DNA from: Bolinopsis microptera
Taxonomy: Eukaryota > Ctenophora > Tentaculata > Lobata > Bolinopsidae
Length of the DNA: 64,000 bases
Reading direction: 5' to 3'
NCBI RefSeq assembly: GCF_026151205.1
Contig: NC_087075.1
Coordinates: 10,774,303-10,838,302, forward strand
A program made the translations under genes and the position numbers. Within the stretch, counting starts at the first letter, position 1. Every line of letters begins with the position of its first letter. The notes below the pieces were generated by a model. The model did no database searches. It was not told the DNA's origin and worked only from the letters and a program-made list of their open reading frames with translations. This document shows positions 1-64,000 of this stretch, piece by piece.

Positions 1-100
1 TGAAAATTGAAAGTTGGTCTGATTACCATAATATTTCGTAAGTAAGACTTATCTCCAACCGCCGAAACGAATTGATAGTCAATCTTATAAGAAATCTACA

Positions 101-200
101 GAAAGCAATATATTATATAGCAATATATAGCAATATAATATGTAGCAATATAATATATAGCAATACATAGCAATATATAGCAATATATAGCAATATTTAG
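101..200. repeat. AT-rich tandem repeat (agcaatatat-like)
   Basis: About ten imperfect copies of a 9-10 base unit of the type TAGCAATATA lie just left of the first visible GPCR exon. Simple-sequence expansion; no coding signal. Confidence 0.7.
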
Positions 201-221
201 CCACATATTTCCTATTTACAG

Positions 222-3200
222 GAGAACCAGTTTACAATCCCTTCTGTAGACATACTGTTTGGTGTGTTGTGTGTGGTGTTCACTGTTGTGGGGGTTACGG
301 GTAACAGCGCTGCTGGTATGTCGCTACACTGATCTTACTGTTCTTACCTTGTTTTAGCTTAAACTGTACTATGTACTTTGTCCAAATCCTTTAGATGGGA
401 TATCCAGGATTTCAGAAAGGTTGTAATCAGTAAGAAAACTAACTGTGTCAGCATGCTTAGGGGTCGTTCACATATTATGTAATCACTTTTTGGCCAATTT
501 TTAACCACCCCCCTCCCCCTCCGTAATCAGTTTTACTCATAGCTACATTGTGTCAAAATTACACTAGCGTAATCATTTGGAAACCCCCCTTCCCCTTCGG
601 CTGATTACGTAATATGTGAACGACCCCTTATATAGCCCCACAAATCACAACTCAGTGATAGTATCTAAGAAACTTTCGCACATAATGTTACCATTGCAGT
701 GCACTACATTAGAAGAAGCAGGAAGAAGAACGTTACTCTCATAATATTCCTCCACATGGCAGTATCTGATCTTATCACTAGCATCTTCTCCACTCCTCTA
801 TCTGGTATATCTAGTGCAAATTATGCAAATTATTATGCAAATAATTAAGCCAATAATAATGCACTGTATCTCTTCAGATTTAGTGCAGCTCAGATTTCTG
901 TATTTTCAAAACTTGATTAGCGCGTATATTAGTATATAGAACTATTAGTATAAGAACTATTAGTTCTACTTCGAGAAATAAGTTCTAAGTTCTCCTAGAC
1001 TATCTAGAATAATTAAATGCGCACATAAAAGTTCTCTATCTAGGTAATTACTCAACAAAAAACAGTTAAATTCATCTCCCTGCAGCGGTGATCTATCTGA
1101 ACCAGCACCGTGTCCCCTGCATGGACCCCACCCTGTGGGCTGTACTCTGTAATCTAACAGGAGTTCTACACTCTGGCATGGCACGAGCCTCCATGTTCAT
1201 AGTCACTGTTCTGAGTGTGTCACGGTTTGTAGCGGTGTATAAACCTATGTGCACTAGACAGTTACTGGGTAAAGCTAGAATTAAAGGTAGTTATACAGAT
1301 TAAAATATGGTTTTGTTTGTTTCATCTCAATCAACTGATTTAATAGCAAAGCTCTCGGTGAAAGATATTTGTACGAGCTTTCTTAAAGTTAAACTGCCAC
1401 GCAACGTAACAAATAACGCATGGAACTATTTAAAAAAACCCTTCCAATGTTTAAATATCTTTGATATCTTTTTACAGGCATGTTGGTGGGGGCTTGGACC
1501 ATTGCCTTCTTCTTAGCATTCTTTCCTTACTTCTTCAAAACCCCGTACCACTATAAAGTTTTTATCCCTACTTGCTACTACGATGAAGGTGCGTTAGTTT
1601 TAAGCTTAAGAGATAACCTCTCGATTGAAGTGTAAACTTTGTGTAAAAAAAACTGTAGTCACTAGTCAGGGTCAAGATTATATGATTATATCATCATTTC
1701 CAAACTTTTTAATATCCAAAAATAATTCACGACCCTTGTTAGATATTTTACAATTTCACCCCTCAGGGCCGCTACAACTATTACTTAACCCCTCAGGGCT
1801 CCAACTACTACTTCATCCTTTAGCGCAACAACTGTTACTGTACCCCTCTGGGCTACAGAGTATGCAGCTATTACTTCGCCCCTCAGAGCTGCAACTATTA
1901 TTTAACCCCTTAAGGGCTACAACTATTACTTAATCCCTCAAGAGTCAGGGCCGCTAAAACTATAATTTCACCCCCAGGGATGCTGATCAAGAACTCTACA
2001 ATACTACAGACGGGTCTGATCTATGTAGGAACCTCTCTCATTCCCTTCTTAGTGCCTGGGATCATTGTAACTACCTGCACTCTCGCTGTGTTGCTGTCTT
2101 TGAGGTACGAGAATATGTCTCAAATTCAGGATTAAAAACAACTTTCATGAAATGTGTCGTTTAAAACTTTAAAATTACAGCATGTTACATTATCAAATTT
2201 CCAGCTCCAATCTCCCTCTCCTTTTTCTTTCACGTCAATAAAATGTATCCTTAAAAACGTCCCAATAATATTGTTTTTATGTTTACCCACATAAAACTCC
2301 AGGAGAGACGCCAGACTTCCTTCAAGAGACGAGAACACGTGGAGTTCCAGCAGTTTCCACGCCGAGCTCAGTCTTAAACAGGAACAGATGAGGACAAAAC
2401 GCTCTGCTGCTGTTACTACGGGTACTAAAAACTAACCAAGGACCGTTATCGTTGTTATCACCATTTCACCATGTTGACACCTGGAAATTAAGTAAACTGA
2501 ATTTCAGAAGAAAATTATGATACATTTCGAGCTACCTTCTGAGTTTAATGATTTTAAAATTATTTGATCACTCTATATCTATCTCAGGGATAATTCTTGG
2601 TTTGTTCACGTTTTGTTATCTACCTTGGTGGATCAACTCAGCTCTGTTCTTCTTAAATATCATCGAGGTAACAGCTTTATACTTTTGCATCATTGATATT
2701 ATTTTTTAAATTTGTGCCCGGAATTGATGGACTACAAATATTGTAAAAATAAATTAACATCGATTCGCAAAGAATTATGATGCAGGGCATGACAATTGAC
2801 AAAGTGACAACGTCTCTAATGTTGTGTTATTGCAGGCTATTCCACCAGATACGTTTACAAATGCGTTTACTGTGAATGGTTGGTCGTACATGTTAAGTGT
2901 AAAGGTACTGATAATGGTCTACTTGAACAGTGCTGCTAATCCCATCATTTACTACACCAGGCAAGTTGTTCTGCAATTAATTAAACACGATCTGGGGAGT
3001 AGATGACAAGTCTCCTTTCGAATTGTTGTATCAATTTGTTGTATCTAACTGAGACACAGTGTAAAGATAACGTTCTGTACTGTGGACGATGTTTTTCATA
3101 ATGATATCCAGGACCCAGGTGTGTGCAGTACATTTCATTTTTTTACAGTTCATGCGGATGTTAGACATGTTAGGGATATTAAAGATTAACCTCATATACT

Positions 3201-4330
3201 AACACAAGTTGTTATCAATACTTGGCAATTGTTATCAATACCTAAGGACTTGGTTGTTATCAATATCTATTGTCTATACTCTTATCTATATATGTACTTT
3301 GGCAGAGTGTTCACAAGAGGGGTTGCAAGACGACAGTACAAAAAGAGAGTTAGTGAACTACTTACAAAGGATCAACACCCCACCAAACTGCTCTACAGCA
3401 AAAGGGGATTACCTCGCAGTAACGTTTCTGCATCTGGTCAGTAATTTAGGTTGGCAGCTCCCCAACATGTTGGCTACAAGTGCTAAAAAGCGCAAATGTT
3501 GATTTTCTGTGTCACTATACAGTGCTTCGTGTAAGGTAGAAATGCAGAATTGCACCAGGAATAATATCCAAAGTTGGTAGTTAATCTTCACAACCACGCT
3601 ATTGACTGAATCCTCCTCCAGTGTTCGGAACAGAGATGAGAGAAAGGGGAAGTGGGTTATCACAGAAACTGAGACAAGCCGCTAGAAACATGCTGTATAA
3701 CAGAACAAACACTAAAGAAACTAACGTGGATACCTGTATTGTTAGACCTCACCTAGGTTAGAATTATTTCTGCTGGGGCGGAGGATTTATGACACGAACA
3801 CAGGAATAAGCTGGCTTTATAACCCGAGTGAAACCGAAAGTTACAACGAAATTTCAATATAGAGCTACAATATAACATTATATCAATCCTTTGAACTTAG
3901 TAACCTTTCCCATTTAGGAGCGTTAAAAATGGGAGCTGATAGCAACAACTGTACCAACTCAGCGGACAGTGTAACCAGCAAAGACGCACTCACTCCCAAC
4001 TCCCCTACACTCATTATTCCGTCTGACTCAGAAACCTCAGATAGAGACCTTTGTCAGGACAATGCTGTCATAACGATCCCTGGAGATACGGGAGTAAATG
4101 TTTCAGTATCAAGTCATGCTGGATCAATTATTGCAATACCAGGCGATAAAAGCAAATTATGTCCAGATACCATCTATTTGAACCAACTAGCTTGTAAAAC
4201 TTGGAGCAGTGATCTAACTACAAATCAATTAAGTGAAGGAAATCTTGACGAATTTCAGACGGGAAATGATCAAGTAGTTAATAATGACCAATCCGGGCAG
4301 ATTGTCATACTAGAGGTGTCAGTCAACTGA
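222..4330 (+). CDS. Rhodopsin-like (class A) GPCR, ten exons, 5' end outside window
   Basis: Seven-transmembrane receptor read from ten exons: 222-315, 700-804, 1086-1286, 1478-1588, 1978-2104, 2303-2421, 2588-2667, 2836-2960, 3306-3436 and 3918-4330. They join in one frame to 501 codons plus TAA/TGA-type stop (TGA at 4328-4330). TM1 has the GN motif and TM2 the AVSDL motif. TM3 has its extracellular Cys (VPCMD) and ends in SRF, a DRY variant that keeps the Arg. TM4 has the Trp, and extracellular loop 2 has a Cys (IPTCYY) that can pair with the TM3 Cys. TM5 has a Pro, TM6 reads FCYLPWW and TM7 reads NPIIY. The last exon gives a Ser/Thr-rich cytoplasmic tail of about 135 residues. Exon 222 starts after an AG and lacks a start Met, so the N-terminus lies upstream. 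The family fit is strong, but the ligand is unknown. Confidence 0.88.
460..627. mobile_element. MITE, PIF/Harbinger-like, 168 bp
   Basis: Terminal inverted repeats of about 26 bp start GGGGTCGTTCACATATTA at the left end, with the complement at the right end. The left arm reads ATTATGTAATCA and the right arm, complemented, ATTACGTAATCA. The element is flanked on both sides by TTA (457-459 and 628-630), matching the 3-bp TWA target duplication of PIF/Harbinger elements. The interior is too short to code. It lies in the intron between the TM1 and TM2 exons of the GPCR. Confidence 0.75.
1757..1975. repeat. Intronic minisatellite, about 30-bp unit
   Basis: Degenerate copies of a unit containing CCCCTCAGGGCTACAACTA with ACTATTACTT recur through the intron before the TM5 exon, which begins at 1978. 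The last copy abuts the acceptor, so the repeat supplies part of the pyrimidine-rich region. Confidence 0.65.
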
Positions 4331-6899
4331 CGGGAATTGAACTTGATGTTATCATAGAATCAGTATATAATGGAGCAAACACATCAGGCTTGCAGTAATG
4401 GCATATTGGTTGAAATACACTCAGATCACAGGAGACTCAAAGAAGGGTTTAATCTGAGGGCTAAACACCCGGTAAAACAGTTTGAATGTGAAACGTAAGC
4501 GACGGATTTCATTCTTGGTGTCGTTTGGTAAGGTAATTTGAGTTAATATCATTTCTTTTTGCTTGTAAGGAGGGACACTTCACTCACGATCCACTCTGCA
4601 CAATTCTATTTCTTGGGTTTTGGTAAAAATATTAACTTTTTTTGTTAATCTAAGTGTCCGACTCCGACAAAACGTAAAATTGTAAAATTGAAAACTTTCA
4701 TTGAGTATTATGACTTTATTTGAAAAATTGCCTGCTGTTTGAGTCCGTAAATCTCTCGACCATTAACTGAAGATGGCACTTTTTGTTCATGTACATTAAT
4801 TTTAACTTGTGGTAAAGCAGAAACTGTGAATTGTCGTATTTGTTGGTACGTGTGCAGAATGTTGATCTTAGTCTTACATTGTTCGACAAATAAGTGAATT
4901 TTCAGGATATCTCAAATAGAGCAACAGTAAAACCTCTCTATAGCTGGCTGGCAACTGCCCAGGGGTAACGAAAGTGCACCGTATAGAAAAACCTGGTATA
5001 GACTGCGAAATTATCATGAAAACAGAAACTTCAACAGTGCTTACCTAACATTGAAGCTAAGAAGTATACTTTACTGAGTTATATTATATATTATTATATT
5101 AATGTGTCATTGTATTTGTAAGTTCCTGTATTAATATAGAATACATTTTATTAGGCTAATGCATCCAAATTTAATCTTAATTGAATAATGTATTCTAAAT
5201 TTTGTGATCCTTTAATGCAGTGACTCATAAATGTACGATTGCTTAGATCTGCAGCTTAATTCTCTGTCTACCTTTTCCTTCCTTTCGCTTCCTCGCAATT
5301 AAGTAGGCCCCTCAACGGTGAAATTCGTCGTTGCTTTCACAGTGGATTCCACGGTAAATACTGGGATGGATACTTCGTAAATCATAAGCTTATTGGCTAC
5401 AACTATTGCTGCTGTAATCTGTATCCAAACTCTGCTAAATTGAGATAAATCTAAGTTTTGGGTGAATGTACGTACAGTGTTCTGTGTCTATTGTTGGTAT
5501 TTAACCTCTGCAGCTTTAAAACTGTGTCTCAACTCCACTTCTACATTGCGATTAAAGAAAACAAAGCCGCCGCAGAGCACTCTGCAATGTTCAATGGCAT
5601 TTTTGAAAAAATACCTGATACATCATGATCATCCTGAATTAACATATTATCAACTATTACTTTTTAATCTTTGCGATTATTTTCTTCGGATTGTGTCATT
5701 CCGAAGTTAAAAGTTACATGCAAATTGCAAATCTCTCTCCTCTTCGTATATTCTATTAAATGGATAGCTAATTATAGTTTATACTTATTACTTATTTGGA
5801 TCTCATAGTCATACGAGTTAATTAATAACGCATGTCATCTCCTAATTCTTAAAGTTAACAAATCTCCTAATCATCACGGGCATTACTTTCACGCTGAAGA
5901 CCTTAGCGTGAATAATTATGTCCGTGAAAATAATGTCTGTGGCATTAGGTCCGTGAATAATAAAGCCCGGTAATTATTTCCATTAATTTTAATGTGTGTG
6001 TGTCCCAACAACTTGTCCGTGACAATTATGTCCGATAAGGTAGCCACTTTGTTGTGACTCTCTTAAGATCCTGACCCTACATAACTGCCTGATATTAATA
6101 ATCAAGATAAAACTACTTTGTTATGACTCTCATAACAAATGAGAGACTGCCATCAGATGAACAATCCCGTGATGAGCTTCCATCATGTTTTTAATATCAT
6201 GCATATTACCCCCACACACTGTACAATACTCGATTATTAAACATCTTGCTCATAATACGTGGCGTTGAAGGGAATCACCTGTAGAGAAAGAAGTTGTCCC
6301 AATATATACAGCGGTCGACAGAGGTTGCCTGTTGCGGAAGCAGCTATGCGGGGTACCAAGTTTACCAATATTAGCACGCTTAGTACCTACTGTACTAGCA
6401 GTGTAGTACCTTGTGGTTATAGCACAGTTCTCTCTGCTGCTTGCAGCCAGCTTGATTTCCTGCTGCACTGCACAGCAGCACTGCACAGCTTGTATAGTGT
6501 TGTAGTAGTGTAGTACACGTGTGTATGATTCACTTGTATTATCATATACTTCTACAGCTTGTTTTGTGTGTGTGTTGTTGTTGTGAGAAAACTAGTTTTT
6601 GATTTAGTTGTAAGTTTAAATTAACAAAGAAAAACCGCCACCCTATCTTGCAAGGCTATAGTAGGTTGTGCAAGGTAAAAGGCGGACAATTATAATAGCC
6701 GCAAGGTGCAAATTTACCTGGACCTAAAAGTATATGGCTGACGAAAAGTCTATATCCACATTGAGGCGAATATAGATTCTGTTATGATTAACTTTTGATG
6801 AAATTTATGCATGGTTGAATAAATATCAAAATTGATAAGCCATAATAATAAGTTTGATATAATACAAAATATTGCTCATATCTGTGTTTTGTGTTCAGA
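4331..6899. other. 3' flank of the GPCR and intergenic DNA
   Basis: No exon could be supported here. No AATAAA lies close downstream of the GPCR stop, so the 3' end of that transcript is undefined. The stretch holds a possible pogo/Tigger-type transposon end near 4925 and repeated GTCCGTGAAAATAATG-like motifs at 5870-6030. The first recognisable exon of the next gene begins at 6900. Confidence 0.5.
4925..4995. mobile_element. Possible pogo/Tigger-like transposon end (remnant)
   Basis: The string CAGTAAAACCTCTCTATAGC resembles the ends of pogo/Tigger-type Tc1-mariner elements, which typically open CAGT..AACCTC. No matching inverted end was found nearby, so this is at best a truncated fragment. 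Confidence 0.3.
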
Positions 6900-7092
6900 A
6901 TGAACAAAGGAAGTTTCAGAAGACGAAACTATGTTACCTCAAACCTCTGGTTCAGCGAGGGACTCGATACAGTTAAGAAAAAGGAGGGTTCCGTGGAAGA
7001 GTCGTCACAAAGGAAAGAGAGTGTGGAAGAGGAGCCGCCAGGGCAGGGTTTCCTCTCTAGAACACTTCACGGCTCATTGAGGCGAAGGAAAG
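6900..7092 (+). CDS. Alternative first exon A of the PLEKHG5-like gene (phase 1)
   Basis: ATG at 6900, 64 codons plus one base, donor GTTCGT at 7093. The peptide starts MNKGSFRRRNYVTS. It is basic and Ser/Glu-rich, with KKKEGSVEE and SQRKESVEEE, and ends GSLRRRK. An acceptor-like TTTTGTGTTCAG ends one base before the ATG, so an untranslated exon may precede it. Phase 1 matches acceptor 19692. The RRR and RKES motifs are candidate basophilic-kinase sites. Confidence 0.6.
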
Positions 7093-10000
7093 GTTCGTTT
7101 TGTGTCTGGCCTTTATTAAATGCTATGGGAGCGGGAGGGAGGACATAAAATTACAATTTGGAGCAACTATATTACATTTAAAATTCCAATTCTGAATTTC
7201 ATCGATAGTTTACTGGAAATAAGAAGCCCATTATGATAAAAATGGGAATGTGCTGCTGGTGAATAGCTGGTATTTAGCTGAATTTTGGACTTTTGATGAA
7301 GCCTAGTCTACCGTTTATCTATGAGTATGGACTACTTGGCCCGAATTTGCAGGTCAATGTAATTATGCATAAAATAAATTAACATATACGGCACTGAGCT
7401 TTCGAACGGCACTATGCTCCTGACACAGTAGTCACAAAAACACAAGGCAGTAGACATAGCTAGGAGTAACATGGGAGTAAGTTCGTGCACAACGAATGAT
7501 GCCAAAACAGATCAGAGATAACAATTACCATTTAAAAATGAGTACACGTGCCAAAAGTGCCGCGCATTTAGTGTCAACGAATCACGCGTGTAAGAAAGCG
7601 CGTTTCGATCATTTTTAACCGTGTCTGGCGATATCAAAATATGGCACCAAGTGTTGCTACACGCGTCCACATTGAATGTACGATCCTTAATAGTGACTTT
7701 AGTATCCATTTGTATGGGGATAGATGGTTGTTTGTTCCACATCGATGGCCCGTGCTCATCTTGATGGCTGTTGAAACCGATTATGCGACCACCCCTCCGT
7801 TCAATTTGCCTTTTTAGTTTTTGAACAAGAATCTACAAGTGAGAATTCTACTTTGGAAGATTTGGTTTAGTGGAGTCTTCGCGACTGTCCCTGCTGTACC
7901 GATTCATTAGAAACAAAACAGCTCCTCATACCAAATGTTGCGTTCGGCGGTTCAAGAAAGAAAGCAAAGGCTGTCAAGGAAAAGTCTCCGTAGACAGAGT
8001 AGTGATACATTAGGGAAAATTGTCCTTAAATTCCGCAATTTGAATTACAAGAAACTCCCGATAGCCGATTTCACCCTAGATTATGGTAAGTTCTGCATCG
8101 TTCATTGTTGATACAAGTGCCTTGCGTTATATTTATGTTTTCTAATGATCTCATATTTGCCTGTAAACTTTCCTACTGTCGCCTTTAAAAGGTTATTTAT
8201 CAGCTTAGTTATAGATCTCTGACTGATTTGTCGGCATCGAAGGAAACATCAAACATTTCCCGAGAAAGCAAATAAATTTGGTATAAAATTCGATCCACTT
8301 TTATGCACGTACTAGTTGTTCGTCGTCCCATTTTGAATTTGTATTTAACCACCTGATAAGTGATCCGGAGAAGCCTATGTGTGGACTGTGGCCTATAACG
8401 TGTCTTGCTTCTTGATTCGAAGAAAATAAATGTATCGACGAAAGGAAAAATTTAATTCACGTTTGGTGATTGGTCAATAAATATATTATATGTTTAAGTA
8501 ACAAAAAAACATAAATAAATGTCTAATGTATTATGCATGTACTGTGTACAATATACATTATCATGTTGTTGAGTGTAGCAGGATTAGACGGTTCAATATT
8601 TTAGGGACGTTCAATCAACTCCAGGTAAACATCGCTTGGCTGAAGAAATGAGGGCCAATACGTTTGAGCCTCATAATATCCTCTTGTGAACTGTCTCTTG
8701 GAATTTGAAGAAGCACATTAAATCATTTTTAAGCCTCTTGGTTTACTTTTTAATTCCCTTTATAATTCCCTCAAAGAAATTATGATTCGTTGAAATTGCT
8801 TGAATGAATCTTACTTTGCGAAATCTCCACCAACTTCTTCAACCATCGTGCCATCTGTCATTCTAAAGTTTATTTATTATAGAAGTTTTCCAATAAATAA
8901 TAAATGTATTTATTACTTTATTAATACAGTCGCTTATTTAAAAAACCATTTTTCACCGGAAGGGGTCTCACTTTCAACTCGCACATCCTACGTACAGTGT
9001 ACACATCACACATTTCAAACTGAACATAATCACACAATACACATCAAACATTACAAACGTGACAGCAGCGTGACGGACCCGCACAATACAGCTCTGGTTT
9101 GCTCAGTAAGAGGAAACTAAGTGAACCTCCTTTGTAATAACTCCCTTTGTCCATGTCACGTGACCCCAGACTTGTAGCTGTTTTTAGGCTTTTAATTCTC
9201 CCACCTCGTATCGTGGATGGCTCTTGTTATCTATGCTATTTTTGTGTGATATTGTAGTGAGTTGTTGTACACTATATAGCTTTAAGTTCGGCTGATTGTG
9301 ATGGAAGGGCTATGAAATCTCCGAGTTTTGTTTGCTGTAAAGATATCTGTCAAGGAAATGAGCCGGGAGATATCGAGGCTGATGATATTGTAGCAGAAGT
9401 TAAAGTTGTGACTCAATCTAATCATGAAGTGATCCCAGCGAACAGTGTAGTAGAGAGTCAACTTTCTAGTAAAGCTTGTGCGATGGAGGTAGAAGGGGAT
9501 GAACTTCGCTCGGAATCTACTGATAACTGCACTGATTCTCTGCCGACTTGTTCTAAAGTGCAGTCTGAGTCCGATTGTAAACATCTTATCCCTCAAAAGG
9601 AGAGCTCCTCGGAGCTCAACCTGCAAAAAAAGGATTCATCGTTACCATCAGAAGCTATGATATCCATTACTTCACAGGATATTGACAGTTTCAAGTCCCT
9701 GATCCAGACCTCACCTCCCAGAGTGCACTACACGAACATCCAAACTAAAAATAGACCAGGACTGAAAAGACGGTCCTCGTGTCACGTGATGAGTTCGAGA
9801 AGAGTGAAACTGTCTCCAGGTCAGATTAAACGGGTAATGACTGCCTCCTTCACTCTCACAACCCCCTTACCAGGCAACAAGCCGTCTCCAGACAACAAGC
9901 CGTCACCTCACAGGAGAACTTCAGTTTCCAGGACCGTCCGACGGTCCTCCCTGTTCCAAATCGGGACACCTCACCAGGAGGTACTGGAAGATGAGGACTC

Positions 10001-13000
10001 ACCTGAAGAGGGTCCCAAGTCTGGGGTAAAGCGGTGGGATAGCTTGAGGAAGAGCATCAAGACATCCTCGGAGAAGTTGGTTGAGATGGCCAGGGTTAAG
10101 AGGAGTAACACTATCGGTGCAGGTCCCAGAGGAGCCTGGAGATCACGGAGGAAGAGTGTTGCTACCACTACTCCTCGACTGTACAACACTACTGCTAACA
10201 TGCCTAACTGTGAGTTTTAGTCATTCTTGTTATCATGCTGAGTCATTCAGCAGAAATATTATTAATATATGATATACCTTAATGCTGTGAATTGTGATCA
10301 CAGTGCTGTCATGCATGATCGGGGGTTTAAAAACACTACTGGATTATACTGCAGAAATAGTTGTATAATGATAATATGCCGTAATGATGTTATTTGTGTC
10401 AATAAAAATTGTCCATCCACTTGATTTACCTTTCCAGAACTTTTTCCATCTTTGGTATTCGTTGCGTTCAGAGAGTTTGAGTCAAGTTCCATTAAAACGT
10501 CGGTATAAAAAAACTGGGCTTATATTTTTTCCTTCATGACATGTATACTAATACAAACTATCATACAATTACAATTACTATGTATGATAGTTTGTAATTA
10601 TTACATAATAATCATATGTTACATAGTAATATAACTTTGGTGTATATAGCCTACTTTCATGCCCTATAATCTAGATGTATGTTTAAGTGTATATATGCTG
10701 TCGAAAAATAAGAACTTAGCTTCGACCACATTCCAACCGCATTTCAACGGCTCCATTTTGTCGGGACCAGAAGATTCTTGTTAAATGGTAATTTAGTGTA
10801 AATAAAAATGTTGGTGGGGACTGGGGATCAGCCTAGCTGGGACATGGATAAAAACATATGTTTTTAGTGTATAGCAAGCTTGCCGTCATCACTATTTACA
10901 GGATTGATCATAAACATAGGCTTGCAGGAAAGGAGCTGGGTGCTGGTATTGGAGCACATTAATTTAAATGTCTTGATATCTGACAGTTCGTTATGAGCTA
11001 TATGTTGGTCAATTCTCAAAATCCATCTTTATCGACTACAAAGTACAAACCTGCTTCTTTACCTCAATATTAGCAATATTTGCCCTATTCTCTTTTTCAG
11101 GAGGGGCTCTGGAACAAATGAATGAAGTTATAATATACTTATAGGTTGTTGGTTTTCGAAGCTTTCAAATAACTTGAGACAATCGCCTTAAGCTCTTATC
11201 TCTATTTCAACTGATTTAGGAAATAATGTACGTATAACTTGGCCAGTGGTTCTCGTCATTATTTTAACAATTGACTAAATGTTAAACTAAGAAGCGCAGT
11301 GAATGGAACACTCCGTAGTCCGTTATCACATGCGAATACATAATACACAAAGCTCGTGTTGTACCTCGTTCCTACTTGAATATTTATTCCGGCCGCCCAC
11401 GTGCAAATCTCGTGCTCTGTGAGACATGTCACGTGAGTTTTCTCTTTAACCACGTGGGCCAACATGTGACATCCGCACTGTCCTCTTACTGGGCACTGGT
11501 TTATCTTTCATTTAAATAGTTAGTTGATGAAATTAATCAAATATACCCTATCTGCACGTATTTCACTGTTAGTGTGATCCCTCCTCACATAATAGCCTTT
11601 GATTATCGGATAACCCCGAAATAGTGTCACATGTCATCCCCCACTCTCCTGGCTCTCCACCCGTTGTAGACCCTGGTTAGTTCCATAACTAGACTGTTAA
11701 ATGGGGTCTACCCTCAAAATATTGGCTAATGAGGCCACTCAGTGCCCTGTATAGAGAGAGCCCGGTGATGTACAGTAAATGCCCCTATGGCAGTACGACT
11801 CGTGTGGTTCTCTCTCTCTCTCCGTTATATACAGTATGTACTACGTCTATACTACAGTTATAATACCAAGTTTAGTGCTACATATCCTCGTCTCCCTTGA
11901 CAACTCAGGAGTGTAGAATATATATCATGGTATATTGCTTATCATCATTATGAGAGGGGGAAGGATAAGGATTCTCTAGTACGATGATGACATTATTATT
12001 AGGAGTACATTGCACCGGGTTGTCCACGCTTACTTCGTTCAGTGACACGTTATATTCGACTTGTACGTACTTTTTATTCGTTTAGGGAGTTTGAACTGTT
12101 TGTAGTGGTTTCTCTTCCGTTTGTTAGTTTGTAAGTGGTGATTATCCTTTGAGAACATTTGGTCGTTTCTGATCGGCTTTAGTTTTATAATTAACTAATT
12201 ATTAGTTTCAGCTTCTTTCTAGTTTTTTAATTAACTAATTAAATTTCGCTTTGTTAGATCTTGAGTTGTTTGTAAATAGCGGGGTCCAGTAATGAGCCTG
12301 TTCGACTTTGTCAAAGAGATAGAAAAAGGTGAGTTTTTGCAGTTTTAGAGCATGTAATCCATTTTCCAAGAATTTCACCGCTTAACTATAAAACATGAAG
12401 CTGTCAAGCTGTCATGTTAGGGAAATATCAAAATATCGTTTAAAATACAGCAGAAAAATCGCTCAGTTGTATTCCTCAAACGTTTTAATGCGTCCTATAA
12501 CATCCTGTAACCTAGAGATCTTCTAGAGAACTTTTAGAGAACTTTTAGAGAACTTTTAGAGAACTTTTAGAGAACTTTTAGAGAACTTTTAGGGAACTTT
12601 TAGAGAAATTTTATAGAGCTCTGTGAGATGTTTTTTGAATTTTGGCCCTCCTCTGCTCTTAGAGATCATTGCTCCGTCTTGCTTGAGCCACCTAACTACC
12701 TCTACATCACAACAACCAGAACATACGTCTATACGTCCCTATAGCTTTTAAAACTAGATAAATGTCTCGATATTGAGGCTCCGTTTTATACAGTGTGTTT
12801 CTAGAATCTAGACCTGAGTCACGTGACGTGCTTGTACCCTCACTTTTCGTACATTAGTCCGCAGTCACTCTCACTTGTTTACTGTTTAGTCTGTCTCTCT
12901 CTTTCTCTCTCTCTCTCTCTCCCTCTTGAGCCCCACTTCATTTAAACATTGTGCTTTTACGTTATCTCAAGGTCGTATTTTATCGTACTAGATTTCTCAT

Positions 13001-16000
13001 TGCAGTATTGATGGAGGCCTGACTGCAAGTATCGCAATGATTTTTCTTCATTCAACATCTTAACGAGCTTGCTATGAAATTATCTTGAAGCCAGTTTCCG
13101 CATTAATCATACGATTAGTTGAATGTTCAGAAGAAAATCGGATAAGATCAAGATCGTTCACGTTGTTGAGACAAAGGATACACTTGTTATTTTTAGGAAA
13201 GGTAATAGTTCACTTTTCATTTTTTCCAAAAAATTGAAATCAAAAATTCGAAACGTTAAAATTTAGATAAAATACAAAGCTAGGCGTACACATTATCAAA
13301 TGAATTTATTAAATCCGAAAACTACGTAAAAAAGTGTCCTTACATTTCATAAATCAGATATCTTCAATTGTTTTGTGAGGTGAAACATAGTGACGTAGGA
13401 ATAAAGGCTGATTTTGGACGCTAGATTAGATTTGCCACCGTAATCTGTATAGTCAGAGATGAATTGGTCTGACTTATAAAATCAGTTCATGATCTCTCAT
13501 TTGCATTCGACAACCTAACCCCACTAACCCCTCACGGGACTGCAATGAAATTATCCTGGAGCTAGTAAAACCAAGAATCACTGTCACGATCCAAACCAAA
13601 TACCCAAATATGGTCACTTCTCCACCAGTATCCACTTTTATTTGTCTGAGCACTAGAAGCAAGATAAGTTCTTCCTCAGTCACCAACTTTACCTGTTACC
13701 GTAACAGTTCCAATTTGCTGTAAAATCATTATTGTTTCTCTCCAGTCATGCAGGCTCCAGACTGCATAAAAAGCTCAGTTTTATGACCTTAAGAGGACGG
13801 CCAGTTCGCTGTGCTGCGCTGACATCTTCAAACGGCCTTTTGGACCCAAACGAATGGCTCGTACGGTAGCTGGAAAATTTTGAAACCATACTTTTAGTTG
13901 AAACGCAAGAAAATAATTTAACGACTATGACACCGTATATACAACTAAACATTTAATTTTAAAATTGTACACTGTCGATGATTTTACCTCGTTTTCCGAC
14001 CAGCTTTAAACATATTGAACGATTATTAATGCACTGCACTACTTTTCATTTATACATTGAACCTGTACATTATACATTGCGCTTTATTTCCAATCTTGAA
14101 TTCGAGCTAACTTTAAAAGTTTAAAAGAAATAAAGCTTGAGTATGCTGACAAATCACCGCCATTAGTAGAGATCACTTGAAAGAGATAAGAACTATCACA
14201 CTGTTACACTTTGTCAAGAAACAGCAGGTTCTCATGCTGACAGAGGATTCAAGTTAAATATCTGACTGGAATAGTAATAGCTTGACCTGCAGTCTGTAGT
14301 ATTGAAATAACATGTGTTTCCATTATCCATTATGATAACATGTGTTTCACGATAATATGTTCTCCACTTTTGGAATCTCAGTCCACTGTATTGTTCTCCA
14401 TTTCCCGAAAACACCTCTCCATTTCCACCCTGCATGATATGTACGACAAGCCTAGCTTTTAAATGATTATTATAATAATCTCACTGCTAATCTCGTGCGA
14501 CTGCAGTCAGCAGTGACAACGCTTATCACTACACTTGTGCGTTAGCTAATTGCTTATGTTGTATATTGTAATGATATATTATATTGTAATGATATGTGCC
14601 GTATATTGTAATGAGGTATCGTCTAGTACATATCCCAAATACTCAAACAGGCTAAAGTTCTAGACATCAACCGTCCTGTAATTACCTCACATCCTGATCA
14701 CCTCATATCCTCTCATGTTATCTATCTGTCATAATGTGACGAAACTCAACCTTGTTATTAGCTAACCAGAGTTAACATTTAACCAACCCCTGGTCGGTCA
14801 TCCCTACCAGACGTAATCACCAGATCCCATCTGATATTTCCAGGACCAGAAGGGTGGGATCCTCTACTGTTGCTCTGTCACATTTCATCTCATGACAACT
14901 TGATCTCCGAGTTTTGATCTGCGTTGCCATGCAAGGGCACTCTACTTTTGCATTGTTGGATCTCCGATTGTTAACCTGAACCGAAAACATTTCCAGAACT
15001 CCTAAATCGCAACTCTTACACGTGCCACGAGATTAGTCTATACCTTAGCTCGGGCTCTTTAACCTGTAGAATTCTAACAATGCTACAAATCGAAAGCCTT
15101 GCTTTTATTAGGGGTACTTTTTGTCCAGAAATTTAGATTGAGGCGCCAGTTTATTGCGAAAAGTTGCGGTTGAATAATGAATATTGTTGAAAAGTGTTCC
15201 TCGGCCATTAATGATTAAGTTAATTGTAAAATGGGGCCAGAGCAAAGGTCTGGGTAACTTGTGTTCCAATATGATGGATGCTATTGGAATTCTTAATAAC
15301 ATAATGACTTTTATAGTCTACCCTTGGTTCAGCCATCGTCTTCCATTACTTGATGAAAGTTTCAAATCAAATCAAGCATACTCAATGTCATTTGAGCGTG
15401 GAACACAGCAAAAATTGGGGGATGATTCTTTATTCTTAGAAATTTCAGGGGAAATTCATTCCCCTTCCCTTAGCGAAAAATGTACATTCTTTTCTAAACC
15501 AAACTAGTGCCCGGTCCCAAGTTTCACTGTTTAACTTATCAGCGCAGTTTAAACCACGCTCATTACAGCATGCAATATTCACAATATTCAACCCCTTATA
15601 CGGAATACATAAACTCAGATTAGCATATTGAATTAACTAATCATAAGTACCTGATAAAGTATAGTCGAAATCCGATACAGCATGTTCAGCAGTAACGTGC
15701 TGTTATACATTGTACCTCTTGTGTCATACTCTGTATATCTTACTTTTACTTCACTTTCACTACACCTTATTACACTTTTACTACACCTTTACTACACCTT
15801 TACTACACCTTTACTACACCTTTACTACACCTTTACTTTACGATTACATACTTTATAATTACTGTATTATTACCGTGCGGTTATAAATTATACTTCTACA
15901 GTATTTTGTTAATTAAAGAATACATTGTAATAGTAAATTCAGTCGATCGTTCTAGTAATGTATCTCTCCACGTGCAATTGTACTTTTATTGTAGCAGATA

Positions 16001-19000
16001 ATTGGTAAATATAAAACATTGCCTGGTTTAGTACTATAATTGTACTACAGTACTACTATAATTGACTCAGACACACGGGGATTGTTTACTGTAATTGTGT
16101 CATGGCATGTACTACTTGGTTTTGTATGTTAACTTATTCTGAACAAGTGCACTTCATTGGTGTATTGTGGTCATTATTGTATGTAATTATTGATTGTATC
16201 GTATTGTATGCTTGGGAATTCTGGAAACATGTAATCGGAATTGTATCGTATTGTGATTGGCTGGGGGGATTCTGGAAACATTTAACATAGTCATTGCATT
16301 GTTTTGTTTGCTTGGAGTTGGTAATGTGAATTTTAAATCTGTACAGCTGCAGACTGCTGAATTTATGTTGTGTAGTACTCTTGAAAGTAGCAATTATTAC
16401 CTGTAGTTGTTGTAATTGTGTTTGCTAATGCAGTTCGCCCATCTATTACTCTATTAGTTTTGGTTTTATACTGTGAATACTGAATGTATGTGTCGAGTAG
16501 AAATATAAGTAGAAATAATGTAGAAATAAAGGTAGAAATAGAAGGTAGAACGTAGTTTCATGGTCACAAATAATGTTTCTGTGGAAACTATTGCTTAAAG
16601 ATAAGACCTGTACTCGTGGGATGTGGGAATTGTAACTTTGAGAAGCACCAGTAAATCATAAAGCACGTGAGCAATGAGGATAATAATAAATACTATGCGG
16701 AAAGGCCCTGATAAAATCTATATTGTGTTGAATTTGAGCAAAATCCGTGATGAGTATGTTTTCTGATAACACGACTATTGTATATAAAGTAAGCCCTTAG
16801 AATTTAAAACATAGTTTGGATCCTCGAAATCCTTAAAAAAACAAATGAATCCCCTAAAACCTGAAAATAGAGTGCAGTTTCTCCGTGAAGTTCACGTGAA
16901 GCAGGGGTGATAGTTACACACCATAATTCAATACCCTGGCTCAGGTGGTCGCTGAAATTGGGTATTTAGTAGGATTGACGTGTTAGAACTGTGTAAAGTG
17001 TGTGGTAACACAGTGCTCATGTTAACCGTAACATAGTACCTACTCCTCCTCTCTTACCTTTTCTAACCTTCTCCCTGCTTTGGAGTTTTGTAGCGTCAGT
17101 ATTTCGTGTGTATCTCGTTGTATTTGTAGTCAGTATTTGTAGTCAGTAGCCCGTTGGTCACATGCCTAAACTTCTAGGAGGTAAGGGAAATTGCTGATAA
17201 ATAAAGTTTGGTCTTTTAAAGTAAATTTGGTAGTGATAACGTTCCAAGGTTATGAGATTGATGAAAACTTAACCTACTAGATCTGGACGGTCGTTAACTG
17301 TCAGTGTTAAACAGTTTGTTACCTGCATCCCTTACAGTCCTCATTCTAATTTCTAGATGGTTCTCATTCTGTATCGTATATTTTTTTCTTCTCTTTCCAG
17401 AACATATATCGTCCGTATAATTATAACGTCTTATGTATAAGTTAAAAAACGTATAAAACGTTTATCGGAGTACTTATCAAATGTTATCCTGTGTGTATTA
17501 CTATTCAATATTCATAACGTCGCTCTACTCTGTGCGGTGTTGTAATGTCAGTATTTCGATAGTTGTTGTCAGTTTTTGTAGTATGTAAACTGTTGTTGTT
17601 GTCAGTATTTCGTCAGTCTTATGCTTATTAAGCGATTCGTAGGTAAGATTACTAAATAACAAATTTAGTTTCTTGAGAGTATGATGAAAAAAGGCGTTAT
17701 AAGTTTATGTAGGTGATAAAATACTAATCACTAGAGTCGGGAAGTAGTTACATCCTTACAGTTTTCATTGTAAATGTTCATGTTTCAGGTCCTTTTTAGA
17801 TAACGCTCCAATTTAACGTAGTTGGTCGAGTACTACCTACTAGAGTATAAGTACTAGGTTATGGAAGTAGTTAAGTGGTCTTAATCCCTCTTAATCTGCT
17901 CTGTCTCCATTCCAGGCGATGTTCTGCAGTTTTTAAAGCTTATGTTCCGTCTTCGCGGTAACTTATTAATGCTTTTCATAAAAAGTTACAATGAATTATT
18001 CATGTTATGCATCCTGGGTTTGGACAGGATATGACCCGTTTAAAATATTTCCACCACGTTACATTACATAATTCTCAATAAATATAATAGATTTGTAGTG
18101 TTGTAATTAGTTTATTTATAATTGGTTTCTCCCCAAGTTTTAGAGAATTATTTACGGACATTACTTGTCTGTAAATTTATAACGTCTTAGGTATAAAATA
18201 AATACGTTCTAGAACGTTCAGATAAAAGTATGACGATGTTTTAGAATAAATGTATGACATTAGTATAAAGATACAAGTATGGCGTAGTACAAAGTCTAAT
18301 TTATAATGATTTATGACAATGTATAAAAGATGTCACATTTTATATTGACAGTGATTATTGGATCGAGCTGCAAAATCACTTCTACAATAGTGTATATATA
18401 ATTTAACACGGCCATGTTTTGACCGTGTAAACACTGTGTGTAATGCATATTATACTTTTTCATATTTTTAACTTAATGATCTCTTGTAATATTTTTCTAG
18501 AAACATCCCCTGGCAAGTGGCAGGTGGTTGTTATACGCACATTTGTAACACGTGTTATTTTCCTGCAACGATGAGTCATCTGTAGTACTTTAGGAGTCAA
18601 GGAGTGTCCCTCTAGTTTTGTTGCTATTGTTATCTTGATAATAACATTATAAGATAAGGCCAGTAACATTTAGTCACAAATCTGTATGATCTGGGTTATG
18701 GAACTTAACACTGAAATTACAATACTACTATCGTTTTTAGGGTAATCTTGATACGTATCACTTCATAATAATGCGCTACATTGTAAGTTTTAAGAGTTAT
18801 AGACTGGATTGGGATTGCACCCTGTTTATGAGCCAGTATATTCGTGTTGTAGTGGTACGTTGTGTCCTTAATCGTTATCAGCAGGTCCCACCATTCACCA
18901 ATTTAAGTTCATGTTAAGCCATTTTTTATCAAACAAATCATCGTATAAATACTACTCAGTATAACGTAATGATCACATGATGCCACGGATAAAGTACAAG

Positions 19001-22000
19001 TACAAATACCACACCGTCTCGAGTGGTACAGCTTTACACGCCCTCTCGGGTGGGTTAGAGAGGCTAAGTAGTGGTTTAGAGAGAGGCTCGCCCTTCTCTA
19101 GTAGTGGGTTAGAAAGAGGACCCCCTCTCTTCAGCCGGTCTAGACCCCATGTTGCCAGTCTTTTTACCACCAACAACACTGTGAACAGTTCTGCAGGTAG
19201 ATTGGTGTTAGAAATACTAGATCTTATCGTTATCTCTCTTTTGGGTTTTGGTTTTGTTATTCTAGCCTTCTTGTATCTTAATATCTTTATACTAAAATAT
19301 GTATTTCCGGTGGTTCTGTCATGTCTTATATGATAGATGAGTAAATTTATCAGCACTTTCTGCACAAATTAGAGCTCAAGAAATCTTTTTGAGAGAAAAA
19401 TAGTTCAGATACCTTAAAAAGTAGTACAAGTGATAGTTGTTTTGGGCCCCGATTTTTAAGTCAAACTTATAAGATACCGCGTTCAATGAAATTTAATTCA
19501 ATTTACACGGAGCGTATTTTAATCACTATTCTTCTTCATCTTGTTTAGAAGATATGCTGAAATGTTTAAAGACAATTTACCTTCAATATCTATTTTATGA
19601 ATGAAACTATAGAACGAGCACAATAACAAGCGCATTCCATTTTCGACTACTTTCACTTTCACGTTGCAATAACTTTCTCTTTCTCTTTCAGTTAAGAAGT
19701 GTGACAGTTCTGCTAGTCTCTCCTCCACAGATTCCTGCGATTGGGATGAAAGGAAGTGAGTAAAACTGTAAAATATCTCTTCACTTTACATAAGAATAGT
19801 CCAGTTACAATTCATACTGTTCATATTTTAATAATATGTGGTATGGTGGGCTTTCAAAATTGGCAAGTGAAGCAACCTTACTTAATACTTGGCTACAAAA
19901 TAAAGGAGTACTTATATAAATCTCCGGTAAATAATAATTATTCGTAATTTTATAATTCCCCACTTTCAGGAGAACCATCTCAGCTAACATAAAGAGGAAG
20001 TTAGGAAGTGTCAGCTCTAGAAAACAAGTGCAGAGTGTGAGCGATGCCGCCCCACCCTCACCGCTGGTGCTGCTCTCTCCAGCTAATTTAATGGTACATT
20101 TTACTTTTAAAACCAGCTTATTTTAGAGATTATATTGGCTGATACCCCAATTTACCGGTCCTTCAAGTCCCTCCTCCAGAACACTTTAGAAAAACTGGGA
20201 GGTTTCATTGATATCGTGATAACTACATCACATTTCCCTGTATCTTTTGATCAGGTTTCTGGCTTGCTAGCCTACTTAGTGCTTATTTGTCGAACTCTCT
20301 TCTGACAACTAGCCACCTGGTTGTATCAGTTTTCCCTGTCTTATCAGTTATCATCTCTTTGTTATCATCTCTTTGCTGTATTTAAATGTTTATCTGTAGT
20401 GTTTTCGATCTCGCGCCAATTGTGCACGTTTTTCCTCTAGTATTACTATTATACGTGACTGCGAGAGTTGTATAGCTATGTGTATTACTAATACTACAGA
20501 TTACCCAGGATTATTTAATGCTTACTACAGATTGCACAGCATTACATAAGATAACACAGGATTACACAGGATTTTCACAGAATTACACAGGATTACATAG
20601 GATTAAAATAAAATTATAGCCCCACTATCATGAACCGTCATAATCGTTCACAATTGGATAAACATAATATCATCATTTATCATCCAAGTTGGTTTGAGTC
20701 AGAGCCAGGGTTAGCCTGATGCCCTTACGTAGAAATAATGCGTGAGGTTCTCACCAAATTGACATTAAGATTGTTAAGGTTTCGCGCATTTGTACTACAT
20801 TGGCGCATATCTTGATCGGTAAAACTATTCTGCTATTATGAGTTGGAGTTACGTGAACGGCACAGGAACGCCTTTCTTGTGGGGTGTTGGGTTCAATGTT
20901 GAGTAACCGGTTGCAGTGAATATGAAAGCCTTCATATTAAGTGGTTACTGGTTTGGTGTCGTGACTGAATTTTAACAGATCTGTGAAGGAATCTTTTAGT
21001 ATTTTACGATCAGTGAGATCACTCTCAGGGTTGTGAACGGCTTTGTTGGATTGAGACAATTGAGCTTGTAAATTGTATCTAGTTCAAGGAGTGGTTTGAT
21101 GTATCGATATCAAGGAAGGATTTCATGGATATAGTGTCTTGAGTGTTATTTCAGGGATGTAACGATATCCTAGTTGTCAATAACTACACCGAGGTTATTG
21201 TAAGGAAAGAAACATAAAATAAGCTATAATTTTACATAAAAATATGTTAAAACTTTACTCAAGACACTACAACGTCTGGGTGACCTCAGTTACAACAAAA
21301 TACGTGTTATTATACTCTGGAATGTGTTCTTGCAACTGTTTTGCAAACTCTGCAGCCGTGCAACTATGCTACGTAACACAACTTGTTAGGTCACCAAATA
21401 CTCATGACTCATGAGATAATGCCCGATCGCTTGTCAACAATCCTTAAAACATTTATACTATAATTTGCACAGGGGCGGGAAAACTTAAAACGTTAAACAG
21501 AAAATACTTAATTTGCACACTTTTTTTTTCGAACCCGCCTAAAATTCAGAAGCCTTTTTACACTTAGCATTCTTATTACATGTCTAAATAAGCGCAGTCG
21601 GCATAACAAAACCCGCGTACGCGTATAATAGTCAGTAACATATAATAGTCAGTATTAACATAATTAAGTAGGTACGGTCCCCGTTAGACGATGTTTAAAG
21701 CCCCTGCGTGCTTATTGGCCAGGTACTGCACAGGTTTGAAATGTGCACTGATGGCCGCGCTGGATCACTGGAAATATTTTTTGCTTTCAATCTAGGAACA
21801 GCTGAAAATAACATTGAATTTCTGAATTGCAACAGCAAAACAAAAAGCGTGAAATCACACAGATGCACTGTTCATGATTTTAGCAAAGCGAGCTTCAGTT
21901 AATATAACAGTTACAACTGCGACTAATTACTTTGATATAAATATACTATAATATTTGTGCGTCTAAGTAAAAGGAAGTGCAACTAAATTAATATATAAGG

Positions 22001-25000
22001 TAAATGAAGCTACGATGTACTAACGAGTAACGTAAATCAGCAGTAGCGGTACCTTGTACTAGAACTCCACTAAATTATACAACTGAATTATATAACGAAA
22101 TTGTGTAAGTTTGTGTCGGTTACTTAGAGTAGGTTTGGCTGGGATCGCTTCTGGACAATAGTATCAAGTCCGTCCTTAAATCGCTGTACAACCCTGCTCT
22201 AGAATACTTGGCAAAGTTCCTGAATTTTAGTCAGGAACTTTCTTACTTGGGTCAACGTTTCTTTCATTTGATTGCTTTTTTTCAGACACCAGAAACTTCA
22301 ATATTTTGGTTATGAAAAAAGAGTTTCGCATAATTTCACAATTGGACGAAGGCAACATTTTCTGAGAAATATGATTAATTGTTGCAGGGACCACCCACCC
22401 AAGGTCAAGATGTGGGCAGTAGGTCGTTTTGAGTTACAATTTTAAATCTGTTCAACCATCGCACGATTAATCATATTCTCTGTTTGTTTGAAGACACGCA
22501 GAGTATTCTCAATCGATATTGTTGCGTGACGTAAAACCATGTTTTATGATCATTTTGGTTCTTTCATAATCATTCATTCAGTGGACGGTGGTCGATCCTA
22601 TTTACCAATTTTCTTTCCCCCGATAAGTGCAGTCGAGAATCCACCAAACTGTCCAGTGTCCAGTGTCCATGTTTGGTAGATGACATGTTATCTAGGATAT
22701 ATTTTACTGGTTTTTAAAAGAATTATGTGATTAGAGTCCGTTAAAAGTCAAGCAATATAGTCTACATGTGTGATCGTTATCCGTATGTATAATTTTAACT
22801 AGCATCTCACGCTCGTTTACGAATTATAAACATGTTTATGGGTTCATCATTTGGTGCTTCGAAAGGAAACAAAAAGATGATTGTTTCAGCCGGATCTTTA
22901 GAGTAGCCAGTCCTTTAGTCTCAACAAAGACATGGGAAAACTTACTTATAAGTTATTGGCAACAAAAGAAAACATATTTATCTCATCCCTTTGTTGATCA
23001 CGGTTCCAACAACTTTCCACACTTTTAAAATTTTAACAACTGATTTAATGGTTAATTCTTTGAGTTTGTGTATTACCTAGGGTATTTTGTAGTAGGGTTT
23101 CTTGAGATCTAGAAAAAGCTAGGGGTGGAGAGAGGTGTGTGACTGGAATCCTTAATTATAACCTAATAAATAATAACCCAGTTTATTCTATTATTTTAAG
23201 AACCCACGATCCATTATAATTATATCCTATTAATATTAATCTTCGTTCTTCTTATTTTTATATTTATTATTTTAAAACAATTTTCTTTTTTGATCAGGTT
23301 ACTTACTGAGTTACTCTTGATATCTTCAAATCGTAATGTCATTAGAAATTATTACCAAAAATAGCTTAGGCGCTAGCTGGGCGCTATTTATAAATGTATT
23401 AGATTACATGAGCGTTGTTGAAAGGGACAGGTTTAGATAAAGGATAGATTGATAGAGAGATTTAGAGAGAGGATAAGTTTAGAGGACAAGTTTAGAGGAT
23501 AAGTTTAGAGGACAAGTGTAGAGGATAAGGTTAGAGGACAGGTGATCCCCAGGTAATAAAAAGAATTACCAAACCGCCAGTATCCAAGTATCCAAGGATC
23601 ATGCGAATAAGATTAATACTACTGGATAAATAAGTTGATGTGCCCGGTTGTACTAACTCCCCAACATGGCCCCTCTTGATACCTAACAATTTGGGACACT
23701 GACTAAATGTGGGGCACCGACTAAAATTAGTACTTGATTTCTGCTACTCTGCTACTCTGCTACCCTGCTACTATATTTGTGGAGAGTGAACGTGACTTTA
23801 TCTCCAGTGTGACCTCACAGCTCACGCGGGGATGCGACAAACCATTTATGTTTTAACTCACTTTAGATATTGTTGCCACACCATACCGTGAAAGGATTCT
23901 TTGGAATAATATGCGTGGTTTGATCTCGTTGAAAATAGGGGACAACTCCCAGCAGCAACAGCCACTACTACTAGTCCAAATATAGCAATATTAACATTAA
24001 TCATTTGTGAGGGTGTCACTTTATTGCTGCTTTTATTGATTGCTAATGCTGTATCGTTTATGCTACAGTGTGATAATTATCCGCGCAATATTGCCTTACT
24101 ACCTAGTATTCCTTTTTTTCCTATTATTCCTATTACAAAGCTATGACTTTCTATTTTTAGCGTAATCAGGCTTAACTTATTATATTTATCACACTGCTAG
24201 CAAACGCGAACCTCGTTTTCATATACGGCAGACTAATATTAATGGACATTAAATAGTTCTAACTTTATAAGACAATACAGCCTTGTATAGTATTGAGACC
24301 CCCTAAACTTCTTGGGCAAGCGAACGATTTCATTCTCAATCTCGGCCTCATTTCAGAACGATATTTTATACTTTCATATCATGTCTTATACACTTTATTG
24401 TAAAGAAGATAATATGGATTATGGTCACACCCTGCTTATTTGGAGACACAGCTACTTAAAGTCACAATATATTTGAGGGCTATTTTCTGCAGCTTTTATG
24501 CTTTGTGTGTCAAAGCTACTTTGTGTGTTTTGTTCGTTTGAATCGAGACTCGAGATAGTATTGAGCCGGAAATATCTTTTCAGATTCGTATGTGATTTCT
24601 TGAGCTTTGGTTCATCTTTGTGGGAGATTTTGGCAGGGCTACTTGAGGTTGTTAGAGGTTGAAAATAGGGAATGTCCTCAAAAATGTTTGTGGTTTTCTT
24701 ATTTATTTGCCGATCAATCCATACTAAGATATGATATTTTACTCTGTATATATTGCGATCTCCAAATTGATATAAAACCAAATTGATATAAAACCAAATT
24801 GATATAAAACCAAATTAATATAAAACCAGATTAATATAAAACCGAATTAATATAAAACCAAATTAATATAAAACCTTGCTCATTTATGCTCATTCCAACA
24901 AGATCATCAAAACCGAAAGTTTCTGGCCCTCATGACATTATATTTCTCATTATCAGGAATATATTGTTGTTTTTTCACACCGCTAATGTACCCGATTAGT

Positions 25001-28000
25001 GCAGGAATTCAGCCATTTTTCTGTTTAATAAGAGAATAAGGTAACCCGATACAATTTATCAGTGATTCGACCTCAGTAATGTTATTAACTTTTTATTTGT
25101 TGTCGGAGCTGTTCAACGAGATGCAAGTCATTTGTACTTTTCGTTCAATTGCATTGCCTTTTTTATGGTCAAAAAACCGAGTCCACAGTGTTCCCCTTCT
25201 CCTAGCTTTTACCTTGTAATCGCAGAAAACGGGAAATTATAATTCCATGATAAGATATGTATTAGTGTCGGAACGAACGACATTAGATATGCGGACTCTT
25301 TAGATAAGATTAAGCTTAAATTTAAGAGTCTATGTGCTTTAATCAAAGAACTTTATACTTCTTCAAAAGTTTATTTTCAGTCCCTTTTACCTCTGCCTTG
25401 CAAAAGCAGGCATGACTGGAGAACTAACTCTTTTGTTATGAAAATGAATAGTGTCATCAAAAAAAAAAAAAAAATGAATGTATATATCGAAGATTCCATA
25501 TGTTAGACGCTTTTCGTCCATTTTCTCTACGATACTTTGATCCACGAGTACCTCATATCAGAGATGATAGATTTTTCAAGGCTGGAGACATCCATCCCAG
25601 TGAGGCTAGGGGCATGGGTGTCCTAGCTAAACTTTATCTGAGAGCGGTTCATAGTAACTTTTTTGACCCATTCACTTTTCAGTAATTACTATTAGGGCTT
25701 TAGGGGTCAAGCTAGTTTTCATAATTCGAATTTTAAGATATATTAGACTGTGTTTTAAAAGTTTTTGGAGCTGGATGTCGGTTAACAGGGTTCCCTTAAT
25801 GCTACTAGATGATAGATCTAAGTCAATATAGATTAAGAGTTGGTATTTATAACAACAGTAAGAACCGCAGATCTAAGCAGGTTAGTATAACAGGTAACTT
25901 TGTGCCCGACATCGGGGTTCTTGATGCTTTAAGACTTTTTGTTTTGATTTATTTGTATCTCTATTTTGCATTATGTGTGATGAGTGTGACGATTGGGATG
26001 GCTTTGGAGTGTCATTTTAGACCTTTTACTGTCACAGCCTTCCACAGCATCTCAGACAATGAATTTATTCATCTCTTCCACAGTCATAGCAAAAGCTATG
26101 CTGCGGTATTAATGTTTTTTCTCTTCAAAAAAGACTGGTGGCTTTATAAAATATTAGGGGCTTCTCCTGGCTTACTTGGCAAGCTGAACTTCACTGGTCT
26201 TGAAAACAAGCCAGACAGTTACGGATACATTCAGCTAATTATGCACTACCTCAATATTATTACTGTTAGCTGCATGCTTTGGATACATACCTTGAACGCT
26301 GTCCTTTTAATTATTGTCAACCCAAGCTTACTTAACCCTGGGCCTACTACATACCTCAAGGTTGTTTCTTTTAATACGCATGGCCTGATTCCCTTCTCAC
26401 AGCTACAGTCCGACAATCCTTCTTTTGACAACACTAAAATATTTGAACTCCATCACTATATTCACTGCCATGAACCGGACATCCTCCTGATCAATGAATC
26501 TTGGCTTAAAAAGTCTATCATTGACTCTGAAGTCATACCTGAATCGTACAAAGTTTTTAGACTTGATCGTTCCTTACAAACCCATCCACCAGATCCACAG
26601 AATCCAAGAAGATTTAGGAAGCATGGGGGTGGCGTTTTAGTTGCTATACGTAGGGACATTGATATTGTATCTACTAAGTTAGAGTACAAGTGCCCGGCAG
26701 AGCTTCTTGGTATAACACTCAAATTTAGGGACGGTAGTAAACTAATTCTTTGCAGCTTCTATAGGGTAGGTACTTTAGGGGCCAACAATCATAACGCCTT
26801 CCAAGATTATGTTAGGAAGGCAAGGCAACGTAGAGGTGTTAGAGGTATTGTAATTGCAGGGGATCTTAATCTACCTGGTATTGATTGGCAGAATTACTGT
26901 AGCAGAAATCCGGTTGAACAGCTCTTTCTAGATACTTTTAGTAACTTTGGTTTAGAACAACTTATTACCAGTCCAACACATACTGGAGGAAACATTCTTG
27001 ATCTAGTCTTAACCGATAAACCCCATCTTATCTCCGATATAAAAATTTCAGAACATAATATTCCATGTAAGTCCGACCATTTTGCAGTCTCCTTTACTTT
27101 GAAATCAAAGGTGAAGCGCATCAAATCGCAAAAGAGGGAATCTTTAAATTTTAAAAGAGCAAATTGGGATGCACTTAATGCAGACCTTGCAGATATTGAC
27201 TGGCAGGCAGAGTTCACTGGTAATATGGAAACATCATGGAACAAGTTTAAGGACGTTTTAGAGCAAAGAACCAATGAACATATTCCAAAGATTAAAATTG
27301 GAGGCAGGGCCCAACCTCCTTGGTTTGACGCTGAGTCTCATCAGGCCTGCCTAGAAAAAGAAAGGCTACACAAAAGTTATAAAGAAACCACGGACCCTTC
27401 CTGCAAGGCTGAGAAGTACTTTAAGTTCTCTAAAAGCAGAAGCGATTTTAAGAAAATTGCCTCCAACAAGATGGCATCTAGCTTTGAGGACGAGGATGAT
27501 TCGAATCTAATTACAAAGAAATTCTGGTCCTATGTAAAAGCAACATCTAAGAATACTCGCATACCTGAACAAATTCACCTAGAAGATGTACACAAAAGTG
27601 ATCATTCTGACCAAGCAAACCTATTTAATACCTTTTTTCATCAACAGTTCTCATCGCCTAGTGATTATGATGTACATGTTGATAACACACTCACACAGGA
27701 TGATATTGATTATGTTTCTACCCTTTTCAGTTCGTCTAGGATAGTAGATATTCTCAAGAATTTGAATACTAGAAAAGCTATGGGACCGGATAAAATCCAT
27801 GGTGAAGTTCTTAAAAAATGTGCCTTTACGTTAGCCCCAGCACTGGAGATTCTTTTCACAAAGTGCTATGTATCCGGCTTCCTACCTTCAAATTGGAAAT
27901 ATGCAATTGTTGTTCCAGTACACAAGAAAGGCTCCAAGAATGACATTAAGAATTATAGGCCAATATCTTTGACTAGCTTAGTTATGAAAGTCATGGAAAG

Positions 28001-31000
28001 AATTATTCGAGATGAACTTTTGAGTAGATGTTATGATAAAATTGATCCTCGTCAACATGGTTTCCTGCCTCACAAATCTTGTGCAACTCAGATGGTTGAA
28101 TTCTGCGATAGCCTATCCCTCTCTCTTAACAAGAACATTAGATCTGATATTGTTTACTTCGATTTTGCCAAAGCATTCGATTCCGTTAACCACGACTTAA
28201 TACTATACAAGCTAAAATTTTATTATAACATCGATGGAATGCTTCTCCAATTTATGAAAAGTTACCTCTCCGGACGTCAGCAATGTGTAGTTGTTAATGG
28301 GGCTATCTCTGCAACCCTACCGGTGTTGTCAGGTGTTCCTCAAGGTTCAATAATCGGACCAACACTTTTTGTTCTTTTCATAAATGATATATATTCTGGA
28401 CTTTCTCAGGGCACTAATATCCTTTTATACGCTGATGATACTAAAATGTGGAGAGAGATATCCCAAGAGGAAGACCACCATATACTTCAAAGCGATATTA
28501 ATTATCTCATGACATGGGCAAGAACTAATAAGATGAAGTTTCATCCTGATAAATGTAAGGTCTTAGCTATACTTAAGAGGTGGTCTCCCTTAGATGGCAT
28601 TTTACCATTTACACGTTACACTTACTCTATGGGCCAAACTCTTCTTGATTATACAGATTCTGAAAAAGATTTAGGCATAATCATGACGTCTAATCTAAAT
28701 TTTAATAGCCAGGCCGATGCTCTATATGGTAAAGCTAACCAAAAATTTGGCATGCTTAAGAGAAATTGTCATTTTATTAATGATCTGAACAAGAGAAGAG
28801 TCTTGTATCTTACTCTTGTACGCTCAATATTCGAACACTGTCCCATCATTTGGCGACCAGCGTCCAGTAGCACTATCAATAGGCTTGAAGGATTGCAGAA
28901 AAGGGCCCTCAAATGGATTCGTAATGATTACGGTGTAAGCTATAGTGTAGAGGAAATCTATAATGCCCATTGTAAACAGTTAAATATTCTGCCCCTAAAG
29001 TACAGGTTTGATTACCATGATCTCAAGTTCTTTCATTCCCTAGTGCATCAATACCACCCATGCACCACTCTGCCTCAGTACCTTACTTTCTTCTCCGGGT
29101 CAAGCCGACTGAGAAGCTCACATCTTGATCACTTATCAGTAATATCTTCAATTCCACCTGGCTCAGCTATATCTAAATCTTACTTTTATCGAGCTCATCT
29201 CACTTGGAACCGACTTCCTCTTTCCCTTCGAGAGATTATCAGACCAGGTGTGTTTAAAACAGAACTTATTAAACACATCTGGAAGGAACATGTTTGTACT
29301 GCATCTGTAGATATTGACCCTAGTTCAGATCCTGACAATTCTTTTTCTCCAGACTACGGGTAGTGTATTTCTCTATTATTTTTGTTTTAATTTTTTTTGA
29401 GGTACTCATCACGCATTTTTGCTTTATTCGGATACAATTTTGATTTAGTCTTTTATATTTAATTATTTAAATTTTATCGTTAAAACTTCATTCCATTGGA
29501 AATATTACAAATCAGCCAATTGTAATTGAGAATTTTTGGGTTGTGGCAATTATTCTTAAAAACCTAGAAATGCCTCCTAAGTTCACAGCTCATATTATTT
29601 GCCCATTTTTCTCCTTCTGCACTTGGGGCCCAATGTAATTGCTCGACTTTTCATCAGGTCTCTCGAGGCCTTTTGTTTGGTTATTTGGGTGTATTGGTGT
29701 CCCCTGATTGTTATCATCGCTGTACACTTGTCAAGACATTTTTTGGTTTCTCTAGTCCATTTTTAGAAATTCTATACAACATTGATATTGTAATAAATTC
29801 TGATGATAATAATTGAAAGATTTCAATAAAAAAAAAAATGTAATCACTGTCGTTCCATTTTTCTGTTGTCTTAAGAATATTACGATTAAATACTACATAA
29901 TTAAAATGTTTTGGCCGACAATTAGGTCCCGACTCTGATTGCATAATTATTTTCATCGACTAAAAAACGGAATTGTTAATTTGATGGCCCGTATCCAAAC
30001 ATCCAATCGCTGACCAAATCCTTATATTTAGCGGCGATGATCCTTTGAAACTCTGTAATTGTATGGGTTTGTAGATAACCATAAATCAGGAGGGAAATTG
30101 GGGTTGTTACTTGTCACCCGGCTTAAGATGTTTTAAGATAAAAATGGCCACTAGTCCAATCGCAAAAATAAAGCTTCTGCTATCACCCCACTACTTACTT
30201 AAAATAATTAATATTATTCACAAAAGCAATATTATTAACAAAAGCGTTATTAATTTCCCCAACAATAACAATTAACATTAAATGTTAATAATGTTATAAA
30301 CGACTAGCCATAGAACAGAACCGATCCTTCCTTGAAAAATGATGTGTATCGGTTCCCATCACACACGAAATAATATTATGCAAACTATTATTACATTAAA
30401 TGCGCATAATAATAAACATAATGATTATTTAATTGGATAATGAGATAATGACCTCTCCAGATCGTGACTAACAGCCTGCTTGTGAATGTCACATCCAAAC
30501 CATTGCTTGTTGCGCTTTTGTAATATTATTATTGTGGTCGTTTTAATACTTCTCAAACAGTTTTGTTCGAGAATATTCGCTGCTTCTTTGGCAACCACCG
30601 TATCTAGATTGTGTTTATAATAACGGATCGTGTTGAAACGAATCGGTTTAACAGCTGATTGAATTACCGGATTTACGAACCGTATCAGAATTGCCGAACA
30701 ACATTTTACTAGAGCCCTTACTAGGAGGCTGAAAGAGATCTTTGTAGTGTCCAGAACTGGATATCGAATTTCTCCTTGTTCTCTGTAGAATTTAGGCAAT
30801 GTAATTATGCAATCATAATCTTAGCTCTAAGATAGTAGTACAGGCCTCCTAACAGTAATATCTCTTTTCACCTGTTGGAGTAGTTGTGGTTTAAAGCAAC
30901 GAAGCATGAACAGTTTTAAGATGTTTATCTCTGCATCTGGGTTTCGCTGATTGAGGATGCGCTAAATCGTTATAAAGTTATAAGTCCTGCATCTGTCTCA

Positions 31001-34000
31001 TGTTATACTGGAGCCAGTAGATTTGTAGATTTTATTTATCATTTGAATTGTATAGTAAACCCAAAGGCCGTTGATTTAATTGTGGTTATAAGCAACGGAG
31101 CAACAGTTTTAAGATGGTTATGATGTTTATCTGTCTTAGTTTCTGTGATTGACTATTTTAAATATAAGCCCTGTCTGTTTTTTTCTTTAAAAAAATAGAT
31201 TCAGCCGTTGGCAACACAAGAAGCTTCCTAAAAATTAGTGACGTTTTTGAGTTCCATTAGATGCAATTCATGGCTAGCCAACTTTTCCAAACTTTTCCAC
31301 GTGTCTTTAGGCCACTTTTTGCTACTTTTTACCACCTTTCTTGATTGTCCAATATCTTTAGTTGTGAACATCGTAGAAGGTTGCGAATTAATAGAGGGTG
31401 ATTATTTTATTAATGAGAAAAACTTCTATTTGGTAAATTCACGTTAGACAATTATCAGTTAATTGGATAATTTTCTGATAAGCTAATCACCAACAATTTT
31501 ACAAATTTGTTTGGCGTAAAATGATCGAAGTCGCTTTAAACACGGAGAAAAAAGTTGTTACCAAAATAATAATAATTTGCGCCAAAAGTGATCAAATTGC
31601 ATTTAAAACATTATTTTTCAGTCAAATACTCCTATCCTGAACTGAAAACGTCTTTCACCGGACTAAAAGCCTCGTGCACTGTACTAAAAGTAAAAACCTG
31701 CTCTACTGGACTAAATATAAGTTCTCTTTCAGAAAGTGCCATACTCATTCCAGATGAACAGTCTTAAATACCAGCTCTCTAGGAAAGACGGACAATGGAC
31801 ATTCACATAGACTCATGAGTTTAGCACATGTTTCCAATTCACTTGGAAAAGCTCATACTACATTCTAAAGTACATTTATATATGCTACTTGACATTCTAG
31901 TTTCCCCAGTCTTTTCTGAGTTGTCAATGAGCCATTAGGCTTAGTGGACATATGTGGTTTAAAGCAACGAATCACGAACTTTTCAAGATATTTATCTATG
32001 TTTCGCTGATTGAGTATGTGCTAAATCATTATAGAGTTAACAGTCATGCGAGCATCTGTCTCATGTTATACCGAGGCCTGTGAATGTGTAGATTTTACTT
32101 CTCATTTGAATTGTAAACCTAAAGGCCGGTACGGCGTGGGCTAGTAACAAGAGCAGGAGTCTCCAGTCTGGGGATAAGGAAAAGTCGATTCTAAATTATT
32201 AGGTGTTTTCGTAATAATAATAATAATTAATAGGTCGTCATTCAGCAGGAAAATAAACGCAGTGATTTAATACTCCCACATCCCGCTTCATTATCGTTAC
32301 AATTCTCACCAAGTAAGTGCGGACCTAGTATATATACTATATAGGACCGAGGTGTGTGATTGGGTAATAAAGTAGTGGAAGGTTCGTATTAATAATATAA
32401 AGTTACTACATATATTCTCTCTAATTAAGGTTCGTAATACTGTAACCGTTAATATGTCTGTGCATCTTTCTTTTGGAAGTGTGCCAATACCATGCCCTTT
32501 TTCGTGTAAAAGTAGATAAACACACATGAGTGTGTACCGTGACTCAAGTTTCCACTGTAAACTTCATTCATCAGTAGAGTAATTTGCACGCTTTATCATA
32601 TAAATGGTTGGTTCAGGTGGATACAAAGATAGAATCAGATACAGTGGGGGTCCTTGTACTTGTCTCGTCTGTAATTTGATAAGTATATCATGTTGCTCAA
32701 AACGAAAAGTACCGCATTTCTTTTCACCACTCCCTAATTCATGTTCATTCCTTTGTTTTGAAATTTTTTCTTATCGTTGACGTAATTTTATCAATTTTCC
32801 AGTTATCATATTTTCCTCTGATATAAAAACTGCTGGTTTTGTAACGAATTTAGCTTTTTGTACGCGTTTCGTTTTAGCTTTCTGATTTTATCATCGTTAT
32901 TCGTCGTACGCCGTACGCGATATTCAAAAATAGATACTGTAAAAACTGTTTTTTAGAATGACGAGCCCACCATGCTCCCCTTCCGCAAAGTACCACGTCT
33001 CTACCACCAAGAGACTGGACATCACCAACACCAGGTTTGACTTTTCTCCGAGCACACTAGCAACACAAATAGAGAAAACAGAGGGGAAACCAACTGAAGA
33101 AGATAAGAGGGACAGATCTGACACAGACCCGTCTGTGTTTGTAGAAGCTACCAGAAGAAACAGTGCTCCCAGGGGGCACAGTATTGGGTCGGACCCCAGG
33201 AGTCCCCCAGGTCCTGGTAGAAGAGGAATGAAAGGTGACCCCACCAGGAGGTGCAGGGAGATGCACAGGAACTCTTTACCGGGGGGTACCAGGATCTCAC
33301 TACCCGCAGCTATGAAACTTACCATGATGGAGAGGATGAGCAGAAAGAGGGTTATGAGTGATGGAGACTATACTAGTGACTATAACTGGTGTATTCAGGT
33401 AGGTGCAGGGGAGAACCCCCATTTTGTCAATACTTATTCCCCTGAAAACGTTTTTATGTTGGGTTAGAGCACAAACATGGGTTTTACTTTAATGCTTTTA
33501 ACACTACTATATAAAAAATAATTTGAATTCTGATGAAGCTGTTGTGGCAGAGAAATAAATTAACTAACTTTTATTCGTCCAATTATTTCGTCTTATCATT
33601 TCGTTCAGCTTCAACAGACCAGCTGCTAGTGGGAATAACTTTCAACTTAACATTGCTCACCTTACATTGCATCAGACGTTCCGGTCTGCTTATAGTTGAC
33701 TCCGTTCGTTAGTATAAACTGCATTAATATTGCTGCTAGATAAGCAATTAGGAAAATTAGGTAATTGATAACGTCATAATCGGGAGTAATATTAATAAAT
33801 AAAATAATCGTACTCAATTATGATAATGATAAGTAAAATCCTACTGACAATGCACACTATTATAGAGTATATAGACACTACGGAAGTGGAGGGAAGTACA
33901 CCACACTACACATCTAGAGGTATATAGAGTGAAAGAGAAAGAGAGAGAGACTGCGCTCGGCTCTGCTCGGCCCTGCACTTCTTGTACCCGGAAAATCAAT

Positions 34001-37000
34001 AATTACTGTTTGGCTCGACTCATTTGAGCTAGCGTGTATTGTACTGACTGTTGTAGTTGATTGCTGAGCAGATCCTGCTGTTTCGTTCTCGCAGGCCTGA
34101 TTATTGTTTCCTAGAGATGTTTGTCGTACCGAGGTAATATCGGTTATATCGGTAATATCGGTAATACCCTGCTTCTTCAACCGTTCCCTGATTCCAGCAA
34201 CTTAAAATGAGCTTGTAGACATAATAATGATATTGTCAGACAATGTGGCGACTGCTTTGTAGACTGTATTCTATGCCTAATATAGAAATTAACAGACACG
34301 TCTGCTTGGGATTGTGTCTAGACAAACGCTTCTGTTACTGAAACAATCACCTCTGTTACTTAGCAACTGTTACTGGGACGACACGTCTAGCTCTGATAGT
34401 CTGATGCTTAGACGCTTTATTTGCTTTGACGTTTAGATCATAGGTCACAGGGTTGAAATCTGTCAACTTATCAACAGTGGGCGCTTCCTTATTTGTTCTT
34501 CATAATTTGTTTCTTGCATGGTTGGGTTGGGATCAGATATTGGCAGTGGTTTATTTGACGTGTGCACTGTCAGGCTGTTGATACTTAATGTTTGTGTAGG
34601 TTGTGTACTTGTGTAGGTTGTGTAGCGTTACTTGGTGTAGTGTTTGTGTAGGTTATACTCAGTATGGTTGAGAATGTGCGGCTCATTTCTCATGTATAAA
34701 CAACGGTTTGTTTGTTGATATCTGCTGTCCTAATACACCTGTACGTTTAGTACGGAGTCACTGTGCGTAATCTCTACATATCGTGCTTGCTTTTTAAAGT
34801 AGTTCAATCTCCTTTCGACTTAATGCAAATTTTTCCTGCACTTTCATCGAGATCTCCACTATTATCGTGACCTCTGAGGGTGCAGTGGTTTGTTAATTGT
34901 TTGCATAAAAACAACCATATATTTTCTAATTTTGAATGAGTTTGACCCTATTCGATTTATTTTGGAGAGTCTAGACGTTTATTTTTCAGCAATCTCTCTG
35001 GTGTGCTAGTTATAAATCTGTTTGGCGGCAAACTCGCGGCTTGCTCCTCTCCTGGTTGCACAATCTCCCTCCTCCAAATTATCTCCTCGAGCCATGCCTG
35101 TCCTTCCTAATTCCTCTTAAGTTCAGTAGCTCTTGAAGCAAGGAGAATGATTCTTCCTCCCTTTGACTAATATGCGTTGACTCCAGTCAAAGCATATAAG
35201 GTGCAGAGTTGAACTATAAATTTATTCTGAATGATCCGAAGCTTTTATAGTGACAGAGAAGTATATCAATATCAAATTGATTATTCGTTATAAAAAGCCT
35301 TTTATTAGATCAGATATTAGCTGCATATGTCGCAGATTCATTACAGATCCTCCCATCTTAATTAAGTTTGTCGCCAGTGGTTGTCACATATCATTCGTTA
35401 TGAAGATACCTTGCTTGTTGATTTTATCCCCAATAAGTTGCAACCTTACTTTATTAGGGGTCTCGGCTGTATTTTTTGGATTTTTGTTAGGTTGAGATGG
35501 CTTTTACAGGATTTATGCAGACCATTAAACTTTAGCTATAACTCCTAACTTTAACTCTAACTCCTAGAACCATATCCACCTTTTCCCCTAATGATAACCA
35601 CCCAACTACTCGTCAAGGTGGGACAAATACTGATACCCAATACTGACTTACGTGGCTCTAATTACTCATCCAATCCCAGCCCCACATTCATCCCACGTGC
35701 ACCTTACTGACCAATCACGGCGAAGCAAGCTGCCCACGTGCATCAAATTGACCAATCATGCGCGTGATCCTGGAGACGGTAACCACTTGATGATCGGAAT
35801 TTCAGTCACTCGACAAAATAACCTATTGGCTTACAAAATCGCATTAAAGCTGTCACATATGGTTTCTAGCTTCATATTGCATGTGTAATAGAGGGAGAGC
35901 TCTACTTTCTTTCGCGGTGAAGTTCCAGTATAAACCTTTATCATGATGTCTTGACGTGTTAGCGCCTGCTAAAGTCGTGCAGATAACCTTCAACTTGTCA
36001 GTTTTGTGATCATGTGTAATCTGGTTTGTCATGCTTGTTTTGGCGTTTTGGTGAGTTTGTCTCCGTCTAGTCGTGGTTTTGAGGAGGCCTCCGTTTTGAG
36101 ACATTTCACTGATACTTGCAGTTAGTTTTGTTCTGATTTGATAAATTTGGTGATGGTGATTTGCTCGTGAGGAGATCTCCAGCACCTCGTACGAGTGTTT
36201 TTTAGCTTGTTCAGTTTACTCAGTAAATTAGGAATTCTAGTATGATACCCAGTATACTAGGATACTAATACTATACTCAGTAAACTTATGATACTCAGTA
36301 AACTTAGGATACTCAGTAAACTTAGGATTCACAATAAATAGCGCTATCAAATTAAACTGTCCGTTTAGTTGTCGGATTCAGCCGTGGAACCGACCGATAT
36401 TGTTCTTCATGGATTTTAACAAACGTTTAACTGCGTCAGAAAGTTTTCTGTCGCGTGATTCTGAAAATGGAAAAGTGTTTATTCTAAGGGAAGGGATAAA
36501 GTAATTGTAGTTGTGGGGCATCAAACTCATAAATACCTATTATTCCCTCTGATTTCAATATAGGTATAGGTATTTATGGTTATTTGAAGGTTTTGTTTTT
36601 TTCAGTATTTTTCCCACTTTTAACATAATATATTCAATTCTATTAATAGTGTTGTTGTTTTAAAGTGTTTTTACTGCATAAGGGGCCGGGGTTGATATCA
36701 AGTTTTAAAATCAATTTTTTGGGGTTGGAAAAAATTGTGTTTTTGCCTTTGTGTACCTTAAACTTGGGTTGTATAGGGTTTTTAATTTGATCAAAGGATT
36801 ATGAACAGTTCAGACTATCAAAAGGTTACTTATATAGAAGTTTCTGAACATTTTGAACAACAATTAAAAATACTTCCAAACACATTTTATCGAACATTTT
36901 TAAGTAAAAATCTAGTCATGTTATTTTCACCTAAAATTTCAAAAAATCAATGTTGCTCACAATCTTCTGAACGTCCACAAAGTAACTTTTAGCTGCCCTA

Positions 37001-40000
37001 GACGATGTTTGGTAAAATACCTATAAATACCTATTATTCCCTCCGATTTCAAAATAGGTTTAGGTTTTTATGTATATTTTTGAGGTTGACGCCCTCCCTC
37101 TAAGGGATAAAGTTGTAGTTATACATCTAAAAGTCGGATGCTGTAGTGGGCGTGGGAAAGCAGGTTGTATTCTTGTCTGCCACCTGACATTGATTCGCTA
37201 ACTATTATTTGGCAATCAAACTCCAGAAGAATTGACACGTCAATTGTCAATACAAATTCACCTCCCCAGTCCCCACCGGTATTCAGACCTTTTGCTCAAC
37301 TTTATCCTTGTTCCCTGTTCGGGCATGCCATGAAGGTAGGGTTAGGGTTTGGTTTTACGTTTTAGGTGCCGGATACAGAATAAACCGTTTAATGAAAAGG
37401 TCAAACATCATCCGTGTTAGCACCGGCAGGATTATTAGGTTATTACTGAACATACCGTGAAGTTAAGCTACACTTTTATTTTGTTAACCAAGCTTGTTAT
37501 CCTTTGTGGTCGAACTTTTCTTGACATCTTACTAGTTGTGGACACAACAAGAAAATTGAGAATAATCTTGTGCGAGGGTAGGGACCCAGATGTCGTTTCT
37601 AACCCAAATAAACTTTAAGGAGGCTTCTCATCAGTAGCCGCACCTCCTTACTCGGTTTCTGAACTGGAATTCTATGGGCTTCCAGACGGCCAGACCGAGT
37701 ATTACCACCCCATCCTTCTAGAGTTCATCACAAGTAGCACCCACCTTGAAGATCTTTGACACCCAGACACACCCCATTGGCGAACAAACTTTGGACATAA
37801 TCTTACATGCTCCCGAAGGAATCCCTGGTTTATGGTCTTTCTCATCGTCACCAGCACTTTCACTAGGTCACCAGCTCTTTCACTGAAGTCATCAGCCCTT
37901 TCACTGAAGTCATCAGATGTGACTCTGATCAACGGTATAGTTGTGGACACAACAAGAAAATTGAGAATAATCTTGTGCGAGGGTAGGGACCCAGATGTCG
38001 TTTCTAACCCAAATAAACTTTAAGGAGGCTTCTCATCAGTAGCCGCACCTCCTTACTCGGTTTCTGAACTGGAATTCTATGGGCTTCCAGACGGCCAGAC
38101 CGAGTATTACCACCCCATCCTTCTAGAGTTCATCACAAGTAGCACCCACCTTGAAGATCTTTGACACCCAGACACACCCCATTGGCGAACAAACTTTGGA
38201 CATAATCTTACATGCTCCCGAAGGAATCCCTGGTTTATGGTCTTTCTCATCGTCACCAGCACTTTCACTAGGTCACCAGCTCTTTCACTGAAGTCATCAG
38301 CCCTTTCACTGAAGTCATCAGATGTGACTCTGATCAACGGTATAGTTGTGGACACAACAAGAAAATTGAGAATAATCTTGTGCGAGGGTAGGGACCCAGA
38401 TGTCGTTTCTAACCCAAATAAACTTTAAGGAGGCTTCTCATCAGTAGCCGCACCTCCTTACTCGGTTTCTGAACTGGAATTCTATGGGCTTCCAGACGGC
38501 CAGACCGAGTATTACCACCCCATCCTTCTAGAGTTCATCACAAGTAGCACCCACCTTGAAGATCTTTGACACCCAGACACACCCCATTGGCGAACAAACT
38601 TTGGACATAATCTTACATGCTCCCGAAGGAATCCCTGGTTTATGGTCTTTCTCATCGTCACCAGCACTTTCACTAGGTCACCAGCTCTTTCACTGAAGTC
38701 ATCAGCCCTTTCACTGAAGTCATCAGATGTGACTCTGATCAACGGTATAGTTGTGGACACAACAAGAAAATTGAGAATAATCTTGTGCGAGGGTAGGGAC
38801 CCAGATGTCGTTTCTAACCCAAATAAACTTTAAGGAGGCTTCTTATCAGTAGCCGCACCTCCTTACTCGGTTTCTGAACTGGAATTCTATGGGCTTCCAG
38901 ACGGCCAGACCGAGTATTACCACCCCATCCTTCTAGAGTTCATCACAAGTAGCACCCACCTTGAAGATCTTTGACACCCAGACACACCCCATTGGCGAAC
39001 AAACTTTGGACATAATCTTACATGCTCCCGAAGGAATCCCTGGTTTATGGTCTTTCTCATCGTCACCAGCACTTTCACTAGGTCACCAGCTCTTTCACTG
39101 AAGTCATCAGCCCTTTCACTGAAGTCATCAGATGTGACTCTGATCAACGGTATAGTTGTGGACACAACAAGAAAATTGAGAATAATCTTGTGCGAGGGTA
39201 GGGACCCAGATGTCGTTTCTAACCCAAATAAACTTTAAGGAGGCTTCTCATCAGTAGCCGCACCTCCTTACTCGGTTTCTGAACTGGAATTCTATGGGCT
39301 TCCAGACGGCCAGACCGAGTATTACCACCCCATCCTTCTAGAGTTCATCACAAGTAGCACCCACCTTGAAGATCTTTGACACCCAGACACACCCCATTGG
39401 CGAACAAACTTTGGACATAATCTTACATGCTCCCGAAGGAATCCCTGGTTTATGGTCTTTCTCATCGTCACCAGCACTTTCACTAGGTCACCAGCTCTTT
39501 CACTGAAGTCATCAGCCCTTTCACTGAAGTCATCAGATGTGACTCTGATCAACGGTATAGTTGTGGACACAACAAGAAAATTGAGAATAATCTTGTGCGA
39601 GGGTAGGGACCCAGATGTCGTTTCTAACCCAAATAAACTTTAAGGAGGCTTCTCATCAGTAGCCGCACCTCCTTACTCGGTTTCTGAACTGGAATTCTAT
39701 GGGCTTCCAGACGGCCAGACCGAGTATTACCACCCCATCCTTCTAGAGTTCATCACAAGTAGCACCCACCTTGAAGATCTTTGACACCCAGACACACCCC
39801 ATTGGCGAACAAACTTTGGACATAATCTTACATGCTCCCGAAGGAATCCCTGGTTTATGGTCTTTCTCATCGTCACCAGCACTTTCACTAGGTCACCAGC
39901 TCTTTCACTGAAGTCATCAGCCCTTTCACTGAAGTCATCAGATGTGACTCTGATCAACGGTATAGTTGTGGACACAACAAGAAAATTGAGAATAATCTTG

Positions 40001-43000
40001 TGCGAGGGTAGGGACCCAGATGTCGTTTCTAACCCAAATAAACTTTAAGGAGGCTTCTCATCAGTAGCCGCACCTCCTTACTCGGTTTCTGAACTGGAAT
40101 TCTATGGGCTTCCAGACGGCCAGACCGAGTATTACCACCCCATCCTTCTAGAGTTCATCACAAGTAGCACCCACCTTGAAGATCTTTGACACCCAGACAC
40201 ACCCCATTGGCGAACAAACTTTGGACATAATCTTACATGCTCCCGAAGGAATCCCTGGTTTATGGTCTTTCTCATCGTCACCAGCACTTTCACTAGGTCA
40301 CCAGCTCTTTCACTGAAGTCATCAGCCCTTTCACTGAAGTCATCAGATGTGACTCTGATCAACGGTATAGTTGTGGACACAACAAGAAAATTGAGAATAA
40401 TCTTGTGCGAGGGTAGGGACCCAGATGTCGTTTCTAACCCAAATAAACTTTAAGGAGGCTTCTCATCAGTAGCCGCACCTCCTTACTCGGTTTCTGAACT
40501 GGAATTCTATGGGCTTCCAGACGGCCAGACCGAGTATTACCACCCCATCCTTCTAGAGTTCATCACAAGTAGCACCCACCTTGAAGATCTTTGACACCCA
40601 GACACACCCCATTGGCGAACAAACTTTGGACATAATCTTACATGCTCCCGAAGGAATCCCTGGTTTATGGTCTTTCTCATCGTCACCAGCACTTTCACTA
40701 GGTCACCAGCTCTTTCACTGAAGTCATCAGCCCTTTCACTGAAGTCATCAGATGTGACTCTGATCAACGGTATAGTTGTGGACACAACAAGAAAATTGAG
40801 AATAATCTTGTGCGAGGGTAGGGACCCAGATGTCGTTTCTAACCCAAATAAACTTTAAGGAGGCTTCTCATCAGTAGCCGCACCTCCTTACTCGGTTTCT
40901 GAACTGGAATTCTATGGGCTTCCAGACGGCCAGACCGAGTATTACCACCCCATCCTTCTAGAGTTCATCACAAGTAGCACCCACCTTGAAGATCTTTGAC
41001 ACCCAGACACACCCCATTGGCGAACAAACTTTGGACATAAGTTATATATATATATATATCGAGACGATAGATTTCCCCAGATTTCCCCACTGCTTTTAGT
41101 TTGTATTTATTCTCAATTGTATATGATTCGTATTTGTTGTAGTTACTTTAATGATATAATTTCTCAGAATTGATGTAAATAAATGATGCAAAGACTTTCG
41201 ACGATCTAATCACAACCGCTTTCTTTTATTGTGTAGAAGTCCAGCCATGAAATATATATATATATCTGTGCCATTTTACTGACACCACGGCATCAACTTT
41301 AACGCGACTTTCCGCAAAAACCGTAAAAGATATACAACTGGAACTTTTTTGGCTGAGTCAAATGCTTTAATGGCCTTCAAATCAGCATGAAAAAATAAAA
41401 AATTGGCCAAGGAATAATGATTTTAGAGCCTAAAATTTGGACCCCCAAGTGGTGTCAAAAACGCCAATTAAATAGGTAATAATTATTTTAGTATTTTGAG
41501 TCTTGACACCGTTTAGGGTTATATTATACGGGTTCCTGCTAGTGTAACCAAATTGTGGTATAATTATAATTATTTGTTGATTATCTAATATAATTATTTG
41601 CGGAACTAAGCTTTAAATATCACCCGATCGAACAGCTTTTGATTAATGAAGGTGAGATGTCCTCGGTACGGATAAAGAACTACTCGACGGAGGAGGGCAG
41701 ACAGCTGAAACGGCTCACCAAACAAAGGAGCCTTCCTCACGGGTCTTTTAAAGTGAAGGTGAGAATTATTGGTAATCTTTCTTCGCTCTTATGAGTGGGT
41801 CGATCATATATTTTTATGATAGTTGATGACGAAGTGAGAGTCTTCACTCAGTGTTTCAAAACAAATTAGTTGTCGACGTTTCGGCAACATGAGAGTAGCA
41901 AGTTTCCCGTCCTTCCTGTCCTCGAATACGTTTGTCTCGTCGTTATTGTTATGTATCTATGACCTACGTATAGTTAACCTAGATAATAATTTCTCCAGAC
42001 AATTTTTTATAAAATTACAGTTAAACACCAATTTGACGGGAGTCTTGCATTGGGAGAAAGAAAATGATGTCTAATTTTCTCAGAAAATTGGGGATTTGAT
42101 TTCAACTAAACACGCTTCATTAAACAATAAACATGTCTCGCATGTTTGGGAGATAAGAAGTTAAATGTACGTTTAACCTGTCAACAAGGATCTTATTTCC
42201 TTTGGTTTAATTAGTTGACAATGATTGTGTATTTGGTTATTATTTGGTAATCTTGATCAATTAATTAGCGTTGGCAGGGAGATCATGAATACATATTATA
42301 ATGATAACATATAATAGATAATGTTACACTAACATTTAACGATTTATACATTATTATAATCGTTCCGTGGAACCCAGCTGCCATGTTTTATCATTAGCAT
42401 TGATCGTATGTTATTCTTCCTGTTCTTCCTTTCTACATAATTCATTTTCTTTCCTGGAATCACTTTTACCTCGACGAAACAAGGCTCATATTAACGATGA
42501 TGCAATAAGGAGAGGAAATTAAATGTATAATATGGGTCAACTTTCATTGTTCTAAGCAGTGTTGTGATCCGTTTGTCTTGCTTTTGTTTACTCTGGTTGA
42601 CTCATGTCTATTGTTCAGCGACAATAGTCTCAAAGTAATACGCATTACCAGAAATATACGATATATATGTAATACCCACTATTCAATACCCAACATCCTC
42701 GCAACAAACGTCAACCTCATTAGCAGCAAAAAAATCAAATTACTTTTTCCAAACTTTAACTAAGCGAGCTAGCACAAAGAAACAAATCGCAGATCAGTAA
42801 CTTTATTACGTATAATCAATGTAAGTAAAACGGATCAATACGCCCCCTAGTCAGCTAGGTCCTGATAATGGTCACCTAATAATCAACAGATCTACAGTAT
42901 ATTTTATTGAATACAATTCTACATCCTAGAGGAACAGGCTGAGACACGCGACGCACATAATAATTCCAGCCCACTCTGTGTGTGAGAAATGTTCAATAAT

Positions 43001-46000
43001 TCATGTAGGACTTACTTTAGTGTGTTCTTTGTTTCCCAGTGTAGCCCTAGTGACCCAGTATATTACTCCCGTAAGTGTAGTGTATGACTACTGATGCATA
43101 TTTTACTCTTGATACAGTGGACTATATTACTCTTGTTTTGTAGTGATGTTGAACGTCCCTGTGGTTGATTCAACTACACTGTTTCGCTCTCAGTGTAGTT
43201 TCTGTATATTGCTTACTCATCACACTTGAGCTGCATATTTCAGTCTTGATACAGTGGACATCTCGCTGTGCTCCACTCAGCCAGTGTTATTATAAATATA
43301 CACACAGTCCACTGTACAGTGCGACTCTGCTTCTTACGTTTGTACGTCTATATATACGTTTAGTCCTGATTGTTTTGTTGTGATTTATTGAACTTATCTC
43401 TCTTGTGACACATTAGATCGGAGGAGATGAGACGGCACAACTCCATGAAGAGGAAGAGGATGAGACCAGCAGTGCCCCAGTCTCTAGATCTCAACATGTC
43501 CCTGCAGGCTGCTGATCACCAGAGTGAAGATGACAGTACCCCGACCAGCTCCTCCCAGTACGGTGTGTCCCTCCACCCGGGGGACTGTCTCGTGACTAGT
43601 GGGGATAGTCACGTGACTGCTGACGTAGCCGCCCACGTGACTGAAACGGAGTGTGGTTATCATGACGCCTTGATGTTACCAACTTTTGGTGCTGCTCCGT
43701 TTGCTGATGGAGCTCACGACCCTGCTCAACTTTTACCTGGTTTACATCGCACAGAGAGTGAGGATAGTATCTCATATCTCTCTGCGACTGAGAGTAGTAT
43801 CTCGTGTTATCCTGACGACACATCCTCGTCAGGTTGTCGACATTTTACTGCAAGTGAATCGGAGGAGCTGGGTTCAGATCTTGAGTCAGATCCTGACGCC
43901 GCTCTTCTGACCCCAACTAACTCAACCTTCTTGCAGTCCAATTCAATCTACTTGCAATCAGATCTCAGTTATTGTCAGCCTGTTAACGGGAAAAACATTG
44001 TTTCTTCACGGCCCCTTAGCAGGACGGGCATCACCTACCTGCCTGATTCGATTAATGGGACTCACTCGGAACCATCAGTTAACGGAAGTAGCACTTCCCT
44101 CCAACCTTGCCTGAAACCACCCATAACGAACGATGAAGACACTTATCAGAAACCCCTTTCCGAAAGTAAAGAGGACACAGTCCTTCGCACTGAATCAGAC
44201 TCAGGGGTAGGGTTTAATATTAAAACTAAATCAGAGGTGTCTTTTAAGGTGCCTGATATTCCTATCGGTAGTAAAACTAAACGTGTGAACTTTGACCCGG
44301 GGACCACTTCAACTTCAAAACCCACAGTTACCAGAACCCAGTCATCAAGGAAGTTTACCGACCAGCCCGGAAAAACTGACCAGACAAGGAAAACTGATCT
44401 GCCAGCCTCTCTCAAGAGACGGAGCACGTTCTCCAACAGGATGAGCAGGCACAGAGGTTCAGAGGGGGACGTGGCCTTGTCAGATCGGTCCTCTCCCTTC
44501 CTGGTGAGACGAGCCACCGAGCTCGCCCACAAAGTCTTCTCATATTCCCGGTCTAATTCAATGGTGGATACTGCTTCAAGTAGTCTGGAAACTAGTTGGA
44601 GCGAGGAGGAGGAGGAGGAGGTTGATGAGGTGGATGGTTTTCTAAAGTCGCTCTCTCGGAAACCTTCTGAGAGTAACTCCCTCGCATCTCTTGCGTCAAT
44701 GGTAATACTAATATTAATTGCTTTCGTGGTGCATGGTATTCTGTATAATTTGCGACGGTTGCCATGGGTACACGGTTGCTATGGGTGGTGCATGTGACGC
44801 ACAGCTCCGTAAAAAATCCGAATTAATTTTGGAGCATGTATATTGTATATTGTATAATGCATTTATATTTGCTTCACAACCATTGCACCATTAACTACAC
44901 CCTATTGTGCTCTCGGAGGCTTTCATACTTTGGTTTCCAAGATAAAATACTGGTCATTAACCGTGGCTACCATCATATGTTGTGCAACGGCACGTTATTG
45001 AATGCTGAATGATACTTTAGAAAGTTTCTTCTTCGAAAACTATAAATTTTATAATATTGTGGCGAAATGAAAGGGTTGGTGCTATTTTTAACCCAGTCAA
45101 GTGCACATTAGAAATTGCCAGTGCTTAGCTAAATGTGCTAACCCCTTTTGCAGCATTTCGTCATTCAACAATAACCGTATTTACGATGATATTTTCGCGG
45201 GTGTTTATAGCTAAGTAATCTTTAGCATAATATTGTGGCATAATTATTCTCCGAGATAATATTTTGTCAGGGTTGACGGTTTTTTTTCCAGTCATACTCA
45301 TTATTGGGGTTTATGGGTACTTAGTTTAGTGTTCATTCGTAACATAGCGACCTTACAGTTACACGTATTATATACGGGTCCTTACTTAGTTTTCTCCTAA
45401 GCTTAGTTTTATCAAGAAAGATACTAATAGTGAAAAGAAGGGAGTGGCGTGCCACCTTCTCTGTAATCAATGAAATGTTGCGAAACTTTCAGAAAGTTTG
45501 ACCCATATCTATATTCTCTGAAATTTGTGTGAAATTCTGACACGAATTACGTTAGTTGTTAAAGGGTTGCGTGTGGGCAGTTACTTTTGGGCCACCCTGC
45601 CTCTGCCTACAGTATTGCAAAATTAACCAGATATCAGATGACAATTTTGTCTCGACATTCTAAAAATCATCTCACTAATGGATCTACTATCTATCATCTA
45701 TACTAAGGTACAGTGATGTCACCAGATCCACTGTAACAAATACTTTTTCCTGACAAAGAACACAGTTACCGAACTAGTGTCTTAAAAGATTAGACGATAC
45801 ACTCTTATCTTGTCTCTTGTACTGTTATCGTACATTAGAGTTTACTGCCTTACCTCACCCGAATGATAAGCCAACTAATGCATTTCACAGGAACATGCAA
45901 ACATGTACATAGTCGGTTTAAGTTTTAGCGGCATTGTTATTTTTGCCGAAGACAAAGTTATATAACCACACTTAAGAGATACGACATTGGAAATTGTTGG

Positions 46001-49000
46001 ACTCAAGCCTATAATAAAGTCTATATAAGTCTATAAGAGTGAGCCACAATGTCTAGAGTGATCCTCATTGTCATATTGCTCTTAGCTCATTTCCATAAGA
46101 GGTAAGGGTATTTTATTTCACCAAGTGCAATCGATTGTGCAGTTTTACGTCCACTTTAACAGATCCGATATTGTAGCATGATTTTGGTAAAGCGGCATCA
46201 TTATACTCGAACAAGACTAATTTTAATACGATAAGACCAGTAATGATTTTCAGTTCCACCTCCATGGCAGTCAATCATCTAATCTCGATTCGAGAAGCGT
46301 CATCAGACCTACAATATCCATTATTCATCTGCATATTTTCAGTGCAAAATCCCTCGATCTTTAATATCTGTAGTACTTCTTATCGGTATGATGTTAAATA
46401 TGCATTTTATTATTCGCAGATGTCCGATTTGATTCACGTACTCTAGTTCGACACGTAATCTCTTGTCGAACTAGAGTGCAGGTAGCGTACTCTAGTTCGA
46501 CAGAATATAACTCTAGGGTTTGACGAACAACAATACGTTTCGAACTAGAGTCCAGGTAGCGTCCTCGAGTTCGAGAGTCGAATTTAGGGTTTGGCAAACC
46601 TCAGTTCGTGTCGAATTCTGCGATGGTTGGGGCATAAGTTGGGCATCCACCTACATTTAAATTTAAATTGTTTACAAACATTTTAAATTGTTTATATACG
46701 GCAGAATCATGCACAGCTCCAGCCATACCAGAGCCGACGTAAGGCGGTTAAACACACTTTTACTGCTAACATTTCTGTAGACTGTAGTTAACATTGACAT
46801 CTAGTTAGTGGCAGATTACACTCTCTCAAAGTCACGTACTATCTCCTGTTTTATACCTCGGTTATCTCTCGTGTCTTGAATTCTTTGTAGATCTGTATCA
46901 GCTTGATGTTTAAACCTTGATATTTACACAATCGATGGCGTAGGTTTGTAATCAGATATTAAAGCTCTCTTTCTCTCTCTGGAGAACAGAAGAGTCACGT
47001 ACCGGCAATGTTATCTCTCGTTCTAGGGTGTAGTGTATCTTGATCTTTACACGCGTTCCTTGTAATCAGATATTAACGTGCTAATTAATCGAATCATTTC
47101 CAAACACTACCAGTCTTCGTTCAGGGGGGTTATTAACAGGCTGCTAAGTAACACTAACAGATCACGGCACTGACACTTCTAGCTTGGGGATAACTTCTAG
47201 TTCTGTGTTCAAGCTCTGTGATCACTTCTAGTTCTGAGTTCTAGCTCTGTGATCACTTCTAGTTCTGTGTTCTAGCTCTGTAATAACTTTAAGTTCTGTG
47301 TTCTAGCTCTGTGATCAATTCTAGTTCTGTGTTCTAGCTCTGTGATCACTTCTAGTTCTGTGTTCTAGCTCTGTAATCACTTCTAGTTCTGTGTTCTAGC
47401 TCTGTGATCACTTCTAGTTCTGTGTTCTAGCTCTGATATCAGTTCTATTTCTGTGTTCTAGCTCTGTGATCACTTCTAGTTCTGTGTTCTTGCTCTGTGA
47501 TCACTTCTGGTTCTGAGTTCTAGTTCTGTGATCACTTCTAGTTCTGTGTTCTAGCTCTGTGATCACTTCTAGTTCTGTGTTCTAGCTCTGTGATCACTTC
47601 TGGTTCTGAGTTCTAGTTCTGTGATCACTTCTAGTTCTGTGTTCTAGCTCTGTGATCACTTCTGGTTCTGAGTTCTAGTTCTGTGATCACTTCTAGTTCT
47701 GTGTTCTAGCTCTGTGATCACTTCTAGTTCTGTGTTCTAGCTCTGTGATCAGTTCTAGTTCTGTGATCACTTCTAGTTCTGTGTTCTAGCTCTGTGATCA
47801 CTTCTAGTTCTGTGTTCGAGCTTTGTGATCACTTCTAGTTCTGTGTTCTAGCTCTGTGATCAGTACTGTCTGGCAGTATCTTCTCGTGTTTTGTTGTGAT
47901 TATACAATATACATGCTAGTGGACACCTGACGCTTATTTCCTTATCTACCAGACAAGTTTAAAGTCTTTTTTGGGAGGAAAATGGGGGTTTGAATACCTT
48001 CGAGGTAGTTCTAATATCCGATAACCGATTCCGTACGACAGGTTAATTTTACCAGGATAATGTTTTAATTCTGTTTAAAAGTCCGTGTAACCATCATTTC
48101 GGCAGTTCTAGTATAAACCACCTTCTTCTCACGGTGTTGTCATGATGACGTCACGTCGTGTTATGATGACGTCACGTGTTGTTATGATGACGCCACGTGG
48201 CATGATATGGTGCAACTACCATATCGGCAGTTCTAATAAACCACCGTCTTCTCACGGTGTTGCTATGACCTGGCCCCCGCGTTCACTTTCATTTAAATTT
48301 AACATGTAAACTTGATTTCCTTGCTGGATTTCTTTCCTTGTACTGTATGAAATTCAAATTTATTTGTTTATTTTCCTTTATACTTGTATAGTCTGGCCAG
48401 ATTCGTTACTCATACTGATCCCTAAAGTTTCCAAAGAAGAAATTTGGTAATTTCTTTCGAACCTTGTTTGTTGACGGTTTGAATAAAGGGACTGACTCTA
48501 AATCTATTAATAGACTGTGCTCACTTCCTGACCACCTTGTTATATGCCACTTGAGGCCTGAATTACGTGTGTATTTATATTAAAAGCCACCTTGTTGTGT
48601 GACGTATGTCTAGTGACGTCATATTAGGCGGATGAATCTGAAAAGGGTGACTTAAACGTTATCTTTATCTCACCCTGCAACTCAACCAAGGTTCAACTTA
48701 CAATATTACCCTCGGCCCCAGCGCTTGCAATACTTCGTTTTCTATCTGTCTTTGTAAGAGGCAATATCTTAATTGCACTCTGTTCCCCACCCCTTATATT
48801 ATATGATCTTGATGTTACCCTCTCTTTTTTCATCAGTATCATCTGAAAAAGCTGGCACAAAACACTTCGCTTTAATGCAAAAAATAGTATGAAAATTATT
48901 CGCCACAACTCCGAGACCCAATGTAATATGATTTGATATGCAAGATGAGTCACGAACAACGATCGATATTCAATCAGCATGCGAGCCTCTCCTGCTCTCT

Positions 49001-52000
49001 CTTTCACTCTCTCTCGTTCACTCTCTCTGAAGATTTGTATTTCTGCCCTATTATACATGTTTGCAGTTTACATGTTAACTTTTGTGCGTCGCTTTTGTGT
49101 ACATAGTTTTCTCTGTTGTTGACGAAGTTTACTTACTTACTTTGGGCGAAATTTTTATCTATTCTTGCGTCTTCTCATTGCTCATTTTTGTTTGCTGTTC
49201 AGTGCCTAGCAGTGCTACCAGCTCCACCTTTCTACTTCATCTTATTTGGAAATTTGACCCCCTCTGGTTGAATTCATCACATTATCCAACTGCATTGACC
49301 ACCTGAACAATATAACGGAATCATTCATCACAAATATGTTAACACAACATCGTTAACACCTACTTATCTTAATATTATATTATTATTAAAGTTTGTACCT
49401 GCACCTATCCAGACAACTCGCTTATATTAGGCGCTATCTATTTGCTGCTAGATCTCTCTAAATCTTTTGTTTCTGGTTCATGAGCTTCGTCACAGTGACT
49501 GTGCATAATGCATATCTGACGTTTGTTTTTGTGTTGGTTGGTGCTCTGTCTTTTGTTTGAAGGGTGGAGCAGTGCTCCAGGTCCGAGCACATGTATGTGA
49601 ACGTACGTAGGATGCACAATTGCGGAACTATTTTTATCGAGTTTTTTCTTTCGATGATTCATGACTGCTTTAAAGATTTATCTTGGCTGAATTTCTGAGA
49701 AACTGAAGCAACAAGTTCATCAATCAATTTCATCATGTACCTTTTATTTTGTTTTTATAGTGCACACTAGCTCTTCTTTACATCTTAAAATAAGCGAAAT
49801 ACTTCAATATATTATAAATTTCCCTAAAGCTACAAAATTTTGGTTTCATTCAACTTTGTACGTTGATTTCCAAGAAAGATGTTCTAATAATTTTCCAATA
49901 ATTTTATACTGCAGGAATTTTATTCATAACTTCGAGCACCATATCATGAATACTGAATATTATGTGGTTTCTTCAGAGTTAATTGAACAAAGTCGTTGCT
50001 TAGAAGTCCGGCATTTGTACGATGCACACGTCACCTTACACTACAGCTTCGTATGTCTAGCCTGGAGTCTGGATCACTTTCTTAATCTAGTATTGATTGT
50101 TTAAGCCTGGTCTCGGAAAATTCCGACTGGTCATGGTGTCCTATTGACATTTTTGGCTTGAAATCATCTCCTTGTCAAACTCTGAAATAATGTTCAAATG
50201 ATTAAAATTATTTGACTTGGTACCAACGCCACTAATTATGTCTACTTATACTATGTAATTACAATTTGCGACATACCGAGATTTCTATCATTATCGAATC
50301 GGGTTTATAATCGAGTCAAGTCCATCATTATAATCAATAGTGGCATAAAATGCAGTTTAGCCGGCAAAGGGCAAGTTAATAGCCGTTAACCGAGTTTCTA
50401 AATGGCCCACATACCAAACTATGTGGGTTCTTTAATCAATTTATTTGCCCCGGTCCTTGTCGCTACGTCCTCTACCTCTTTTATTGATTTGCTTTTAGTT
50501 TGAGGGAACACTACTATGCAATGCGATTGACCTTACCCATTAAAAATACAATATCTTATGATCAAAATGAACTTCGGCACCTATCCGTTAGAGAACACGG
50601 CCTTGACTCGTGAATAGATCTATTGTTCTTTCATTTACCTACAACGCTTACAACAAATCGTTTGTTGCAAAGTTTTATTTATTTTATTTTACTATATCCT
50701 TGGTTTCATCCATATGTGGCGAAGAAGCGTTTTACAAATATTAATTTCACTGAATAGATTTTAAAATATGATAATTTGAAAATATTTAATAAAATTGTAT
50801 TTGATATTTTACCACGTGGTTTCTTACCACTACCATCAGCTGACACCCATTACCATGTTATCTTATTCCAAATCATCACATGATTCATTATTGACGTAAT
50901 ACTAAATCAGTTATCATACATTGTAGAAAGTCTCATTATGTTGCCCTTATATCTTGAGTGTGCTGTCAAATGACGGGTCCTGACAAGTTATGAAATTACT
51001 CTAGCTCTCCAGCCTCGAATTTTAGTAGATTAAAGAGGAAGTGTCACAATCAAATGAAGATGTAGATCATTTTATACCATAAAGGGTTCGCCCTAGACTT
51101 CCGTGGAAGCTATATCTGTTGACTTAAATGCAACTAACAGTAACTAACTAAAGAAGATACGATTTAATTTGTCGACTAACATGTTAAAGCAACCACATAC
51201 CAGGAAAGTAGATATAACTTAAGGTCGGCATATCAACCACCTCATGTTGAGCTGCTACAACCTGATTGGTTAATGTCGCAAGTCAAGTCAAACTTGCGCC
51301 ACTTGATTACTATTTTCGTTTTTGCAACCATACGGCATGACCACAGTAGCACATTTTTTTACTCAAACGTGAGCCTCTGAATATTTTTGTCTCGCCCAGA
51401 AATTAATTAAAGAGTTACACTTGCTGGAAAAGTCTTACAAATGTTCTATTTTGTTCATTCTGCGCTCGTCTACGCCCAAAAAAATTAATCTCAAGAGTTA
51501 CACTTGCTGGAAAATTCTTACAAAGGTTCTATTTTGTTCAATCTGCGCTCGTCTACGCCCAAGAAAATTAATCTAAAGAGTTAGATATGATGGAAAAGTC
51601 TACAAAGTTAATCTTGTTCATTTTGCGCTCGTCTACGCCCCAAGCACCTTGATAATTTAACCAATATTATTACATAATATGATAGGTGCCTCTTAAAACG
51701 GTAAATTAGTCTCAAATTTTGACATGCACCTTTTAAATCCTGAAATTACTCAACCGATGGCAAATTCGCGCGGAATATTACAGGTCTGGTGTGATTAACC
51801 TTACTATGAAGTAAAATCTAATCCTGCTATGAAGTTAAATTTAACGATTGAAATACTCCAAGTCATGCTCAGGATTCTAATTCTTGAAACATGATAACTG
51901 CCAGAGGTATCTCTTTGTTTCGGGGAGGATCACGTGAAACGTGGCCACACGTGCACGACATTCCATGGTAACAGAATTATCATTCAGATAGAAAGATCAA

Positions 52001-55000
52001 AGATATTGAGTCAGTGGTTCATGGCCATGCAAAACGTTGTACACCTGCCTTAGTACAGCTGCAGCTTATTATACCTATTGTATCATGATTTTTAGTTGTC
52101 TCGACAGACATACAGATCATTTCCTTTGCTTAAGTGTTACGATCTGACTTGTCGCTTGTCAGGGCCCTTCAGAAGGGTCAGCGGAACAAAATTAGTGTTA
52201 TAGAATAATAAACCGGTAACTGCACCATACCGATCGTAATTATAACAGACTGATTAATATTACCTGTACCAAACTGATCGTAACAGACTGATTGTAACTG
52301 TAACAAACTAATTGTAACTGTAACTGACTGTAACTGTAACAAACTAATTGTAACTGTAACAAAGTGATTAGAACTGTCATAGACTTATTGCAACTATAAC
52401 AAGATAATTGTAACTATAATAAGCTGATCGTAATTGTCACAAACTGATCGTATTCGTAAAAAACTGATCGTAACTGTGATAACCTGATCGTAACTGTAAC
52501 AAACTATTAATTGCCATGACTCTCGTCTCTAACCCACCTCATAAAACTTCAGCAGTAATTACCCTGCTCCCTATTTCCCCGCACATTCAGTGTCTGTACA
52601 AGGTTAGCGTTCCAGAACGAGTTTATTATTAGGCAACCTAATTGTATAATATAACATCATAATATCACATTATATACCAAGTGTTTCCATGAGTACCTAC
52701 CCTGTTAATGTTTCTAAACCAGTAACTTGACGAATCGTTTACAGACCCCCCTACACACGCACACTGTCCTACTCATAACACTATTATTCCTGTTGTAGAC
52801 TGTTCTAGAAGTACTTCTGATACACTACTTCTTTTCTCGTCTACTGTCTACATTTTGTACTTACTCAACATTAATATACTTTTCTTCTCCGATACACGGA
52901 TACACCTCACTGCCTCTATATTTATATTCATTTTCTCCGATACACGTCTACATCTACTATACATCTACTATACATCTACTCTACATTTACTCTACATCTA
53001 CTATACATTTACTCTACATTTACTCTACATTTACTCTACATTTACTCTACATCTACTATACATTTACTCTACATTTACTCCACATCTACTATACATTTAC
53101 TCCACATCTACTATACATTTACTCTACATTTATGCTCACACTCAAGTGCTCCTTTTCCTGTACCTGATTTATTAGTTATTACGTTGTTAATATTTACAAT
53201 ACAATTTATATTTTTTATTCGCTTTCTCCATCACCTCTGCATGATTCCCATGTTGTATATCTCATTGTTATCTATCTCACCTGATTAGTTAAAACATTTT
53301 CACGAAGCTTTGATATAACATTTATCAGTCTGCCAAGTTGCTCAGCACATGTTGGCCTTGTTGCATATTATCCGATTTTTGCATCTCAAAAAAGAGATTA
53401 GTGTCGCAGTTTTGTGCTTGATCGACACGGTCAATATGTGTTTTAAATTGAGCGACATTTACGTGTCACACTCTAGAGTCGTGTATTGTAAGCTTAAAGC
53501 CACTGTACATTGTGCGACAGCGTGTGTTTTTCAATTAATTTGTTTTCTGTTAGAGGACATTACCTTCTGTTTTACCTTTTGTTGATTAAAAGCTATTAAT
53601 CTTGTCAACTTCCTCAAGTAGTTGACACACCTTAATACAAAGAGTTATTGTATTACCCTGTAACCTATGTTATGCATACCTAAAAAGGGCATCGTTAACT
53701 ATCCATACCTTAAAACGGCATTATAAACTCTGTGAACTCTCAATTCCCAAAATCAAGTACGCGCCTTCTTCCTAGACCGTCTGCCGTCACTGCTCAGCGT
53801 ATATATTTGTGACATGGCGAAGGCTATGATATATGTAAAACAGTACCCTGACTTTTATTTCAATGTTTTGGGTATGTCTCTCTTTGGGTATGTCCCTATT
53901 TTGTCCACCTGTCCCCCCTTATTTAGTGTACAAAGTGTGGCTTTTAAACGTTACTTTGTTTGGGTTACATTCAGATTTCAGAGATTCGGTATATTAATGA
54001 TATTCTTCTTGTAACTTGTAATCATGTAATCATGTAATCATGTGCTCATGTGCTGTTTTCATTCGAGTAGCAATACAGAAAAGGGAGACAGAGAGTGACA
54101 GCAATTGACCAATCAGGCTATAGCTGCTCAGGCACTTATTAGGTGCGTAAAAAAATCGAAATTATTGCGGTACCGCACCCGACTATAAAGGTAAAATGTG
54201 CGGTAAGGTGCGGTAAATTTTACCAATTATGCGCAAATGTGCGACGATTTTTCGAAATTGTGCGGAATTGTGCGATTTTCTTTTGCATTTTTTGAAGGGA
54301 CTTGAAATTCTAAACGTATCAACCGCCGCTCTTATCAAAAATAAGTCTGTTTATGTGTGACTGATTGGGATTCCAGTTATTGTGAGACAGTGACGTTGAT
54401 CTGGTAGAGATCAGGAAAACTGTATGTGATAGACACCATCTTGATAGGTCGATCAGATCCCTTGCGTGATCGCAAATATGTGACACGATTGTTGGCATTG
54501 ATCGTCAGTACTTGTAACCATTTGATCCCAGTTCCATTATGCCCCCCTATAAAGCCAACGCTACAACGAATAGAGCTCATTACCCGATAAAAAGGGCTGC
54601 AGGTATGATCGAAGTACGGTACGACGATGGTGTCCATAACGGGCCTGGGTCCACGGTCCCGAAAGGGCCTCGGTCACGGTCCCGAAAGGGCCTGGGGTAA
54701 CGTCAAGGGCCTGGGTCCATGGTCCCGAAAGGGCCTGGGTCACGTGGGAACCCGGTCACCTTGCCTAGGCATGAGTTCCAAAAGGGCCTGGGTCACGGTC
54801 CCGAAAGGGCCTGGGTCAGGGTCCCGAAAGGGCCTGGGTCACGTGGTAACTGGGTCACGTGGCCTAGGTATGAGTTCCAAAAGGGCCTGGGTCACGGTCC
54901 CGAAAGGGCCTGAGTAACGGTCCTAAAAGGGCCTGAGTCACGGTCCTAAAAGGGCCGGACTTTTAACATATTTTGGTTTTTACACTCAAAAATCTTAACG

Positions 55001-58000
55001 CGAAAATTTCAAAATTATGCGAAATTACGCGGAAAATGCTAGATTATGCGGAAATATGCAAAAAATTACAAAATGTGCGGAAGTGTGCGGAAAACAATAA
55101 ATTATGCGGAAATGTGCGGAAAACGGTGATTTGTGCGATCCCGCACCCATCGCACCTAATATGTGCCTCTGTAGCTGCTACAAGTATCAATACAATTATT
55201 CAATTGATGTCCCAAACAAACTTGTCCCATCAGCTAACGAGTCTATTGTTTTCTGGACTTCTCTTTTCAATCGTTGACCAATGACCCCTCGTGTCATTAT
55301 ACTGTCCTATTTATAGCAGTGGTACGATCCCCAATCCCCATCAATTCGTGACATTTTCGGGCGAAGAATTATAATATTCCCTAAATATTACCACAAAACC
55401 TCCTAGCATGTTATCCTTGCTTCTATTTGCTTATGCCTGTCTGATTATTTCCTTTCTTTACACTGGTATTATACCTGGCATGAAGGTTGCATTGTTCAGT
55501 CGCTGAAATATTTCTGTTTCTTTTTTACGTCGGTTCTGGCTTGTTTATATTTCCTTGCTGTCTGGATTTAATACTTATAGTTATGACTAAATTTGTCTTA
55601 TTCGGTATTATATCAAGGACGGAAACAATCGAATTTTTCATCACTTCTTCCAAATTGCGCTTTATTATCTACTGATTAATTCATTGTGCTTGAGACTTTT
55701 GTTATGTCATTTTATCATTCTCATGCATAGTTTTCAAATTATTCGTTCCCACTTTACTTTTTATCTGTTATCGTTTTATGCGCCAGTGATTTGCACCAGT
55801 TGGTAGCCTCTAGATACGATAGCCTCTACGATTATTTAGTCTATACTGTCTTTGTAGCCACTAGGATTATTTAGTCTATGTTGTCTTTGTAGCCACTATA
55901 CTTGTAGCCACTATACTTGTAGCCACTATACTTGTAGCCACTTTACTTGTAGCCACTTTACAGCCACTTTTTAGCCACATTTAGCCACCAGGATTATGAG
56001 TGGTGGCATGTACCAGAGATCCCTCAGCTTCGGAAACAATCCAATATCAGTATCACAGCACCGACGTAGAGCATTTATTCAGCGCAGGACTGTGTCTCTT
56101 TGTACCCAGGTAGTAGTTAAAGTGGCAGTAGTGGTAGAACTTATTGTGGGGAACTATTAAAGTTAAAAGTAGTGATACTCATCATCAGGAAGTATTTATA
56201 GAGGGAACTAGTTGTTATTGTACTGAACTACAATTGAAGTAGTTCAGCTCGTTTCTGTTTATAGTACCTGCTGGATATCTGAATGGAACTCTTGGATATG
56301 TGGTAGTTGAGGGGTGAGGGAGGGCCGATGGGGTGGAAGACACATGCGGCAAGTTAAAACTTCAGTCTGCCTGCAAATTTTTTTTTGGTTGTGGAAACAA
56401 TCCACGCTATTCAATGCGAGAGTGTTTTTTTACTTTTCACTGATCATCCCACAGGTCTAAAATGTTGGTTATACTAATTCAATTAGTTAACTATTACTGA
56501 TTTTAACCACAACTAATAATAATTACTGTATCAAATTTTGATAAATAATTATAATTAGATAATTAATTATCATAATACTTTCACCGTGTACTAATACATA
56601 ATCTATTTCAGAGTGGGGTGAACCTGAAAGAGGCGCTGATATGCCAGTTCCCTGACGGTACGGAAGAGATTGGGGCTGCTAAAAAAGGAACCACACTCAG
56701 GTAAATTCCCATAAACTGCTCACTTTGACAATCATGTCCTGCATTTACCTTATGCTTCAAAGTTCAAACAAATATTTGACACAGCATTTCGCAATTCGCA
56801 TCCTCATGTGCCAACCTTGACATATTAATCAGTCGACATCAATCACTCTTTCTTCCTGCCATAATATTATAATAATTTCCTCGGTGATGATATGTTGTCC
56901 TCAATTTAACAATCACTTCCTCAGGGAGATGCTATCCCCAATATTTGACCGACGGAATATGTCAATGAGTGAGTACGCAGTATTCCTAGAACAGTCCAAT
57001 ACTCCCCTAAAGTACTCCTTCGATACCTTCCCTCTTGCTGGCATGACACTACTCATCCAGGGCGGTGAGTTACCTTGCTTAAATTATGTTATTTATTATT
57101 CAGATTAATAGGTATTTAATTTAATTATAGGTAGTTGAATTAAAGCGCTGAGCTGATATGATGCTCTTTCTGGCTACCTCGGAACTATAAACGTTTGACA
57201 TACAAGAAGTAGATCGATGGAATTAAATAAAAAAGGTAGATGTTCTTCGACTTTTAACCGTCAAAAGAGACAGTAAATGTACCTACTAGCCTCCAAAACC
57301 TCCTCACCACTCCTGTCACAACACAGCACTGCTGAAGTAAGAGTGAACGTAAGATAATCTGAGCATCCCGTCGAATCGCACGCGAAACATGTCACGACAT
57401 GGCTAAATAGCGGAGTATAAATATGTTGAAGGTTTTTGGGACCTGAATCATTTAAAGTGTTTTTAAGAGCAATTTTATATCCCCGTTTCTCTCAAACAAA
57501 ATTGCTCGTGCATTGGTTTAATACACGTTTAAAATATTGCGTAAGATTAAACTGCGCTACTATAATCTGTTTTAGTTATAAACTTCATTATATACGATGT
57601 ATTGAATCTCGTTCAGAGATCTGGGTACTATTTAGAAGGTATAATTTTCTGACACGCGAAACAGCGATTTACCAACCAGACTCCAGCGTTGGTTAACCAA
57701 AACTCATAAATCATGCTGTCATGATTCACGATGGTTACTGTCTGACGTGTCTCAAACAATATGGTGGACCTCCCCACACCAGTATCATAATATGTTGCTC
57801 CGTGTTTTGTGCGTGTTTTGCACCATGTTCTGCAGACTGCTCTGGAACAGAAGTAGTATCAATATCACATCTCACCTCATGGCACCATCCGTTACAACAG
57901 AGGATATTTCATAACAATATGTAATGTAGTCTCTCAGTTGTGAAGTCGTAGTGTTAACTTGATACTCTAGTACAGACCGGGCCTGTAGAGTGTAGAGTCC

Positions 58001-61000
58001 ACACGTACCACACTGTTGACCACGCCCTTGTAGACCCTCGTAGTACCTTGTAATGAGCACCAGCTGTTAAATGGTATATTGTATTTACTACGCTTTGATT
58101 ATTCAGCTTGAAATATGTTTAGAAGGTCGTTAATAAACATGAGCTGATAGTTGTGCAAGTATAAAATTAGCTTCTCTCCTCTAAATAATACACTATTATT
58201 TTGAAGAATAAAAGCTTAAATTTCACGTGTATGTAAGTTTCATATTTGTATGAGCACCATCTGCTTTATAACTATATTGTCCAGCCGTCGTAGTACAGGG
58301 TGGACCAGAATGAGCTGTATTTTACTTCAAAATTCTGTGGAAAAACACTGTTGCTGGTGCTCTAAGACCCATTGTTTACAACATGTATTTGATTCTCGCT
58401 CGTGATTCAGGGACCTCAATCTGTGAGTCTATGGGAAGGCAGCTGTATTTGGTTCTCGCATGTGCGAATTGGGATTTGGGAGTCAGAGGATTCGTTCTCT
58501 GGGAAAGCAGCTGTTCTATAATATAGTTAATCAGTTGATTGAGATTTTGAGATAATTATGCGGCGTTTTAATATGTTTACACACTGCAATTCCCACCGAC
58601 AACTACCCATTATGAGAATACTCCTCACGATTGCCGATAATTAAGATAATTCGATACCGTAATTAATAATGTCGCTATTTTCACCAGAGTTTCCCCGTTA
58701 TGACCACCTCTTTTTCATCCCAATGTCGACAAATTAGACCATGTCAGATCATGTCCAGTGCTATCTGGTACCTGTGGTCGCTATTCTGATCTTATTGCGA
58801 AACCTTTTCTTATCCTGTTTAATTCAGCACTTTCCTGAAAATTTGTCGAAATTTAGCTTATCTTGCAAAAGTTTGATGGTCAATATTAAGACAGTTCTGC
58901 TTATAAAAATGAAATTTTATGTGGTGAAAGATAAAGTGTCGCTGCGAATTAAAACAGTCACGGTACTTAAAACAGTCACGGTACCTAAAACAGTCACGGT
59001 ACCTAAAACAGTCACGGTACTTGAAACAGTCACGGTACTTAAAACAGTCACGGTACTTAAAACAGTCACGGTTCTTAAAACAGTCACGGTACTTAAAACA
59101 GTCACGGTACTTAAAACAGTCACGGTGCTTGAAACAGTCACGGTACTTAAAACAGTCACGGTACTTAAAACAGTCACGGTACTTAAAACAGTCACGGTAC
59201 TTAAAACAGTCACGGTACTTAAAACAGTCACGGTACTTAAAACAGTCACGTTACTTAAAACAGTCACGGTACTTAAAACAGTCACGGTAAAGCTGGTTCA
59301 GAATTGGATCTTGAACGCTGAGTTTACAATTCAATTCGTTATCAAAAGTGTATCCGAGATATAGATGGGACCATATATCTTTCTTACCATTGGAGCCATT
59401 AATCATTATTGATATGAATCTATATTATTACATATATGATATGGGTTTTAAGTGCGATTAAATTCTTCATCGGTCTAGTCAGGGAGCTTCCCAGCTTCAA
59501 TTCTTTGTGTAATTACTCGTACAGCAGTTAGGCACAGAATCAACACCACAGTACAGCAGAAGTTTTAGTTATAGTTGACTATTAGTATTAGGGAGGAGGT
59601 TAGCTTGAGATTATATCTCATAACATGTTATTCTTTCTTCATTGTCAGATGTTTCATTCAAGCAAACCTCTCTGCAAACTGTTCAAACGAAATTTACTGA
59701 TTGTGCTGAGTATTTAACACCCAGGTTCCTTTATTTGGTAGATATCTTGGTCTTTGATCATCAAAGATTATACGAATGTTCTGGCATAATCGGTGTTGTC
59801 CTTCTTTACTATCAATTGTCAATTAGTTTTTTAACCCAACTCGTTGATATATTTCGAAAGTTAACTGTTGTAAATTGTTCTGCAGAAGGTTTTTTTGTAT
59901 GTTTGACTGACTCTACCACACCACACAAATTCTAGCCCATGAAAATACCATTTTCAAAGAAAATCAAATAGATAGACTAGACCGTTATTATAGTTGCATT
60001 ATGCACAAAGAGCTGCAACTTGCATTATGCTACGCGTTATGATGGCCCGACCTCATAAAATAATGAAACACCAATCCAACCATAAATTCCCAACCACCTC
60101 TTAGCCAATGAAAATCCTTAAGACTGTATCTTGATGAAGTGGTTTCCTGCGATGCCTTTGCATTTCTTCTTCTTATATGGTCGCAAGTTTCTGGCCTTTG
60201 CACTTCGATAAATTCTTTGTTAAGTAGTAAACGTTGTCGGTGATGGAATGTTAATTATTGCATTTAAGTTGCTTAAAGTTCATAGTTTCACTGCGATCTA
60301 CCTACCAGCTACCTACCTCATGATCTGTAATGCCTAAGAAATTTCCTGTTTTTGTCGTACGTAAAATGTTTCAAATTTTCAAAACAACTGGAATTTTCCC
60401 CCAATTTTTCTTCAACAAAGATTAAAATGAAGCATTTTAAAATGGAGCATTTTAAAACGTGATCGTTTCGAAGACCGAGGTGCACAACTGATCACATTAA
60501 CCATCTCCACCACTTTTAACTATCTACCTGAGTCCGCACACGCAGGTTCCTCAGAAATATAATTTAACGGATTAATAGTCTCCAGCTTACCTATTCCCAC
60601 TTTGCTACTCCAGGTACTATTTTTACCTATATAAACTGTAGTGTAGCCTGTAAGACTTGCTGTAGGAGTTGTAGAGCCCCTTATTTGCACCCTCTTAGCG
60701 GCTTTAAAGTGGGCTTATAATCTGTATATTATTATCTAATCGTTCCTTCTTATCAAGATGTAGCACCCTTAAATGATCTTCGTAGTTAACACATTAAACT
60801 TTTGATGCCCAGCGTTTGTTTACTGCGAAACACGCTAGGATCAGTTTATCCTGGACGAAATTACATAGCTGAGACGAGTGGACTCGCATAATTTACATAA
60901 AGCGTTCCCGCATTCACGTTGTACTTTACTTCCCAGACAATTTAAATCTAATGCAATTTTCTAACCTCCATTAAGTTCAGAAGTTGTAATTTTCTTTGTA

Positions 61001-62523
61001 GGTCAGAATTTAAGTTTTGGCGCTAGTGGCGAGACATGAGTTTGCATTATTCAAACCATTTATCAGATATCACATTATATAAATTTTGATATCGCGAACC
61101 TTTTTAGTGCAAACCTCTCAACCTGGTCATGGTAATATATTTTACTTTCAAGGTATGACGTTAACGTTAACTTATATTCTGACTTCTTGAGTAGTAATCA
61201 CTTGAGGTCACATCCCAAAATTTTGGAGCATGTCCCTTTGTGAGGTTGGTACGTTTCGAAACCTTTATAATCTAGCTACACATCCCAGCTACTTTCTACT
61301 TTTCGATATTTCTCGAGAAAGGAAGCATTAACTTTATAAGGCTTAAACGAGTGCTGGATCAGATTCTGCAGGTCCAATAACAATATCTTGATTTTGTTTT
61401 CTTTGTGATATCTCTCCGATGATGTATTTTATCGCTCACAAGACCGTACAGCCTTATTCTGTACAAAAGTATTTTACTTTTTTCTGTGCAGCGCGAAATG
61501 AAGTTCGCTGTTTCACTTTTAGAGAAATTTCGTTTTTCATTGATCATTGTGCGCCTTAATATTTCGTGCTTTTATAGTTGAACTCGCTTTATCCATTGGC
61601 ATCACCATATTATTTGTACAACTGAAAACTCAATATATCTGGCCGCTTAAAAGTCTCAGAAACCAGCAAGTACTACTATTTTTTGTTTTATTGGGATAAA
61701 ACGCCTCTCCTTAAAGCAGCAGGGCGGATGTAATGGTTACCTGCACGGCTATCGTACACATGATAGGAGACCTCATCATACGACTATGTGACTGGAAACA
61801 CTACGAAACAGTGAAGAACAGAGACTCGGTTAACAGTATCCAGACTCCCTACGATTCTTCCAGCAAGAATCGGGAGAGTGTGACCAGTGCTCACACTATC
61901 ATCAGTCTGGCTAATGTTAACGAGCATACTGCTCTAACTATGAGGATCAGCAATCGTAACTCAGGTCTCGTGATGACTCCTTCGTAATATACATTGTTGT
62001 GAAAAAATTACGCGTGTTTAACAAGTTCGTTAGTGCTCGGCATTAATGTTTCTTTTTTAGGGAGATTTTGTTTTCTGCTGGTGAAGCAAGGGGAAGCATT
62101 TTCGGCTTATCAAGCAGGGTCTGAATTAAATTGGGATTCCGATTGAGGGTAACACGAAAATCTAAAAGCAAATAATTGAAAAAAGGCTCCTAAATAAAAA
62201 GGGGGAGACTCAACTCTGATTCAATTTAGAGAACCATAATATAATCTAACTGTTAACATCCCATTCTTAGTGCCAGAGGAGCAGTAGTTCTCACTATTTC
62301 AGACTCGAATCTTCAGTCTTCCAACTCTAGAAACTAGACTCACTCTAGACCATAGAAATCTTTCACGAAACTGATTTATTTTATTTTTCAGGCTATTCGT
62401 TCGTCTCACTGACTTTCACTAAACTTAATTTTAAAAGTTTCAGATCACTACGACGCAACGAATGAGTTTACGTATAACGCGACGGCGTCCTTTAGCAGAC
62501 CAAAACTTCATGATCCAGGCTTG
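6900..62523 (+). CDS. Large Ras-binding-domain gene, PLEKHG5/Syx-like RhoGEF candidate, 3' end outside window
   Basis: Shared exons, joined by phase: 19692-19755 (enters phase 1, leaves phase 2), 19970-20093 (leaves phase 0), 56612-56700 (phase 0 to 2), 56925-57064 (leaves phase 1) and 62444-62523 (leaves phase 0, so more exons follow). The pair 56612-57064 encodes about 76 residues resembling a Raf/RGS14-type Ras-binding domain: a CQFPDGT strand-turn, then KKGTTLREML, and later FLEQSNTPLKYSF. The last stretch recalls the region upstream of the DH domain in PLEKHG5 (Syx), a RhoA guanine exchange factor; RGS12/14-like is the alternative. Exons 19692-20093 are Ser- and basic-rich. Up to twelve alternative first exons, listed separately, feed acceptors 19692 or 56612. 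DH and PH domains would lie right of the window. Gene structure is fairly sure; family identity is moderate. Confidence 0.6.
7935..8085 (+). CDS. Alternative first exon B of the PLEKHG5-like gene (phase 1)
   Basis: ATG at 7935 with 50 codons plus one base and a consensus donor GTAAGT at 8086. The peptide begins MLRSAVQERKQRLSRKS, followed by LRRQSSDT, then a less basic stretch ending FTLDY. Phase 1 fits acceptor 19692. It lies 0.8 kb after exon A, so the two probably have separate promoters. Confidence 0.6.
9312..10209 (+). CDS. Alternative first exon C of the PLEKHG5-like gene (phase 1), 299 codons
   Basis: ATG at 9312 opens 299 codons ending at a GTGAGT donor at 10210; the frame stops 11 bases further on, as expected of an exon read into its intron. 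The first half is acidic and Ser-rich. The second half is strongly basic with repeated motifs such as KRRSSCH, SRRVKLS, VRRSSLF, VKRSNT and RRKSV. These resemble PKA/AKT-type and 14-3-3 sites. No known fold was recognised and the segment is probably disordered. The exon leaves phase 1, as acceptor 19692 requires. The upstream ATG at 9300 opens only four codons. Confidence 0.7.
10552..10596. repeat. Perfect hairpin, 16-bp stem and 13-nt loop
   Basis: The arm TACAAACTATCATACA is followed after 13 bases by its exact complement. It lies in the intron 0.3 kb after exon C. Role unknown; it may be the core of a small palindromic element. Confidence 0.7.
12292..12328 (+). CDS. Alternative first exon D (short), PLEKHG5-like gene (phase 1)
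   Basis: ATG at 12292, peptide MSLFDFVKEIEK, then a strong donor GTGAGT at 12329. Phase 1 fits acceptor 19692. The exon is too short to judge by content, so the call rests on phase and donor quality. The 300 bases upstream hold no ORF and could be promoter and 5' UTR. Confidence 0.4.
12515..12610. repeat. Minisatellite, 11-bp unit
   Basis: About eight copies of GAACTTTTAGA in tandem, within 0.2 kb downstream of exon D. Confidence 0.85.
12893..12926. repeat. CT microsatellite
   Basis: Nearly pure CT dinucleotide run with one T insertion. Confidence 0.85.
15755..15840. repeat. Minisatellite, 12-bp unit
   Basis: Six or more copies of TACTACACCTTT; the leftmost copies are degenerate (TTACACTTT). 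Confidence 0.8.
17162..17180 (+). CDS. Alternative first exon E (very short), PLEKHG5-like gene (phase 1)
   Basis: ATG followed by PKLLG and a strong donor GTAAGG at 17181, phase 1. It lies in the first unit of a decayed tandem duplication whose second unit has a comparable ATG plus donor (17621). The duplication and the shared phase make it more plausible than its length alone would. Confidence 0.33.
17621..17642 (+). CDS. Alternative first exon F (very short), PLEKHG5-like gene (phase 1)
   Basis: ATG followed by LIKRFV and a strong donor GTAAGA at 17643, phase 1. The sequence upstream repeats the GTCAGTATTTCG motif seen upstream of exon E. Tentative for the same reason as E. Confidence 0.33.
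17942..17957 (+). CDS. Alternative first exon G (very short), PLEKHG5-like gene (phase 1)
   Basis: ATG followed by FRLR and a moderate donor GTAACT at 17958, phase 1. It resembles E and F in having a tiny basic/hydrophobic N-terminus. It is the weakest of the three. Confidence 0.25.
18977..19196 (+). CDS. Alternative first exon H of the PLEKHG5-like gene (phase 1), 73 codons
   Basis: ATG at 18977 with 73 codons plus one base, donor GTAGAT at 19197, only 0.5 kb from acceptor 19692. The peptide starts MMPRIKYKYKYHTVSSG and has an internal near-repeat, GLERLSSGLERGSPFSSSGL, where GLERG recurs about every 12-13 residues. Phase 1 again. The frame stays open past the donor as a hydrophobic tail that looks intronic. 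Confidence 0.5.
23462..23545. repeat. Minisatellite, 13-bp unit with 26-bp alternation
   Basis: Copies of AGAGGATAAGTTT alternate with AGAGGACAAGTTT, so the higher-order period is 26 bp. Confidence 0.75.
24761..24875. repeat. Minisatellite, 16-bp unit
   Basis: Seven copies of ATATAAAACCAAATTG, with ATTGAT shifting to ATTAAT along the array. Confidence 0.85.
25222..25683 (+). pseudogene. LINE ORF1 remnant, SGNH-esterase C-terminal part, frameshifted
   Basis: One frame reads HDKICISVGTNDIRYADS, with the GxND block of SGNH hydrolases, and runs to about 25498. A different frame takes over at 25500 and reads through FKAGDIHPSEARGMGVLA, with the D-x-H block carrying the catalytic His, to a stop at 25683. 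Frame changes at or soon after a run of 16 A's at 25459-25474. A stop also lies about 14 codons before the GTND motif. The N-terminal part of ORF1 is missing through 5' truncation. SGNH domains in ORF1 are known from CR1-type LINEs. Confidence 0.7.
25809..29363 (+). CDS. LINE ORF2 polyprotein: apurinic-like endonuclease and reverse transcriptase
   Basis: 1184 codons without interruption. Residues about 1-180 precede the endonuclease and contain two hydrophobic segments (near 38-63 and 136-170), the second ending in LLNPGP (NPGP at 176-179). The EEP endonuclease starts near 184 (VSFNTHG), with catalytic Glu in NESW (Glu230), GDLN (352-355) and SDH (422-424). The reverse transcriptase begins near 655 (KAMGPDKIHGE) and includes NYRPISLTS, FDFAKAFDSVNH (Asp785), SGVPQGS and YADD (874-877). 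A C-terminal region with HCPIIWRPAS follows, as in CR1-like elements. The catalytic residues I can identify are all present, so the enzyme may be active. It replicates the element by target-primed reverse transcription. Confidence 0.9.
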   Translation: MIDLSQYRLRVGIYNNSKNRRSKQVSITGNFVPDIGVLDALRLFVLIYLYLYFALCVMSVTIGMALECHFRPFTVTAFHSISDNEFIHLFHSHSKSYAAVLMFFLFKKDWWLYKILGASPGLLGKLNFTGLENKPDSYGYIQLIMHYLNIITVSCMLWIHTLNAVLLIIVNPSLLNPGPTTYLKVVSFNTHGLIPFSQLQSDNPSFDNTKIFELHHYIHCHEPDILLINESWLKKSIIDSEVIPESYKVFRLDRSLQTHPPDPQNPRRFRKHGGGVLVAIRRDIDIVSTKLEYKCPAELLGITLKFRDGSKLILCSFYRVGTLGANNHNAFQDYVRKARQRRGVRGIVIAGDLNLPGIDWQNYCSRNPVEQLFLDTFSNFGLEQLITSPTHTGGNILDLVLTDKPHLISDIKISEHNIPCKSDHFAVSFTLKSKVKRIKSQKRESLNFKRANWDALNADLADIDWQAEFTGNMETSWNKFKDVLEQRTNEHIPKIKIGGRAQPPWFDAESHQACLEKERLHKSYKETTDPSCKAEKYFKFSKSRSDFKKIASNKMASSFEDEDDSNLITKKFWSYVKATSKNTRIPEQIHLEDVHKSDHSDQANLFNTFFHQQFSSPSDYDVHVDNTLTQDDIDYVSTLFSSSRIVDILKNLNTRKAMGPDKIHGEVLKKCAFTLAPALEILFTKCYVSGFLPSNWKYAIVVPVHKKGSKNDIKNYRPISLTSLVMKVMERIIRDELLSRCYDKIDPRQHGFLPHKSCATQMVEFCDSLSLSLNKNIRSDIVYFDFAKAFDSVNHDLILYKLKFYYNIDGMLLQFMKSYLSGRQQCVVVNGAISATLPVLSGVPQGSIIGPTLFVLFINDIYSGLSQGTNILLYADDTKMWREISQEEDHHILQSDINYLMTWARTNKMKFHPDKCKVLAILKRWSPLDGILPFTRYTYSMGQTLLDYTDSEKDLGIIMTSNLNFNSQADALYGKANQKFGMLKRNCHFINDLNKRRVLYLTLVRSIFEHCPIIWRPASSSTINRLEGLQKRALKWIRNDYGVSYSVEEIYNAHCKQLNILPLKYRFDYHDLKFFHSLVHQYHPCTTLPQYLTFFSGSSRLRSSHLDHLSVISSIPPGSAISKSYFYRAHLTWNRLPLSLREIIRPGVFKTELIKHIWKEHVCTASVDIDPSSDPDNSFSPDYG
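30885..31070. repeat. Local repeat family, copy 1 (about 186 bp)
   Basis: Starts TGTGGTTTAAAGCAACGAA and ends CCCAAAGGCCG. The same sequence recurs in the same orientation at 31953-32128, and a truncated version at 31081. Confidence 0.75.
31081..31172. repeat. Local repeat family, copy 2 (truncated)
   Basis: TGTGGTTATAAGCAACGGAG, then ACAGTTTTAAGATGG and the GTTTATCTG block. It aligns with the first half of copy 1 and starts 10 bp after that copy ends. Confidence 0.65.
31953..32128. repeat. Local repeat family, copy 3
   Basis: Aligns over its whole length with 30885-31070: TGTGGTTTAAAGCAACGAA, TTTCGCTGATTGAG, CATCTGTCTCATGTTATAC and CTAAAGGCCG appear in the same order. Copies differ by point changes and small indels. 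Confidence 0.75.
32958..33398 (+). CDS. Alternative first exon I of the PLEKHG5-like gene (phase 0), 147 codons
   Basis: ATG at 32958, exactly 147 codons, consensus donor GTAGGT at 33399. Peptide opens MTSPPCSPSAKYHVSTTKR and carries ATRRNSAPRGHS, GPGRRGMKGD, MHRNSLPGGTR and SRKRVMSDGDYTSDYNW. It is basic, Ser/Pro-rich and probably disordered; RRNSAP is a good 14-3-3-type motif. It ends in phase 0 and so bypasses the two upstream shared exons, splicing to 56612. A TTTTTTAG one base before the ATG could be an acceptor for an untranslated exon. Confidence 0.65.
33914..34200 (-). other. Minus-strand open frame, possible exon of unknown gene
   Basis: On the minus strand a frame opens after an AG and reads GIRERLKKQGITDITDITDI, followed by a Ser/Thr/Gln-rich stretch ending IIDFPGTRS. 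Near its end is a possible donor (GTACAA after TTTTCCGG). The composition looks protein-like, but no family was recognised and partner exons were not found. It could also be a fragment of an old element. Confidence 0.25.
36225..36330. repeat. Minisatellite, about 18-bp unit
   Basis: Degenerate copies of GATACTCAGTAAACTTAG; the first copies are irregular. Confidence 0.7.
36529..36577. repeat. Palindromic repeat, copy 1
   Basis: ATAAATACCTAT is followed, after TATTCCCTCTGATTTC and a few more bases, by ATAGGTATTTAT, its exact complement: a 12-bp stem. A second copy lies at 37023. An AGGGATAAAG-type motif accompanies both copies, before copy 1 and after copy 2. Confidence 0.65.
37023..37072. repeat. 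Palindromic repeat, copy 2 (decayed)
   Basis: Same left arm ATAAATACCTAT and same spacer TATTCCCTCCGATTTCA as at 36529, but the right arm has mutated to AGGTTTTTAT. Confidence 0.6.
37533..41040. repeat. 405-bp satellite array, 8.66 near-identical copies
   Basis: The same 405-bp unit starts at 37533, 37938 and every 405 bases until 41040, where it breaks off 8 bases into GGACATAA. Copies look identical by eye except for one C-to-T at 38844. Each unit contains three and a bit copies of a 21-bp sub-repeat (TTTCACTGAAGTCATCAG type). 405 is divisible by three, so identical 63- and 82-codon frames recur on the two strands. Each ends within one unit and none resembles a known protein, so I treat the array as non-coding satellite. 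Confidence 0.95.
41041..41656. other. Right flank of the satellite: TA microsatellites and AT-rich DNA
   Basis: TA runs at about 41043-41059 and 41251-41264 flank a short unique segment. TGACACCAC (about 41279) and GTGGTGTCA (about 41450) form a short inverted pair that could mark a decayed MITE. No coding signal. Confidence 0.45.
41657..41758 (+). CDS. Alternative first exon J of the PLEKHG5-like gene (phase 0), 34 codons
   Basis: ATG at 41657, exactly 34 codons, donor GTGAGA at 41759. Peptide starts MSSVRIKNYSTEEGRQLKRL, then TKQRSLPHGSFKVK. It is basic, and KQRSLPHG fits a kinase/14-3-3-like pattern. Phase 0 fits acceptor 56612. An earlier ATG at 41646 followed by GTGAGA is too short to prefer. 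Confidence 0.55.
43427..44701 (+). CDS. Alternative first exon K of the PLEKHG5-like gene (phase 0), 425 codons
   Basis: ATG at 43427 and exactly 425 codons to a donor GTAATA at 44702; the reading frame beyond it turns hydrophobic and intronic. The N-terminus is very basic (MRRHNSMKRKRMRP). A long Ser/Asp/Glu-rich region follows, with ATESSIS and ASESEELGSDLESD, then a basic stretch with LKRRSTFSNRMSRHRGSE, an acidic run (SEEEEEEVDEVD) and RKPSESNSLASLASM. No folded domain was recognised; probably a disordered regulatory N-terminus. Phase 0 fits acceptor 56612. An acceptor-like ACACATTAG precedes the ATG by 10 bases, so a non-coding exon may lie upstream. Confidence 0.72.
46049..46101 (+). 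CDS. Possible signal-peptide first exon of an unknown gene
   Basis: ATG at 46049 gives MSRVILIVILLLAHFHKR and then a consensus donor GTAAGG at 46102. Short basic start, hydrophobic core and polar end look like a secretory signal. It leaves phase 2, which does not match the phase-0 acceptor of the PLEKHG5-like gene. If real, it belongs to another, nested gene. CTATATAAG at 46021 is too close to the ATG to act as its TATA box. Confidence 0.3.
46440..46620. repeat. Cluster of inverted and direct repeats (ACTCTAGTTCGA family)
   Basis: ACTCTAGTTCGACA (46440-46453) pairs exactly with TGTCGAACTAGAGT (46464-46477) over a 10-base loop. A second pair, ACTCTAGTTCGA at 46489 and TCGAACTAGAGT at 46540, follows. 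The block CAGGTAGCG-TTCGA-AGGGTTTG then repeats directly with about 74-bp spacing to about 46620. Confidence 0.75.
47173..47864. repeat. Minisatellite, 31-bp unit, about 22 copies
   Basis: Unit GATCACTTCTAGTTCTGTGT followed by TCTAGCTCTGT. Most copies differ by only one or two bases; a variant with GGTTCTGAGTTCTAGTTC recurs in a semi-regular pattern in the second half. One copy is shortened near 47750-47770. Confidence 0.92.
48101..48263. promoter_or_regulatory. Cluster of CRE (CREB/ATF) motifs on a 21-bp repeat
   Basis: TGACGTCA occurs at 48146-48153 and 48167-48174, and the one-base variant TGACGCCA at 48188-48195, each exactly 21 bp apart. A fourth TGACGTCA lies at 48614-48621. The cluster is bracketed by two copies of a CGGCAGTTCTA...AAACCACC...CTTCTCACGGTGTTG block (about 48101 and 48226). 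TGACGTCA is the full CREB/ATF site; whether it acts here is inference. Confidence 0.5.
51393..51640. repeat. Three tandem copies of an 80-83 bp unit
   Basis: Units start at CGCCCA (51393, 51473 and 51556), with the end at 51640. Each contains AGAGTTA, GGAAAA, and TGCGCTCGTCTACGCCC. The third copy is the most diverged. Confidence 0.85.
52240..52505. repeat. Degenerate minisatellite (ACTGATCGTAACTGTAACAA type)
   Basis: Ten or more imperfect copies of a unit of about 20-25 bases with CTGATCGTAACTGTAAC; spacing is irregular. Confidence 0.7.
52944..53140. repeat. Minisatellite, 12-bp unit
   Basis: About 16 copies of TACATTTACTCT and TACATCTACTAT in mixed order. The 106-codon open frame across it is a product of the repeat (LLYIYSTFT) and not a gene. 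Confidence 0.85.
54129..55171. mobile_element. Non-autonomous hAT-like transposon, 1043 bp
   Basis: The left end reads CAGGCACTTATTAGGTGCG; the right end, complemented, reads CAGAGGCACATATTAGGTGCG. The element is flanked on both sides by the 8-bp TAGCTGCT (54121-54128 and 55172-55179). CA..TG ends and an 8-bp duplication are hAT hallmarks. Sub-terminal regions are packed with TGCGG/GCGGAAA motifs on both flanks, as expected for transposase-binding repeats. No transposase frame is present; the middle is a GGGCCT-rich minisatellite. Confidence 0.85.
54640..54955. repeat. GC-rich minisatellite inside the hAT-like element
   Basis: About 13 copies of a 23-24 bp unit of the type GGGCCTGGGTCACGGTCCCG followed by AAA. 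A longer duplicated block (around 54743-54815 and 54836-54900) contains CACGTGG and GAGTTCCAAAAGGGCC. Base composition is far more GC-rich than its surroundings. Confidence 0.85.
55800..55990. repeat. Minisatellite immediately upstream of first exon L
   Basis: Two larger degenerate units (GATTATTTAGTCTAT...GTCTTTGTAGCCACTA) are followed by several copies of TGTAGCCACTATACT, which decay to TTTAGCCAC and end at the start codon of exon L. It therefore overlaps the presumed promoter or 5' UTR. Confidence 0.75.
55996..56109 (+). CDS. Alternative first exon L of the PLEKHG5-like gene (phase 0), 38 codons
   Basis: ATG at 55996, exactly 38 codons, donor GTAGTA at 56110, only 0.5 kb before acceptor 56612. 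Peptide starts MSGGMYQRSLSFGNNPISVS and ends in a basic RRRAFIQRRTVSLCTQ. QRSLSF and RRTVSL are basophilic-kinase-like motifs. Phase 0 fits 56612. This would give the shortest protein, with the Ras-binding-like domain almost at the N-terminus. Confidence 0.6.
58950..59289. repeat. Minisatellite, 18-bp unit, about 19 copies
   Basis: Unit TTAAAACAGTCACGGTAC with rare changes. Because 18 is a multiple of three and the unit lacks stops in several frames, open frames run through it on both strands (TVTVLK, KQSRYL, STVTVL repeats). The surrounding 207-codon frame (58741-59364) is not otherwise gene-like. Confidence 0.95.
61723..61987 (+). CDS. Possible exon of an unknown gene (or another first exon)
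   Basis: A protein-like frame with ATG at 61733 reads MVTCTAIVHMIGDLIIRLCD, then a Ser/Asn/Thr-rich polar stretch (KNRDSVNSIQTPYDSSSKNR), to TAA at 61985-61987. Two readings are possible. It may be a terminal exon entered at the acceptor ending at 61722 (CTCTCC tract, phase 2). Or it may be a thirteenth first exon of the PLEKHG5-like gene, leaving phase 1 at a weak donor GTCTCG (61965) into acceptor 62444. It resembles a membrane-proximal segment plus cytoplasmic tail but matches no family I recognise. Confidence 0.35.
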
Positions 62524-64000
62524 GTGAGTCAAACCTCAATTATAACCTCAAACCTCAATTATAATCGCACACATTTATATCACAAGCATTGAGAGACCAT
62601 CATATTTTATATTGTTACTTTATTTTCAGAAAATTGACTCTCAAAACACATGAAATGGTCAAAATTTCATGCAGCATATTTCGCATTTGTCACCTACGTA
62701 CATGTGTTATAGCTATATGCCGTTTATTAAATATTCAAGAAGCAGAATATTCCAGAAATATTTTATTTCTGGAATCGGAGAGCGACGCATATAATAATAC
62801 TTGGAAAGAAAGAATCGACAATTCAGTTTGTATTTGCGCGCCAGACATTGCCTATAACTTACATCGCAACTTATGTCGACAGTTATCTGGCTTCTGCACT
62901 CGACGTCAGATTATTAGAGCGGTTACCATATATGCGCCTAGATAAGCTCTGTTATCATAACTTGTTATTAAACTTGTTAAACAGGTTCTAGGATACGCGC
63001 ATGTGTTAAACTATATCGTTAAAATCCAACCCACCGTGGGATTCTGAAATACCGCTAGGCGGCTTTTTAACGGCAACCTGGATTATTTTTAACAGTGCAC
63101 TTTGAGGTAAAAATTATGTGGTATGCATTATTATTATTACAGTATAAAAGCCAAGATACAATTACGAACCAGCTGATTATTTACCTCGTTTAGGTTCCCT
63201 TATCTTGACTGTATTCAAATTTCAAATTCTTTGCGCTTTTATATGTTTCGTACGTGGTTATAACAGCCAAATTTCGTGGTAAAAATTGTACAAGTGTCGA
63301 AGTTCCGGCCTCTCTCAGTGCAGCTTCTGATCTATTTTGAACTAACTTGAACTGTTCTTGCTGTTATAACTCATTGTTTGTTGATAAATATAATGTAGCA
63401 GTGGAAGCAGTTGAAACATAATCCCACTTGCCTCCAGTCACGTTGTGCACCTAGTGCTACGGGTTGTGCAGATATACTTGTTCCCTGAGATTCTCCCCAA
63501 CAATACTCTGCAGCAGTGCATTAACTGTCAATCCATGAAAATGACTGTAAAGCCGACCTGTTATATAGGATTAAGGTTACAACATGTTGATTACTATGAT
63601 GCAATATTCCAGATAACCATCTCAGAACAATCTCTGAACAACCTCAGAAGCCCCAAATAATGTCTAAATCATTGAGAAAGCCGGTAAATGGACATTGGAC
63701 AGTTTGAACTTGTCTCTGACCCTCTGTTTCAAACCTAGTCTCACTAGAGCCTGTCAATCTGATAATTGGCTAACAATCTTGGGCGGCTAGCCAGTAGCCA
63801 GCAACTCCTGTGCCATTCTAGCGGCAAATACCGGCTAATAGTCATGCTTGCCCACACATCTTAATCCCGTTGATATTCCGCCCACAATTAAGGTAGTCAA
63901 GTAGTCAGTAACCAGAACTAGAAGTTGATAATTTCCAAAATATTAATTTATGTGACACTTAACTCCGACTGGTACTCGTTCCTCCCGCCTCTTTCTTTTA
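62524..64000. other. Intron of the PLEKHG5-like gene, right edge of window
   Basis: Follows the donor GTGAGT at 62524. No further exon could be supported. The plus-strand frames at 62589-62945 and 63445-63660 lack good splice signals and recognisable content. Confidence 0.4.

Follow-up and report, generated by a model that had tools for sequence, protein, structure and literature searches.

A candidate four-tier array of alternative first coding exons in a PLEKHG5/Tech/Syx-type RhoGEF locus of Bolinopsis microptera

Introduction

Can one RhoGEF gene be entered through many alternative first exons, each supplying its own N-terminus? This question is raised by a stretch of 64,000 nt of Bolinopsis microptera DNA (the window), for which an earlier note had proposed up to twelve ATG-led first exons in two tiers over about 49 kb, bound by a strict phase rule and feeding one RBD/RhoGEF-like core. 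The reading favoured here, which we judge fairly probable, is that roughly nine alternative first coding exons, each with its own ATG, are arranged in four tiers within one PLEKHG5/Tech/Syx-type RhoGEF gene.

Core exons and identity of the gene

All coordinates are positions in the window, with values above 64,000 lying beyond its end in the same numbering, and all donor and acceptor bit scores were obtained with generic splice matrices. A domain scan of exon pieces joined by eye revealed a tandem DH-PH unit (RhoGEF, E=8.2e-24; PH, E=5.2e-9), the DH exon of which lies ~60 kb past the window end. A Pfam RBD match spans 56612-57064 in two exons (E=1.9e-7 for both exons together). The core exons in the window are as follows, with the next one predicted ~25.6 kb downstream of RBD exon 2, at 82718, outside the window:

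19692-19755, plus strand: core exon c1, enters in phase 1, leaves in phase 2; acceptor 12.7 bits, donor 7.9 bits
19970-20093, plus strand: core exon c2, enters in phase 2, leaves in phase 0; acceptor 10.3 bits, weak donor 3.7 bits
56612-56700, plus strand: RBD exon 1, enters in phase 0, leaves in phase 2; acceptor 3.7 bits, donor 9.0 bits
56925-57064, plus strand: RBD exon 2, enters in phase 2, leaves in phase 1; acceptor 8.3 bits, donor 10.2 bits

Joining of c1, c2, both RBD exons and exons 82718-82860, 83031-83273 and 122781-122897 yielded a single stop-free frame. Entry of the joined core at c1 was free of stops (0) in phase 1, compared with 24 and 23 stops in the other two phases, and entry at 56612 was free of stops (0) in phase 0, compared with 12 and 16, in agreement with the proposal that 19692 accepts only phase 1 and 56612 only phase 0. 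Exon 82718-82860 is open in entry phase 1 only.

With its family assigned by domain order (RBD, linker, DH, PH) and RBD-DH spacing rather than by a tree, the predicted core is a PLEKHG5/Tech/Syx-type RhoGEF. The RBD-to-DH distance amounts to ~184 residues by arithmetic on predicted splicing, compared with 190 residues in mouse Syx (RBD 145-216, DH 407-596; PMC2928299); the same source describes vertebrate Syx/PLEKHG5 as a Raf1-like RBD followed by DH-PH, and mentions the N-terminal variants Syx1a and Syx1b. In contrast to Syx/PLEKHG5, the frame of the predicted last exon ends in SES, without a C-terminal PDZ-binding motif, at what may not be the true end, a further exon being possible. The RhoGEF core returned 43 PDB matches at E<=0.01, all to other RhoGEFs (best ARHGEF11 and intersectin), with PLEKHG5 absent among them. 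A PDB search with the RBD alone gave a single, meaningless match (E=0.36), and a whole-genome search with the Pfam RBD family gave none, probably owing to the division of the domain between two exons. When the joined c1-c2-RBD peptide was searched against the genome, its four exon matches were all at its own locus, and thus no paralogous copy was found.

Candidate first exons

The eight longer exons on which the earlier note had placed most weight were not listed there, and were inferred to be those starting at 6900, 7935, 9312, 18977, 32958, 41657, 43427 and 55996. Coding signal was assessed by a leave-one-out codon test, the model of which contains the other exons of the same locus, against minus-strand frames that begin with ATG and run to at most 40 codons. 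Short exons are poorly resolved by this test, the true RBD exon 1 scoring z=2.1. The following candidates were obtained in the window, tier 1 being those that would join c1 at 19692 and tier 2 those that would join the RBD exon at 56612:

6900-7092, plus strand: suggestive as a tier 1 first exon of 64 codons with exit in phase 1; z=2.9; donor 5.7 bits
7935-8085, plus strand: candidate for a tier 1 first exon of 50 codons with exit in phase 1; z=1.0, coding unsupported; donor 10.0 bits
9312-10209, plus strand: strong as a tier 1 first exon of 299 codons with exit in phase 1; z=6.1; phase margin 11.3 bits
18977-19196, plus strand: suggestive as a tier 1 first exon of 73 codons with exit in phase 1; z=2.1; donor 7.1 bits
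32958-33398, plus strand: strong as a tier 2 first exon of 147 codons with exit in phase 0; z=4.7; donor 10.9 bits
41657-41758, plus strand: suggestive as a tier 2 first exon of 34 codons with exit in phase 0; z=2.1; donor 10.3 bits
43427-44701, plus strand: strong as a tier 2 first exon of 425 codons with exit in phase 0; z=7.7; donor 4.2 bits
55996-56109, plus strand: candidate for a tier 2 first exon of 38 codons with exit in phase 0; z=0.2, coding unsupported; donor 5.2 bits

Instead of twelve first exons, the window thus holds three strong (9312, 32958, 43427) and three suggestive ones (6900, 18977, 41657). Exons 7935 and 55996 are inseparable from noise, and the very short ones are unsupported; scoring of short exons covered 12292 (12 codons, z=1.9), 13123 (26 codons, z=1.7) and 7496 (31 codons, z=0.4), with frames of 5-7 codons outside its scope. 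Exon 32958 marks the low end of the strong set, its score of 12.4 falling among those of minus-strand shadow frames (13.5 and 13.3). The exact end of 43427 is uncertain owing to its weak donor, with a codon score of -15.6 across the 31 codons past 44701. A Pfam scan of 9312, 32958, 43427 and 6900 revealed no meaningful domain (best E=0.07), and none was found in 18977; likewise, neither RNA families (at the gathering threshold) nor tRNAs were detected in the window.

Six more ATG-led coding exons were identified outside the window, between the RBD and the DH domain:

80307-82536: candidate tier 3 first exon, predicted to join 82718, skipping the RBD
96845 (with 97222), 100580, 106919, 114845 and 121598: candidate tier 4 first exons, predicted to join 122781 just before the DH domain, skipping the RBD and linker

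Among these, 96845 leaves in phase 2 and needs an adapter exon (97222-97381) that itself ends in a weak donor (4.3 bits), and 121598 has a weak donor (2.4-5.4 bits). ATG-led coding exons do occur in the proposed 49-kb array and continue beyond the window, with nine strong exons of up to 743 codons (z 3.2 to 10.5) distributed over the whole locus. Similarly, the two tiers joining at 19692 and 56612 were retained, whereas their number was not, since at least four joining points are predicted with the addition of 82718 and 122781.

That the array is mostly chance, a phase filter having selected its frames out of 49 kb, would suit the very short candidates as well as 7935 and 55996, yet is highly improbable in view of the leave-one-out scores of the nine strong exons. 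Exon duplication as the origin of the array was rejected, as an all-against-all BLASTP of 14 exon peptides gave a best E of 0.48; exon 43427 matched only itself in the genome.

Splice phase

Among plus-strand ATG-to-donor frames of at least four codons in 6900-19691, phases 1, 0 and 2 occurred 10, 7 and 3 times, respectively, with donors of at least 6 bits, 7, 3 and 0 times at 7 bits, and 5, 1 and 0 times at 8 bits; the corresponding minus-strand counts were 5, 4 and 7, 4, 1 and 4, and 3, 1 and 3. Strong tier-1 donors thus lean towards phase 1 (five of six at 8 bits), but the strictness claimed for the rule was not upheld (10 of 20 at 6 bits), and the rule was partly a product of selection, since frames in other phases existed in this span and were left out. 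To the right of 20093, phase 0 was not favoured when all ATG-to-donor frames of 20093-56611 (plus strand, a retroelement and tandem repeats included) were counted (20/58 at 6 bits, 8/24 at 8 bits).

When donors were chosen by best total, blind to phase, eight of the nine strong exons left in the required phase, two scoring runs agreeing on the phases, and the ninth (96845) has a phase-correcting partner. The probability of at least eight of nine is 0.0010 under uniform phases, 0.0029 if phases follow those seen in 189 background frames and 0.0055 under an animal-like distribution. For the six exons outside the window alone, the required phase was found in five (P=0.018-0.056), or in all six with the adapter exon. 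This test set aside 97259 (ATG-led, z=3.5, phase 0; counted within the 96845 unit), 112211 (z=2.7), 108853 (z=1.5) and 3929 (no donor above 4 bits), as well as the weak exons of the earlier note and ATG-containing core exons. The required phase wins by only a narrow margin in 43427 (2.4 bits), 106919 (3.2 bits) and 32958 (4.5 bits).

First exons, internal exons or nested genes

An in-frame stop precedes the ATG by 6-60 nt in each of the nine strong exons, and in eight of them the best acceptor between this stop and the ATG is absent or scores no more than 4.9 bits. As a yardstick, eight of nine core acceptors, which were partly chosen for score, reach 7.5 bits or more, with the true RBD exon 1 at only 3.7 bits. 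These observations bear on the unlikely alternative that the ATG-led exons are internal, either serial or mutually exclusive, with incidental ATGs. For all five tier 4 units, scores are 5.6-9.7 bits higher as an initial exon than as an internal one with phase-0 entry, and no phase-0 acceptor above -0.1 bits lies between stop and ATG; these and the following initial-internal comparisons give no extra weight to internal exons for being commoner. Exon 100580, with any entry phase allowed, gives 61.2 vs 62.1. Near ties that would suit internal exons were obtained for 43427, if entered in phase 2 (79.8 vs 80.2), and for 80307, where acceptors of 8.8 and 7.0 bits lie 16 and 11 nt before the ATG, the latter in the phase-1 register required of an internal exon, and the scores are alike (internal 138.6, or 136.2 in phase 1, vs initial 137.6). 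For the suggestive exon 6900, a 7.4-bit acceptor has its end 1 nt ahead of the ATG, so that this exon could be internal or trans-spliced; it scores 18.2 as internal and 17.4 as initial.

In tier 2, c2 and exons starting from 32957, 43417 and 55992 could serve as alternatives with phase-2 entry after c1, which leaves in phase 2, and phase-0 exit; AGs at these three positions permit such entry, but score only 2.6, 3.4 and 5.0 bits, respectively. Serial inclusion of one tier 3 or tier 4 exon would add 58 to 743 residues, extending the RBD-DH linker far beyond that of Syx. Within the first 40 codons, coding signal is significant for six of the nine strong exons (p 0.024 or less), and not significant for 9312 (p=0.26), 80307 (p=0.11) and 121598 (p=0.11), a point in favour of internal exons that leaves the ATG start of these three unsupported by codon signal. 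Overall, the coding scores, the scarcity of good acceptors and the phases make many own-start first exons feeding one core the best-supported reading, as originally proposed, except that codon signal does not establish the ATG start in these three cases.

A further alternative, considered very unlikely, is that the exons represent independent genes nested in RhoGEF introns, with their own 3' ends. Nested intronic genes are reported to be frequent in Hormiphora (2357; PMC8527503). In exon 9312, the best donor is in phase 1 and an in-frame stop follows two codons past the split codon, making an intronless ORF possible, and a coding-like ORF with a stop is present at 61715-61987. Against nested genes, codon scores drop below zero beyond the donor of eight of the nine strong exons, the phases fit the core, and unassigned plus-strand terminal exons score at most 16.3 (61723-61987), no better than the minus strand (among the 25 of 33 candidates listed; listed exons, the transposase and repeats aside).

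Spliced-leader trans-splicing

A first leader motif, AATTTGAGGT, was rejected, as it gave 1697 vs 901 matches, a two-fold excess, and only two of 20 inspected places were clear leaders. A longer pattern built from these two, a ctenophore-type spliced leader with a GT donor, was clean in the control, with 1692 genome matches (812+880, up to three mismatches) and 0 for the reversed sequence; the matches include a tandem array with ~591-base spacing on C3. Given this abundance, some 5' ends may come from trans-splicing. Few promoters would be needed if a leader were trans-spliced from one upstream promoter onto internal acceptors before the ATG-led exons, a scenario we regard as distinctly unlikely. 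It is consistent with leaders on at least 56% of Iso-Seq reads in Hormiphora, stated as a lower bound (PMC8527503), with the SL1-spliced short form of C. elegans rhgf-2 (PMC3282746) and with the acceptors close before the ATGs of 80307 and 6900. Conversely, for the best acceptor in the 20, 40 or 60 nt preceding the ATGs of the nine strong exons, the mean upper-tail fraction was 0.33-0.35, not clearly above other ATGs.

Proposed organization and comparison with known genes

Under the favoured reading of alternative first exons, the locus would represent a single gene of ~117 kb or more. Tier 1 (9312, perhaps 6900 and 18977) and tier 2 (32958, 43427, perhaps 41657) would retain the RBD exons, while tier 3 and tier 4 starts would omit them. 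Each start would supply its own start codon and a Ser/Arg-rich, probably disordered tail, presumably from separate promoters and transcription starts with mutually exclusive exon use. Such starts may place different phospho-regulated targeting tails on the same GEF, and the downstream ones may drop the RBD, through which Rnd3 inhibits vertebrate Syx. In a more elaborate and rather doubtful version, the locus would act as a nested N-terminus selector of >117 kb, with about nine to twelve starts in four tiers, kinase-regulated tails, a Ras/Rnd-binding brake that is kept or dropped, and some 5' ends made by internal spliced-leader trans-splicing.

Alternative first exons are a known way to diversify a protein, and the scale and layering seemingly reached here are unusual. 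The best reading of the sequence places this locus with multi-first-exon genes such as plectin and dystrophin. The plectin gene (PLEC) carries twelve alternative first exons with their own N-termini, which share one exon 2 and dictate the expression profile (PMC8468861). The likeness lies in alternative first exons with their own N-termini on a common core; PLEC first exons join one shared exon, whereas four joining points, two of them skipping the RBD, are predicted here, and some first exons are long. The dystrophin gene (DMD), with seven promoters, is of the same known kind. Dystrophin is a structural protein to which the internal starts contribute no more than short unique ends, in contrast to the long coding exons predicted as unique ends for this RhoGEF. 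C. elegans rhgf-2, of the same family by domain order, has a long form and the SL1-trans-spliced short form, each likely with its own promoter (PMC3282746), that is, two starts compared with about nine. C. elegans unc-68, a ryanodine receptor gene, likewise has two first exons, with separate tissue-specific promoters (PMC7644089). Among the matches listed, literature on ctenophore alternative promoters and on PLEKHG5 alternative starts or isoforms contained nothing on this locus.

A sister-group position of ctenophores to all other animals has been argued for (PMC10232365). If the favoured reading is true, large-scale N-terminal diversification via alternative starts would presumably not be a bilaterian invention, and RBD-containing and RBD-free Syx-type GEF forms could arise from one gene. 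The predicted junctions (19692, 56612, 82718 and 122781) are clear and checkable with ordinary RNA data.

Finally, RxxS/T motifs were found 75 times in the first exons, compared with 43.7 expected by composition, a count reached in 0 of 2000 shuffles; 148 spurious minus-strand ORFs gave 132 vs 119.9. The motif is also raised in other RhoGEF exons (36 vs 25.6; 39 of 2000 shuffles).

A predicted PLEKHG5/Tech/Syx-like core

The window (38.1% GC) was examined together with flanking sequence of 10 kb on its upstream side and 70 kb on its downstream side. Exons at 56612-56700 and 56925-57064 were found to encode a Raf-like RBD (E=1.9e-7), and a RhoGEF (DH) exon was located on the same strand at C4:10898737-10898874 (window coordinates 124435-124572). 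Downstream of the window, DH-PH pieces joined by eye gave a RhoGEF match of 8.2e-24 and a PH match of 5.2e-9, in agreement with the RBD/RhoGEF-like core proposed in the earlier note. Other core exons were predicted as follows (coordinates above 64000 lie downstream of the window):

82718-82860, plus strand, core exon entering in phase 1 and leaving in phase 0
83031-83273, plus strand, core exon entering and leaving in phase 0
122781-122897, plus strand, core exon entering and leaving in phase 0
123998-124165, plus strand, core exon
125022-125228, plus strand, core exon

When the shared core exons c1 (19692-19755) and c2 (19970-20093) were joined to both RBD exons and to the exons at 82718, 83031 and 122781, the frame contained 0 stops if entered in phase 1, compared with 24 or 23 in the other phases, bearing out phase-1-only entry at 19692. 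By the same count, the sole open entry phase was 0 at 56612, likewise as claimed, 1 at 82718 and 0 at 122781. Arithmetic over the predicted exons placed the RBD and DH ~184 residues apart, similar to the 190 residues reported for mouse Syx (PMC2928299); because of this spacing and the domain order, the gene would belong with PLEKHG5/Tech/Syx.

Coding signal of the candidate first exons

Codon usage was modelled on 3444 codons from nine other RhoGEF frames of the same genome, each taken from stop to stop, with one cut short at a tandem repeat, and leave-one-out codon scores were expressed as z against ATG-led frames on the minus strand. Among the eight longer ATG-led exons that the earlier note had emphasized, named here by start coordinate, support was obtained for 43427 (z=7.7), 9312 (z=6.1) and 32958 (z=4.7); 6900 (2.9), 18977 (2.1) and 41657 (2.1) were suggestive, and the signal of 7935 (1.0) and 55996 (0.2) was indistinguishable from noise in this test. 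RBD exon 1 itself reached only z=2.1, and a low z is therefore no disproof for a short exon. Segment codon scores were high for 43427 (42.1) and 9312 (22.6) and middling for 32958 (12.4), with minus-strand shadow frames scoring up to 13.5, above 32958. Well-supported exons within the window are fewer than claimed. An ATG-led frame at 3929 (3863-4330, plus strand) was also observed, the first 40 codons of which beat 168/168 background frames; its full length is not coding-like, and it has no donor above 4 bits.

Six further ATG-led coding exons were identified between the RBD and DH exons, all past the window end:

80307-82536, plus strand, ATG-led coding exon, z=10.5
96845-97059, plus strand, ATG-led coding exon, z=5.4
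100580-101605, plus strand, ATG-led coding exon, z=6.8
106919-107092, plus strand, ATG-led coding exon, z=3.2
114845-115267, plus strand, ATG-led coding exon, z=4.0
121598-122383, plus strand, ATG-led coding exon, z=7.4

The array of own-start exons feeding one core is probably real, wider and more layered than first described, with tier 1 predicted to join c1, tier 2 to join 56612, tier 3 (80307) to join 82718 and tier 4 (the remaining five) to join 122781. As predicted, it would be of a known kind, comparable to dystrophin, with seven promoters, or plectin, in which twelve first exons all join exon 2 (PMC8468861).

Phase agreement

A strict rule had been proposed, with first exons left of 19692 leaving in phase 1 and those right of 20093 in phase 0. 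At a donor cut-off of 6 bits, 10 of the 20 ATG-to-donor frames on the plus strand of 6900-19691 were in phase 1, as were 7/10 at 7 bits and 5/6 at 8 bits (minus strand: only 4/9 and 3/7 at 7 and 8 bits). Strong donors lean towards phase 1, but the rule as listed is partly selected. Across 20093-56611, no phase 0 excess was detected (20/58 frames at 6 bits, repeats included).

The exons outside the window provide a fair test, because they could not have been seen when the rule was drawn up. With donors chosen by best total score, irrespective of phase, 8/9 strong exons (the six above with 9312, 32958 and 43427) matched the phase required by the next core exon (P=0.0010 to 0.0055 for at least 8/9, depending on background phase frequencies); the six outside exons by themselves gave P=0.018 to 0.056. 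The exception, 96845, leaves in phase 2 and is followed by a predicted 162-base intron and a coding exon at 97222-97381, which enters in phase 2 and leaves in phase 0 through a weak donor (4.3 bits). Phase margins were thin for 43427, 106919 and 32958. Phase agreement is real but moderate support for the array, and the argument is weaker than claimed.

First versus internal exons

Across the nine strong exons, 6-60 nt separate an in-frame stop from the ATG. The best acceptor within this gap scored 2.1 bits for 9312, 2.6 for 32958, 3.4 for 43427, 8.8 for 80307, 3.9 for 96845, 4.9 for 100580, 4.1 for 114845 and -0.1 for 121598, with none for 106919; core acceptors reached at least 7.5 bits in 8/9 cases, yet some of them had been selected on score, and that of RBD exon 1 scored 3.7. 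The first 40 codons were significantly coding in six of the nine, with no significant signal there in 9312, 80307 and 121598.

From these results and the comparison of initial with internal readings, serial inclusion as internal exons is unlikely for tier 4, where, with entry phase 0 as needed, the initial reading won by 5.6-9.7 bits in 5/5; the lead of 100580 over an internal exon entered in phase 1 was just 0.9 bits. For 80307, the two readings tied and the 8.8-bit acceptor precedes the ATG, so this exon may be included serially. Since 43427 came near a tie with an internal exon entered in phase 2, it may form a mutually exclusive set with c2. The frames of the nine extend 2 to 79 codons past their donors, with a negative codon score there in 8/9 (32958: -1.2 over 22 codons; 9312: +0.6 over 2).

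Downstream of the RBD and before the following core exon lies a frame of 90 residues (61715-61987, plus strand) that looks coding, carries its own stop and ends in MTPS. Among 25 of the 33 plus-strand terminal-exon candidates (listed exons, transposase and repeats set aside), 61723-61987 ranked top at 16.3, within the minus-strand range; the frame, whose score is within noise, is possibly a nested gene or an alternative last exon yielding a product that lacks the GEF.

Probable separate starts and possible trans-splicing

When up to 3 mismatches were allowed, CACTACTNTATAACAAATAATTTGAGGT matched 1692 sites across the genome (reversed control: 0), representing a spliced-leader RNA gene family and including a run at ~591-base spacing (e.g. 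C3:13511056-13533417); the pattern resembles the Hormiphora spliced leader reported in PMC8527503. With leader genes this abundant and good acceptors directly 5' of the ATG of 80307 and 6900, trans-splicing is a possible source of some 5' ends; such acceptors showed no clear overall excess, and separate starts are favoured. A likeness exists to C. elegans rhgf-2, of the same RhoGEF family, for which a short SL1-spliced and a long form are described, each likely with its own promoter (PMC3282746). Just 3' of the 32958 exon, a spliced-leader-like copy with two substitutions and no GT donor (33502-33527, plus strand) may represent a defunct leader gene or a copy that became integrated.

Composition of the predicted N-terminal tails

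The residues S/T/R/K/P/E/D/Q/N/G constitute 65-72% of the nine strong exons. RxxS/T, a basophilic-kinase pattern, occurred 75 times against 43.7 expected by composition (1.72-fold; 0/2000 shuffles), compared with 1.41-fold in other RhoGEF exons (39/2000) and 1.10-fold in 148 spurious ORFs (230/2000); it was not raised in the five weak exons 6900, 7935, 18977, 41657 and 55996 (6 vs 5.8 expected). The tails would be interchangeable and phosphorylation-controlled. In vertebrates, the Syx RBD is bound by Rnd3 (PMC2928299), described as a negative regulator of Syx (PMC3282746); tiers 3 and 4 would produce GEF forms without Rnd3-type control.

Repeats and neighbouring frames

The following were also observed:

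L001:1439-2452, minus strand, frame of a neighbouring gene encoding a von Willebrand type D domain, on the opposite strand and ~8 kb before the window start
25809-29363, plus strand, within the large intron, long LINE-type open frame encoding endonuclease and reverse transcriptase domains
37533-41040, tandem array, 405-base unit, 8.7 copies, 99% matches
58949-59289, intron 3' of the RBD, tandem array, 18-base unit, ~19 copies
L002:6852-7925, plus strand, downstream of the window, transposase-like frame with a helix-turn-helix DUF4817 match
L008:7197-9014, minus strand, downstream of the window, reverse transcriptase frame
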